From: Crossaster papposus
Taxonomy: Eukaryota > Echinodermata > Asteroidea > Velatida > Solasteridae
DNA length: 64,000 nt
NCBI GenBank assembly: GCA_037893245.1
Contig: JBAIAA010000665.1
Location: forward strand, 310,001-374,000
Reading direction: 5' to 3'
Shown here: one piece after another, positions 1 through 64,000 of the stretch
Numbering within the stretch: position 1 is the stretch's first letter
How the letters are laid out: each line of letters opens with the position of its first letter
Position numbers and translations under genes: made by a program
Notes under the pieces: model-generated
Told to the model about the DNA's origin: nothing
Databases searched by the model: none
The model's input: the letters and a program-made list of their open reading frames with translations, nothing else

Positions 1-35
1 AACAGTTGCTACAGTCGTAGTCCGCCATAACCTTG

Positions 36-334
36 GTCAAACTCGTTCAAACTCGTTCAAACGCGTTCAAACGCGTTCAAACCCGTTCAAACCCGTTCAA
101 ACCCGTTCAAACCCGTTCAAACCCGTTCAAACCCGTTCAAACCCGTTCAAACCCGTTCAAACCCGCTCAAACCCGTTCAAACCCGTTCAAACCCGTTCAA
201 ACCCGTTCAAACCCGTTCAAACCCGTTCAAACCCGTTCAAACCCGTTCAAACCCGTTCAAACCCGTTCAAACCCGTTCAAACCCGTTCAAACCCGTTCAA
301 ACCCGTTCAAACCCGTTCAAACCCGTTCAAACCC
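36..334 (+). repeat. GTTCAAACCC decamer minisatellite, block 1
   Basis: About 30 decamers. The first units are GTTCAAACTC and GTTCAAACGC, followed by uniform GTTCAAACCC with one CGCTC variant at about 165. The block ends at CCCGCTCCATTTC, the standard right border. Confidence 0.97.
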
Positions 335-535
335 GCTCCATTTCTTAAAATGTTTTATGGGTCATAAACTACAACTGTGCCAAATTTCATGCTTCTATGA
401 AAAATCACACAATTATTTCACATATCTGCCCCACTATTTTTTTTGTTTCCAATGATAGTCAGCCGACCATCGTCGGAAATTGATACAAAAACAATACACT
501 TTTTGTTTAAATGACCACACCATGTGCTTGAGACA
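335..535. other. Conserved unit spacer between satellite and MITE
   Basis: About 200 bp starting CTCCATTTCTTAAAATG and ending at GAGACATTAA, present in all full units. It contains a short inverted motif, CCGACCATCGTCGG. Reading frames here are not conserved as protein. It is probably ancestral intron sequence. Confidence 0.6.
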
Positions 536-539
536 TTAA

Positions 540-764
540 CCAGTTCGCGCCGGATGACGAATATAAACGCCAAGTTTTCCCCAGATTCAAAACGGATGAC
601 GCATAAACACGCCACGAGAAAGGCCGGAAATGTCTGTCAGCAGCGAGCAAGGCCGGAAATGTGTGGGTGTGCTTCCCGGCCTGAACCTGCCTCGGATCGG
701 GTTTCGTTAAAAATAATCATGCCCCTCGGCTCGGTGATGTTAAAATAATCCCGGCGCGAACTGG
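540..764. mobile_element. TTAA-flanked 225-bp MITE (reference copy)
   Basis: Terminal inverted repeats of 14 bp are perfect (CCAGTTCGCGCCGG at 540-553 and its complement at 751-764), flanked by TTAA at 536-539 and 765-768. A TTAA target duplication is typical of piggyBac and Kolobok families, and no transposase is present. Intact copies of this MITE start at about 2836, 4374, 5922, 8339, 10190, 11870, 13577, 15044, 16353, 17632, 21957, 23226, 27432 and 28711. Copies at 20670 and 26114 lack the left end. The open frames covering it on both strands have no recognisable product. Confidence 0.85.
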
Positions 765-935
765 TTAACTAAGGTATTTCATAATAATTTGGTAGTTCTG
801 TGTTTTGATGTTTGTTGTATTTTTATCTTTAATCTTTACAACCAAATCAAACAAATGCTTGTTTTTTAGATTTTGTTGAATTGGAGTACTCATACCATTT
901 TTTTCTTCTCTGCGTTATCTTTTTTTGCAATGCAG

Positions 936-1151
936 CACAAACTGACGTCAGCGGGCCCTGCTTGCCTCGCTTCTACTGCAACGAGTCCTCGACCCGCCCG
1001 GACCAGTCCATTTGTCCTGAGGGGTACTTCTGCCAGGGGACCACGTTTAACCCCGACCCGTGTCCAAGTGGAACATTCTCTAACGTCACTGGTCTGGCCG
1101 TTGCTTCGGAATGCCCGGATTGCACACCTTGGTTCTACTGTGAAGGAACTG
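936..1151 (+). CDS. GCC2/GCC3-like cysteine-rich domain exon, copy 1 (reference)
   Basis: This is an internal exon, not a whole gene. The acceptor is TTTTTTTGCAATGCAG and the donor is GTAAAC at 1152. Both introns are phase 1, so the 216-bp exon (72 codons) can be duplicated or skipped without breaking frame. The peptide starts AQTDVSGPCLPRFYC and ends CTPWFYCEGTG. It has eight cysteines (domain residues 9, 15, 27, 33, 43, 60, 63, 69) and two N-glycosylation sequons, N16-E-S and N50-V-T. The CPxGYFC and CPSGTFS-type motifs match GCC2/GCC3 (ephrin-receptor-like) repeats of large secreted or membrane proteins. The open frame runs 55 bases upstream into the intron, giving a false start (MEYSY) whose hydrophobic stretch is translated pyrimidine tract rather than a signal peptide. 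Domain family is recognised by pattern only. Confidence 0.8.
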
Positions 1152-1307
1152 GTAAACCTCCCCTTCCCCTCCCTCCAAAAAAGATCGTTGTAGAGCTGTG
1201 CATCGGGACCCGGTATTTGAGCAGATTCCAGGTGGACCGATCCGGCCTGTCAATCGAACAGAACGCTTTGACCAAATAGATTACAACTTTTGGTCAAGTG
1301 ACTTCAA

Positions 1308-1520
1308 CCAGTTCGTGCCGGATGACGTATTTAAACGCAAAGTTTTTCCCAGATTTGAAACGGATGACGCATAAACGCCAAGAGCAAGGCCAGAACTGCC
1401 TGTCAGCAGCGAGCAAGGCCGGAAATGCGTGGGTGTGCTTCCCGGTGCTATCGGCCTGAACCTGCCTCGGATCGAGTTTCGTTAAAAATAATCCCGCGCG
1501 TCAGCTCGGTGATGTTAAAA
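1308..1520. mobile_element. Right-truncated relative of the TTAA MITE (reference copy)
   Basis: Begins CCAGTTCGTGCCGGATGACG and follows the 225-bp MITE in order (AAACGCCAAG, GGCCGGAAATG twice, CCTGCCTCGGATCG, CTCGGTGATGTTAAAA). The right terminal repeat is replaced by CAGTTGCTACAGTCG and the satellite. Every unit has one such copy downstream of its exon. In the shortened units it is cut off at GCGTGGGTG by the satellite. Confidence 0.75.
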
Positions 1521-1553
1521 CAGTTGCTACAGTCGTAGTCCGCCATAACCTCG

Positions 1554-2633
1554 GTCAAACTCGGTCAAACCGGTTCAAACCCGTTCAAACCGGTTCAAAC
1601 CCGTTCAAACCGGTTCAAACCCGTTCAAACCGGTTCAAACCCGTTCAAACCCGTTCAAACCCGTTCAAACCCGTTCAAACCCGTTCAAACCCGTTCAAAC
1701 CCGTTCAAACCCGTTCAAACCCGTTCAAACCCGTTCAAACCCGTTCAAACCCGTTCAAACCCGTTCAAACCCGTTCAAACCCGTTCAAACCCGTTCAAAC
1801 CCGTTCAAACCCGTTCAAACCCGTTCAAACCCGTTCAAACCCGTTCATACCCGTTCAAACCCGTTCATACCCGTTCAAACCCGTTCAAACCCGTTCAAAC
1901 CCGTTCAAACCCGTTCAAACCCGTTCAAACCCGTTCAAACCCGTTCAAACCCGTTCAAACCCGTTCAAACCCGTTCAAACCCGTTCAAACCCGTTCAAAC
2001 CCGTTCAAACCCGTTCAAACCCGTTCAAACCCGTTCAAACCCGTTCAAACCCGTTCAAACCCGTTCAAACCCGTTCAAACCCGTTCAAACCCGTTCAAAC
2101 CCGTTCAAACCCGTTCAAACCCGTTCACACCCGTTCACACCCGTTCACACCCGTTCACACCCGTTCACACCCGTTCACACCCGTTCACACCCGTTCACAC
2201 CCGTTCAAACCCGTTCAAACCCGTTCAAACCCGTTCAAACCCGTTCAAACCCGTTCAAACCCGTTCAAACCCGTTCAAACCCGTTCAAACCCGTTCAAAC
2301 CCGTTCAAACCCGTTCAAACCCGTTCAAACCCGTTCAAACCCGTTCAAACCCGTTCAAACCCGTTCAAACCCGTTCAAACCCGTTCAAACCCGTTCAAAC
2401 CCGTTCAAACCCGTTCAAACCCGTTCAAACCCGTTCAAACCCGTTCAAACCCGTTCAAACCCGTTCAAACCCGTTCAAACCCGTTCAAACCCGTTCAAAC
2501 CCGTTCAAACCCGTTCAAACCCGTTCAAACCCGTTCAAACCCGTTCAAACCCGTTCAAACCCGTTCAAACCCGTTCAAACCCGTTCAAACCCGTTCAAAC
2601 CCGTTCAAACCCGTTCAAACCCGTTCAAACCCG
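1554..2633 (+). repeat. Decamer minisatellite, block 2 (1.08 kb)
   Basis: About 108 decamers. The start alternates GGTTCAAACC and GTTCAAACCC. There are two GTTCATACCC units near 1850, and a run of about eight GTTCACACCC units at 2125-2204. Confidence 0.97.
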
Positions 2634-3231
2634 CTCCATTTCTTAAAATGTTTGATGGGTCATAAACTACAACTGTGCCAAATTTCATGCTTCTATGAAA
2701 AATCCCACAATTATTTCACATATCTGCCCCACTATTTTTTTCTTCCAATGATAGTCAGCCGACCATCGTCGGAAATTGATACAAAAACAATACACTTTTT
2801 GTTTAAATGACCACACCATGTGCTTGAGACATTAACCAGTTCGCGCCGGATGACGAATATAAACGCCAAGTTTTCCCCAGATTAAAAACGGATGACGCAT
2901 AAACACGCCACGAGAAAGGCCGGAAATGTCTGTCAGCAGCGAGCAAGGCCGGAAATGTGTGGGTGTGCTTCCCGGCCTGAACCTGCCTCGGATCGGGTTT
3001 CGTTAAAAATAATCATGCCCCTCGGCTCGGTGATGTTAAAATAATCCCGGCGCGAACTGGTTAACTAAGGTATTTCATAATAATTTGGTAGTTCTGTGTT
3101 TTGATGTTTGTTGTATTTTTATCTTTAATCTTTACAACCAAATCAAACAAATGCTTGTTTTTTAGATTTTGTTGAATTGGAGTACTCATACCATTTTTTT
3201 CTTCTCTGCGTTATCTTTTTTTGCAATGCAG

Positions 3232-3447
3232 CACAAACTGACGTCAGCGGGCCCTGCTTGCCTCGCTTCTACTGCAACGAGTCCTCGACCCGCCCGGACC
3301 AGTCCATTTGTCCTTTGGGGTACTTCTGCCAGGGGACCACGTTTAACCCCGACCCGTGTCCAAGTGGAACATTCTCTAACGTCACTGGTCTGGCCGTTGC
3401 TTCGGAATGCCCGGATTGCACACCTTGGTTCTACTGTGAAGGAACTG
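3232..3447 (+). CDS. GCC2/GCC3-like domain exon, copy 2
   Basis: Same splice borders as copy 1. Residue 29 changes from Glu to Leu (CPLGYFC) through a GAG-to-TTG codon change shared only with copy 6, which links these two copies by descent or conversion. It follows the second-longest satellite block. Confidence 0.8.
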
Positions 3448-3849
3448 GTAAACCTCCCCTTCCCCTCCCTCCAAAAAAGATCGTTGTAGAGCTGTGCATC
3501 GGGACCCGGTATTTGAGCAGATTCCAGGTGGACCGATCCGGCCTGTCAATCGAACAGAACGCTTTGACCAAATAGATTACAACTTTTGGTCAAGTGACTT
3601 CAACCAGTTCGTGCCGGATGACGTATTTAAACGCAAAGTTTTTTCCCAGATTTGAAACGGATGACGCATAAACGCCAAGAGCAAGGCCAGAAATGCCTGT
3701 CAGCAGCGAGCAAGGCCGGAAATGCGTGGGTGTGCTTCCCGGTGCTATCGGCCTGAACCTGCCTCGGATCGAGTTTCGTTAAAAATAATCCCGCGCGTCA
3801 GCTCGGTGATGTTAAAACAGTTGCTACAGTCGTAGTCCGCCATAACCTT

Positions 3850-4170
3850 GGTCAAACTCGTTCAAACTCGTTCAAACGCGTTCAAACGCGTTCAAACCCG
3901 TTCAAACCCGTTCAAACCCGTTCAAACCCGTTCAAACCCGTTCAAACCCGTTCAAACCCGTTCAAACCCGTTCAAACCCGTTCAAACCCGTTCAAACCCG
4001 TTCAAACCCGTTCAAACCCGTTCAAACCCGTTCAAACCCGTTCAAACCCGTTCAAACCCGTTCAAACCCGTTCAAACCCGTTCAAACCCGTTCAAACCCG
4101 TTCAAACCCGTTCAAACCCGTTCAAACCCGTTCAAACCCGTTCAAACCCGTTCAAACCCGTTCAAACCCG
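3850..4170 (+). repeat. Decamer minisatellite, block 3
   Basis: About 32 units, opening with two TC and two GC variants and then uniform. Confidence 0.97.
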
Positions 4171-4769
4171 CTCCATTTCTTAAAATGTTTGATGGGTCAT
4201 AAACTACAACTGTGCCAAATTTTATGCTTCTATGAAAAATCCCACAATTATTTCACATATCTGCCCCACTATTTTTTTTCTTCCAATGATAGTCAGCCGA
4301 CCATCGTCGGAAATTGATACAAAAACAATACACTTTTTGTTTAAATGACCACACCATGTGCTTGAGACATTAACCAGTTCGCGCCGGATGACGAATATAA
4401 ACGCCAAGTTTTCCCCAGATTCAAAACGGATGACGCATAAACACGCCACGAGAAAGGCCGGAAATGTCTGTCAGCAGCGAGCAAGGCCGGAAATGTGTGG
4501 GTGTGCTTCCCGGCCTGAACCTGCCTCGGATCGGGTTTCGTTAAAAATAATCATGCCCCTCGGCTCGGTGATGTTAAAATAATCCCGGCGCGAACTGGTT
4601 AACTAAGGTATTTCATAATAATTTGGTAGTTCTGTGTTTTGATGTTTGTTGTATTTTTATCTTTAATCTTTACAACCAAATCAAACAAATGCTTGTTTTT
4701 TAGATTTTGTTGAATTGGAGTACTCATACCATTTTTTTCTTCTCTGCGTTATCTTTTTTTGCAATGCAG

Positions 4770-4985
4770 CACAAACTGACGTCAGCGGGCCCTGCTTGCC
4801 TCGCTTCTACTGCAACGAGTCCTCGACCCGCCCGGACCAGTCCATTTGTCCTGAGGGGTACTTCTGCCAGGGGACCACGTTTAACCCCGACCCGTGTCCA
4901 AGTGGAACATTCTCTAACGTCACTGGTCTGGCCGTTGCTTCGGAATGCCCGGATTGCACACCTTGGTTCTACTGTGAAGGAACTG
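4770..4985 (+). CDS. GCC2/GCC3-like domain exon, copy 3
   Basis: Protein identical to copy 1, with acceptor and donor intact. The preceding satellite begins with two GTTCAAACTC and two GTTCAAACGC variants, the same start as the block at 36. Confidence 0.8.
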
Positions 4986-5388
4986 GTAAACCTCCCCTTC
5001 CCCTCCCTCCAAAAAAGATCGTTGTAGAGCTGTGCATCGGGACCCGGTATTTGAGCAGATTCCAGGTGGACCGATCCGGCCTGTCAATCGAACAGAACGC
5101 TTTGACCAAATAGATTACAACTTTTGGTCAAGTGACTTCAACCAGTTCGTGCCGGATGACGTATTTAAACGCAAAGTTTTTTCCCAGATTTGAAACGGAT
5201 GACGCATAAACGCCAAGAGCAAGGCCAGAAATGCCTGTCAGCAGCGAGCAAGGCCGGAAATGCGTGGGTGTGCTTCCCGGTGCTATCGGCCTGAACCTGC
5301 CTCGGATCGAGTTTCGTTAAAAATAATCCCGCGCGTCAGCTCGGTGATGTTAAAACAGTTGCTACAGTCGTAGTCCGCCATAACCTCG

Positions 5389-5718
5389 GTCAAACTCGTT
5401 CAAACTCGTTCAAACGCGTTCAAACGCGTTCAAACCCGTTCAAACCCGTTCAAACCCGTTCAAACCCGTTCAAACCCGTTCAAACCCGTTCAAACCCGTT
5501 CAAACCCGTTCAAACCCGTTCAAACCCGTTCAAACCCGTTCAAACCCGTTCAAACCCGTTCAAACCCGTTCAAACCCGTTCAAACCCGTTCAAACCCGTT
5601 CAAACCCGTTCAAACCCGTTCAAACCCGTTCAAACCCGTTCAAACCCGTTCAAACCCGTTCAAACCCGTTCAAACCCGTTCAAACCCGTTCAAACCCGTT
5701 CAAACCCGTTCAAACCCG
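5389..5718 (+). repeat. Decamer minisatellite, block 4
   Basis: About 33 units with the same opening variants as block 3. Confidence 0.97.
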
Positions 5719-6317
5719 CTCCATTTCTTAAAATGTTTGATGGGTCATAAACTACAACTGTGCCAAATTTTATGCTTCTATGAAAAATCCCACAATTATT
5801 TCACATATCTGCCCCACTATTTTTTTTCTTCCAATGATAGTCAGCCGACCATCGTCGGAAATTGATACAAAAACAATACACTTTTTGTTTAAATGACCAC
5901 ACCATGTGCTTGAGACATTAACCAGTTCGCGCCGGATGACGAATATAAACGCCAAGTTTTCCCCAGATTCAAAACGGATGACGCATAAACACGCCACGAG
6001 AAAGGCCGGAAATGTCTGTCAGCAGCGAGCAAGGCCGGAAATGTGTGGGTGTGCTTCCCGGCCTGAACCTGCCTCGGATCGGGTTTCGTTAAAAATAATC
6101 ATGCCCCTCGGCTCGGTGATGTTAAAATAATCCCGGCGCGAACTGGTTAACTAAGGTATTTCATAATAATTTGGTAGTTCTGTGTTTTGATGTTTGTTGT
6201 ATTTTTATCTTTAATCTTTACAACCAAATCAAACAAATGCTTGTTTTTTAGATTTTGTTGAATTGGAGTACTCATACCATTTTTTTCTTCTCTGCGTTAT
6301 CTTTTTTTGCAATGCAG

Positions 6318-6533
6318 CACAAACTGACGTCAGCGGGCCCTGCTTGCCTCGCTTCTACTGCAACGAGTCCTCGACCCGCCCGGACCAGTCCATTTGTCCT
6401 GAGGGGTACTTCTGCCAGGGGACCACGTTTAACCCCGACCCGTGTCCAAGTGGAACATTCTCTAACGTCACTGGTCTGGCCGTTGCTTCGGAATGCCCGG
6501 ATTGCACACCTTGGTTCTACTGTGAAGGAACTG
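6318..6533 (+). CDS. GCC2/GCC3-like domain exon, copy 4
   Basis: Protein identical to copy 1. The unit is a near duplicate of the one holding copy 3 (spacing 1548 bp), and the two satellites begin with the same variants. Confidence 0.8.
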
Positions 6534-6935
6534 GTAAACCTCCCCTTCCCCTCCCTCCAAAAAAGATCGTTGTAGAGCTGTGCATCGGGACCCGGTATTT
6601 GAGCAGATTCCAGGTGGACCGATCCGGCCTGTCAATCGAACAGAACGCTTTGACCAAATAGATTACAACTTTTGGTCAAGTGACTTCAACCAGTTCGTGC
6701 CGGATGACGTATTTAAACGCAAAGTTTTTCCCAGATTTGAAACGTATGACGCATAAACGCCAAGAGCAAGGCCAGAAATGCCTGTCAGCAGCGAGCAAGG
6801 CCGGAAATGCGTGGGTGTGCTTCCCGGTGCTATCGGCCTGAACCTGCCTCGGATCGAGTTTCGTTAAAAATAATCTCGCGCGTCAGCTCGGTGATGTTAA
6901 AACAGTTGCTACAGTCGTAGTCCGCCATAACCTCG

Positions 6936-8135
6936 GTCAAACTCGTTCAAACTCGTTCAAACTCGTTCTAACCCGTTCAAACTCGTTCAAACTCGTTCAA
7001 ACTCGTTCAAACTCGTTCAAACCCGTTCAAACCCGTTCAAACCCGTTCAAACTCGTTCAAACTCGTTCAAACTCGTTCAAAACCGTTCAAACCCGTTCAA
7101 ACCCGTTCAAACCCGTTCAAACCCGTTCAAACCCGTTCAAACCCGTTCAAACCCGTTCAAACCCGTTCAAACCCGTTCAAACCCGTTCAAACCCGTTCAA
7201 ACCCGTTCAAACCCGTTCAAACCCGTTCAAACCCGTTCAAACCCGTTCAAACCCGTTCAAACCCGTTCACACCCGTTCACACCCGTTCACACCCGTTCAC
7301 ACCCGTTCACACCCGTTCAAACCCGTTCAAACCCGTTCAAACCCGTTCAAACCCGTTCAAACCCGTTCAAACCCGTTCAAACCCGTTCAAACCCGTTCAA
7401 ACCCGTTCAAACCCGTTCAAACCCGTTCAAACCCGTTCAAACCCGTTCAAACCCGTTCAAACCCGTTCAAACCCGTTCAAACCCGTTCAAACCCGTTCAA
7501 ACCCGTTCAAACCCGTTCAAACCCGTTCAAACCCGTTCAAACCCGTTCAAACCCGTTCAAACCCGTTCAAACCCGTTCAAACCCGTTCAAACCCGTTCAA
7601 ACCCGTTCAAACCCGTTCAAACCCGTTCAAACCCGTTCAAACCCGTTCAAACCCGTTCAAACCCGTTCAAACCCGTTCAAACCCGTTCAAACCCGTTCAA
7701 ACCCGTTCAAACCCGTTCAAACCCGTTCAAACCCGTTCAAACCCGTTCAAACCCGTTCAAACCCGTTCAAACCCGTTCAAACCCGTTCAAACCCGTTCAA
7801 ACCCGTTCAAACCCGTTCAAACCCGTTCAAACCCGTTCAAACCCGTTCAAACCCGTTCAAACCCGTTCAAACCCGTTCAAACCCGTTCAAACCCGTTCAA
7901 ACCCGTTCAAACCCGTTCAAACCCGTTCAAACCCGTTCAAACCCGTTCAAACCCGTTCAAACCCGTTCAAACCCGTTCAAACCCGTTCAAACCCGTTCAA
8001 ACCCGTTCAAACCCGTTCAAACCCGTTCAAACCCGTTCAAACCCGTTCAAACCCGTTCAAACCCGTTCAAACCCGTTCAAACCCGTTCAAACCCGTTCAA
8101 ACCCGTTCAAACCCGTTCAAACCCGTTCAAACCCG
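6936..8135 (+). repeat. Decamer minisatellite, block 5 (1.2 kb, longest)
   Basis: About 120 decamers. The first 150 bp mixes GTTCAAACTC and GTTCAAACCC. Five GTTCACACCC units occur at about 7266-7315, and the remaining 800 bp is uniform. Confidence 0.97.
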
Positions 8136-8734
8136 CTCCATTTCTTAAAATGTTTGATGGGTCATAAACTACAACTGTGCCAAATTTCATGCTTCTATGA
8201 AAAATCCCACAATTATTTCACATATCTGCCCCACTATTTTTTTTCTTCCAATGATAGTCAGCCGACCATCGTCGGAAATTGATACAAAAACAATACACTT
8301 TTTGTTTAAATGACCACACCATGTGCTTGAGACATTAACCAGTTCGCGCCGGATGACGAATATAAACGCCAAGTTTTCCCCAGATTCAAAACGGATGACG
8401 CATAAACACGCCACGAGAAAGGCCGGAAATGTCTGTCAGCAGCGAGCAAGGCCGGAAATGTGTGGGTGTGCTTCCCGGCCTGAACCTGCCTCGGATCGGG
8501 TTTCGTTAAAAATAATCATGCCCCTCGGCTCGGTGATGTTAAAATAATCCCGGCGCGAACTGGTTAACTAAGGTATTTCATAATAATTTGGTAGTTCTGT
8601 GTTTTGATGTTTGTTGTATTTTTATCTTTAATCTTTACAACCAAATCAAACAAATGCTTGTTTTTTAGATTTTGTTGAATTGGAGTACTCATACCATTTT
8701 TTTCTTCTCTGCGTTATCTTTTTTTGCAATGCAG

Positions 8735-8950
8735 CACAAACTGACGTCAGCGGGCCCTGCTTGCCTCGCTTCTACTGCAACGAGTCCTCGACCCGCCCGG
8801 ACCAGTCCATTTGTCCTGAGGGGTACCTCTGCCAGGGGACCACGTTTAACCCCGACCCGTGTCCAAGTGGAACATTCTCTAACGTCACTGGTCTGGCCGT
8901 TGCTTCGGAATGCCCGGATTGCACACCTTGGTTCTACTGTGAAGGAACTG
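8735..8950 (+). CDS. GCC2/GCC3-like domain exon, copy 5
   Basis: Residue 32 is Leu instead of Phe (CPEGYLC) through one T-to-C change. All eight cysteines and both splice sites are kept. It follows the longest satellite block in the window. Confidence 0.8.
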
Positions 8951-9352
8951 GTAAACCTCCCCTTCCCCTCCCTCCAAAAAAGATCGTTGTAGAGCTGTGC
9001 ATCGGGACCCGGTATTTGAGCAGATTCCAGGTGGACCGATCCGGCCTGTCAATCGAACAGAACGCTTTGACCAAATAGATTACAACTTTTGGTCAAGTGA
9101 CTTCAACCAGTTCGTGCCGGATGACGTATTTAAACGCAAAGTTTTTCCCAGATTTGAAACGTATGACGCATAAACGCCAAGAGCAAGGCCAGAAATGCCT
9201 GTCAGCAGCGAGCAAGGCCGGAAATGCGTGGGTGTGCTTCCCGGTGCTATCGGCCTGAACCTGCCTCGGATCGAGTTTCGTTAAAAATAATCCCGCGCGT
9301 CAGCTCGGTGATGTTAAAACAGTTGCTACAGTCGTAGTCCGCCATAACCTCG

Positions 9353-9985
9353 GTCAAACTCGTTCAAACTCGTTCAAACTCGTTCAAACTCGTTCAAACT
9401 CGTTCAAACCCGTTCAAACTCGTTCAAACTCGTTCAAACTCGTTCAAACTCGTTCAAACCCGTTCAAACCCGTTCAAACCCGTTCAAACTCGTTCAAACT
9501 CGTTCAAACCCGTTCAAAACCGTTCAAACCCGTTCAAACCCGTTCAAACCCGTTCAAACCCGTTCAAACCCGTTCAAACCCGTTCAAACCCGTTCAAACC
9601 CGTTCAAACCCGTTCAAACCCGTTCAAACCCGTTCAAACCCGTTCAAACCCGTTCAAACCCGTTCAAACCCGTTCAAACCCGTTCAAACCCGTTCAAACC
9701 CGTTCAAACCCGTTCAAACCCGTTCAAACCCGTTCAAACCCGTTCAAACCCGTTCAAACCCGTTCAAACCCGTTCAAACCCGTTCAAACCCGTTCAAACC
9801 CGTTCAAACCCGTTCAAACCCGTTCATACCCGTTCAAACCCGTTCAAACCCGTTCAAACCCGTTCAAACCCGTTCAAACCCGTTCAAACCCGTTCAAACC
9901 CGTTCAAACCCGTTCAAACCCGTTCAAACCCGTTCAAAACCCGTTCAAAACCCGTTCAAAACCCGTTCAAAACCCGTTCAAACCA
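9353..9985 (+). repeat. Decamer minisatellite, block 6
   Basis: Mixed TC/CC units at the start. The last four or so units are 11-mers (GTTCAAAACCC), and the right border reads CCAGCTCC instead of CCCGCTCC. Confidence 0.96.
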
Positions 9986-10586
9986 GCTCCATTTCTTAAA
10001 ATGTTTTATGGGTCATAAACTACAACTGTGCCAAATTTCATGCTTCTATGAAAAATCCCACAATTATTTCACATATCTGCCCCACTATTTTTTTTCTTCC
10101 AATGATAGTCAGCCGACCATCGTCGGAAATTGATTCAAAAAAAATACACTTTTTGTTTAAATGACCACACCATGTGCTTGAGACATTAACCAGTTCGCGC
10201 CGGATGACGAATATAAACGCCCAAGTTTTCCCCAGATTCAAAACGGATGACGCATAAACACGCCACGAGAAAGGCCGGAAATGTCTGTCAGCAGCGAGCA
10301 AGGCCGGAAATGTGTGGGTGTGCTTCCCGGCCTGAACCTGCCTCGGATCGAGTTTCGTTAAAAATAATCATGCCCCTCGGCTCGGTGATGTTAAAATAAT
10401 CCCGGCGCGAACTGGTTAACTAAGGTATTTCATAATAATTTGGTAGTTCTGTGTTTTGATGTTTGTTGTATTTTTATCTTTAATCTTTACAACCAAATCA
10501 AACAAATGCTTGTTTTTTAGATTTTGTTGAATTGGAGTACTCATACCATTTTTTTCTTCTCTGCGTTATCTTTTTTTGCAATGCAG

Positions 10587-10802
10587 CACAAACTGACGTC
10601 AGCGGGCCCTGCTTGCCTCGCTTCTACTGCAACGAGTCCTCGACCCGCCCGGACCAGTCCATTTGTCCTTTGGGGTACTTCTGCCAGGGGACCACGTTTA
10701 ACCCCGACCCGTGTCCAAGTGGAACATTCTCTAACGTCACTGGTCTGGCCGTTGCTTCGGAATGCCCGGATTGCACACCTTGGTTCTACTGTGAAGGAAC
10801 TG
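10587..10802 (+). pseudogene. GCC2/GCC3-like domain exon, copy 6, splice donor lost
   Basis: The donor GTAAAC seen in the other sixteen copies reads ATAAAC here (base 10803 is A). The normal 5' splice site is therefore gone and the exon is probably skipped, or read through toward the stop at 10928. Because the exon is phase 1-1, skipping would keep frame. It shares the Glu29-to-Leu change with copy 2. Confidence 0.75.
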
Positions 10803-11205
10803 ATAAACCTCCCCTTCCCCTCCCTCCAAAAAAGATCGTTGTAGAGCTGTGCATCGGGACCCGGTATTTGAGCAGATTCCAGGTGGACCGATCCGGCCTG
10901 TCAATCGAACAGAACGCTTTGACCAAATAGATTACAACTTTTGGTCAAGTGACTTCAACCAGTTCGTGCCGGATGACGTATTTAAAACGCAAAGTTTTTT
11001 CCCAGATTTGAAACGGATGACGCATAAACGCCAAGAGCAAGGCCAGAAATGCCTGTCAGCAGCGAGCAAGGCCGGAAATGCGTGGGTGTGCTTCCCGGTG
11101 CTATCGGCCTGAACCTGCCTCGGATCGAGTTTCGTTAAAAATAATCCCGCGCGTCAGCTCGGTGATGTTAAAACAGTTGCTACAGTCGTAGTCCGCCATA
11201 ACCTT

Positions 11206-11665
11206 GGTCAAACATCGTTCAAACTCGTTCAAACGCGTTCAAACGCGTTCAAACGGTTCAACGCGTTCAAAACGTTCAAACCGTTCAAACCCGTGTCAAA
11301 CCCGTTCAAACCCGTTCAAACCCGTTCAAACCCGTTCAACCCGTTCAAACCCGTTCAAACCCGTTCAAACCCGTTCAAACCCGTTCAAACCCGTTCAAAC
11401 CCTTCAAACCGTTCAAACCCCGTTCAAACCCGTTCAAACCCGTTCAAACCCTTTCAAACCCGTTCAAACCCGTTCAAACCCGTTTCAAACCCGTTCAAAC
11501 CCGTTCAAACCCGTTCAAACCCGTTCAAACCCGTTCAAACCCGTTCAAACCCGTTCAAACCCGTTCAAACCCGTTCAAAACCGTTCAAACCCGTTCAAAC
11601 CCGTTCAAACACCCGTTCAAACCCGTTCAAACACGTTCAAACCCGTTCAAACCCGTTCAAACCCG
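11206..11665 (+). repeat. Decamer minisatellite, block 7, irregular
   Basis: The only block rich in single-base insertions and deletions. It has 8-, 9-, 11- and 12-base units, for example CGTTCAACGCGTTCAAAACG near 11260 and CCCTTTCAAACC near 11450. This could be an old, unhomogenised block or poorly polished sequence. Confidence 0.93.
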
Positions 11666-12265
11666 CTCCCATTTCTTAAAATGTTTTATGGGTCATAAAC
11701 TACAACTGTGCCAAATTTCATGCTTCTATGAAAAATCACACAATTATTTCACATATCTGCCCCACTATTTTTTTTCTTCCAATGATAGTCAGCCGACCAT
11801 CATCGGAAATTGATACAAAAACAATACACTTTTTGTTTAAATGACCACACCATGTGCTTGAGACATTAACCAGTTCGCGCCGGATGACGAATATAAACGC
11901 CAAGTTTTCCCCAGATTCAAAACGGATGACGCATAAACACGCCACGAGAAAGGCCGGAAATGTCTGTCAGCAGCGAGCAAGGCCGGAAATGTGTGGGTGT
12001 GCTTCCCGGCCTGAACCTGCCTCGGATCGAGTTTCGTTAAAAATAATCATGCCCCTCGGCTCGGTGATGTTAAAATAATCCCGGCGCGAACTGGTTAACT
12101 AAGGTATTTCATAATAATTTGGTAGTTCTGTGTTTTGATGTTTGTTGTATTTTTATCTTTAATCTTTACAACCAAATCAAACAAATGCTTGTTTTTTAGA
12201 TTTTGTTGAATTGGAGTACTCATACCATTTTTTTCTTCTCTGCGTTATCTTTTTTTGCAATGCAG

Positions 12266-12481
12266 CACAAACTGACGTCAGCGGGCCCTGCTTGCCTCGC
12301 TTCTACTGCAACGAGTCCTCGACCCGCCCGGACCAGTCTATTTGTCCTGAGGGGTACTTCTGCCAGGGGACCACGTTTAACCCCGACCCGTGTCCAAGTG
12401 GAACATTCTCTAACGTCACTGGTCTGGCCGTTGCTTCGGAATGCCCGGATTGCACACCTTGGTTCTACTGTGAAGGAACTG
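12266..12481 (+). CDS. GCC2/GCC3-like domain exon, copy 7
   Basis: Protein as copy 1, with a silent TCC-to-TCT change at Ser25 that is shared only with copy 8. Splice sites intact. Confidence 0.8.
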
Positions 12482-12883
12482 GTAAACCTCCCCTTCCCCT
12501 CCCTCCAAAAAAGATCGTTGTAGAGCTGTGCATCGGGACCCGGTATTTGAGCAGATTCCAGGTGGACCGATCCGGCCTGTCAATCGAACAGAACGCTTTG
12601 ACCAAATAGATTACAACTTTTGGTCAAGTGACTTCAACCAGTTCGTGCCGGATGACGTATTTAAACGCAAAGTTTTTCCCAGATTTGAAACGGATGACGC
12701 ATAAACGCCAAGAGCAAGGCCAGAAATGCCTGTCAGCAGCGAGCAAGGCCGGAAATGCGTGGGTGTGCTTCCCGGTGCTATCGGCCTGAACCTGCCTCGG
12801 ATCGAGTTTCGTTAAAAATAATCCCGCGCGTCAGCTCGGTAATGTTAAAACAGTTGCTACAGTCGTAGTCCGCCATAACCTCG

Positions 12884-13373
12884 GTCAAACTCGTTCAAAC
12901 CCGTTCAAACCCGTTCAAACCCGTTCAAACCCGTTCAAACCCGTTCAAACCCGTTCAAACCCGTTCAAACCCGTTCAAACCCGTTCAAACCCGTTCAAAC
13001 CCGTTCAAACCCGTTCAAACCCGTTCAAACCCGTTCAAACCCGTTCAAACCCGTTCAAACCCGTTCAAACCCGTTCAAACCCGTTCAAACCCGTTCAAAC
13101 CCGTTCAAACCCGTTCAAACCCGTTCAAACCCGTTCAAACCCGTTCAAACCCGTTCAAACCCGTTCAAACCCGTTCAAACCCGTTCAAACCCGTTCAAAC
13201 CCGTTCAAACCCGTTCAAACCCGTTCAAACCCGTTCAAACCCGTTCAAACCCGTTCAAACCCGTTCAAACCCGTTCAAACCCGTTCAAACCCGTTCAAAC
13301 CCGTTCAAACCCGTTCAAACCCGTTCAAACCCGTTCAAACCCGTTCAAACCCGTTCAAACCCGTTCAAACCCG
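12884..13373 (+). repeat. Decamer minisatellite, block 8
   Basis: About 49 units, nearly all GTTCAAACCC. Confidence 0.97.
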
Positions 13374-13972
13374 CTCCATTTCTTAAAATGTTTTATGGGT
13401 CATAAACTACAACTGTGCCAAATTTCATGCTTCTATGAAAAATCCCACAATTATTTCACATATCTGCCCCACTATTTTTTTTCTTCCAATGATAGTCAGC
13501 CGACCATCGTCGGAAATTGATACAAAAACAATACACTTTTTGTTTAAATGACCACACCATGTGCTTGAGACATTAACCAGTTCGCGCCGGATGACGAATA
13601 TAAACGCCAAGTTTTCCCCAGATTCAAAACGGATGACGCATAAACACGCCACGAGAAAGGCCGGAAATGTCTGTCAGCAGCGAGCAAGGCCGGAAATGTG
13701 TGGGTGTGCTTCCCGGCCTGAACCTGCCTCGGATCGAGTTTCGTTAAAAATAATCATGCCCCTCGGCTCGGTGATGTTAAAATAATCCCGGCGCGAACTG
13801 GTTAACTAAGGTATTTCATAATAATTTGGTAGTTCTGTGTTTTGATGTTTGTTGTATTTTTATCTTTAATCTTTACAACCAAATCAAACAAATGCTTGTT
13901 TTTTAGATTTTGTTGAATTGGAGTACTCATACCATTTTTTTCTTCTCTGCGTTATCTTTTTTTGCAATGCAG

Positions 13973-14188
13973 CACAAACTGACGTCAGCGGGCCCTGCTT
14001 GCCTCGCTTCTACTGCAACGAGTCCTCGACCCGCCCGGACCAGTCTATTTGTCCTGAGGGGTACTTCTGCCAGGGGACCACGTTTAACCCCGACCCGTGT
14101 CCAAGTGGAACATTCTCTAACGTCACTGGTCTGGCCGTTGCTTCGGAATGCCCGGATTGCACACCTTGGTTCTACTGTGAAGGAACTG
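13973..14188 (+). CDS. GCC2/GCC3-like domain exon, copy 8
   Basis: Carries the same silent change as copy 7, so the two units are sister duplicates. Splice sites intact. Confidence 0.8.
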
Positions 14189-14589
14189 GTAAACCTCCCC
14201 TTCCCCTCCCTCCAAAAAAGATCGTTGTAGAGCTGTGCATCGGGACCCGGTATTTGAGCAGATTCCAGGTGGACCGATCCGGCCTGTCAATCGAACAGAA
14301 CGCTTTGACCAAATAGATTACAACTTTTGGTCAAGTGACTTCAACCAGTTCGTGCCGGATGACGTATTTAAACGCAAAGTTTTTCCCAGATTTGAAACGG
14401 ATGACGCATAAACGCCAAGAGCAAGGCCAGAAATGCCTGTCAGCAGCGAGCAAGGCCGGAAATGCGTGGGTGTGCTTCCCGGTGCTATCGGCCTGAACCT
14501 GCCTCGGATCGAGTTTCGTTAAAAATAATCCCGCGCGTCAGCTCGGTGATGTTAAAACAGTTGCTACAGTCGTAGTCCGCCATAACCTC

Positions 14590-14840
14590 GGTCAAACCCG
14601 TTCAAACCCGTTCAAACCCGTTCAAACCCGTTCAAACCCGTTCAAACCCGTTCAAACCCGTTCAAACCCGTTCAAACCCGTTCAAACCCGTTCAAACCCG
14701 TTCAAACCCGTTCAAACCCGTTCAAACCCGTTCAAACCCGTTCAAACCCGTTCAAACCCGTTCAAACCCGTTCAAACCCGTTCAAACCCGTTCAAACCCG
14801 TTCAAACCCGTTCAAACCCGTTCAAACCCGTTCAAACCCG
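14590..14840 (+). repeat. Decamer minisatellite, block 9
   Basis: About 25 uniform units. The right border is followed by TTTCTTGAAATG rather than TTTCTTAAAATG. Confidence 0.97.
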
Positions 14841-15439
14841 CTCCATTTCTTGAAATGTTTTATGGGTCATAAACTACAACTGTGCCAAATTTCATGCTTC
14901 TATGAAAAATCCCACAATTATTTCACATATCTGCCCCACTATTTTTTTTCTTCCAATGATAGTCAGCCGACCATCGTCGGAAATTGATACAAAAACAATA
15001 CACTTTTTGTTTAAATGACCACACCATGTGCTTGAGACATTAACCAGTTCGCGCCGGATGACGAATATAAACGCCAAGTTTTCCCCAGATTCAAAACGGA
15101 TGACGCATAAACACGCCACGAGAAAGGCCGGAAATGTCTGTCAGCAGCGAGCAAGGCCGGAAATGTGTGGGTGTGCTTCCCGGCCTGAACCTGCCTCGGA
15201 TCGAGTTTCGTTAAAAATAATCATGCCCCTCGGCTCGGTGATGTTAAAATAATCCCGGCGCGAACTGGTTAACAAAGGTATTTCATAATAATTTGGTAGT
15301 TCTGTGTTTTGATGTTTGTTGTATTTTTATCTTTAATCTTTACAACCAAATCAAACAAATGCTTGTTTTTAAGATTTTGTTGAATTGGAGTACTCATACC
15401 ATTTTTTTCTTCTCTGCGTTATCTTTTTTTGCAATGCAG

Positions 15440-15655
15440 CACAAACTGACGTCAGCGGGCCCTGCTTGCCTCGCTTCTACTGCAACGAGTCCTCGACCCG
15501 CCCGGACCAGTCCATTTGTCCTGAGGGGTACTTCTGCCAGGGGACCACGTTTAACCCCGACCCGTGTCCAAGTGGAACATTCTCTAACGTCACTGGTCTG
15601 GCCGTTGCTTCGGAATGCCCGGATTGCACACCTTGGTTCTACTGTGAAGGAACTG
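15440..15655 (+). CDS. GCC2/GCC3-like domain exon, copy 9
   Basis: Protein as copy 1. The intron upstream differs at two points: TTTTTAAG replaces TTTTTTAG, and GTTAACAAAGG replaces GTTAACTAAGG. It is the last copy followed by a satellite of the shortened (1.10 kb core) type's first example. Confidence 0.8.
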
Positions 15656-15938
15656 GTAAACCTCCCCTTCCCCTCCCTCCAAAAAAGATCGTTGTAGAGC
15701 TGTGCATCGGGACCCGGTATTTGAGCAGATTCCAGGTGGACCGATCCGGCCTGTCAATCGAACAGAACGCTTTGACCAAATAGATTACAACTTTTGGTCA
15801 AGTGACTTCAACCAGTTCGTGCCGGATGACGTATTTAAACGCAAAGTTTTTCCCAGATTTGAAACGGATGACGCATAAACGCCAAGAGCAAGGCCAGAAA
15901 TGCCTGTCAGCAGCGAGCAAGGCCGGAAATGCGTGGGT

Positions 15939-16149
15939 GTTCAAACCCGTTCAAACCCGTTCAAACCCGTTCAAACCCGTTCAAACCCGTTCAAACCCGT
16001 TCAAACCCGTTCAAACCCGTTCAAACCCGTTCAAACCCGTTCAAACCCGTTCAAACCCGTTCAAACCCGTTCAAACCCGTTCAAACCCGTTCAAACCCGT
16101 TCAAACCCGTTCAAACCCGTTCAAACCCGTTCAAACCCGTTCAAACCCG
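15939..16149 (+). repeat. Decamer minisatellite, block 10
   Basis: About 21 units, joined directly to GCGTGGGTG of the truncated MITE copy. The usual 120 bp that includes CAGTTGCTACAGTCG is missing. Confidence 0.97.
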
Positions 16150-16748
16150 CTCCATTTCTTGAAATGTTTTATGGGTCATAAACTACAACTGTGCCAAATT
16201 TCATGCTTCTATGAAAAATCCCACAATTATTTCACATATCTGCCCCACTATTTTTTTTCTTCCAATGATAGTCAGCCGACCATCGTCGGAAATTGATACA
16301 AAAACAATACACTTTTTGTTTAAATGACCACACCATGTGCTTGAGACATTAACCAGTTCGCGCCGGATGACGAATATAAACGCCAAGTTTTCCCCAGATT
16401 CAAAACGGATGACGCATAAACACGCCACGAGAAAGGCCGGAAATGTCTGTCAGCAGCGAGCAAGGCCGGAAATGTGTGGGTGTGCTTCCCGGCCTGAACC
16501 TGCCTCGGATCGAGTTTCGTTAAAAATAATCATGCCCCTCGGCTCGGTGATGTTAAAATAATCCCGGCGCGAACTGGTTAACTAAGGTATTTCATAATAA
16601 TTTGGTAGTTCTGTGTTTTGATGTTTGTTGTATTTTTATCTTTAATCTTTACAACCAAATCAAACAAATGCTTGTTTTTTAGATTTTGTTGAATTGGAGT
16701 ACTCATACCATTTTTTTCTTCTCTGCGTTATCTTTTTTTGCAATGCAG

Positions 16749-16964
16749 CACAAACTGACGTCAGCGGGCCCTGCTTGCCTCGCTTCTACTGCAACGAGTC
16801 CTCGACCCGCCCGGACCAGTCCATTTGTCCTGAGGGGTACTTCTGCCAGGGGACCACGTTTAACCCCGACCCGTGTCCAAGTGGAACATTCTCTAACGTC
16901 ACTGGTCTGGCCGTTGCTTCGGAATGCCCGGATTGCACACCTTGGTTCTACTGTGAAGGAACTG
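16749..16964 (+). CDS. GCC2/GCC3-like domain exon, copy 10
   Basis: Protein as copy 1, inside the shortened unit type. Splice sites intact. Confidence 0.8.
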
Positions 16965-17247
16965 GTAAACCTCCCCTTCCCCTCCCTCCAAAAAAGATCG
17001 TTGTAGAGCTGTGCATCGGGACCCGGTATTTGAGCAGATTCCAGGTGGACCGATCCGGCCTGTCAATCGAACAGAACGCTTTGACCAAATAGATTACAAC
17101 TTTTGGTCAAGTGACTTCAACCAGTTCGTGCCGGATGACGTATTTAAACGCAAAGTTTTTCCCAGATTTGAAACGGATGACGCATAAACGCCAAGAGCAA
17201 GGCCAGAAATGCCTGTCAGCAGCGAGCAAGGCCGGAAATGCGTGGGT

Positions 17248-17428
17248 GTTCAAACCCGTTCAAACCCGTTCAAACCCGTTCAAACCCGTTCAAACCCGTT
17301 CAAACCCGTTCAAACCCGTTCAAACCCGTTCAAACCCGTTCAAACCCGTTCAAACCCGTTCAAACCCGTTCAAACCCGTTCAAACCCGTTCAAACCCGTT
17401 CAAACCCGTTCAAACCCGTTCAAACCCG
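17248..17428 (+). repeat. Decamer minisatellite, block 11
   Basis: About 18 uniform units, with the same deleted left border as block 10. Confidence 0.97.
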
Positions 17429-18027
17429 CTCCATTTCTTAAAATGTTTTATGGGTCATAAACTACAACTGTGCCAAATTTCATGCTTCTATGAAAAATCC
17501 CACAATTATTTCACATATCTGCCCCACTATTTTTTTTCTTCCAATGATAGTCAGCCGACCATCGTCGGAAATTGATACAAAAACAATACACTTTTTGTTT
17601 AAATGACCACACCATGTGCTTGAGACATTAACCAGTTCGCGCCGGATGACGAATATAAACGCCAAGTTTTCCCCAGATTCAAAACGGATGACGCATAAAC
17701 ACGCCACGAGAAAGGCCGGAAATGTCTGTCAGCAGCGAGCAAGGCCGGAAATGTGTGGGTGTGCTTCCCGGCCTGAACCTGCCTCGGATCGAGTTTCGTT
17801 AAAAATAATCATGCCCCTCGGCTCGGTGATGTTAAAATAATCCCGGCGCGAACTGGTTAACTAAGGTATTTCATAATAATTTGGTAGTTCTGTGTTTTGA
17901 TGTTTGTTGTATTTTTATCTTTAATCTTTACAACCAAATCAAACAAATGCTTGTTTTTTAGATTTTGTTGAATTGGAGTACTCATACCATTTTTTTCTTC
18001 TCTGCGTTATCTTTTTTTGCAATGCAG

Positions 18028-18243
18028 CACAAACTGACGTCAGCGGGCCCTGCTTGCCTCGCTTCTACTGCAACGAGTCCTCGACCCGCCCGGACCAGTC
18101 CATTTGTCCTGAGGGGTACTTCTGCCAGGGGACCACGTTTAACCCCGACCCGTGTCCAAGTGGAACATTCTCTAACGTCACTGGTCTGGCCGTTGCTTCG
18201 GAATGCCCGGATTGCACACCTTGGTTCTACTGTGAAGGAACTG
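18028..18243 (+). CDS. GCC2/GCC3-like domain exon, copy 11
   Basis: Exon identical in protein to copy 1. Downstream intronic changes (GTCAAACGAACAG at about 18341 and GGATAACGC at about 18455) are shared with copy 14. They mark the left edge of the 5.5-kb higher-order repeat. Confidence 0.8.
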
Positions 18244-18644
18244 GTAAACCTCCCCTTCCCCTCCCTCCAAAAAAGATCGTTGTAGAGCTGTGCATCGGGA
18301 CCCGGTATTTGAGCAGATTCCAGGTGGACCGATCCGGCCTGTCAAACGAACAGAACGCTTTGACCAAATAGATTACAACTTTTGGTCAAGTGACTTCAAC
18401 CAGTTCGTGCCGGATGACGTATTTAAACGCAAAGTTTTTCCCAGATTTGAAACGGATAACGCATAAACGCCAAGAGCAAGGCCAGAAATGCCTGTCAGCA
18501 GCGAGCAAGGCCGGAAATGCGTGGGTGTGCTTCCCGGTGCTATCGGCCTGAACCTGCCTCGGATCGAGTTTCGTTAAAAATAATCCCGCGCGTCAGCTCG
18601 GTGATGTTAAAACAGTTGCTACAGTCGTAGTCCGCCATAACCTC

Positions 18645-18898
18645 GGTCAACCTCGGTCAAACTCGTTCAAACTCGTTCAAACTCGTTCAAACTCGTTCAA
18701 ACTCGTTCAAACTCGTTCAAACTCGTTCAAACTCGTTTGAACGGGTTTGAACGGGTTTGAACGGGTTTGAACGGGTTTGAACGGGTTTGAACGGGTTTGA
18801 ACGGGTTTGAACGGGTTTGAACGGGTTTGAACGGGTTTGAACGGGTTTGAACGGGTTTGAACGGGTTTGAACGGGTTTGAACGGGTTTGAACGGGTTT
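18645..18898. repeat. Decamer minisatellite, block 12, orientation flips at about 18735
   Basis: Nine or so GTTCAAACTC units run forward to about 18735. The sequence then turns into GGGTTTGAAC, the reverse complement, to 18898, where it abuts a minus-strand SINE. The junction CAAACTCGTTTGAACG is itself palindromic, so the block can fold on itself. Confidence 0.95.
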
Positions 18899-19112
18899 CA
18901 AATGAAGCGAAGAGTGTTACTGGGTTCTTTTACGTGCATTACACAACGCACGGGACCTACAGCTTTACGTCCCATCCGAAGGACGAAGCAATAGTGGTTT
19001 AATTGCCTTGCTTAAGGACACATGTGTCGACACCGGGACTCGAACCCACGCTCTGCGGAACAGAAATCCGAGTTCTTAACCGCCCGGTCACGACACTCCA
19101 ATGACCCGGCTA
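18899..19112 (-). mobile_element. tRNA-derived SINE, minus strand (copy 1)
   Basis: Read on the minus strand, a tRNA-like head (19025-19099) contains an A-box-like TGACCGGGCGG and a canonical B box GGTTCGAGTCC. After it come GTGTCCTTAAGCAAGGC and CCTTCGGATGGGACG, boxes seen in metazoan SINEs. The 3' tail ends ATTTGAAACCCGTTC and passes straight into the decamer minisatellite. Confidence 0.75.
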
Positions 19113-19177
19113 TAGTTATGTATTTCTGCTGTAATCACATCTAAATTTGAGATCTCCAATTCTCTAAATCCTACCAG

Positions 19178-19404
19178 GCACGTACCAGCCCTCCATGGCC
19201 GAGACAAACTGCGAGATCTGCCCCGAGTTTTTTTTCTGCATGGTCAACACCAGCGTGCCCGAGGATTGCAGTGCCTACTCCTACTGCCCACAGGGCTCCA
19301 TTGAGCCCACCCCATTGAGCCCACCCCTTGCCCTAATGGCACGTACACCATGGATGGCGTCCAGGGGCTGAAGCATGCGACGCAGTGCACCCAATGCCCA
19401 ACAG
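19178..19404 (+). pseudogene. Exon B, cysteine-rich domain, frameshifted (copy 1)
   Basis: The acceptor is CTAAATCCTACCAG and the donor is GTCGGT, phase 1 on both sides. The frame gives GTYQPSMAETNCEICPEF and then, after a lesion, CPNGTYTMDGVQGL and TQCTQCPTG. The lesion is a 14-bp tandem duplication of ATTGAGCCCACCCC at about 19299-19326, which shifts frame and leads to a stop. Without it the exon would be 213 bp (71 codons). Confidence 0.75.
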
Positions 19405-19753
19405 GTCGGTTTACTGTCAAGGAATAATTCGAACCAAACTATAGCTTGTTTGCTGAAACGTACTCTTTTTTAATTAGGTAATAAATCAGTGCGAGGACCC
19501 GGTTATTACTGCGTGATAATGACCGGGTTGGGGGATGACCGCTGGCAATGGATCGAGCCGAACTGTTATTACCTTTAATAAATACCTTTTTAACGAGAAC
19601 AATTGTGTGCAGAAGTCCTTTTTTTATCCTTATTTTGTTCTGCCAAATCCTTTCGATCCTACTTTTTCGCCTTGGTCTGCTTAATAAGAGCCTGCATCCT
19701 ATCCTGCATCCCATCTTGATTTATTGTTATATTTTATTGGTTTGATTCCTTAG

Positions 19754-19890
19754 GGAGTTACTGCCGAGGGGGTAGGATTGCAGGTCCCTGCACAGCAGGA
19801 TTCATCTGCTACTCTGGCTCTGACACCCCGACCCCCTACGGATCAGACCCAGTCGGGGGAGAGCTATGCCCTTTTGGCTGCTATGAGTTG
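19754..19890 (+). pseudogene. Exon C, cysteine-rich domain without donor (copy 1)
   Basis: The acceptor is GATTCCTTAG. Reading in phase 1 gives GSYCRGGRIAGPCTAGFICY, then a Gly/Asp/Pro-rich stretch to ELCPFGCYE. It is a tandem duplicate of exon D. Where D has its donor, C has lost about five bases (GCTATGAGTTGATAAC) and no GT border remains. Confidence 0.65.
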
Positions 19891-19917
19891 ATAACATTTA
19901 TTGGTTTCATCTTTCAG

Positions 19918-20057
19918 GGAGTTACTGCCGCGGTGGTTGGATTGCAGGTCCCTGCACGGCAGGATTCATCTGTTACTCTGGCTGTGACAGCCTGACCCCG
20001 ACGGATCAGACCCAGTCGTGGGAGAGGTATGCCCTAGCGGCTACTACTGCTTGGAAG
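19918..20057 (+). pseudogene. Exon D, cysteine-rich domain, one-base frameshift (copy 1)
   Basis: The acceptor is TTTCATCTTTCAG and the donor is GTAACT. The peptide begins GSYCRGGWIAGPCTAG and should end GEVCPSGYYCLEG. The frame breaks at CTGACCCCGACGG, where a fifth C would restore it, giving 141 bp (47 codons, phase 1-1). Confidence 0.7.
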
Positions 20058-20210
20058 GTAACTCAGTTTTTACACAAATGCTAGGTCTGTTAATTAATTT
20101 GTAATTTGAATATCTGTTTTTTTAATGTAGATGTACATGTATGTATTAAACAGGTCAGCTTCGGAAACTTTCAGCAAAAGCAAATGTTACTGTAAATACT
20201 GTATGTACCC

Positions 20211-20669
20211 GTTCACACCCGTTCACACCCGTTCACACCCGTTCACACCCGTTCACACCCGTTCAAACCCGTTCACACCCGTTCAAACCCGTTCACACCC
20301 GTTCAAACCCGTTCACACCCGTTCAAACCCGTTCAAACCCGTTCAAACCCGTTCAAACCCGTTCAAACCAGTTCAAACCAGTTCAAACCCGTTCAAACCC
20401 GTTCAAACCCGTTCAAACCCGTTCAAACCCGTTCAAACCCGTTCAAACCCGTTCAAACCCGTTCAAACCCGTTCAAACCCGTTCAAACCCGTTCACACCC
20501 GTTCACACCCGTTCAAACCCGTTCACACCCGTTCACACCCGTTCACACCCGTTCACACCCGTTCACACCCGTTCACACCCGTTCACACCCGTTCACACCC
20601 GTTCACACCCGTTCACACCCGTTCACACCCGTTCACACCCGTTCACACCCGTTCACACCCGTTCACACC
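20211..20669 (+). repeat. Decamer minisatellite, block 13, GTTCACACCC-rich
   Basis: About 46 units in a symmetric pattern: GTTCACACCC at both ends, mixed units next, and GTTCAAACCC (with two CAG variants) in the middle. It starts after TGTATGTACCC and ends inside a MITE that has lost its left end. Confidence 0.96.
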
Positions 20670-21053
20670 GGATGACGAATATAAACGCCAAGTTTTCCCC
20701 AGATTCAAAACGGATGACGCATAAACACGCCACGAGAAAGGCCGGAAATGTCTGTCAGCAGCGAGCAAGGCCGGAAATGTGTGGGTGTGCTTCCCGGCCT
20801 GAACCTGCCTCGGATCGAGTTTCGTTAAAAATAATCATGCCCCTCGGCTCGGTGATGTTAAAATAATCCCGGCGCGAACTGGTTAACTAAGGTATTTCAT
20901 AATAATTTGGTAGTTCTGTGTTTTGATGTTTGTTGTATTTTTATCTTTAATCTTTACAACCAAATCAAACAAATGCTTGTTTTTTAGATTTTGTTGAATT
21001 GGAGTACTCATACCATTTTTTTCTTCTCTGCGTTATCTTTTTTTGCAATGCAG

Positions 21054-21269
21054 CACAAACTGACGTCAGCGGGCCCTGCTTGCCTCGCTTCTACTGCAAC
21101 GAGTCCTCGACCCGCCCGGACCAGTCCATTTGTCCTGAGGGGTACTTCTGCCAGGGGACCACGTTTAACCCCGACCCGTGTCCAAGTGGAACATTCTCTA
21201 ACGTCACTGGTCTGGCCGTTGCTTCGGAATGCCCGGATTGCACACCTTGGTTCTACTGTGAAGGAACTG
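21054..21269 (+). CDS. GCC2/GCC3-like domain exon, copy 12
   Basis: Protein as copy 1. The upstream MITE has lost its left terminal repeat, and the satellite joins it directly at 20669. Confidence 0.8.
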
Positions 21270-21552
21270 GTAAACCTCCCCTTCCCCTCCCTCCAAAAAA
21301 GATCGTTGTAGAGCTGTGCATCGGGACCCGGTATTTGAGCAGATTCCAGGTGGACCGATCCGGCCTGTCAATCGAACAGAACGCTTTGACCAAATAGATT
21401 ACAACTTTTGGTCAAGTGACTTCAACCAGTTCGTGCCGGATGACGTATTTAAACGCAAAGTTTTTCCCAGATTTGAAACGGATGACGCATAAACGCCAAG
21501 AGCAAGGCCAGAAATGCCTGTCAGCAGCGAGCAAGGCCGGAAATGCGTGGGT

Positions 21553-21753
21553 GTTCAAACCAGTTCAAACCCGTTCAAACCCGTTCAAACCCGTTCAAAC
21601 CCGTTCAAACCCGTTCAAACCCGTTCAAACCCGTTCAAACCCGTTCAAACCCGTTCAAACCCGTTCAAACCCGTTCAAACCCGTTCAAACCCGTTCAAAC
21701 CCGTTCAAACCCGTTCAAACCCGTTCAAACCCGTTCAAACCCGTTCAAACCCG
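21553..21753 (+). repeat. Decamer minisatellite, block 14
   Basis: About 20 units with one GTTCAAACCA at the start and the deleted left border. Confidence 0.97.
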
Positions 21754-22352
21754 CTCCATTTCTTAAAATGTTTTATGGGTCATAAACTACAACTGTGCCA
21801 AATTTCATGCTTCTATGAAAAATCCCACAATTATTTCACATATCTGCCCCACTATTTTTTTTCTTCCAATGATAGTCAGCCGACCATCGTCGGAAATTGA
21901 TACAAAAACAATACACTTTTTGTTTAAATGACCACACCATGTGCTTGAGACATTAACCAGTTCGCGCCGGATGACGAATATAAACGCCAAGTTTTCCCCA
22001 GATTCAAAACGGATGACGCATAAACACGCCACGAGAAAGGCCGGAAATGTCTGTCAGCAGCGAGCAAGGCCGGAAATGTGTGGGTGTGCTTCCCGGCCTG
22101 AACCTGCCTCGGATCGAGTTTCGTTAAAAATAATCATGCCCCTCGGCTCGGTGATGTTAAAATAATCCCGGCGCGAACTGGTTAACTAAGGTATTTCATA
22201 ATAATTTGGTAGTTCTGTGTTTTGATGTTTGTTGTATTTTTATCTTTAATCTTTACAACCAAATCAAACAAATGCTTGTTTTTTAGATTTTGTTGAATTG
22301 GAGTACTCATACCATTTTTTTCTTCTCTGCGTTATCTTTTTTTGCAATGCAG

Positions 22353-22568
22353 CACAAACTGACGTCAGCGGGCCCTGCTTGCCTCGCTTCTACTGCAACG
22401 AGTCCTCGACCCGCCCGGACCAGTCCATTTGTCCTGAGGGGTACTTCTGCCAGGGGACCACGTTTAACCCCGACCCGTGTCCAAGTGGAACATTCTCTAA
22501 CGTCACTGGTCTGGCCGTTGCTTCGGAATGCCCGGATTACACACCTTGGTTCTACTGTGAAGGAACTG
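22353..22568 (+). CDS. GCC2/GCC3-like domain exon, copy 13, Cys63 lost
   Basis: TGC becomes TAC, so the motif CPDCTPW reads CPDYTPW. One of eight cysteines is lost, which should leave an unpaired cysteine if the domain forms four disulfides (inference). The change is shared with copy 16 at the equivalent place in the next higher-order repeat. Confidence 0.78.
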
Positions 22569-22851
22569 GTAAACCTCCCCTTCCCCTCCCTCCAAAAAAG
22601 ATCGTTGTAGAGCTGTGCATCGGGACCCGGTATTTGAGCAGATTCCAGGTGGACCGATCCGGCCTGTCAATCGAACAGAACGCTTTGACCAAATAGATTA
22701 CAACTTTTGGTCAAGTGACTTCAACCAGTTCGTGCCGGATGACGTATTTAAACGCAAAGTTTTTCCCAGATTTGAAACGGATGACGCATAAACGCCAAGA
22801 GCAAGGCCAGAAATGCCTGTCAGCAGCGAGCAAGGCCGGAAATGCGTGGGT

Positions 22852-23022
22852 GTTCAAACCCGTTCAAACCCGTTCAAACCCGTTCAAACCCGTTCAAACC
22901 CGTTCAAACCCGTTCAAACCCGTTCAAACCCGTTCAAACCCGTTCAAACCCGTTCAAACCCGTTCAAACCCGTTCAAACCCGTTCAAACCCGTTCAAACC
23001 CGTTCAAACCTGTTCAAACCCG
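22852..23022 (+). repeat. Decamer minisatellite, block 15
   Basis: About 17 units with a CCTGTTC variant in the penultimate unit and the deleted left border. Confidence 0.97.
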
Positions 23023-23621
23023 CTCCATTTCTTAAAATGTTTTATGGGTCATAAACTACAACTGTGCCAAATTTCATGCTTCTATGAAAAATCCCACAAT
23101 TATTTCACATATCTGCCCCACTATTTTTTTTCTTCCAATGATAGTCAGCCGACCATCGTCGGAAATTGATACAAAAACAATACACTTTTTGTTTAAATGA
23201 CCACACCATGTGCTTGAGACATTAACCAGTTCGCGCCGGATGACGAATATAAACGCCAAGTTTTCCCCAGATTCAAAACGGATGACGCATAAACACGCCA
23301 CGAGAAAGGCCGGAAATGTCTGTCAGCAGCGAGCAAGGCCGGAAATGTGTGGGTGTGCTTCCCGGCCTGAACCTGCCTCGGATCGAGTTTCGTTAAAAAT
23401 AATCATGCCCCTCGGCTCGGTGATGTTAAAATAATCCCGGCGCGAACTGGTTAACTAAGGTATTTCATAATAATTTGGTAGTTCTGTGTTTTGATGTTTG
23501 TTGTATTTTTATCTTTAATCTTTACAACCAAATCAAACAAATGCTTGTTTTTTAGATTTTGTTGAATTGGAGTACTCATACCATTTTTTTCTTCTCTGCG
23601 TTATCTTTTTTTGCAATGCAG

Positions 23622-23837
23622 CACAAACTGACGTCAGCGGGCCCTGCTTGCCTCGCTTCTACTGCAACGAGTCCTCGACCCGCCCGGACCAGTCCATTTG
23701 TCCTGAGGGGTACTTCTGCCAGGGGACCACGTTTAACCCCGACCCGTGTCCAAGTGGAACATTCTCTAACGTCACTGGTCTGGCCGTTGCTTCGGAATGC
23801 CCGGATTGCACACCTTGGTTCTACTGTGAAGGAACTG
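23622..23837 (+). CDS. GCC2/GCC3-like domain exon, copy 14
   Basis: Protein as copy 1. It carries the same downstream intronic variants as copy 11 and opens the second 5.5-kb repeat. Confidence 0.8.
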
Positions 23838-24239
23838 GTAAACCTCCCCTTCCCCTCCCTCCAAAAAAGATCGTTGTAGAGCTGTGCATCGGGACCCGGT
23901 ATTTGAGCAGATTCCAGGTGGACCGATCCGGCCTGTCAAACGAACAGAACGCTTTGACCAAATAGATTACAACTTTTGGTCAAGTGACTTCAACCAGTTC
24001 GTGCCGGATGACGTATTTAAACGCAAAGTTTTTCCCAGATTTGAAACGGATAACGCATAAACGCCAAGAGCAAGGCCAGAAATGCCTGTCAGCAGCGAGC
24101 AAGGCCGGAAATGCGTGGGTGTGCTTCCCGGTGCTATCGGCCTGAACCTGCCTCGGATCGAGTTTCGTTAAAAATAATCCCGCGCGTCAGCTCGGTGATG
24201 TTAAAACAGTTGCTACAGTCGTAGTCCGCCATAACCTCG

Positions 24240-24442
24240 GTCAAACTCGTTCAAACTCGTTCAAACTCGTTCAAACTCGTTCAAACTCGTTCAAACTCGT
24301 TCAAACTCGTTCAAACTCGTTCAAACTCGTTTGAACGGGTTTGAACGGGTTTGAACGGGTTTGAACGGGTTTGAACGGGTTTGAACGGGTTTGAACGGGT
24401 TTGAACGGGTTTGAACGGGTTTGAACGGGTTTGAACGGGTTT
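24240..24442. repeat. Decamer minisatellite, block 16, orientation flips at about 24330
   Basis: Same forward-then-reverse structure as block 12. The reverse arm has fewer units (11 or so against 16). Confidence 0.95.
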
Positions 24443-24656
24443 CAAATGAAGCGAAGAGTGTTACTGGGTTCTTTTACGTGCATTACACAACGCACGGGAC
24501 CTACAGCTTTACGTCCCATCCGAAGGACGAAGCAATAGTGGTTTAATTGCCTTGCTTAAGGACACATGTGTCGACACCGGGACTCGAACCCACGCTCTGC
24601 GGAACAGAAATCCGAGTTCTTAACCGCCCGGTCACGACACTCCAATGACCCGGCTA
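24443..24656 (-). mobile_element. tRNA-derived SINE, minus strand (copy 2)
   Basis: Carried by the second higher-order repeat, with its tRNA-like head at 24569-24643. By eye the same as copy 1, so it was multiplied by DNA duplication and not by separate insertion. Confidence 0.75.
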
Positions 24657-24721
24657 TAGTTATGTATTTCTGCTGTAATCACATCTAAATTTGAGATCTC
24701 CAATTCTCTAAATCCTACCAG

Positions 24722-24949
24722 GCACGTACCAGCCCTCCATGGCCGAGACAAACTGCGAGATCTGCCCCGAGTTTTTTTTCTGCATGGTTCAACACCAGCG
24801 TGCCCGAGGATTGCAGTGCCTACTCCTACTGCCCACAGGGCTCCATTGAGCCCACCCCATTGAGCCCACCCCTTGCCCTAATGGCACGTACACCATGGAT
24901 GGCGTCCAGGGGCTGAAGCATGCGACGCAGTGCACCCAATGCCCAACAG
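24722..24949 (+). pseudogene. Exon B, frameshifted (copy 2)
   Basis: Has the same 14-bp duplication as copy 1 plus an extra T in ATGGTTCAACAC near 24788, a second frame lesion private to this copy. Confidence 0.75.
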
Positions 24950-25298
24950 GTCGGTTTACTGTCAAGGAATAATTCGAACCAAACTATAGCTTGTTTGCTG
25001 AAACGTACTCTTTTTTAATTAGGTAATAAATCAGTGCGAGGACCCGGTTATTACTGCGTGATAATGACCGGGTTGGGGGATGACCGCTGGCAATGGATCG
25101 AGCCGAACTGTTATTACCTTTAATAAATACCTTTTTAACGAGAACAATTGTGTGCAGAAGTCCTTTTTTTATCCTTATTTTGTTCTGCCAAATCCTTTCG
25201 ATCCTACTTTTTCGCCTTGGTCTGCTTAATAAGAGCCTGCATCCTATCCTGCATCCCATCTTGATTTATTGTTATATTTTATTGGTTTGATTCCTTAG

Positions 25299-25435
25299 GG
25301 AGTTACTGCCGAGGGGGTAGGATTGCAGGTCCCTGCACAGCAGGATTCATCTGCTACTCTGGCTCTGACACCCCGACCCCCTACGGATCAGACCCAGTCG
25401 GGGGAGAGCTATGCCCTTTTGGCTGCTATGAGTTG
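25299..25435 (+). pseudogene. Exon C without donor (copy 2)
   Basis: Same sequence and same missing donor as copy 1. Confidence 0.65.
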
Positions 25436-25462
25436 ATAACATTTATTGGTTTCATCTTTCAG

Positions 25463-25602
25463 GGAGTTACTGCCGCGGTGGTTGGATTGCAGGTCCCTGC
25501 ACGGCAGGATTCATCTGTTACTCTGGCTGTGACAGCCTGACCCCGACGGATCAGACCCAGTCGTGGGAGAGGTATGCCCTAGCGGCTACTACTGCTTGGA
25601 AG
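25463..25602 (+). pseudogene. Exon D, one-base frameshift (copy 2)
   Basis: Same short C run as copy 1. Confidence 0.7.
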
Positions 25603-25755
25603 GTAACTCAGTTTTTACACAAATGCTAGGTCTGTTAATTAATTTGTAATTTGAATATCTGTTTTTTTAATGTAGATGTACATGTATGTATTAAACAGGT
25701 CAGCTTCGGAAACTTTCAGCAAAAGCAAATGTTACTGTAAATACTGTATGTACCC

Positions 25756-26114
25756 GTTCACACCCGTTCACACCCGTTCACACCCGTTCACACCCGTTCA
25801 CACCCGTTCACACCCGTTCAAACCCGTTCACACCCGTTCAAACCCGTTCACACCCGTTCAAACCCGTTCACACCCGTTCAAACCCGTTCAAACCCGTTCA
25901 AACCCGTTCAAACCAGTTCAAACCCGTTCAAACCCGTTCAAACCAGTTCAAACCAGTTCAAACCCGTTCAAACCCGTTCAAACCCGTTCAAACCCGTTCA
26001 AACCCGTTCAAACCCGTTCACACCCGTTCACACCCGTTCAAACCCGTTCACACCCGTTCACACCCGTTCACACCCGTTCACACCCGTTCACACCCGTTCA
26101 CACCCGTTCACACC
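25756..26114 (+). repeat. Decamer minisatellite, block 17, GTTCACACCC-rich
   Basis: Counterpart of block 13. It is shorter, with the same CACACCC ends and AAACCA variants in a rearranged order. Confidence 0.96.
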
Positions 26115-26498
26115 GGATGACGAATATAAACGCCAAGTTTTCCCCAGATTCAAAACGGATGACGCATAAACACGCCACGAGAAAGGCCGGAAATGTCTGT
26201 CAGCAGCGAGCAAGGCCGGAAATGTGTGGGTGTGCTTCCCGGCCTGAACCTGCCTCGGATCGAGTTTCGTTAAAAATAATCATGCCCCTCGGCTCGGTGA
26301 TGTTAAAATAATCCCGGCGCGAACTGGTTAACTAAGGTATTTCATAATAATTTGGTAGTTCTGTGTTTTGATGTTTGTTGTATTTTTATCTTTAATCTTT
26401 ACAACCAAATCAAACAAATGCTTGTTTTTTAGATTTTGTTGAATTGGAGTACTCATACCATTTTTTTCTTCTCTGCGTTATCTTTTTTTGCAATGCAG

Positions 26499-26714
26499 CA
26501 CAAACTGACGTCAGCGGGCCCTGCTTGCCTCGCTTCTACTGCAACGAGTCCTCGACCCGCCCGGACCAGTCCATTTGTCCTGAGGGGTACTTCTGCCAGG
26601 GGACCACGTTTAACCCCGACCCGTGTCCAAGTGGAACATTCTCTAACGTCACTGGTCTGGCCGTTGCTTCGGAATGCCCGGATTGCACACCTTGGTTCTA
26701 CTGTGAAGGAACTG
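26499..26714 (+). CDS. GCC2/GCC3-like domain exon, copy 15
   Basis: Equivalent of copy 12 in the second higher-order repeat. It has the same left-truncated MITE, joined to satellite at 26114. Splice sites intact. Confidence 0.8.
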
Positions 26715-26997
26715 GTAAACCTCCCCTTCCCCTCCCTCCAAAAAAGATCGTTGTAGAGCTGTGCATCGGGACCCGGTATTTGAGCAGATTCCAGGTGGAC
26801 CGATCCGGCCTGTCAATCGAACAGAACGCTTTGACCAAATAGATTACAACTTTTGGTCAAGTGACTTCAACCAGTTCGTGCCGGATGACGTATTTAAACG
26901 CAAAGTTTTTCCCAGATTTGAAACGGATGACGCATAAACGCCAAGAGCAAGGCCAGAAATGCCTGTCAGCAGCGAGCAAGGCCGGAAATGCGTGGGT

Positions 26998-27228
26998 GTT
27001 CAAACCAGTTCAAACCCGTTCAAACCCGTTCAAACCCGTTCAAACCCGTTCAAACCCGTTCAAACCCGTTCAAACCCGTTCAAACCCGTTCAAACCCGTT
27101 CAAACCCGTTCAAACCCGTTCAAACCCGTTCAAACCCGTTCAAACCCGTTCAAACCCGTTCAAACCCGTTCAAACCCGTTCAAACCCGTTCAAACCCGTT
27201 CAAACCCGTTCAAACCCGTTCAAACCCG
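26998..27228 (+). repeat. Decamer minisatellite, block 18
   Basis: About 23 units, starting with the AAACCA variant like block 14. Confidence 0.97.
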
Positions 27229-27827
27229 CTCCATTTCTTAAAATGTTTTATGGGTCATAAACTACAACTGTGCCAAATTTCATGCTTCTATGAAAAATCC
27301 CACAATTATTTCACATATCTGCCCCACTATTTTTTTTCTTCCAATGATAGTCAGCCGACCATCGTCGGAAATTGATACAAAAACAATACACTTTTTGTTT
27401 AAATGACCACACCATGTGCTTGAGACATTAACCAGTTCGCGCCGGATGACGAATATAAACGCCAAGTTTTCCCCAGATTCAAAACGGATGACGCATAAAC
27501 ACGCCACGAGAAAGGCCGGAAATGTCTGTCAGCAGCGAGCAAGGCCGGAAATGTGTGGGTGTGCTTCCCGGCCTGAACCTGCCTCGGATCGAGTTTCGTT
27601 AAAAATAATCATGCCCCTCGGCTCGGTGATGTTAAAATAATCCCGGCGCGAACTGGTTAACTAAGGTATTTCATAATAATTTGGTAGTTCTGTGTTTTGA
27701 TGTTTGTTGTATTTTTATCTTTAATCTTTACAACCAAATCAAACAAATGCTTGTTTTTTAGATTTTGTTGAATTGGAGTACTCATACCATTTTTTTCTTC
27801 TCTGCGTTATCTTTTTTTGCAATGCAG

Positions 27828-28043
27828 CACAAACTGACGTCAGCGGGCCCTGCTTGCCTCGCTTCTACTGCAACGAGTCCTCGACCCGCCCGGACCAGTC
27901 CATTTGTCCTGAGGGGTACTTCTGCCAGGGGACCACGTTTAACCCCGACCCGTGTCCAAGTGGAACATTCTCTAACGTCACTGGTCTGGCCGTTGCTTCG
28001 GAATGCCCGGATTACACACCTTGGTTCTACTGTGAAGGAACTG
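27828..28043 (+). CDS. GCC2/GCC3-like domain exon, copy 16, Cys63 lost
   Basis: Carries the same Cys63-to-Tyr change as copy 13. Splice sites intact. Confidence 0.78.
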
Positions 28044-28326
28044 GTAAACCTCCCCTTCCCCTCCCTCCAAAAAAGATCGTTGTAGAGCTGTGCATCGGGA
28101 CCCGGTATTTGAGCAGATTCCAGGTGGACCGATCCGGCCTGTCAATCGAACAGAACGCTTTGACCAAATAGATTACAACTTTTGGTCAAGTGACTTCAAC
28201 CAGTTCGTGCCGGATGACGTATTTAAACGCAAAGTTTTTCCCAGATTTGAAACGGATGACGCATAAACGCCAAGAGCAAGGCCAGAAATGCCTGTCAGCA
28301 GCGAGCAAGGCCGGAAAAGCGTGGGT

Positions 28327-28507
28327 GTTCAAACCCGTTCAAACCCGTTCAAACCCGTTCAAACCCGTTCAAACCCGTTCAAACCCGTTCAAACCCGTTC
28401 AAACCCGTTCAAACCCGTTCAAACCCGTTCAAACCCGTTCAAACCCGTTCAAACCCGTTCAAACCCGTTCAAACCCGTTCAAACCCGTTCAAACCCGTTC
28501 AAACCCG
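28327..28507 (+). repeat. Decamer minisatellite, block 19
   Basis: About 18 uniform units. The left border reads GGAAAAGCGTGGGTG, a one-base change from the other shortened units. Confidence 0.97.
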
Positions 28508-29106
28508 CTCCATTTCTTAAAATGTTTTATGGGTCATAAACTACAACTGTGCCAAATTTCATGCTTCTATGAAAAATCCCACAATTATTTCACATATCTG
28601 CCCCACTATTTTTTTTCTTCCAATGATAGTCAGCCGACCATCGTCGGAAATTGATACAAAAACAATACACTTTTTGTTTAAATGACCACACCATGTGCTT
28701 GAGACATTAACCAGTTCGCGCCGGATGACGAATATAAACGCCAAGTTTTCCCCAGATTCAAAACGGATGACGCATAAACACGCCACGAGAAAGGCCGGAA
28801 ATGTCTGTCAGCAGCGAGCAAGGCCGGAAATGTGTGGGTGTGCTTCCCGGCCTGAACCTGCCTCGGATCGAGTTTCGTTAAAAATAATCATGCCCCTCGG
28901 CTCGGTGATGTTAAAATAATCCCGGCGCGAACTGGTTAACTAAGGTATTTCATAATAATTTGGTAGTTCTGTGTTTTGATGTTTGTTGTATTTTTATCTT
29001 TAATCTTTACAACCAAATCAAACAAATGCTTGTTTTTTAGATTTTGTTGAATTGGAGTACTCATACCATTTTTTTCTTCTCTGCGTTATCTTTTTTTGCA
29101 ATGCAG

Positions 29107-29322
29107 CACAAACTGACGTCAGCGGGCCCTGCTTGCCTCGCTTCTACTGCAACGAGTCCTCGACCCGCCCGGACCAGTCCATTTGTCCTGAGGGGTACTT
29201 CTGCCAGGGGACCACGTTTAACCCCGACCCGTGTCCAAGTGGAACATTCTCTAACGTCACTGGTCTGGCCGTTGCTTCGGAATGCCCGGATTGCACACCT
29301 TGGTTCTACTGTGAAGGAACTG
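29107..29322 (+). CDS. GCC2/GCC3-like domain exon, copy 17 (last)
   Basis: Protein as copy 1. It lacks the GTCAAACG variant of copies 11 and 14, although it too precedes an inverted satellite and exons B-D. That suggests gene conversion or unequal exchange at this junction. Confidence 0.8.
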
Positions 29323-29724
29323 GTAAACCTCCCCTTCCCCTCCCTCCAAAAAAGATCGTTGTAGAGCTGTGCATCGGGACCCGGTATTTGAGCAGATTCC
29401 AGGTGGACCGATCCGGCCTGTCAATCGAACAGAACGCTTTGACCAAATAGATTACAACTTTTGGTCAAGTGACTTCAACCAGTTCGTGCCGGATGACGTA
29501 TTTAAACGCAAAGTTTTTCCCAGATTTGAAACGGATGACGCATAAACGCCAAGAGCAAGGCCAGAAATGCCTGTCAGCAGCGAGCAAGGCCGGAAATGCG
29601 TGGGTGTGCTTCCCGGTGCTATCGGCCTGAACCTGCCTCGGATCGAGTTTCGTTAAAAATAATCCCGCGCGTCAGCTCGGTGATGTTAAAACAGTTGCTA
29701 CAGTCGTAGTCCGCCATAACCTCG

Positions 29725-29838
29725 GTCAAACTCGTTCAAACTCGTTTGAACGGGTTTGAACGGGTTTGAACGGGTTTGAACGGGTTTGAACGGGTTTGAA
29801 CGGGTTTGAACGGGTTTGAACGGGTTTGAACGGGTTTC
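29725..29838. repeat. Decamer minisatellite, block 20, orientation flips at about 29744
   Basis: Shortest block, with two forward and about nine reverse units before the SINE. Confidence 0.95.
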
Positions 29839-30051
29839 AAATGAAGCGAAGAGTGTTACTGGGTTCTTTTACGTGCATTACACAACGCACGGGACCTACA
29901 GCTTTACGTCCCATCCGAAGGACGAAGCAATAGTGGTTTAATTGCCTTGCTTAAGGACACATGTGTCGACACCGGGACTCGAACCCACGCTCTGCGGAAC
30001 AGAAATCCGAGTTCTTAACCGCCCGGTCACGACACTCCAATGACCCGGCTA
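29839..30051 (-). mobile_element. tRNA-derived SINE, minus strand (copy 3)
   Basis: Carried by the third, partial higher-order repeat. The tRNA-like head is at 29964-30038. Confidence 0.75.
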
Positions 30052-30116
30052 TAGTTATGTATTTCTGCTGTAATCACATCTAAATTTGAGATCTCCAATT
30101 CTCTAAATCCTACCAG

Positions 30117-30343
30117 GCACGTACCAGCCCTCCATGGCCGAGACAAACTGCGAGATCTGCCCTGAGTTTTTTTTCTGCATGGTCAACACCAGCGTGCCCG
30201 AGGATTGCAGTGCCTACTCCTACTGCCCACAGGGCTCCATTGAGCCCACCCCATTGAGCCCACCCCTTGCCCTAATGGCACGTACACCATGGATGGCGTC
30301 CAGGGGCTGAAGGATGCGACGCAGTGCACCCAATGCCCAACAG
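30117..30343 (+). pseudogene. Exon B, frameshifted (copy 3)
   Basis: Has the 14-bp duplication but not the extra T. Minor changes (GCCCTGAG, GAAGGATGC) set it apart from the other two. Confidence 0.75.
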
Positions 30344-30692
30344 GTCGGTTTACTGTCAAGGAATAATTCGAACCAAACTATAGCTTGTTTGCTGAAACGT
30401 ACTCTTTTTTAATTAGGTAATAAATCAGTGCGAGGACCCGGTTATTACTGCGTGATAATGACCGGGTTGGGGGATGACCGCTGGCAATGGATCGAGCCGA
30501 ACTGTTATTACCTTTAATAAATACCTTTTTAACGAGAACAATTGTGTGCAGAAGTCCTTTTTTTATCCTTATTTTGTTCTGCGAAGTCCTTTCGATCCTA
30601 CTTTTTCGCCTTGGTCTGCTTAATAAGAGCCTGCATCCTATCCTGCATCCCATCTTGATTTATTGTTATATTTTATTGGTTTGATTCCTTAG

Positions 30693-30829
30693 GGAGTTAC
30701 TGCCGAGGGGGTAGGATTGCAGGTCCCTGCACAGCAGGATTCATCTGCTACTCTGGCTCTGACACCCCGACCCCCTACGGATCAGACCCAGTCGGGGGAG
30801 AGCTATGCCCTTTTGGCTGCTATGAGTTG
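30693..30829 (+). pseudogene. Exon C without donor (copy 3)
   Basis: Same missing donor. It lies only 27 bp before the shortened exon D of this repeat. Confidence 0.65.
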
Positions 30830-30856
30830 ATAACATTTATTGGTTTCATCTTTCAG

Positions 30857-30966
30857 GTCCCTGCACGGCAGGATTCATCTGTTACTCTGGCTGTGACAGC
30901 CTGACCCCGACGGATCAGACCCAGTCGTGGGAGAGGTATGCCCTAGCGGCTACTACTGCTTGGAAG
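30857..30966 (+). pseudogene. Exon D, frameshift plus 30-bp deletion (copy 3)
   Basis: Acceptor TTTCAG is joined directly to GTCCCTGCACGG. The 30 bp that begin the exon in the other copies are missing, with CAG at both deletion ends. The one-base lesion is also present. Confidence 0.7.
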
Positions 30967-31395
30967 GTAACTCAGTTTTTACACAAATGCTAGGTCTGTT
31001 AATTAATTTGTAATTTGAATATCTGTTTTTTTAATGTAGATGTACATGTATGTATTAAACAGGTCAGCTTCGGAAACTTTCAGCAAAAGCAAATGTTACT
31101 GTAAATACTGTATGTACCCTTGAGCAAAACAGTGCACCTTTTACAGCGAAGATTAGATCGCAAAATACTCTGTAGAGCATTAATTGGTTGGTCCAGGCTC
31201 AAAATGTCACCCTGGTCAACTTTCCTATTCGATGTCTTGTACACTGTTGCCGGGCGGAGGGTTTAACACCTGCTCGTTAATTGATTGGGGTGGTTTTTTA
31301 CCAGGTGCGCTGAATGTATCTATATGTTCACCGGGGCAAGTCATCACAGAGCCAGGGGCCAAGAGCTCGGCGGAGTGCACCCAGTGCCCGGCTGC

Positions 31396-31783
31396 GAATT
31401 TTTTTTTCCCAAACAGGTTTGCACAATTTCATGAATTATTCAGTAGTTTGGATGAGAAGTTATGTTTATTCATCGGAATAAAACATGACGTCACAGCATT
31501 GTTGTTATTAGTTAACTAGTTACAATAAATCACTTTAAAGAACAGCTGTTGTCGAGCTGCTATACGTAGTGTAGTGGATAGTGGGATTGGCTATGGATCA
31601 AAGATCCCGGGTTCGAATCCTGCTGTAGTAGGTCACCTCGTTTTTCCTAGTCAAATTGATATCTTTAGAGTATTTTTAATTTAAGGGGAAAAGGAGACCT
31701 AGAACCTAAGTGTTGTACAGCGATCAACGCAACTACTGAATAATTCATGAAATTGTGCAAACCTGTTTGGGAAAAAAAAATTT
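31396..31783. mobile_element. Foldback element with 51-bp terminal repeats and tRNA-like core
   Basis: The left arm 31396-31446 and right arm 31733-31783 are inverted copies (TTTCCCAAACAGGTTTGC core) differing at the outermost base. A 5-bp GCTGC duplication lies at 31391-31395 and 31784-31788. Inside, 31558-31631 resembles a tRNA: the arms TGCTATA and TGTAGTA pair, and a B box GGTTCGAATCC is present. No protein is encoded. Confidence 0.75.
31558..31631 (+). ncRNA. tRNA-like sequence inside the foldback element
   Basis: It has a plausible 7-bp acceptor stem, T-loop TTCGAAT and a good B box, but the D arm is poor and the T stem has a mismatch. Best read as a tRNA-derived or decayed tRNA sequence rather than a working tRNA gene. 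Confidence 0.45.
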
Positions 31784-31939
31784 GCTGCCACACCAGGTGG
31801 GGCTGTCATTTAGGCAGATTGTATTAATGTATGCGCATATATTAAAGGTGTTCACAAAGTATGTCTAGTGTAAAGGCCAGATCATTATACTTTCTGCAAA
31901 TGCGAACGCAAAATCGAAATTCACTTCACAAAACCTCCG

Positions 31940-32030
31940 CTGCGAAATTTGCCAGAGTTGGCAATCCGGAGGTCGCTGGTTCAAGCCACGCTCAAGTCAA
32001 TTTCTTTGTTAAATTTTGAAAAAAATAGTA
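31940..32030 (+). mobile_element. Partial tRNA-derived SINE
   Basis: GGAGGTCGCTGGTTCAAGCC is followed by TCAATTTCTTTGTTAAATTTTG. This matches the B-box half and tail of the SINE at 33180-33370. The A-box half is degraded. Confidence 0.55.
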
Positions 32031-32595
32031 TTAACTGCACCTAGTCGGTTCGTTTAAAATGTTGTATTAAAAAAGCGTATCATCTTTGGGTGATCAGTTT
32101 GTTATTTTCCCAGGTCAATGCAACATTGCTAATGTTGCTAGTATTGTACAGGGTTTCCCCTTAACTCTTTTTTTTTCACTAGCAGGCCGGACCAGTTATT
32201 TTTTTGTAAGTAACCTTTTACGTCTATTACAATGTAAATAACGTATACACCGACGTCGTGATAATGGTTAATTGGACAGTGATGTTCTAGAATATTATAA
32301 ATATTATTATTAATAACGGGGACAAAGCGAGCCACTTGAATTCCGACTCCCATTCTTTTCAGTAAGATTTGCTTTGATCGTAGTCTTTGTCGCGCTCAGA
32401 TCTATCTCGTTTTGTCAATTTCCCAGCTCCAGGATCTGGAACGAACGGGAACAATCGCCACATCGCGTCAATTTCATTTTCGGGATCCACTGCTGTCCGA
32501 TACGCACTGTACTCAATCAAAATACTGCAGCAAAATGTAAAGCTAAAAAACCTTGCACATGCAATTCGCAAGCGACTAGGTTTAATAAATTGATA

Positions 32596-32667
32596 CATTG
32601 TAAAACAATTAACTATGGCAGTCCTTTATTTCATTGTAAAACAATTAACTATGGCAGTCCTTTATTT
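32596..32667 (+). repeat. 36-bp tandem duplication
   Basis: Two adjacent perfect copies of a 36-bp segment beginning CATTGTAAAACAATTAACT. The rest of 31800-33170 holds no exon I can support. Confidence 0.85.
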
Positions 32668-33179
32668 TTAAGGAGCGCGATCGCACTCTTCCGCGCTCCC
32701 AAATATTTTCCAAGAAGAGCAAAAACTCAGCGCTCCATAAATATTCCACAGGGGAAGTAATTTCTTCAGTTTGATTTGTAACGCGAACCGGAACGACGTC
32801 TGTTGATTTTGTGGAAAAACCTATACTACAGTACTAAGGTACTGTTTTTTTTTATGTACGCTTGCGGTATACTCACGCAGTATGTGTGCCGCGCCGGCCA
32901 TGCGTGCCAATGCATGCGCTAGCTATAGCTAACCGGCCATGAACACTATGTACAGGAATGACATGATCAGTTGTGTACATGTACTCTAAATTGTACATGT
33001 ACTGTACTAGTAAACAGTTGATCTTGGAAATCACATGTAATGTTTTCAATATTTTAACTCGCCCGCCGGACGACCGAGGAAAGTGTTTTGACTCGTTCGT
33101 GGCTGTTTTCACTCGCATTTGGCGAGTGGGCGGCGACCGCTATAAAGGGAAAACCCTGTCGTGACTTTGGGGACATGAT

Positions 33180-33370
33180 CCCTGTCTACATGAAAATTAC
33201 GAGTTTGTGGCTTCTGACTAGTGCCCCCGAACAACGATACATAATTTGAGGAACCCCCAACACAGGGCTGGACAGCTCAGTTGGTAGAGCACCGGAACGG
33301 CAATTCGGCGGTTGCTGGTTCAAACCCCGCTACACTCGATTTCTTTGTTCAATTTTCAAAAGAGGAGTTA
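33180..33370 (+). mobile_element. tRNA-derived SINE, best-preserved copy
   Basis: The head at 33265-33337 has a strong A box (AGCTCAGTTGG) and B box (GGTTCAAACCC). It is preceded by CTGACTAGTGCCCCCGAAC and followed by CGATTTCTTTGTTCAATTTTC. The same upstream and downstream blocks occur at 46490-46680, so the whole 190 bp is a SINE and not a stand-alone tRNA gene. Confidence 0.65.
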
Positions 33371-33547
33371 AGATGTGTTCAACTTTTTGAAATTTTTATC
33401 CCAAAAAACTTTCCCCGACGTCACAAATTCATGTTGGCACTTGCAATTTTTTTAAAATTCATGTAGCAGTTCATCATCAAATAAATATTATTGTTGAAAT
33501 GCAAAACAGTTTTTAAAAAATTGCTTTCTTTTTTGTGTCGTTTCTAG

Positions 33548-33654
33548 GCTACTATTGTGAGTTTAATGAGGATCCTAAACAGTGGCGGAATCGCAGGCCA
33601 CCAATTCCAGCACATGCATGCCCTGCCCAGCTGGCTATTGGTGCAACTACCCAG
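33548..33654 (+). pseudogene. Exon F, cysteine-rich domain, one-base frameshift
   Basis: The acceptor is GTGTCGTTTCTAG and the donor is GTATGT. The first half reads GYYCEFNEDPK. The second half reads ATNSSTCMPCPAGYWCNYPG in another frame. One added base in the AAA of CCTAAACAGTGG would give a 108-bp, 36-codon, phase 1-1 exon like its neighbours. This is either a true lesion or a homopolymer error. Confidence 0.68.
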
Positions 33655-33782
33655 GTATGTGGTTGTACTCCTCGTTGGATGAAACACTGTCATAACTCTT
33701 GCATTCCAGTTTGGAATCTCGATGAAGCCATCCAAGCTGATGTGATGTTGTGCGTTCAGCTTAGCCATATTATTATGGCTCA

Positions 33783-34192
33783 AATGCTGGACTTGCTCCG
33801 TATTGAGAGCCACACAGCGGCCAGATGTAAAAATGGCGGAAGGTCCAGAAAACATTCGGTTGCTATTGACGAATGAAGGCATAGCGCCACCAAGGGCAGC
33901 TTTGCCCGTGCACATCGAGCATGCGTCATGTTTTTTGGAAACCAAAGCTGCAGTTGGTGGCAATTTGCGATCTTGTGCACAACGATCCATCTTGCTAGTT
34001 ATTGGTACAGGATTAGCTAGACGGTCTGAAGATACAGAATCCCCAAGTCAGTAACTGCATGAAAACAAAAGCCCAAACCGCTGTTTTTGTACCCTGTCAT
34101 CATATCTATGTCCATAGCAACAGAATGTTTTTTACACGTGATTGCTGTGTGGCTCTCGATACGGAGGAAGTCTAGTATTTCAGTCATATTTC
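33783..34192. repeat. Foldback with about 90-bp imperfect arms
   Basis: Left arm 33783-33873 and right arm 34104-34192 are inverted copies. GCTGTGTGGCTCTC, ATACGGAG and ATAGCAAC followed by GAATGTTTT recur in opposite orientation. There is no clear target duplication. Open frames here on both strands follow from the repeat and show no domain. A small hairpin (CGTCACTTCGT / ACGAAGTGACG) lies nearby at 34309-34358. Confidence 0.55.
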
Positions 34193-34399
34193 GTAACCGT
34201 CACCACAAAGTAACACTAATGTCACGTGATACGGGCGACCCACTTCTCACGTTTTCACGAAGTAACGCAAAGCCTATATCTAATATACCCGGAGAGCGTC
34301 ACTTCGTAAAAACAAACAAATCAGATACGCCGTGTTCGAGTTTTCACGAAGTGACGCTATCCGTGTGTATTAGCTATAGAGGTGTACGAAATCTGCACG

Positions 34400-34957
34400 G
34401 AGGGAACTTCCCGCAACCAGAATGGAACGTGCCTAGACGCTGCCGAATGGGAAGATCACTGCAAAACAGGGGTAACATATAAAAACACAAAGAAAAGGTT
34501 CTAACTCATATTGTGAACCTCCCATTAAACTCCAGTTGGTTGTACCCGACTTAAAGGATCTAAGTGGGGTACTATAGCCCTTTTGCAGCACCCCTTTGAG
34601 TTCTTTGAAGTTTAATACAACTACTTGACTTTGAAACTGCAGCCACACTGTCCAACTGATTGAGACCATATAGCAGTCATCATGTGGTCGTTGATATAAT
34701 AACTCACTGTCAAAAAGCAGGCAGCCACATATACAAAAATGTAGTTCGGAAGGGCAGTAACTTCTCCAGTGGTTTCCCTCTGTGATTTAGGTCTTGGTTT
34801 TGGTTACAGTAGTTGATTGCATTATCTAATGAAAACCACAGGCAAGTGACATAAAAGGGTGCAAGGGAGTTTTAATGGAAGGTTCTTCTCATGTTAAATA
34901 TCATGTGACATGGTCTACATTTTATTGTTACGGGTTCTTTTGAAATTGTTTTGTCAC
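34400..34957. other. No gene recognised
   Basis: Intron-like sequence between exon F and the Harbinger element. No conserved frame, splice-bounded exon or repeat stood out. Confidence 0.5.
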
Positions 34958-35287
34958 TTAAGGCCCTGTCACAAGAAACCGAATCGCCAGAACGTTCGTA
35001 AACCTTATTGAAAAATTAATATTTTTCTAGTACGGTGGAGAACGGACATAAAATGCAATTCATCAACTTTCTCATACCGCCCCAGTACCGTATACAGCAT
35101 AAAATTTGATCCAGAATCTAGCAATTTTGTCCGAGCCGAGACAATACTGTTGACGAATTCACCGTTGCTAAACCTAACCATTACAAGACCGAACACACGA
35201 ATCAATACCGTTCTATAAACTGTTGCGCACCGCACATAACTTACCAACACCGACCGGCAACCGTCGGAAACGGGTGGCTAGCGAGTG

Positions 35288-35297
35288 TATAAATAAG
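35288..35297 (+). promoter_or_regulatory. TATA box of the transposon gene
   Basis: TATAAATAAG stands 76 bp before the ATG at 35374 and is the only such box in the element's 5' part. Transcription start near 35320 is inferred. Confidence 0.5.
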
Positions 35298-35373
35298 CGT
35301 CTCCGTTCAAATTAAAATCATTACAGTTCCGGATATCGACGAGAACGCTACTAAATCATTCTCCAGATTCAAG

Positions 35374-36278
35374 ATGGGCAAAAGAGGACGCGGTGCTGGT
35401 GACCGTGGTGCTGCTAGTCGTGGTCGTTGTGAATATCCTGCCCCTGAAGCTGTAGATTTAATAACAGCTGATGTCCACGATGTCCTCCCTCCCCGTGGTG
35501 GTCGTCGTGCTGCTCGTGGTCGTGGTAGGGGTGCTGTTGGCCATGATGATCCTGCCATTCACGGGGGGACTAGCAGCAGCAGCAGTTCTCCAGCAAGAGA
35601 AGAGGAGGTGCAGGCTGAAGCTGAGTTGGAGGTTGAGGATGAGGATGAGGATGAGGCTGAGCCAGCTGCTTCACAGTCCCAGAGCAAGAAGAGGAAGGCT
35701 AAAATCAGCTACCAGGTGAAGGCTAATGATGAGACGAAGCTGCTTGAGTGGGTCGAAGGCGAGGAGTTTTTGTGGAACCATCGCAAGTCCAATTATAAGA
35801 ATACCCAGATGAAAGCTGCCAGGTGGGAGGAGAAGGGACAGGAGTTGGGCTACACTGGAACTCATTTGAAGGGCTGGTGGTCGCAGATGAGGGATATGTG
35901 GACAAAAATTCACCAAACCAAGAGCGGACAAGCAGCCAAGCCCCTGTCTGATCGTGCCATCTACATCCAGCAGAGCATGCATTTCCTGTCCCGTGTCGTC
36001 CACCACCATGCCCAGTTTGTGCGACCAGTAAGTACAAACATTATCATTTTATCATGAACATACTTTTGCTAATGCATATTATGAAATATTATATTCCTAT
36101 AAATGTTATTTCAGTTGCTGTACATTAAAATATTATTAACTAGCTAAATAGTAATAAATGTGCATAAATGTAATTCTATTTTTATGTAATATTTCCCTAC
36201 TTGCAGATTCTTCCAGACCCAGACACTGTCCCTGACGTGTTGGAAGCAGCAGAGCTGCACGTATCCAATCTCTCGTGA
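35374..36278 (+). CDS. MADF/Myb-SANT-like DNA-binding protein of the Harbinger element
   Basis: Two exons: 35374-36027, then a phase-0 intron (GTAAGT at 36028, TTGCAG ending 36206), then 36207-36278 with stop TGA. The product is 241 residues. Residues 1-60 are Arg/Gly-rich. Residues 76-97 are strongly acidic. KKRKAK at 105-110 is a likely nuclear signal. Residues 121-185 form a MADF or trihelix-like domain with the spaced Trp residues typical of that fold (LLEWVEGEEFLW, AARWEEKGQELG, LKGWWSQMRDMW). Harbinger elements usually carry such a protein alongside the transposase to aid nuclear import and end binding (family knowledge). The second exon adds an acidic tail ending EAAELHVSNLS. The start was chosen as the first ATG after the TATA box. 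Confidence 0.78.
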
Positions 36279-36564
36279 TCCGGTACTGGTACGCTGATAT
36301 CAAAACTTGCCGTATCAGTAACGGCTTATAAACGGCAAAACAGATCCAATACCGAGCTGATAGCCTGCAAGTAACGACCCGTTAACGTGCCCCAGTTCGG
36401 TGGCAATTTTTGAACATGTTTAAAAAAAAAATTCAGCAATTTCGTGCTGTCCTTATAACCCCGAGACAGCCAGTGTCAATAACTTATCAGTAACGATAGA
36501 GAAACGACCACTTACCGATCATTCGGTTTCTTGTGACAGGGCCTTTAGGGCGGGTGTCCTGCAG

Positions 36565-36728
36565 AAGACTACATCAGCTACGACGTAACCCTCGCACTCT
36601 GCGTCTGCAAGGTGGATGACCTGCAGGAGATATGTGACCTGGAGTGTCGCCTTGCCCAGCGCAACCGCATCACTGTGGTGTGCGAGAAACCGCCGTACCT
36701 GTGCATTGAGTACCCCAGTGGAGACCAG
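36565..36728 (+). CDS. Exon G, conserved cysteine-containing segment
   Basis: The acceptor is GTGTCCTGCAG and the donor is GTAGGG. Entry is phase 1 and exit phase 0, 164 bp and fully open. The peptide reads DYISYDVTLALCVCKVDDLQ, then EICDLECRLAQRNRITVVCE and KPPYLCIEYPSGDQ. The six cysteines and regular codon use mark a real exon. It does not look like a GCC repeat and may be the segment that follows the repeat region of the same protein. I do not recognise a named domain. Its 3' splice site is only 20 bp from the Harbinger insertion. Confidence 0.72.
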
Positions 36729-36995
36729 GTAGGGCCGGTGTACTTTAAATAGACACTTGGGATGCCATAACAGTATTTATTAATTATCTTCGCCAGGAGG
36801 TTTTTTTTTGCAGGGTGGGTAGATAGCTTTATGTGATGATTCTTTAAGTTGTTTAATTGCTCTGGATCCATATCAGGAATCTGGATTGCTTTGAATGATT
36901 TTTGTTAACGTTAAGATAGGGTGACATACGAAGCGTGTTAAGTGACAGCGCCACGCCATTTCTTGGTTGGTGCAGAGGTCTGGGGTGCGTTCCAC

Positions 36996-37595
36996 TAGAG
37001 TTCGTGTGTTTTAGACCAAAAATTACCGTTGTACGCAAGACTAACCAATCAGCACATGCGAGTGTTCGTGAGGTCAGCAGTGATTGCGTTCCATCCAATG
37101 AACTATTGGGACTGTACCGTAGCTTATTGTTATTCATAATAAGGTCTGGCATACGATCTACATGATTATTATAATCATTAGTATACCCCCCGGTTGCATG
37201 ACTGACACGCCAGATATGTACATGTACAATAGCGAGAATTGTAATGGTATTTTCAACATGCAGGTTGTCGAGATCAAACCATTTAAATGCAGGGAACACG
37301 AACGATATTTTCAGACAATTTACAATATATTTCTGCATATTAAACAATATATTTTCCGTGTTATGTTTAACAATAGAAGCGGGCCGGGCGTGTATATACT
37401 AATAATTAGAATAATCATGTATATCGTATGTCAGGCCTCATTACGAATAACAACAAGCCAAGGTACAGTGCCGACAGTTCATTGGATGGAACGCAAGCAC
37501 CGCTGACCTCATGAACACTCGCAAGTGCTGATTGGCTAGGCTTGCGTACAACGGTTATTGACGGTCTAAAACGCAAGAACTCTACTCGCACACGC
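36996..37595. mobile_element. Foldback/MITE with about 190-bp arms
   Basis: Left arm 36996-37185 and right arm 37410-37595 are inverted copies of about 80-85% identity by eye. Shared blocks include GTTGTACGCAAG, CCAATCAGCAC, GCGTTCCATCCAATGAAC and CATACGAT. The loop of about 220 bp has no gene. No target duplication was found. Confidence 0.7.
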
Positions 37596-37614
37596 GAGAT
37601 TTTACTTGACGCGC

Positions 37615-37764
37615 TTCGGCCCTTTGTTCTCAATGTTTCCTTATATGGTCTTCACAGCCTCAGATCTGGAGGTGCCACAGCTGCATGTAATGCAAATGTC
37701 CCTCCTTTCCTCATCTCCAAACATGGAAGACTGAAGCGGCCCGAAACGTCTATCCAAGCCTCAA
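37615..37764 (+). pseudogene. Tyrosine-recombinase fragment (DIRS/Crypton-like)
   Basis: The frame reads YGLHSLRSGGATAA and then FLISKHGR. This matches the C-terminal catalytic region of phage-integrase-type recombinases (HxxR box followed by the second His). The N-terminal core, the first Arg and the nucleophilic Tyr are absent. It starts at the right edge of the preceding foldback and ends in an unrelated Phe/Leu stretch, so it is a fragment. Confidence 0.6.
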
Positions 37765-37809
37765 ATTTAAAATTTTTCTTCACTTACCTACCACTTACCC
37801 ACCTCTGAT

Positions 37810-40060
37810 TTTCCACTTACCCACTTTCAAGAATGACTTACCCAAAACCGGCTTATCAAATAAAGCATGATTAATCTTCTGCAAAAGTAATATTTGAGAT
37901 CTTGATTCTTGCCATTGGAATCACAGATATAAGTTTACCCTATTGGTAAAAAAACAAACTTTTAAAGTTTTTTTATTTTGTATTAAAACACACACAGGAC
38001 AATCAGATTTGGCAAGATAATTTTCCAGTTGTAATTAGAAAATGGTTTGATGTACAACCACAATAACATTTGTTCACTTTCGTCCGCAGGATGGCAGATG
38101 AACCAAGGAAATTGCATGATCAACACTATATCGTCTGAAATTTGTTGTTGCTTTGCAGGTTTTAAACAGTTGTTTTTTTAAATTTGAAAAAAATTGAAAA
38201 ACTGAAAACACAATTATGTTTAAAACCAATCCTTTGGTACAAATCTGTCGCTTAGAACTTCTTAATTTCAAAAATGCCAATAATAAAAAACAAATGGCTC
38301 AAGCATTTTGTTGAAACTGCAAACTTGTACTTTTTGCCTCATTTTGCTTTAACAGGTTTCACATTTTAAATGAGCGGGATTTCTTTAGAGTAACCAACAA
38401 AACGCACCTAAACAAATTAAAAAATAATATTAAAAAAAAAAATCCGGCCCATCCCCTCCAAAAAGTGTAAAACAAATTTTAAGATTTTGCAAATTAAACT
38501 CCAAAAACTACCCCCAAAGAAAACAAAATCTACAAAATAAAACAGCATGAACTAAAACCATTTTTCCTCTCTGATTTGCATGTGGAAACTCCAGTATAAA
38601 CGTTATATACTGCAGTGTAATTCACCAATTCATTCACGGCGACACGAACGTTCATCGATAAAAAAAAATCACTTTACTCTGCAAAAAAATGGTCTTTTAA
38701 AACAAGATCTCATCCGATATCATTTTACCTACAAGGACCAATGCCTGCTAAAACAATGGGCTTCTTATACAGACAAAGACAAACACTGAAACATCACTTA
38801 ACACCCACTAAAGATAGATTTGGCAATGGCAGACAGTCAATTTTCAAGTACGTCGTCAACATCGTTCATCTGCACAGCTACAGTATTATTTGACATATAG
38901 TTCGTGACAAAATGCCACTGTAATGATTCTGAAGCAAGGTCGAGTGCAACTAGCAGTACGATCTACACGTACATATTCGCTCCACGGACTGTTTTATAAA
39001 TAAACTGGCACCCCAGCTGTGCAGACATTATGACTAGCACTATTTCAGTCTGGGTATCGGACCATACTTATGTGCTTGCTGTGCCCGCGATGCACTTCGA
39101 CACAAGCAGTGCATTTAAATTGGGACAGGGCGAACAACGAAATAGCTAAGTTGCCTTAGTAAAAATAGAAAACGTTCACACAATTCACTTCTTTGATTAT
39201 AAATCATTTCTTTATCATATTTCATCATGATAATCATACTTAAAAATCACTTACCGCCGGTAAGTGTTAATTTCGAGGCTTGCGTCTATCTTAAGTTAGA
39301 CCCCGCCTCAACCATGCTAACATCCCAATCACTTGGAATCGCATATTTAAATCACCGTGAAATGATAATTGTCGTTGCTCATTGGTATTAATCAATAATA
39401 TTTATATGCAGAGAGAATTTGTGTTATGAAGAAGATGGATAATATATGGTATACAAAGATAATTGACGTAATAAAAAAGAGCAAAAATCAAGATTATATC
39501 TGTCAGGTTTAATTTTTTAGGAATTTTCAAAGGAAAAGTAACTTCCGGTCAACTTCTTCCTAGCATGAAGCTGATTAAATACGCCACAGATTTTAACCAT
39601 TTTTCAACCTTCCGCTAGAGGGCGCCGATAATTTCTTTTGAAAAGTTTATTCTAGCCAGACACTAACATCGTTGAAAGTAAGTTCATATAATTTTTCACT
39701 TTCAAATTATACGGCACTTCCGGTTGGAACACGTGATTTCACGCGATAAAATGAAGATCCTGGATTATTCTATCTGTTGCCACAAAAATCAAGTTTTGGT
39801 CTTTTGTGGTTAATTTATTTTCAAAGATTAAATCAATTGCATCTTTACAATGACGTTATGTCTGCTAGGCACGAGCTTACTATAGGGTCTTCACTTGGGT
39901 TAAGTTTTATGGAAATACGACTTTGTTCTCTGGTAAAAGTACTTGTGCAAAGTCTATGGAGTTTAGGTTACTAAAAGAGAAAGAAAGAAAAAAATCATAA
40001 CAAAAACAAAGGCTTTTTCACAAAAAAGCCCCCCCCCCCCCCAAAAGAATAAAACAAATT
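37810..40060. other. AT-rich intergenic or intronic DNA
   Basis: No supported gene. It contains poly-A and poly-T tracts and short frames without conserved content. A C15 run flanked by GGCTTTTTCAC/AAAAAGCC sits at 40010-40042. Confidence 0.5.
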
Positions 40061-40066
40061 TAACAA

Positions 40067-40095
40067 AAGCTGTTTCGGTGAAAAACGAAACAGCT
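40067..40095. other. Perfect 10-bp hairpin
   Basis: AGCTGTTTCG, an 8-base loop, then CGAAACAGCT. It stands next to the left arm of the following foldback. Confidence 0.6.
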
Positions 40096-40149
40096 AATAA
40101 ACATTTCAGGCTTTGTGTTCATTTGATTTGTATACATTTTCAGAAAGCA

Positions 40150-40575
40150 GTGTCCAGATATCATCAAGTAGTCAGTATTGGTGAGCTTCAAATTTTCCAA
40201 GTTGCTTACTGGCACAGTTATCATATGAACACTGATAACATTGTAATATAGCAAACAAAAACTGGGGAAAATGTAGTTAAAGGATTGCCTGACATGAGAG
40301 ACTTAAACAAGTTCAAGAAAATCTCAAATACATTTTAACGTAGATATGATTACTGTAAGTAGCAACAAAAATCTTAAATTTGGGGGGTTTCCTGGAACTT
40401 GTACAAGTCTCTCACCTTAGGAAACCCTTCATCTATCTTTTACCCCAATTTATGGACACTCCTATGTTTTGTTTGCTAGGCTAAATATCACAATGTTAAT
40501 ATTGTTCATATGATTTTCCATAAGGTTTTAATATAAAGCTCACCAATACTGACTAATTGATGATATCTGGAGAGA
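40150..40575. mobile_element. Foldback/MITE with about 175-bp arms
   Basis: Arms at 40150-40325 and 40385-40575 are inverted copies. Outer ends CCAGATATCATCAA and GTCAGTATTGGTGAGCTT pair nearly perfectly. Inner parts (AACATTGT, AGCAAACAAAA, GAGAGACTT, CAAGTTC) pair less well. No coding capacity. Confidence 0.65.
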
Positions 40576-41176
40576 GTGTAATGTGCGCACATTTATGGGT
40601 TCACAAAGTTGTCATTTTGGATGTTCACATAATTATTCAGTCACTTATATGCTTTAGAAAAAGCTATTGAAGTAAGGAGAATCACCAAAATAAACTTTTC
40701 AAAAAATAATAATAAATCCAAATATAGGAATAAATATATTACGCGGCATTAACAATTTATGCAAATTATTCATATTTCTACCACTTAGATTTTTAGTATG
40801 TCATTCTAGGGACCTCATAGAAGTGCACTGTGGTAAAAAATATTCGATTGCAATTTGTGTAAGGTCAAAACTTATTTTTCCTGGAGTTTATGGAATTATT
40901 ATTATTTATTCGACCCAACAACATAGACAAACATTCTCCAAAAAAACCAAATTTACAGGTATACAACAAATGTAATAATAAAAACCCGAAGACAGGATGG
41001 GAGCCATATAAATATACAAAATAAAACAAATTATGTGGGGCCAGGGAAAGCAAAAGTAAAATTAACTACTGTTACCCGCAGGTATGCTATCTCACACATA
41101 TAGCAAAAACACACAACAAAAACAATACTAATTGGCCCCCATTGATAAACTAATGATGGCATTAACCGGATAAAAC

Positions 41177-41413
41177 TTAGTTTTCAGGAAAGAATGAGTG
41201 CTTCAGATCTCTTAGAAAATGAGAGGAAGAGTTGATGACAGCAGAATCTTTAATATGGGGGGGAAGAGCATTACAAAGTCTAGGAAATCTACGGGTAGGG
41301 GAGTAAAAGAGAGCTTGAGTATGGGCGGGGAGATGTCGAAATGTGAGAGAATCGGGATGTCTTCGATTAATGGCCGTGTTATCCGTGACAGATTCAGATT
41401 CACAGTAACCCAA
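41177..41413 (-). pseudogene. C-terminal tail of a non-LTR reverse transcriptase
   Basis: The minus-strand frame ends with PTRRFPRLCNALPPHIKDSA and a following SSSHFLRDLKHSFF. This is the typical last segment of CR1/L2/Jockey-type ORF2 proteins (compare FPRLWDTLPAEV at the end of the element at 52163-54058). The rest of the element is missing, which fits a 5'-truncated insertion. Confidence 0.6.
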
Positions 41414-41440
41414 AAAGAGTTGTGGATTGTCAAAACTTAC

Positions 41441-41587
41441 GTTGTCTTGCCCTGGGCGGGCAGCATGCCTCTAAGTTCTCGCAACCTGGAAGCCACAAAA
41501 TCCTGGACAGAATTAGCGCCCCCACGACTCTGTAAAAACTCCTGCAGACGAGAACCGTCACTCTTGCTCTGCGCGCTCTTTGATGGT
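41441..41587 (-). CDS. Minus-strand gene, exon M6
   Basis: The acceptor is CCTTCTTTTTAG and the donor is GTAAGT, phase 2 on both sides, 147 bp, open. The peptide includes PSKSAQSKSDGSRLQEFLQ and FVASRLRELRGMLPAQGK. The amphipathic helical pattern fits the coiled-coil protein of exons M1-M5. Phase does not match M5 directly, so one exon between them is either unrecognised or lost. Confidence 0.55.
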
Positions 41588-41735
41588 CTAAAAAGAAGGG
41601 ATTTTATACTTTTCTTTCAAAGTTCACATTATGCCACAATTCCATGGCACTGCTTATATAATTAGGCACATGATTATGAACCTTGGCCTGATTCAAAGAG
41701 GTCATACGTCGTAAGCACAGCAAATTAGCATGCTT

Positions 41736-41850
41736 AACCAGTTCATGCCGGGATTATTTTGACCCGGCCCAGGATTGTTTTTCACGAACCTCAATTCGAG
41801 ACGGGTTTAGGCCGGCGTCTGTGGGTAGCACACCTGATATTCGACCGGCC
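41736..41850 (+). mobile_element. Diverged end of the TTAA MITE family
   Basis: TTAACCAGTTCATGCCGGGATTATTTT matches the right terminal repeat of the array's MITE outside the array. The far end was not found. Confidence 0.5.
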
Positions 41851-42106
41851 ACAGGAAAGTTAGCCCAATTCTCTGTTATAGTTTCTGAAACCAATAAGCA
41901 GTGCCATGAAATTGGACCCAGTTAATAAACACAATCATCACTCAATCAATACATTCAATGTGTTATTAGTTTCTTAGATTTCAGGTTCCCCCATCGTTTA
42001 ACACAAGACATGGTATAAATCAAAGAGCAAAGTACATGTAGTAACAGGAACAATTACTATGGATAGACACAAATTCTAATCACGTTTTTTGGTTTTGGTT
42101 CCATAC

Positions 42107-42301
42107 CTCTTCATTAAAGTCTTTCTGAACTGGCTCCTTGACGTTAACCAACTCCCCAACAACGCTAGTCTTGTCGGTGTCTGTCTTACTGTACTTAAAA
42201 GCGTGCTCCAGGGCCGTCTTACCACTAGAGGGCGCCGCCTCTGTCAGCTGCGTGGTGCGGGAACGGGTGAAGAACATGTCCTGACAAATGACCTTCATGG
42301 A
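42107..42301 (-). CDS. Minus-strand gene, exon M5
   Basis: The acceptor is GATTTGTCAG and the donor is GTATGG, phase 0-0, 195 bp (65 codons). The peptide begins SMKVICQDMFFTRSRTTQL and ends VKEPVQKDFNEE. It follows exon M4 in phase (FLREFYK joined to SMKVICQ). Function unknown. Confidence 0.7.
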
Positions 42302-42399
42302 CTGACAAATCAAAAAGAAGCATTGATGCCAATTAAAAGTCTACCTGAGGAACCAAAGGCAAGAATCATGGCAGAGTCTATAAAACTTCACACACATCT

Positions 42400-42630
42400 T
42401 CAAACATGTCCATTATATGTTTAGACAAGACTATCGCATGCCATTATGATGCCCCACAAGTCCCCACAACTCTCAAAAAGTCCATCATGTATTCATCACA
42501 AGTCCCCACAAGCCTATCGCACGTTCTCATTCATGTCATAATGCCCTACAAGTCTTCACAAGTACCCACGAGTAGTCAAGTACCCAAACAAATCATCACA
42601 ATTTCTAACATGTCCTCATAATACCCCACA
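42400..42630. repeat. Degenerate low-complexity repeat
   Basis: CACAAGTCCCCACAA-like words recur irregularly, in the intron between exons M4 and M5. No gene seen from here to 43010. Confidence 0.5.
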
Positions 42631-43014
42631 AGACCTTGATTCAGAAAAGCCTTTTCAACCATGTGATCTACACAATGGGCATGATTTAGCCCACTCGTTA
42701 TACGATAGCACTGCCCGACTAGCCAGTCAGTCAATAAGTTAGTCAGCCACTGAGCACACATTGGGTTAGTCATTTCATGAAGCTGCTAAGCCCAACAATT
42801 TGCATGAACATTCTTTGTCAAAAACAGGGTTACAGACAACAAAATTGGGTGATGTATATTGTTTGGGACATTCAGCTGGTTTTTACTTAGCATGAAAAGC
42901 ACATGGAGTTTTAGCTAGTATAGTAGTAACCTGTCTTTAACGAGCAAGACTTTTTTGTGCTTTAGCAGCTCATTAACATTGACCCCAGAACCAGCACAAC
43001 TCGTCTCATTGTAC

Positions 43015-43375
43015 CTTGTAGAACTCCCTCAGAAACAGCGGGTTGGTGTCGTCCTGGAGATCTCCAATCTTGATGTGTGCCAGGCAGTGCATGATCAGCA
43101 TGACAAACTCCCCGACCGACTCCAGGCGCTCCCGCCGAACAAAGAGAATGTTGGCGGCACGCTGGTAGAAGAAGGAGCGCCGGTACATGTTGCGATGGTA
43201 GTCGTTCTGGGGCAGGTGGGAGGCCAGGAGGAGGGTGACGTTGGGGGTGCGGTTGGTCCTCTGCAAGAGGCGTACGAAAAGACACCGAAGCGATAGACCA
43301 CAAACCGGCTCGGCGTGATGCTGTTGATGTCATTGGTGAGAAGCCACTGGGCATCCTTGATATCGATGAAGGCAT
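43015..43375 (-). pseudogene. Minus-strand gene, exon M4, with one-base frameshift
   Basis: The acceptor is AGCCGTTTCAG and the donor is GTACAA, entering in phase 1 and leaving in phase 0. The peptide runs DAFIDIKDAQWLLTNDINS, RFVVYRFGVF, then (new frame) VRLLQRTNRTPNVTLLLASH, RNMYRRSFFYQRAANILF, LESVGEFVMLIMHCLAHIKI and LFLREFYK. The frame breaks in a TTTT run at about 43280, and a fifth T would restore 362 bp. Sequence is otherwise well kept, so this may be a homopolymer error in a live gene. Helical, cysteine-poor, likely intracellular (inference). Confidence 0.68.
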
Positions 43376-43624
43376 CTGAAACGGCTCCTGGTGATTAAAC
43401 AACAGTTTTTAAAGGATTAGGATTATGTCTCTTAAGTCTATCAAAAAAATGATATTTGTGAGGTACCACCATATTGCAGACCTTCACCTCCCTACTTTTA
43501 CCCTACTTGACTTCCCCAGTCTCCGGACGATGGGCAGAGCATACTATCTGAAATGTTGAGTTTCCTCTGGTTCCTTCTAAAACCACGAATCTCACTAATT
43601 ACCATGGTGTTACTGCAAACTACT

Positions 43625-43925
43625 GGGAGTAGGGCTTTAAAACAAACAGTTATAGGACAAAGTAGGCCCTTCGCAGAACAAAATAAAAATGAAAGTAGGA
43701 CTTTAAAACAAACAAACATCTAAGTAGGCCCTTTGCAGAACAAAATCAGGATGAAAGTAGGGACTTAAACAAACCAAACATAGAACAAAGTAGACCCTTC
43801 GCAGAACAAAATCAGGATGAAAGTAGGGCTTTAAAACAAACAGATATAGAACAAAATCAGGATGAAATTCGGACTTTGAAATAAAAAACATAGGACAAAA
43901 TCAGGATGAAATTCGGACTTTTGCG
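43625..43925 (-). repeat. Tandem repeat, period about 66 bp
   Basis: About four diverged copies containing TTTAAAACAAACA, ACAAAGTAGGCCC and CAGAACAAAATCAGGATGAA. Intronic to the minus-strand gene. The open frames through it are by-products. Confidence 0.75.
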
Positions 43926-44559
43926 GACTTTACATGTAGGAGTGGTTTTCGCCCATGTTTACAGCATCATAAGTCTCAGTTGGTATGTTAACACTTGTGC
44001 TCCATCCTCAACTAAGCTTTGGGAAGTACAGTTGCATTACTCGTACGCCTAAAGCCCTTATTGTACTATATGACAATGTGTACCACTGTTACAATAATAA
44101 GATATACAAAAATTGGAGTTGTGGGATGAAAAAGTTTGAATTTAAACAAGAAAAAAGTAGAAAAAGTAGCCGCAAGTGTAAACAAAAAACTTGAGTGAGT
44201 CAAAAATAACTTTTAGGCAAATTTACACATAGGTAGAGAAATAAATAGATTAGACAATGCTTTTTGTTAAAACACATTTTAGAATTTCTTAATTTAGGTG
44301 AGCCTGCCCTTTTTTGTGCGCTATGCGTTCTAACACTGTTGTGTAGGGAGTGCGAGTGTCTATAGTCTTGGCCCAAGACTGTATTTGGAATTTATTTGTG
44401 GACGTACATTTTGTCCCACCAGCACGCAATGCATATCGCGTGCTTGCCAAACATAATTAACAAAAATCAGTACATCGGCATAGTAATATACACAACCTTG
44501 GATAGCTGTGTTTTGCAGGCAGTATATTCAATCGCAAGTAATTTTAAATATGCACAGTA

Positions 44560-44830
44560 GACCAACAATTAGATGATCTTTCACCAACAAAAAAGGAATT
44601 AAATGAAAAAAGTAGGTAAGTAAAAGCAAGTGCAAACCAAAAACTAGGAAAACGTAGGATATTCAAGAGAAAAGTAGAAGCACAAGTAAACAACAAATAG
44701 GAAAAAGTAGAACAAGTAGAAGCAAGAGTGAACAAAAAGGAAAAAAAAATGTAGGAATTTCAAGAAAAAGATACTGGTAGGAAAAGAACGAGCACGTGTA
44801 TAAACAAAAACACTAGGAAAAGTGGACATA
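44560..44830. repeat. Degenerate A/G-rich repeat
   Basis: Irregular AAAAGTAGAAGCAAG-type words. It resembles the preceding 66-bp repeat in composition. No exon from 43930 to 44890. Confidence 0.5.
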
Positions 44831-44892
44831 CTTGAACGCCTTGCACTGTTCTTGCAAGTATTATTACTTAATTGTTTTTTCATTGCTCTGAC

Positions 44893-45114
44893 CTTTAAAC
44901 CCAGGCCTTTTAAGGGCGTCGGTGCTCTTGACAATCTCCTCAATCTCCTGCAGGTCCTTGTAGAGCGGGGTTTTCAGTAGGGCGTCAAAGACCGAATCGT
45001 CCATGCCGGGAGGCAGCTGGGAGCGGTCCAGGGCTTCCTGTTCACGCTGGGCCCAGTCACTGGGGGCGTCCGGCGCTGTGGTGGAATTGATGGTTTGGTT
45101 CAGGTCCGATGCAC
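44893..45114 (-). CDS. Minus-strand gene, exon M3
   Basis: The acceptor is TTTTGATAG and the donor is GTCAGA, phase 1-1, 222 bp, open. The peptide includes SDLNQTINSTTAPDAPSDWA, EALDRSQLPPGMDDSVFDAL and LYKDLQEIEEIVKSTDALK, ending KRPGFK. It joins M4 in phase. Acidic, helical segment of unknown function. Confidence 0.7.
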
Positions 45115-45129
45115 CTATCAAAAGAGAAA

Positions 45130-46250
45130 AGTGATCAACCAATTAGCACTTTTTGTATTGTATTACAATAGTCAGAGATCACACTTGCCTATGGAAAAAC
45201 AAAAAATCTAAAAATCGTCCGACCCCAAAATCGTTTCTGAAATATGTTATCCTTGGAGCTTTCTACTCCATTCATAGATGAAACGTCTCAAATGCTAGTT
45301 TTAACACCCACCACTTGTAGCCGATACTTGTGGGCAATTGCACGTTAATTCAAGGTGGAGAAAGCTGAAAAGTAGAACATTGAGCAAATCTTCCAAACTA
45401 CAAGCACCACAACAACAAATGTGACAGAGATAGTGGGGCTGTTAAGTTCACATATCTGATACAACTGTGCACTTCGTGACTGAAGCATGAAACTTGGCAT
45501 GTTTTGGGGGGCATTTGTTTCAGATGTGGAGGCATTTTATATTTGACCTCTGATGACATTTGAGAGGTCAATTACCTTTACCGTAAAACAATTGTTCTTG
45601 TTATACCATGATATTAAATTGCGAGATCCGATTGGTCAACCACTGGTAACATGAGGAACATGGATTATTACAAAAGTTCATGCATTACCTCAAAAGTGAT
45701 GTACCCAGGGTACATTACTCCAAAATAGTGGAGTACATCACCTTAATTGTTTTCAGCATTTAGTCCTTTTTGCACAAAATAACACACAAACGTAAAGTTT
45801 AATATAAGCAGATCCTATAGTACTCCTGGTATTACATATACGTGAAACACTATTACGTCCGCGCTAGTAGAGAACAGTTAGAATGAAAGTTGGATAGACT
45901 ATGAAGCAGAATCAGTGTCAAAATGAACAGACGTGTGTATTCTTCAAACGTCGCATGTTTTTACAACGCCGATCCTTTCCTAATTTGGATGCTTTCCTAA
46001 ATCGGATGATTTTTGTAAACTCGGATGCTTTTTTTTTATAATCAAAAGCTTTTTTAATTTGAATGATTTTCTAGTTCGGATGCTTTATTTATTCTGAGGT
46101 TTATTTGTGTCATATAAAATTGTATTATAAGATCGTAAAAGTTGTATCCTTATTGAGTGACCCCCACAATGACGCTTCCCAGGCTGTATCATAAAATACA
46201 TTCTGGCATTCTTGTGTTTATGACTATTGGCTAGTGCCCTCGAACAAGAT
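45130..46250. other. Intron of the minus-strand gene
   Basis: AT-rich, no exon recognised. A stretch at 45975-46090 repeats TCGGATGCTTT and similar words four times in diverged form. Confidence 0.45.
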
Positions 46251-46259
46251 ACTGACAAT

Positions 46260-46500
46260 TTGGCCTCATGGCCTCAACCAGCTCCTTGAGCTATTTCTCT
46301 CTCTCATGGCCAGTTTGGCATGGGCTTGTCACCTCTGATTGACTCAACCCTCCCCTTTCCACCCCTAGCCCTTACTATGCCACTATGATATACTGATTTC
46401 TTCAGGGACAGGTCCCTCATGGCCTCAGCCAGCTCCTTAAGCTGTCTCTCTTTCATAAAATAGGGCGTGATCCCTGGCCACCTGGAATTCTGGTGTTTAT
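46260..46500 (-). pseudogene. Duplicated two-exon block, left copy
   Basis: On the minus strand, exon Y' (46398-46473) reads ITPYFMKERQLKELAEAMRD after acceptor GGCCAG. Its donor is mutated from GTCAGT to ATCAGT. Downstream, the counterpart of exon X has a stop (AAATAGCTCAAGGAG, where X has CAG). The block parallels 48770-48990. Coiled-coil type sequence. Confidence 0.5.
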
Positions 46501-46680
46501 GACTGTTGACTAGCGCTCTCGAACGAGGATACTGACAATTTGGGAGACTACCAACATAGTGCAGGATAGCTCAGTTGGTAGAGCACCGGTCCGGTATTCT
46601 TGAGGATGCAGGTTTGAGTCTTGCCTTGCCAATTCTTTGTTTACTTTGCAATTTATGAAAAATTTACCGTCAGTTTCCCC
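46485..46680 (+). mobile_element. tRNA-derived SINE
   Basis: Same family as 33180-33370. GACTGTTGACTAGCGCTCTC lies upstream, then a head at 46561-46630 with A box AGCTCAGTTGG and B box GGTTTGAGTC, then an ATTCTTTGTT tail. A partial copy of the upstream block also occurs at about 46215-46262. Confidence 0.65.
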
Positions 46681-46711
46681 TGTAGTTTATTTTTGAAATA
46701 ACAACACAACA

Positions 46712-46745
46712 GTCTTAACCAGTTCGCGCCGGGATTATTTTTCAT
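46712..46745 (+). mobile_element. Solo end of the TTAA MITE family
   Basis: TTAACCAGTTCGCGCCGGGATTATTTTTC matches the array MITE's terminal repeat closely, far from the array. A partner end was not found. Confidence 0.5.
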
Positions 46746-47307
46746 TGACAAAAATGTGTTTTTTTATTCAGTAAAATATTCCTGTTTTGATAATGCAACT
46801 TAGTTTATTAGCACCGTTATTTACATGTTTTTGCCAACATTCTCTTGCTTAGGGCATTTTTTCTCTCTGCAGTCAGGGCGTAATACTACGTCAACCGCTA
46901 CCCGCCATAAAAGCTGGAACTACACCCAGGGCCGGGGACATTGTATGCGATAATAATACAAATATTTGCAAGCCCAGCTAAAAAGCACCCCTTCAAGAAT
47001 TTTAAAGGAGACTAAGGAACAATAGTTTAACAATTTAAACATCAAGAAATTACTAGACGCAGCTGATAATCCTCGGCTGTATAAATTCAACGGAAACAAT
47101 GGAACTAGGGTGTCGAATAGGCCTAATCACTAAAGTGTGATACCACAATATAGCGTATACACGTCCACGAAGCATGCTTGGCAACATTGACATATGTGCA
47201 CCGCGTGTATGCATACATGTTGTGTATACCCATCCTCCGCAGCGCTAGCGGGTAGCTTTTGGCGTAAATACACGTATTCAAGCATTTGAGACGTTTCCTA
47301 ATAAGGG

Positions 47308-47464
47308 AATAAATGTGTGTTCGGTCGGTTTTAATCACTCTGTTTAATACCGCTGGAGTCTGGGTGCTGATAATTACCCGAGCCGAAGCAAGGGTAATTA
47401 TCAGCACCCAAACTCCAAGCGGTGTTAAACAGAGTGATTAATACCGACCGAACACACATTTATT
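47308..47464. mobile_element. Near-perfect 72-bp hairpin
   Basis: Arms 47308-47379 and 47392-47464 pair with few mismatches around a 12-base loop (GAGCCGAAGCAA). Shared words include TGTGTGTTCGGTCGG and GATAATTACCC. Either a small foldback element or a palindromic duplication. Flanks to 48440 show no gene. Confidence 0.75.
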
Positions 47465-48442
47465 CTCATTCATAAATACCTTTTTGTAAAATTCAGCCAA
47501 AAAAACCCTGAAAATCCCCCAAAATTTTCGCAAGTCAATTTTGGTGTTTCGCAATGTCAAATGACATGTTTCCGCCTCTGTCGCTCTACACAATACATGC
47601 AATAAAGCGTATTCACTATGAACCAGACTATTACTGCCATTGGCAACCTTGTTCCTAGGGTGTCGAGATGTACGCGCCCAACACTACCGCTCTTCATATT
47701 AGAGACGAGGTACAGTTGGAAATAAAGTAAGCCCTGGGGACGAGTATAATGCGACATCGCGTGACATTGTTTTGTTGCCAGCTGGTTTTAAACACTTCCA
47801 GCCATGTCTTTATTGTCCGTTTATTACCGGCCACGTGACGGGCTCTCGACCAATAGGAATGCCTAAACTGTCCTAGGTATTTATGAATATTGATTAATAC
47901 CGCGCCAAATCACACGAAAGCTCCCCAGATTTATAACGTCCGATGCTCATGGTCGCGATGGACACTAAAGCCTTTTTGGGCAGTTTATATAGTTGTCAGT
48001 TGGAAGCATATGCACATCTGTGAAGTGATACCAACAGGCATTAAGCCTACTACTTTTATATTGATACATTGAGAATGTAGCCGCACTATCCAGCTCTCTA
48101 TCCGTGTGAAACATAACCTCTGCAACCAAATACTGTATCCAAATACCATCTTAAATCAAATACAAGGCCATCGCTGAAAATCCAGTGACAAAACAAGAAA
48201 AAATAAAGCTAAAACAAACAGTTGTGCCAAGACGTTTGGCAAGCACCAACTGATTTTCATATTGTAGCCTCACAACACGAGGTCACTGTTCGTGCTTCAA
48301 CAGTATGTGCGGGTGCTAGCAAGTGGCTACTGTTAGTGACCGACTATCGATCGTCAGACACCTACACCAAGGTTAAGAGATCTACTGAAGATCAAGTGCC
48401 TTAAAGATGAGGTTCAAATAAACAATAAAAAATACATCTTAC

Positions 48443-48585
48443 ATCATTTCTTTCTCCATTTTGTGTCGCCTCTCCTCGTTCCGTTTCTTCTTCTCCACCT
48501 TGATGCGTTCGATCTCCGAGGTCATCTGGCTCATCTTCTGCTCCCGGAACTTCTTGGCATCCTCTGTGTACTGGTGGACCAGCGA
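48443..48585 (-). CDS. Minus-strand gene, exon M2, coiled coil
   Basis: The acceptor is TCATTTATTAG and the donor is GTAAGA, entering in phase 0 and leaving in phase 2, 143 bp. The peptide starts SLVHQYTEDAKKFREQKMSQ and continues with a Lys/Glu/Arg-rich run (IERIKVEKKKRNEERRHKM). This is a classic charged coiled coil. It joins M1 in phase. Confidence 0.7.
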
Positions 48586-48769
48586 CTAATAAATGAATAA
48601 ATAAAAACAGTTAAATTGGCATAACAAAGCATATCAAAACTTTTGTTTTTAAAGCCTTAGACATGATCTAATTGCACGATCTGATTTTACACCCCCCTCT
48701 CCGTTTCACCATATCCAAATGACTCAGCCCCTTCCTACTTCTACCCGTTACTGAGCCACTATGATCTAC

Positions 48770-48990
48770 TGACCTTTCTCTCATGATCTCAGCCAGCTCC
48801 TTGAGCTGTTTCTCTCTCTCATGGCCAGTCTGGCAGGGGTTTGTAACCTCTGAGTAACTCAACCCTCCCCTTACCACCCTAGACATCACTAGGCCACTAT
48901 GATCTACTGACTTCTTCAGGGGCAGGTCCCTCATGGCCTCAGCCAGCTCTTTAAGCTGTCTCTTTCATAAAATAGGGCGTGATCCCTGAC
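48770..48990 (-). pseudogene. Duplicated two-exon block, right copy (X and Y)
   Basis: Exon X (48774-48829, 56 bp, acceptor CCTGCCAG, donor GTCAGT) is open and reads TGHEREKQLKELAEIMRER, phase 0 in and 2 out, exactly like M2. Exon Y, ending at 48912 with donor GTCAGT, encodes RQLKELAEAMRDLPLKK but lacks two bases compared with the left copy, which brings a stop into frame. X could be an alternative to M2. Y looks dead. Confidence 0.5.
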
Positions 48991-48999
48991 AAGATAAAT

Positions 49000-49770
49000 T
49001 ACCAATGACAAGAGAATACCGTTGTCCCAGCTAGTTTGGACAGTTTTACTAGATTTGACACTAGATGGCTTTAATTATCCTAATTGAAGATGTTTAATTG
49101 AAGTTGGCTAGGAGACTGAGAGATTCCAACAGCTTGGTATGGTGACTGGAAGCGGGGCAGCTTTTAATTTGAATAGGGACTGGAGAACTTGTGGTAGACT
49201 TGCAAGGGATTTGTGATGGACTAGACTATATGCTTGGGTGATTCCACACCAGAATTGATTAAAATCGATTCCAAACTCGTAATCAGAATCGTGATTACAC
49301 TTTTTCCCGAGGAATCGATTCTCTCAGCAATTCCTGTATTTGCGCAATGATTTTAAAGACTGACCAACTCCAACACAACTTCAAAGAACGTCTGATTCTT
49401 TAACGAAACGTATCCTAAAAAGTTTAAAAAGTACGCAGTGCATCAAGCTGATAACACAATAATAAAGCCGTCTTTTTGTTTTAATGTGAGCTATTTTATT
49501 TGTGGAATACAAAGGCAGCCGGCGCCACACTCTTTTCCACGTGACCCGCCTGTCGCAAGATGCAATTTTCAGTCGTCTTTTGTTGATAGTGCCGCAAAGG
49601 TGAGGTCTGGTTACTTCTGATGACATCTTTATAAAAAACTGAGGTTCTTTTATGTTTGGTTTTTGTTTATGTTCGAAATCGATTCCGAGTGAAATCACGA
49701 TTCCCAGACTGAATTAGAATTGATTCAAAAATTGCTGGATTTGCCACATCCCTGTCCAAGTGAGGCTTCT
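49000..49770. other. Intron of the minus-strand gene
   Basis: No exon or clear repeat. A diverged inverted motif (AATCGATTCC / GGAATCGATT) occurs near 49270-49320 and 49680. Confidence 0.4.
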
Positions 49771-49777
49771 AACCCAC

Positions 49778-49977
49778 CTGGTGTTGCTGCTGCAGTTTCT
49801 CTTCCCTCTCGGCCAGGTTGGCGGCTGACAGCGAGCCCAAGTTGGACACCAGCTCTAGGAACTCCTTCTGCTGAGCCTCAATCAGGGCGTCACGCTCCTT
49901 CTGGCAGAGCTCGGCCATCTTGGATCGGGCGTTGGCGACATCTGCCTCCTTCTCCCGATCCATTTGATCCTCCAGTC
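49778..49977 (-). CDS. Minus-strand gene, exon M1, coiled coil
   Basis: The acceptor is GTTCTATTCAG and the donor is GTGGGT, entering in phase 1 and leaving in phase 0, 200 bp. The peptide includes LEDQMDREKEADVANARSKM, ELCQKERDALIEAQQKEFLE and SAANLAEREEKLQQQHQ, a continuous coiled coil. Since entry is phase 1, more exons must lie upstream (right), but none was recognised before 64000. Confidence 0.72.
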
Positions 49978-49989
49978 CTGAATAGAACA

Positions 49990-52160
49990 CCACCATTGAA
50001 CACAAACAATATTAGAGAACATGCGTGGATTGGCTGGTGCGGGGGTAGACTTGGTGCCAAGTCGGTAATAGCGGTCCACTCGGTATATACAGGGGGGAGG
50101 TTGCGGTTGCCTCGTTCCCAATTTCGAAGTTAAATTACCGACTTGGACAATTCGTTTTCAGTTTTGTACACAACCTATGACAATCGCTAGCGAATTCTAT
50201 GCGAGCACTCTGATTGGTTCAGATTCCAGAGGGATACAAATTTATGAGCAGTTTTATACAGCATGTATTCTACGCTGCTTCGCGTATTGTACTGGTACCC
50301 GGTACCACTGATCTCTACAAACTGGATAATTCGAGCGTACATTAATAGGATAGAGAGCCGTGAAACTTGTATTGCCTTCGCATTCGCAAGTTCGTGCATG
50401 CGTACCGTAGACCGTCGAGAGTGACACAGTGGCAGCAGCGATGGTGGGTAAAATTGCATTAAAATCCTTTGTAAATAATTAAATTTATTATATAAACTCG
50501 CAGACTGTACGATCAGTGAACTATCCGTGTAGAAAATGTCAGAACTACGGTTTTAAGTGAGATTTAGGAGAACATTGCTCTAGGCGAAAATGTTATTTTT
50601 GTTTTCAGCGGGATTTGTTCATTATTATTGTGGTCCTTTCTGAGAGAAAAACTTGAATATTTCGAAAGAACAGTAGAATCAGTTGGTCTAGGGTACCCTT
50701 TACAAAGGATTGAATTCCACAATACAGGTATTTTCAGATCAATGTTGTACACATTCCACGAAGACTGTCCCGTTGACTTTGGTTCATGGTGGTAATTTGT
50801 GTACACAACATATTGTGTCATGAACTATTTGACGTGCATAAATGTAATGTACTGTAGAATTTTCCTAAAATCGCAATGGTCAGTTTTTTCTCTCACAATT
50901 CTGGAAGTGTAGAGCCACCTAATGTTGCAACATTATTCCCTTGGCATTTAATTTATACCTGTATATTTTGTTTCTTTGTACACTACAGCTAATTGGTTTA
51001 CCCAAGTCCACTTCTTGCTACTGAGATGTCAGGCTGTACAGCTTATGAATACGACTGCACAAGTCACAGGACGAACTGCTCCCATTAATATGACAGAGGG
51101 ATAACAGATGACAGCGAATGTCAAAACTTATTTTGTTTAACCATCAGTAAACTACGGAAGCTTAATTGACCAACTAAATTTTCCAAGATAAGCTATCTCG
51201 GTGTTCCACATTTTTTAGATGTGCTGTAAAAATATCGCAGAACTCTGCATCTTGGCATTTCATGTTTCAACAATATAAGTACAGATAATAAAACAGTCGC
51301 AACAGTCACAAAATTATCTTGGAAACATGGAAGTATACATAATATTCTTTTGAGCTTTCGTATAGTGAATATGTGATTCATGAAAACCGACAAGTCTGGT
51401 TAAAATTGTATTGTTAATATTCAAAGCAAATTATACAGATGTTAAAATGACATAGATTTACCCAGTAAGTGTTCTCCACAATCTATTTTAGCAGGGTAGC
51501 CTGCCCTGTGTAAATGTTACGCTGTTCTGCCATATTCTGAACATTCTTTTTATGCCGCCCTGTTGAAATGTTATGCCGGCCTGTCAAATTTTGCTTTTCA
51601 ATCACTGTTTTATACAAAACAGAAATTGTGTTGTACAAATCTTTAATATCGTGTTCATATTGCACAAATATCTAGAAACACTCACAATTCGAAGTTACAG
51701 CCGTACAGGGTGTCCTATCAAAATTTGGCCTGTGAAGAACGCTGCCAAATGTATCTTTGCATAGTATGAACAATTATTATTCTAAAATGACATCGCAAGT
51801 TTTTATTTTGGTTTTAAATTCATAGAAAGTCGGGGGCTAATTTCGTTTTCGTTTTATTATTTTGGTTTTATAACATCAGTAAACAATGCATATTATGTAA
51901 GAATAAGAATATTAATACTATGGCAGTAGTTATTACATGTTATCTGCAGTGTATCAATGCCAAATAAAAGCAAGCAAAATTTAATCCATTGTGTGACTTG
52001 TATGTCATTAGTTACATGTGTGATTGGTATTTTTAATTGTGATTTATTTCAAGTTTCTCAAGTTCATAGTTTAAGCCATAGAGCTGTATCTTTATTATAC
52101 AGCTCTATGGTTTAAGCTCAAACCACATAATTTATTTTTTCTGTCCACTTGTCCAGCAAG
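49990..52160. other. No gene recognised
   Basis: AT-rich DNA with short frames only. A 10-bp palindromic word (GAGCTGTAT / ATACAGCTC) lies just before the reverse-transcriptase element at 52080-52106. Confidence 0.45.
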
Positions 52161-52162
52161 AA

Positions 52163-54058
52163 TTGTTGGGACCCTGGTTAAACATTAGGTTGATTCCAAA
52201 TCTGGACACTGTCCCCACGAACAAACCAATTAATGTGACCAGGGCTTCCTATAGTCATTATATTAAGGATTTGGCCAATAATTGTAAATCTAATCCTAAA
52301 CGATTCTGGTCATTTGTTAGTGCTAATCGTAAAAAATCATCAGTTGTTAGTCTTCACATTGGCGAGAACACCATAACAGATCCACGGACCATTGCTCAGG
52401 AATTCAATCGCAGTTTTCAACTTAATTTTTCATCCGACATTAATCCTGTTGTTACTGTTCAATGCAGTCATGATTGCAATCAATTTAGGCTAACCTCAAT
52501 TCAGACTAATTCCACCGAAGTTAAGAAACTGTTGGATGATCTTCAAGCTCACAAATCTCCTGGGTTTGACAATATTTCGCCAATGCTACTAAAACTGGCT
52601 TCTAAAAGCTTAGCTTATCCACTAGCAAAGATATTTAATTTGTCTCTTGCTATGGGTAAGGTTCCATCTGAATGGAAACTCGCCAATGTGGTTCCTATTT
52701 TTAAATCTGGTACTCCTCACAACCCGAGTAATTATAGACCGGTGTCTCTCTGTTCTACAGTTAGTAAATGTCTTGAAAAAATTGTTCCTAATCATCTTAT
52801 TAATCACATGTATAGAGGCGGTATTATTTCTAATTGCCAGCATGGCTTCCTTCCCAGGAGGTCTTGTGTTACTCAACTCACTACCGTTTTTCATCACTGG
52901 GCTAAAACATTGGATTCTCCTAATCCTCCTAGAATTGATGTTATATATTTGGACTGGTCAAAAGCTTTTGATCGTGTAAGTCATAGTGTCCTCATTGAGA
53001 AGTTGCACAAATACGGCATTTGCGGTCCTGTTTTGCACTGGTTTCAGTCGTATTTACATGATCGTCATCAACGAGTGCAGTTTTGTGGGTCTCACTCGGA
53101 CTGGGTCCAAGTTCCTTCTGGGGTCCCCCAGGGATCTGTTTTGGGCCCACTTCTTTTCAATATTTTTGCCTTTGATCTGCCCTTTTGTGTGAAGTCCAAC
53201 TTAAGGCAATATGCAGATGACACTGTGATTTATAGGACCATTGCTAACAGGAATGATGAGATTATTTTACAGAACGATTTAAACAATATTGATACCTGGT
53301 GTACCCTTAATCGAATGAAGCTCAATGTTGACAAATGTAAACTTATGACGATTACTCGTTCCAGAAATCCATGTAGACCCACTTATCAGGTAGACTCTCG
53401 AAGGTTAGATTTGGTTGACCATTACAAATATCTCGGGTTGGTTATTTCCAGAGATCTTTCTTGGAATCATCATGTGAATTCTATTGTTTCAAAAGCAACT
53501 AGAATGTCTGGTTTTATTAGGAGACTGGTTAATGGTAAAGATAGTCACATTTTAGTTAAACTCTACAGTAGTCTTGTGAGGCCTATTCTTGAGTATGCTT
53601 CCCCAGTTTGGTGTCCAAGTTCTTCTTCCCAATTATTATCTTTGGAAGGAGTTCAAAGAAGATTTACCCGTTCCTGCTTGGGTCTCCCAAGAAATTATAG
53701 GCCAAATTCTGACGGAGATAATGTGGAGTATTCGGACCGTTGTTGTAAGCTGGGGCTGCCATACATAACTAATAGGCTTAACTTTTTGGCTGTAGTTTTT
53801 ATAGTGAAATGCATTTACAACAAATTTGATATTGACTTTGAAAACTACATCAATTTTAATGATAGACACCTTGATGAATGGAAGTTTACCCATCATTATT
53901 CTAGAACTAATGCTCTCCATAATTCACTTTTTATTAGATTCCCTCGTTTATGGGACACCTTACCTGCGGAAGTTACAGATTGTCTGATATTTACTTTGAA
54001 CTCATTTATTATCAAACTTAGACATCACTGGCTGACTCCTGGGGTGAACCGATTATAA
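52163..54058 (+). CDS. Non-LTR retrotransposon reverse transcriptase (Jockey/CR1-like), 5'-truncated
   Basis: Open for 631 codons. Reverse-transcriptase blocks in order: KSPGFDNISP (131-140), VVPIFKSG and NYRPVSL (176-196), QHGFLPRRS (226-234), the catalytic Asp block VIYLDWSKAFDRVSH (260-274), SGVPQGSVLGPL (319-330), the YADD catalytic motif (350-353), NVDKCKLM (388-395) and YKYLGLVIS. The tail ends in FPRLWDTLPAEV and an amphipathic helix. An apurinic endonuclease domain, expected upstream, is absent, so the copy is 5'-truncated and the ATG is arbitrary. With no stop or frameshift over 1.9 kb, insertion is probably recent. Clade assignment is by motif style only. Confidence 0.88.
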   Translation: MLGPWLNIRLIPNLDTVPTNKPINVTRASYSHYIKDLANNCKSNPKRFWSFVSANRKKSSVVSLHIGENTITDPRTIAQEFNRSFQLNFSSDINPVVTVQCSHDCNQFRLTSIQTNSTEVKKLLDDLQAHKSPGFDNISPMLLKLASKSLAYPLAKIFNLSLAMGKVPSEWKLANVVPIFKSGTPHNPSNYRPVSLCSTVSKCLEKIVPNHLINHMYRGGIISNCQHGFLPRRSCVTQLTTVFHHWAKTLDSPNPPRIDVIYLDWSKAFDRVSHSVLIEKLHKYGICGPVLHWFQSYLHDRHQRVQFCGSHSDWVQVPSGVPQGSVLGPLLFNIFAFDLPFCVKSNLRQYADDTVIYRTIANRNDEIILQNDLNNIDTWCTLNRMKLNVDKCKLMTITRSRNPCRPTYQVDSRRLDLVDHYKYLGLVISRDLSWNHHVNSIVSKATRMSGFIRRLVNGKDSHILVKLYSSLVRPILEYASPVWCPSSSSQLLSLEGVQRRFTRSCLGLPRNYRPNSDGDNVEYSDRCCKLGLPYITNRLNFLAVVFIVKCIYNKFDIDFENYINFNDRHLDEWKFTHHYSRTNALHNSLFIRFPRLWDTLPAEVTDCLIFTLNSFIIKLRHHWLTPGVNRL

Positions 54059-54089
54059 TGTGATTTAATACAATATACCCGCTCAAGAT

Positions 54090-54162
54090 GGATTGGGGAT
54101 GGTGCTTGTTTGTTGGGGTGTAGGGGTGTTTGTTTGTTTGTTTGTTGGGGTGTATGACCTAA
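54090..54162 (+). repeat. GTTTGTTTG-rich 3' end of the retroelement
   Basis: TTTGTTGGGGTGTA and GTTTGTTTG repeats follow the stop codon by 35 bp. They may be the element's 3' tail. Confidence 0.45.
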
Positions 54163-54223
54163 CACCTGCAATCCTGGGACCAGTGTTGGAAAACAAACCA
54201 ATAAAGTCGGGACATTTTGAAAT

Positions 54224-54256
54224 GTCGGGACCGGATTTCCGGTCCCGACTTTTTTT
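54224..54256 (+). other. Perfect hairpin followed by T7
   Basis: GTCGGGACCGG, loop ATTT, CCGGTCCCGAC, then seven T. It looks like a bacterial terminator, but in this context it is more likely an element end or a Pol III stop. Confidence 0.5.
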
Positions 54257-54279
54257 AGTCCAGAAAAGTGATTAGATGA

Positions 54280-55370
54280 TGCCGCCCTCTGTTGTTCAAT
54301 ACTTTACAGCCCGGTCCTGCAATTCACGTTTGTTTTCGTTTTGTTGTTTTCAAGATCATCTCAGATGCCGACGTGCACAAACAAACGCGCTGAGTAGACT
54401 GTCGAAATGTATAGCGCGCCCTCTTTTGTCGGACTCGAACAGTGTACGATTGTTTCTCTGTTCGTACAGCCTACAGGTACCCCACACGTATTCTTGGGAC
54501 CGAAAGTTAACGTTCGTGGAGCGAGTAGTTCAGTTGTGCTGCAAATGTGCAATGTTTCTGAAGGTATCCTACACGTAATCTGGGGACCGCGCCGAGCGCA
54601 GCAACGTTACTGGTTATGTCTCTGTCGATGTCCACTGCACTCCAATATTTAAAGTAGCCTACGACTACGTGAAATTGGTGACGACTGCCATAATATCTGC
54701 ACTCGGTGCAAAAACCGTTACAACCAGGCCAAGGTAAGCGCAGTTGTTTTCCTAGTTCCGGATCGCATAACCTACCTCTCATGGCTTGGTCTTCAATACT
54801 ATTTTTTTAGATGAAGTGCATTTTGAGAAGAAACATGCAAGCTGCTTGATACATAAATATCTTTTCAATAAAATATCCAGAAAAGGAATTTTGGCTAGAT
54901 TTTCGACTCGTACTTTGACATGTTTGGACGGTTTGTGGAAAATCACAGGAGCCGCAAAACCGCTACACGGACAAAACATTATGGAACATTTTCTTGCAAG
55001 CCCTCTTTTTAAACTTTATTAGAAGCGGAAGTATTTGAAATGTATTTTAAACTGTATTTCTATAAATTAATGAATTCTTTATCAGAAATATAGGCTTGAT
55101 TCGGGTTGGTTCTAGCGTGATAATTTTTCATGTACGAAGCCTTTTTTTACCCGATCCGGAATTGGTTAAACCGATACGCAACTAGGAAAAGTGATGTCGG
55201 TACTTTTGACGTCGTATTTTCAAAATAAGAAGGGCATTATGGAAACAAAACTGTAGTTTCTGCATCACTCAAGAACTACTGAACCTACATGTATGTCATT
55301 TAAATTTCGAGGATTAGACTTGCCGAAAACAGCCTGAATATTTTTGGCGATCCGGAACTAGGAAAATGTC
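54280..55370. other. No gene recognised
   Basis: Overlapping short frames on both strands, none with a domain, and no array or SINE. Confidence 0.4.
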
Positions 55371-55379
55371 TGTAGTGCC

Positions 55380-55600
55380 TAGTGAGTAGTGGTGGTCCAC
55401 CGTTTTGGGCCGTGTATAGTCCGAGTAATAAGTACAATTCGCTTTTTGGTCATTTTATGGCGAATGTAGGGTCCAAGCGCAAACTACTCAAACTTCTGCG
55501 TGTGCCACACTATGGTCGCACGTCCAACATTTGTCCAACATGTCCCAGCAAAACCCTTGTTTTCAGCCCCAAAATAGCTATAAAACGACCAGATATGCAG
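55380..55600 (+). repeat. Left arm of a distant inverted repeat
   Basis: Matches 58730-58935 in reverse complement: GGACCCTAC, CAACATTTGT, AACATGTCCCAGCAAAACCC and AAATAGCTATAAAACGACC. About 80% identity by eye. The 3.1 kb between may be one large element, or two insertions in opposite orientation. Confidence 0.6.
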
Positions 55601-55619
55601 CCTAAGAATCTGTAGACTT

Positions 55620-57360
55620 CCTGATTAATTGGGTTGTATACTGGTTGACTTACCATCAGGATGGAAAGTTGAATTTTGAATTTCAGCTTTATTCCGACAA
55701 GTTAGATTCTCAGCGTACTGACTGCATTGAGTTCACGTACAATTTGAATGTTGTTGTTATGATCATGTGACGTGACGTGACGTAGGCATAATCATGACGA
55801 CGCTGCATGCTTGCAGTTTGCCGACAGCTGTTTCAAGTGCAAAGGAGTGCTTGCATTTATATACCAAATATTTTTTTCTCAAGAGCAACCAGCCGCGGAA
55901 AAAATGGTGAAAACACTGACCAAGTTTAACGTGATGTTGCGCGTAATCCGGAAAATGCGGTTGTTTTGTTGCATAATTTGTAGATTAAACCTAACCGTGC
56001 CAAATTCAGCACAGTGCATCTGTGGTGACTGCTTGACCTTGCTGCACTCTGCACACAAGTCAATGTGACAAAGTATGCAATCTGTTCGTCTGGCAGGTTT
56101 TCTAGCCAAAATACCCTGGAGGGTTAGGGTTAAAGTAAGTTTTCCCGATACATTGAACATGAGTTTTTATCTACCAATACCATCTATTAATTTTGAGGAT
56201 GGGCAAATTGTGGACAATTGGATCTCTAAGTTGTTGCATCGGAGGAATTTGCAGGATTCGATTGGAGGGCATGGTGTTTTTTTGGCCACTGGAGGATAAT
56301 GCAAGATCTGTAGGTCATTAGGCCTAAACTAATACTGGATGATTGTGCAGGATTGAGGTTACATGGGTAATTATCCAACTGAGGATTTTGGAGGATTCGA
56401 GTTATTAGTACTTTCGCGCTCAGGCTGTACATGTATTGTACATACATACAATACATTGTGTGCATACAATGTATTGGGTGGACGATACATACGTACATGT
56501 ACTGTACATGCAGTGAGTCCGCAAGCGGGAATAGCCGGTTAGCGGTGTACAGCCGAAGCTCCACCCAGTCTGTCTTTCCTTGGTTTACACTAATTGGTCG
56601 AGATTTTTGCTACGTTATATTTAGACATGTCATGACTAACAAAGACCCATCATAAAGCTCATACACGAATACAAATTTTGCAAATGAACTCCCACCTTTT
56701 TTTCAACATGTAGGTCGAGCCAAGGTCAAAATGAGCAACGAGCACGTAAATAACCTCCAAAAGGTTATGTACATGTAGGCTGTGCGGGAGCAATGTCCAA
56801 AAACACAAACATAAAGCCAAGCCAAGAAAAGTACCATCGATATTTCAGCTGATGAAGAACACCGCCAATAATGTCACAATTTTTCTGCTAGATGACGACA
56901 TCACTCATTTCATGGACTTTTACCGAACCAATTTCCCTCCAAAGTCACATCCTTGAAGTCCACGTTCTGTCATTTGTCCAACGAACAGAGCATGTACTAG
57001 GTCGAACAGGGCGGCGAGAGCATGCATGCATTGTTCAATACCCTGAACAAGCGCTTTGTTGGAGCCCAGACCTCTTGAAACTGATGTGCTGATGCAAGAA
57101 TATCTGCTCACTGTCAATCCCTCCATATCAATGCATGTCCTAAGCGAAAGCCTCGCAAACGGAAATCTGAATCATAATAAATAAAGTATGTAGAATTTTA
57201 GAAGATGAAACATTAACGACATGACATTCATTTAAAGTCTGACTCTAAATTTATTTTAAGAATCAGCGTGATCAGTGATATATCAACATAAAAATAGCCC
57301 ACATCCACTCACAAACATCACAAGGAATACATGTATCTTGCTCGCATTCTTTCTTTATTT
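55620..57360. other. No gene recognised
   Basis: Mixed sequence with a TACATGTA-rich, partly palindromic stretch at 56425-56510. No exon or domain seen. Confidence 0.4.
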
Positions 57361-57368
57361 TCTTGCTC

Positions 57369-57396
57369 AGGGGAGGGGGGGGGGGGGGGGGGGGGT
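57369..57396. repeat. Poly-G tract
   Basis: A run of about 23 G after GGGGAGG. Possible quadruplex and a likely sequencing trouble spot. Confidence 0.8.
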
Positions 57397-57789
57397 TGGC
57401 CCATGCTAGGCGTGGCTTGTTGAATATTGTTGTTAGGCTTAGATTGATTGATCCCGTTAATTTCCATAATCACAAACATAATATTGTATTGGCCATCAAA
57501 ATAGAACATGTCATGTGGTTATAGTTAAAACAGTGGAAAATGACCCAAACAAACCCACAGCACCACCACCACGATGCGGAACAAAGCCCCATCACATGAT
57601 CACATGCATGACGGTCAAGTCTTGTGTACTTGTTTAAAAACGTGTACAAAACAGACTCAGTAATTTTTCATCGGCAGTGTGGGTGCATTTCCCCGTGCAT
57701 TTCCCTGTAATCTACAGCGTATTTTTTTTTTTTCAGTCTCTCTCCTTCTCTATATTGCTCTTTTTTTTTCCCGAAGGAAAGGGGGCTCA

Positions 57790-58215
57790 CTGCATACACA
57801 CTCTTCCTGTCATCAATTCCATGCAGGACCGGACAAACAAGCACACTATTCCTGCCATCAATTCCGGGACCGGACAAACAAACACACTCTTCCTGCCATC
57901 AATTCCAGGACCGGACAAACAAGCACACTCTTCCTGCCATCAATTCCAGGACCGGACAAACAAGCACACTCTTCCTGCCATCAATTCCAGGACCGGACAA
58001 ACAAGCACACTCTTCCTGCCATCAATTCCAGGACCGGACAAACAAGCACACTCTTTCTGCCATCAATTCCGGGACCGGACAAACAAGCACACTCTTCCTG
58101 CCATCAATTCCAGGACCGGACAAACAAGCACACTCTCCCTGCCATCAATTCCAGGACCGGACAAACAAGCACACTCTCCCTGCCATCAATTCCGGTACCG
58201 GACAAACAAGCTTGT
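57790..58215 (+). repeat. 41-bp minisatellite, about 10 copies
   Basis: The unit contains CAGGACCGGACAAACAAG and CTTCCTGCCATCAATTC. Forty-one is not a multiple of 3, and no frame has a stop. Long artificial frames (up to 243 codons) therefore run through it and are not genes. The next 100 bp (GCGCTATGGGGACTC, CGGTCTGTCTTTTCC) recur at 62690-62770. Confidence 0.9.
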
Positions 58216-58729
58216 TATACATTGTTCTACCTTTACTGAACACCCAACGCGCTATGGGGACTCAAAAATGTCTCCACTACTCGGTCTGTCTTTTCCAAAC
58301 AAAAGAGCCTGTCCCCCTAACGCGGTGAGTGCCTACCCACTCTTCCTGCCAGCAAAAAAAATACACGGGGGCGGCGGGCGAATTCGCCCCGGAAACACCT
58401 TTCTTTGAAATGAATATATTTTAAATTACCAGTTTAACAATGTGTGAAAAGATTATCAGTTAATTCCTAAAATACAATAAGGAATCAAAAAAATAAAAAA
58501 TACTCGGCTCCATAGGATTGTGCACAAATTTTCAGGTTTGTTTGTCATCCAATCTCATGATGCTTTGAGAATGTCGATAAGGTTTCCATCAAGTACAACT
58601 TGAACGATCATTTTGTACAATTCATGAGATATCCCTTGCGTGGCGGAAACCAGACTGGTACCGTATGGATTGTGTAGGGGAACCTTTGTAACTCAATTGC
58701 CGGTGTCATATAAAAATTAGACAATGATA

Positions 58730-58935
58730 TTATTTGGGTCGTTTTATAGCTATTTTGGTGCTGAAAATGATGGTTTTGCTGGGACATGTTGAACAAATGT
58801 TGGACGTGTGACGCACGCAGAAGTTTGGTATCACAGTTTGGACTTGGACCCTACAATTCGTCTTTTAGCATTTGGTCATTGTCGGGCGAATAGGGTTAAG
58901 TTAATCGGACTACCTCCACTCATAAACAAAATTCA
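58730..58935 (-). repeat. Right arm of a distant inverted repeat
   Basis: Reverse-complement partner of 55380-55600, with several small indels. Confidence 0.6.
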
Positions 58936-59305
58936 TCTGTAAATTTTGCTCTTTTTGGACCAGTTTGAATAGCCAAATATAAATGTTGCTCATAATAAAC
59001 ATGACTAAGATCCTTGTCTACAAAGCAGTATTCCAAGAGTGAAGGCTATGGTTGCCAATCATGGGGGAAAACAAGAGATTTTACCATGTAAACATAACAG
59101 CAGTGTTATTTACATAATTAAACATGGATCTCGAGGGGCTTTGTGGTTCAGAGCAATGATTCTTTCTCCAAACAGTTCCACCAATCGCTCTTGTATGATG
59201 ATGCAGCGATGGGGCCCACCACAACAACCACAAATAAATAGTGGTGCACTTCCCTAAATATACCCTTTCATAACATTGGTCACCATGACTGTAATGCCAT
59301 GAGTA

Positions 59306-60682
59306 TGGTGGCCCTGAAGGGACACGCAGATCGTGAATATTGACGTCAATATTCACGACAAATTTCACGACTTTCCTCAAAGTCGCGAATATTGACGTCA
59401 AATTTGACGTCAATATTCACGACTTTCCCAAAAAGTCGCGAATATTGACGTCAAATTTGACGTCGATATTCGCGTCAAATTTCACGACTTTCCCCGAAAG
59501 TCGCGAATATTGACGTCAATATTCGCGACAAAATTCACGACTTTCCTCAAAGTCGCGAATATTGACGTCAATATTGACGTCAATATTCACGACTTTCACC
59601 AAAAGTCGCGAATATTGACGTCAAATTTGACGTCAATATTCACGACTTGCCCCAAAAGTCGCGAATATTGACGTCAAATTTGACGTCAATATTGCGACTT
59701 GCCCCCAAAGTCGCAAATATTTTGACGCGAATTTTTTTCCACAAGCTAGGTTTTGGCTAGTCTTGCTCCAAGACTGAGTTTTTCATTTGTCCGGGGCGCG
59801 CCGTCCGTTCGTCGATCATCCGTACTCAGAAAACGGGCGTATTGAGGGCGCCCTCGATTGTCACGAGAGATCAGTGGATTTGTTTCAAGTTCAGAAACAA
59901 ATATACACCATTTGCAGACATCAAAAATATTTAAGGTGAAATTTGACATGGCACTGCTGAGCACTTTGTAAAAGGATATCCCTTTACAGCATGTGTTCTG
60001 CACGCAGTTATACCTGTGTATTATATAGTTCTGCACTGACGTGACCGAAGTGATAAATGTTTACAAATCTTGTGAACTGAACTTAAAGGTAGGATACACC
60101 ATTTGCAGACATCAAAAATATTTACTACCGAATTATTAAGAAATATCTTACTTATTTGAAGGTAAATTATGATTCTATGGCACTGCTGAGCACTTGATTT
60201 GTAAAAGGATATCCCTTTACAGCATGTGTTCTGCACGCAGTTATACCTGTGTATTAGTTCTGCACTAACGTGACCGAAGTGATAAATGCTTACAAATCTC
60301 GTGAACTGAACTTAAAGGTAAATTTGAAGGTAAATTATGATTCTATAGGCATCCAGCAAAATGATCGCGCTAGATATCCTGTAATTATTCCGAAAAATAT
60401 AATTTTATAAAAATAAATTCGCGATCGCCGGATCGCCCCGGAACAAGACTAGCCAAAACCTAGCTTGCTGGTAAAAATTTGCGTCAAAATATTTGCGACT
60501 TTGGGGGCAAGTCGCGAATATTGACGTCAAATTTGACGTCAATATTCGCGACTTTTGGGGAAAGTGGTGAATATTGACGTCAAATTTGACGTCAATATTC
60601 GCGACTTTGAGGAAAGTCGTGAAATTTGTCGTGAATATTGACGTCAATATTCACGATCTGCGTAGTCCCTTCAGGGCCACCA
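59306..60682. mobile_element. Foldback element rich in TGACGTCA palindromes
   Basis: Ends TGGTGGCCCTGAAGGGAC and its complement, with TA on both sides (59304-59305, 60683-60684). The left arm of about 460 bp and right arm of about 240 bp are inverted copies. Both are made of GTCGCGAATATTGACGTCAA-type units and hold about 16 TGACGTCA octamers in total. The arms end in CTAGGTTTTGGCTAGTCTTG on the left and its complement on the right. The centre has an imperfect direct duplication (59900-60090 and 60090-60320). No protein. Frames here are by-products. Confidence 0.82.
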
Positions 60683-60971
60683 TACTGTACATGAGCAAGG
60701 TGTCATTTTAAAGAGAATATCTCCCTATTTCTGTTACAATTACATGTAGCAATAATATCTCGTTTCGGGTTTTTTATCCATCCTGTACAGCTCTAAGACA
60801 TGAACTCTGTATCAGAAAGTTCCATCAGAAGGTTCCATCACTCCAAGCTCTGTTCTATTCTTGGAGTGAAACGGGAGGATCGATGTTACAGACAACAAGG
60901 GTGGATCTTCCAAGCATAGAGACCATGATTCGTCAGCTCAAGAGGATGACATACTCACGACTACATATACC

Positions 60972-61196
60972 CAGCACGATATGGGGCCGAGGGGTACCCC
61001 CCCCCCCCCCCTTATCCCTATACCCTAACCCACTTTACACTATTGTTACCTAACACACGTACCCCCACCCCCCCCCCCCCCCCCCCTTAAAACCTAAAAA
61101 GAATTCCTGAGATTCCGGGAGCACAATGGCCAACACAATAGAGGGGCAGGGGGGGGGGGGGGGTCTGTCGGCCCCGTATCATGCTGCATGTGGGAC
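60972..61196. mobile_element. Small foldback with C/G homopolymer arms
   Basis: CAGCACGATATGGGGCCGA followed by a C14 run on the left faces a G16 run followed by CGGCCCCGTATCATGCTG on the right. A second C-run of about 18 lies between at 61070-61086. Confidence 0.65.
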
Positions 61197-61199
61197 TAC

Positions 61200-62555
61200 A
61201 GGCTGTACTCATAGTCCGGTCAATTTACATCAAAATAGGGCCTTACCTAGAAGTAATTGCAATATAATTTAGTTTAACACTGTCACGTGGGGGAAGTATC
61301 ACTCATAATCTAAATCCCCCAATGAGTGGAAAAGTGATTTGTATTCACTTTTTCGCTACTATTTTTTACCATACAACAACAGCCGGTACAGAGGGAGTGT
61401 TGTTTATCTTTTGCGTCTGGTAACCCTCAGACAAATCGCTCACATCATGCAGGCGACACCTCGAAACTAGACTTATCACAAGCAGATGCCTTGTCTACCA
61501 ATTTATATAATGGGAATCTACCTTGCCACACAATAATATTATTTTGGTATTTTCTTGAAAAAGGTCAAGAATTTTGAATAATTTTGGCTGTCAAAATTAT
61601 TAATCGGTTAAAATAAATCGACCCTCATGTTCAATAAACTATTTGTTTTAGAATGTTTTGGCATAAATAAGGCAAATTCAAAAACAGGGTCCGGCAATAA
61701 TGTGCAGGAAGCTGACCCATTTGAAGTTAAATTTAGGTGTCCATGCACAAAAGCTTGAGCCCAATTTGGGGATATATCCCAAATCCAAAATTCTTGTGAG
61801 TTTCCTGAGAAATTAACGTTCTTGGCATAACTTTATAATTGTAAAAAGTAGACGCCAAAAGCCTAAATGAAGAAAAAACGTGCAGGGTTGAAATCGTTCA
61901 CTGAAAGTTTCAGTGAATATAAATTGTCCACTGTTTTTAATATCCAAGGATCAAACTTAAATTTTCTACATTCTTTTTGCAAAATAATGAATGTTTTTCA
62001 TCTATGGACTTACGCACTGTTGGGTGAAAGTTAAAGTCATCCACTCTGTCAGAAGCGACTAGGACTGTGAATAAAGTTATGTCTTGAAAACTACAATGTT
62101 TCCGTCAATTGTAAAGTTGTAAACAAGTTTAAAATATTTTGTATTACTCTTAATATATAACGTAAATGTACTCTATATAGTTTATGTAAAAGATCAACGA
62201 AAAAATATAACAAAGGAGAGAAGTGTTTTCAAACATTGAAGATATTTTTATTATTTAGAGCTTTTTCCCAAACCCCAACTTCGACTGCATTGTGCCTTTT
62301 TTCGTTCAGTATGGCAATGAAGATGGAGCCTTATACGGACCGAAGTCGGGATCTTAGAAATGGCCCAAGTTTCCGACGCACTGTCGTATGTATTCGCATT
62401 TGGTCTTAAATCCTATTATTATTACACATAGTGTTAATACTTTTCCAATGTTCACTCTGGTGAGTGGTGGTTACACACCGAGTATATATATTCTTTCGGT
62501 ACATGTACATAGGGTTTGTGTGTAAACTGAAATATCTCTAATCTCAAACTCAGAA
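61200..62555. other. No gene recognised
   Basis: AT-rich, no exon, SINE or array identified. Confidence 0.4.
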
Positions 62556-62560
62556 CACTC

Positions 62561-62620
62561 TAACATTTTCAGCATCACCCTAACATTTTCAGCATCACCC
62601 TAACATTTTCAGCATCACCC
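62561..62620 (+). repeat. 20-bp tandem repeat, three copies
   Basis: TAACATTTTCAGCATCACCC three times, perfect. Confidence 0.9.
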
Positions 62621-62689
62621 TAATTTGTTCCCTTCTACATTTTCTTTCGTTATACCCTAATTTTACCTTGTTCTACCTTTACTGAAGAA

Positions 62690-62770
62690 GACCCACCGCG
62701 CTATGGGGACTCGACTACTCGGTCTGTCTTTTCCAAACAAAGGAGCCTGTCCCCATAACTCTGTGTGTGC
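62690..62770 (+). repeat. Dispersed repeat shared with 58240-58340
   Basis: CGCGCTATGGGGACTC, CTACTCGGTCTGTCTTTTCC and GAGCCTGTCCCC recur in the same order in both places. The 58-kb copy adds an extra 20 bp. Probably part of a SINE or retroelement end. Confidence 0.6.
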
Positions 62771-62875
62771 CTACCTACAGTGTTGTACATCGGTGAAGGG
62801 CAAAAACCTATATTGAATATTATAGTTAAATCGCAGTCCCGGTGCAATATGTACATCAGATTCGAACCAGCCACA

Positions 62876-62965
62876 GGATCCCGTAAGCTCAGTGGTCGAC
62901 TGGTGATGTCATTTTCTGCACTACAAAGCAGGAGGTCGTGGGTTCAAGCCCCACTCGAGTGGTTA
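62876..62965 (+). mobile_element. tRNA-like SINE head
   Basis: A box AAGCTCAGTGGTCGAC and B box GGTTCAAGCCC are 57 bp apart. Flanking direct repeats ACATCGGTGAAGGGCAAAAA at 62787 and 62999 may be the target duplication or a local duplication. Confidence 0.5.
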
Positions 62966-63214
62966 CACACCGACAAGTACACAGTGCATACATGTATACA
63001 TCGGTGAAGGGCAAAAATCTAACATTGATAAACGTGTGCTTCAAAATTGATTTCTAATATGGTATTACAAATGTAAAAGTGAATCGGAACCGACCTGCAT
63101 GACTCGGACTCAATTAGAGAGGTGATTCAGACCTGGACTCGTGCAGGTTTGATGTGTACATAAACTACATTGTTTGTTACCACTTTATAGAACAATATTC
63201 ATAGTACTTATATT

Positions 63215-63525
63215 TATTTATATTTATTTATAATTTTTAATCTGCAATTTACCACCACAAGTGCCAAGGTGGGGGCTACTAAGGGGAGATAGAATGGAGA
63301 AACCAGACCCTCGTACCACGGATCTCTTCAAAGTGCAAATAGAGCTGGGAGCTAGGGGTATATAACCACAGTCCGAAGAAAAGGCATTACCCCTATTATG
63401 AGTAATATGTGATAAAGTGTTTTGCCCAAGGACACAAGCAGCACCATGATCCCACGATAGGGTTCAAAGTACCACCGCACATGGCAGACACTGTAATCAT
63501 CGGACCACGTTGCAATGTTAGTGAA
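63215..63525 (-). mobile_element. SINE with Nin/DC-like box, minus strand
   Basis: On the minus strand a decayed tRNA-like head (63425-63525, B-box-like TTTGAACCCT) is followed by CTTGTGTCCTTGGGCAAAAC. This resembles the conserved central box of deuterostome SINEs (Nin/DC, from memory). The tail is ATTTATA repeats at 63205-63235. Confidence 0.6.
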
Positions 63526-63539
63526 ACATTGGTTTTAAG

Positions 63540-64000
63540 ATATCGTCACGTCAGTGCAATTATTTTGTCGTAACTCAATTGTGCAACAAAGTCGTATTTT
63601 TATCTCGCGCAATATAACGCCGTATATCGACGTACATGATCATATGTATACATGTATATGTATCGACGTATTATGTTTGGATCTGGAACAGGCTACCTTG
63701 GCTGCAGTTACTGCAACCAATCTGAAAGGGTTCCAGAGAGAAGCACTACCAGCTATAGGCCTACATGTAAGAGGGATGGAGCTTCCAATCTATCTTAGGA
63801 CAAATTGAGAATGTGCACCCTAACATTACAGCCTAAACACAGATTGAATTGCAACTTAAGTATGTATTTTGTTGCAGTTTGTAGACATAAGCTTTAATTT
63901 ATTTATCAAATGAAATGTTTTGATGAATTACTAACACCTCTTGAACATATTTTGATCCAAACAAGCATGTTGTGGTGGGGAAGGAGTGGGCAAAACATGA
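63540..64000. other. No gene recognised
   Basis: Short frames only, cut by the window edge. Confidence 0.4.

Follow-up and report, generated by a model that had tools for sequence, protein, structure and literature searches.

We propose, with a probability of roughly 0.8, that the tandem copies of a 216-bp cysteine-rich exon (exon A) in the 64-kb stretch of DNA analysed here (the window) are exon-bearing satellite DNA built on a decayed copy of a cysteine-rich gene. The window contains 17 copies, the first at 936-1151 and the last at 29107-29322, each in + orientation (Table 1). Exon A comprises 72 x 3 nucleotides, encodes eight cysteines and has phase 1 at both ends, and this symmetry (1-1) means that the frame is kept when copies are added or lost. 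All copies (17/17) share the 20 bases that end with the acceptor AG, and the donor GTAAAC is found in 16/17, the exception being the copy at 10587-10802, which has AT. The number of copies in the window, their shared acceptor, single deviant donor and phase thus bear out a preliminary description of this DNA. Every copy has at most two mismatches to copy 1, and nine of the 16 others are identical to it; this identity excludes a chance origin of the repeats. Contrary to that description, the domains are not uniformly identical, since four variants occur at five sites: E>L, F>L, a synonymous change, and C>Y, which removes one of the eight cysteines.

Extent of the array and its upstream border

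The 17 copies are real, but their number reflects only the edge of the window: they form the 3' end of an array that extends upstream to 69 copies. The window's contig (C665) contains 93 copies in 264 kb (C665:110001-374000), divided into arrays of 24 and 69. In the 1.02-Gb assembly, a 44-mer of exon A has 874 exact matches, the array-type exon-donor junction 843 and the gene-type exon-donor junction 53, with 0 for the control in each case; overall, there are nearly 900 exon A copies. Gene-type copies also occur as pairs 4.6 kb apart on C115, C156 and others among the matches listed.

Both C665 arrays start at one common junction, with two minisatellite units at the start and a different satellite upstream. 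No 5' exon of the module to which exon A belongs was recognised before either array in a scan that is blind to cysteine-poor first exons. A separate small array on C639 contains six exon A copies, with 6/6 frames open; a 20-kb scan of the + strand there recognised no other cysteine exon.

Anatomy of the repeat unit

What mainly distinguishes one array unit from another is how many copies of a 10-bp minisatellite lie between them, a pattern that would be expected if a short repeat had seeded unequal exchange. This short repeat, variable in copy number, flanks both sides of each exon A unit. The non-minisatellite length of the 16 inter-exon gaps in the window is 1000-1002 bp in six and 883 bp in six; two others have 1056 and 1076 bp, their irregular minisatellite having been captured only in part, and two hold an extra segment of about 2.1 kb. 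The 14 simple gaps contain 17 to 120 minisatellite copies.

A MITE-like element, which we take to be piggyBac-like, precedes the first exon A copy in the window. According to the unit alignment, its left end is retained in 15/17 units and replaced by minisatellite in units 12 and 15. Exon A copies 9-11, 12-14 and 15-17 share one common order of unit types, forming three trimers, and some variants in the alignment are common to two of the three.

The minisatellite also occurs in inverted orientation at junctions inside the array. One could therefore suppose that the arrays, although non-coding, are active, producing a long RNA for piRNA-like silencing or as a splicing decoy against the dispersed gene family; the near identity of long arrays to an exon of the dispersed gene-type copies, about 50 in number, is compatible with this, and Su(Ste) acts against Stellate by silencing. 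No specific sequence feature indicates such a role, however, and we consider it improbable.

Table 1. Features of the exon A array and adjacent sequence in the window.
Feature	Position	Strand	Remarks
MITE-like element	536..768	.	inverted ends, TTAA on both sides; sequence reading
Exon A copy 1	936..1151	+	216 bp, phase 1-1, 8 Cys
Minisatellite, 10 bp, TCAAACCCGT	1555..2634	+	108 copies, between exon A copies 1 and 2
Exon A copy 2	3232..3447	+	E>L
Exon A copy 3	4770..4985	+	
Exon A copy 4	6318..6533	+	
Minisatellite, 10 bp	6937..8136	+	120 copies, longest in the window
Exon A copy 5	8735..8950	+	F>L
Exon A copy 6	10587..10802	+	E>L, donor AT
Exon A copy 7	12266..12481	+	synonymous change
Exon A copy 8	13973..14188	+	synonymous change
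Exon A copy 9	15440..15655	+	first of trimer 1
Exon A copy 10	16749..16964	+	
Exon A copy 11	18028..18243	+	
Minisatellite, changing to inverted orientation	18657..18900	.	junction of unit 11 and exon B segment
Exon B copy 1	19178..19404	+	frame shifted by 14-bp tandem duplication
Exon-like C1	19754..19888	+	C2's 3' end and donor missing; further copies at 25299, 30693
Exon C2 copy 1	19918..20057	+	1-bp deletion vs C1229
Exon A copy 12	21054..21269	+	first of trimer 2
Exon A copy 13	22353..22568	+	C>Y, cysteine lost
Exon A copy 14	23622..23837	+	
Exon B copy 2	24722..24949	+	14-bp duplication as in copy 1, plus 1-bp indel
Exon C2 copy 2	25463-25602		frame break as in copy 1
Exon A copy 15	26499..26714	+	first of trimer 3
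Exon A copy 16	27828..28043	+	C>Y, cysteine lost
Exon A copy 17	29107..29322	+	last of array
Minisatellite, inverted	29744..29839	-	3' end of array; junction of exon A unit with SINE-like sequence and exon B
Exon B copy 3	30117..30343	+	14-bp duplication as in copy 1
Exon C2 copy 3	30857..30966	+	additional 30-bp deletion
Exon D, 5' part	31305..31395	+	interrupted
Insert of ~390 bp in exon D	31396..31783	.	terminal inverted repeats; absent from C1229
Possible exon E remnant	33548..33655	+	two frames needed

Downstream exons and single-copy loci

Exon A is not accompanied by intact neighbours in the window. Relative to the C1229 copy of the gene, exons B and C2, positioned within and after the array, are frameshifted, and exon D is interrupted. 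The exon-like C1 has the same shape in C13 and C1229, so this shape is not a lesion of the window copy alone. The duplicated exon B also occurs on the contigs C136, C489, C108 and C18. The inverted minisatellite at the 3' end of the array joins it to exon B; the points joined there stand 14.7 kb apart in C13, and about 14.7 kb of the C13-type gene layout is absent.

The C13 locus (C13:1131622) carries a single exon A that matches the array exon at all 216 positions, and its flanks are similar to those of the array. The minisatellite is found there only downstream of exon A, in 7.8 copies; further cysteine exons of phase 1-1 come next. For about 100 bp of the array unit, the stretches of C13, C1229 and C639 that were read contain no counterpart. 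The C13 locus is a likely candidate for the starting state of the array. Between C13 and the array consensus there are 0/216 differences in the exon and 13/650 in the flanks; about 4 exon differences would be expected at an equal rate (p about 0.01), which hints that exon A may have been under constraint before amplification. Among 23 gene-type copies, variable sites in the exon (14/216) and the flanks (37/580) are alike.

Constraint on exon A and its coding potential

Within the array, exon A varies no less than its surroundings: in the 87 canonical units of 93, variable sites number 11/216 in the exon and 34/580 in the flanks (Fisher p = 0.73). The exon has acquired seven nonsynonymous and two synonymous changes, a ratio that fits the 2.4 to 1 expected under neutrality, and one frameshifting deletion of 10 bp. 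We thus see no sign of purifying selection on exon A within the array, in a comparison whose power is low given the few mutations. The C665 copies keep the frame in 92/93 cases, the GT donor in 90/93 and the AG acceptor in 93/93. The 92 open frames say little, because only about 0.4 stop mutations are expected among the ~11 exon substitutions; we therefore rejected intact frames as evidence for function, too few mutations having accumulated.

These data bear on the possibility that the array is a coding exon VNTR like the KIV-2 region of human LPA, in which one transcript joins many A exons into a length-variable stack of domains. Such a reading would accommodate the symmetric exon, the nearly complete conservation of donors and frames on C665 and the six open frames of the separate C639 array. 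We nevertheless judge it very unlikely, given the satellite before both C665 arrays with no recognised 5' exon, the frameshifted or interrupted exons B, C2 and D, the absence of exon constraint and the lack of any other recognised cysteine exon in the C639 scan. The transcript suggested earlier, stacking 17 domains as an extracellular stalk, is likewise unsupported at the window, although some copies may be spliced. It is even more doubtful that some arrays are transcribed and their exons joined in frame into very long polymers of the 72-residue cysteine module; if they were, the C665 array could yield up to 69 domains, and others perhaps more, with polymer length changing between individuals via minisatellite-driven exchange.

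Least probable of all is an assembly artefact, with array size exaggerated by haplotypes duplicated in error or by misassembly of repeats: the assembly has 1841 contigs in 1.02 Gb, tandem repeats are error-prone and two blocks of C665 share 99.0-99.9% identity over 25 kb, but the two arrays on C665 and the clusters on C18 differ from one another in copy number and spacing, and hundreds of copies, their exact number still uncertain, are hard to derive from two haplotypes.

Family of the cysteine module

Searches of Pfam and NCBIfam with exon A, alone or with its neighbour, returned no significant family; a match to Toxin_34 (E 0.13) was set aside as one that a cysteine-rich sequence gives by chance. 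The closest candidate is Ephrin_rec_like (PF07699), a family of short cysteine-rich modules, as found here. The joined exons B, C2 and D of C1229 score 22.0 bits (E 1.4e-4), the best among four joined-exon proteins and below the curated cut-off of 23.1 bits, while exon A together with its neighbour reaches 9.1 bits (E 1.5). Against PDB sequences, only weak matches were obtained (best E 0.27), and an AlphaFold2 model from exon A and six relatives (seven rows) has a mean pLDDT of 33.4, too low to use. As a separate observation, Rfam reports one tRNA-like element at 33266-33338; ARAGORN found no tRNA.

A possible route from exon to satellite

The satellite reading suggests the following scenario. 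In a multi-copy cysteine-rich gene, a pair of MITEs and a short minisatellite of 10-bp units would have been neighbours of exon A. Amplification would have taken place on a gene copy without about 14.7 kb of the downstream gene, where minisatellite tracts flanking the exon A unit could promote repeated unequal exchange, expanding it to tens of copies, and to hundreds overall. Some higher-order duplication would have produced the trimers, and the disabled downstream exons of that gene copy would have been carried along. We infer the mechanism of exchange, the sequence of these events and the absence of a protein product. The anatomy of the array is consistent with unequal crossing-over, as proposed in the preliminary description.

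One genome thus presents what look like stages from a coding exon to satellite DNA: single copies (C13, C1229), pairs (C115, C156 and others), the array of six copies on C639, and the C665 arrays with 24 and 69 copies. As a warning for gene predictors, splice-competent exons with open frames, even hundreds of them, can evolve neutrally; annotation pipelines may be prone to building giant false proteins from such arrays.

Comparison with known systems

We found no paper on this array among the open-licence PMC papers searched. Stellate and other Drosophila genic satellites are cases in which genic sequence has been amplified into satellite-like arrays. These are likewise genic arrays but consist of whole small genes, whereas here one internal exon is amplified.

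Human LPA (PMC6314250) is expressed, and its KIV-2 units, each of 5.6 kb and with two exons, number 1 to >40. It likewise has tandem units with extracellular-domain exons in high copy number; here, in contrast, downstream exons are broken, 5' exons were not found and the copy number is far higher. PMC8831618 describes a "high-speed rail" model, in which an SRS*N + unit + SRS*N structure is amplified in tandem by unequal sister-chromatid exchange. As in the array, a short repeat of variable copy number lies on both sides of the amplified unit; the unit here, however, is not a whole gene but a single symmetric exon with its intron flanks, in about 840 copies.

Array Anatomy and Extent

A direct scan of the window recovered the array as the preliminary description had it, with 17 copies of the 216-bp cysteine exon (exon A) on the + strand, phase 1 on both sides, a uniform acceptor in 17/17 and a GT donor in 16/17. 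Each copy has at most two mismatches to copy 1 and the exon encodes 72 residues, including eight cysteines. Contrary to what had been proposed, the 17 domains are not all identical, since the copies include E>L (n = 2), F>L (n = 1), C>Y (n = 2) and synonymous (n = 2) variants.

The array belongs to the larger of two on this contig (C665, with the window at 310001-374000), where positions 110001-374000 hold 93 copies at a median spacing of ~1.6 kb, 24 at 123519-160362 (array 1) and 69 at 221449-339322; 67 of the 93 are identical to copy 1. Across the assembly (1.02 Gb, 1841 contigs), an exon 44-mer occurs 874 times (control 0), and exact matches to a 29-mer spanning the donor number 843 with the array-type junction and 53 with the gene-type junction of dispersed gene copies (controls 0). 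Contig C18 has at least 100 array-type copies and accounts for every array-type match listed.

The array unit combines exon A with a 10-bp minisatellite, TCAAACCCGT, and with two related elements, the first of them MITE-like with inverted ends that were read as adjoining TTAA. With the minisatellite excluded, the 16 gaps between adjacent exons measure 1000-1002 bp in six cases and 883 bp in six; two others are 1056 and 1076 bp (irregular minisatellite) and two are ~2.1 kb (extra segment). Minisatellite copy number ranges from 17 to 120 in the 14 simple gaps. Copies 9-11, 12-14 and 15-17 form trimers that share one order of unit types, and certain variants are common to two of the three. The best-supported reading of the sequence is that this is exon-bearing satellite DNA, in which minisatellite-mediated unequal exchange would have expanded exon A units situated on a broken gene copy.

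One MITE inverted end resembles the 10-bp unit and, at another point, the minisatellite passes directly into the interior of the MITE element; the minisatellite may have grown out of a transposon end.

Features of the window
Feature	Position	Details	E value
Exon A array	936-29322	17 copies	
MITE-like element, inverted end resembling minisatellite	536-768		
Minisatellite passing into MITE interior	near 20662		
Block duplicated 3' of array 1	29000-54147	C665:339000-364147	
SINE-like sequence	29845-30100	5' of exon B	
ORF, MADF/Myb-SANT-like (PF10545)	35374-36057	possibly from a DNA transposon	9.8e-8
ORF, reverse transcriptase (PF00078)	52163-54058	631 aa; non-LTR retrotransposon by its look	2.4e-32
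41-bp repeat	57797-58211	ten copies, 95% matches	
~53-bp tandem repeats	59331-59721, 60475-60656	based on TTGACGTCAA and TCGCGAATATT	

Surroundings of the Array

No further exon A follows copy 17; unit 17 passes into inverted minisatellite and then SINE-like sequence and exon B. The points joined directly here lie 14.7 kb apart on contig C13. Compared with C1229, a reference copy whose open exon B lies 13.5 kb downstream of its one exon A, this gene copy has a 14-bp tandem duplication in exon B, a 1-bp deletion in exon C2 (the third C2 copy lacks another 30 bp) and a ~390-bp insert in exon D. Exons B, C1 and C2 occur twice more within the array. Exon B with this 14-bp duplication is also present on C136, C489 and C108, as seen when 40 of 64 candidates were scored, and arrays may therefore lie on those contigs too.

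Upstream, both C665 arrays start at one shared junction to a different satellite, made up of CGCATTTTT-rich repeats and a CCCCCTCGCGACAAGT minisatellite. When phase 1-1 exons rich in cysteine were sought by a scan that is blind to first or cysteine-poor exons, only satellite-region translations came up 5' of array 1. Between the arrays the scan returned satellite translations, the broken exons 3' of array 1 and, at C665:167628-204948, some other cysteine-rich candidates that by their look are unlike the module.

The ~25-kb block 3' of the second array recurs 3' of array 1 (C665:160040-186859) at 99.0-99.9% identity; either the segment duplicated recently or the assembly has joined two haplotypes. 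The SINE-like sequence has 1967 first-look candidates in the assembly, of which 40 were scored. The two ~53-bp repeats lie in opposite orientations, ~0.75 kb apart.

Dispersed Copies and Origin

At C13:1131622-1131837 exon A stands alone, identical at all 216 bp, in a series of further phase 1-1 cysteine exons reaching as far as an exon B that lacks the duplication (1147257-1147469); a second single copy lies at 1315938. The C13 flanks closely resemble those of the array unit and hold 7.8 copies of the minisatellite; in one C13 exon, cysteines present in C1229 were read as lost. Directly after its minisatellite, the array unit includes about 100 bp that the stretches of C13, C1229 and C639 read do not contain, so C13 serves as a model of the ancestor and not a proven one. 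C639 contains five exon A copies at ~2389-bp spacing and a sixth 4640 bp beyond; because unit breakpoints there fall outside the minisatellite, we infer a separate origin for that array. In C156:20599-819040, gene-type pairs 4.6 kb apart occur four times at spacings of ~257-270 kb, so larger gene-carrying blocks may also be tandemly repeated.

Selection on Exon A

In the 87 canonical units of the 93 (six with other flanks left out), variable sites number 11/216 in the exon, two of them from one poorly aligned copy with a 10-bp deletion, 18/330 upstream and 16/250 downstream (exon versus flanks, p = 0.73). The 93 copies show seven nonsynonymous and two synonymous events, with those two sites dropped and the E>L double change scored once, which is close to a neutral expectation of 2.4 to 1. 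The frame is kept in 92/93 copies, the GT donor in 90/93, and frame plus at least eight cysteines in 90/93, as expected without selection because mutations are so few. Against a no-selection reading counts the comparison of C13 with the array consensus, which differ at 0/216 exon sites and 13/650 flanking sites (upstream 4/380, downstream 9/270; p about 0.01), a hint of constraint before amplification. The 23 gene-type copies read (15 loci, C13, C1229 and six on C639) all retain the eight cysteines; variable sites are 14/216 in the exon versus 37/580 in the flanks (p = 1.0), with 11 nonsynonymous and four synonymous changes.

Comparison with Known Systems

The protein module is at best a distant relative of Ephrin_rec_like. 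As far as the account in PMC6314250 goes, the array resembles LPA KIV-2 in anatomy but departs from that type on intact flanking exons and on tests of constraint. It agrees with the unit-between-repeats scheme of the SRS*N + unit + SRS*N model, as outlined in PMC8831618.
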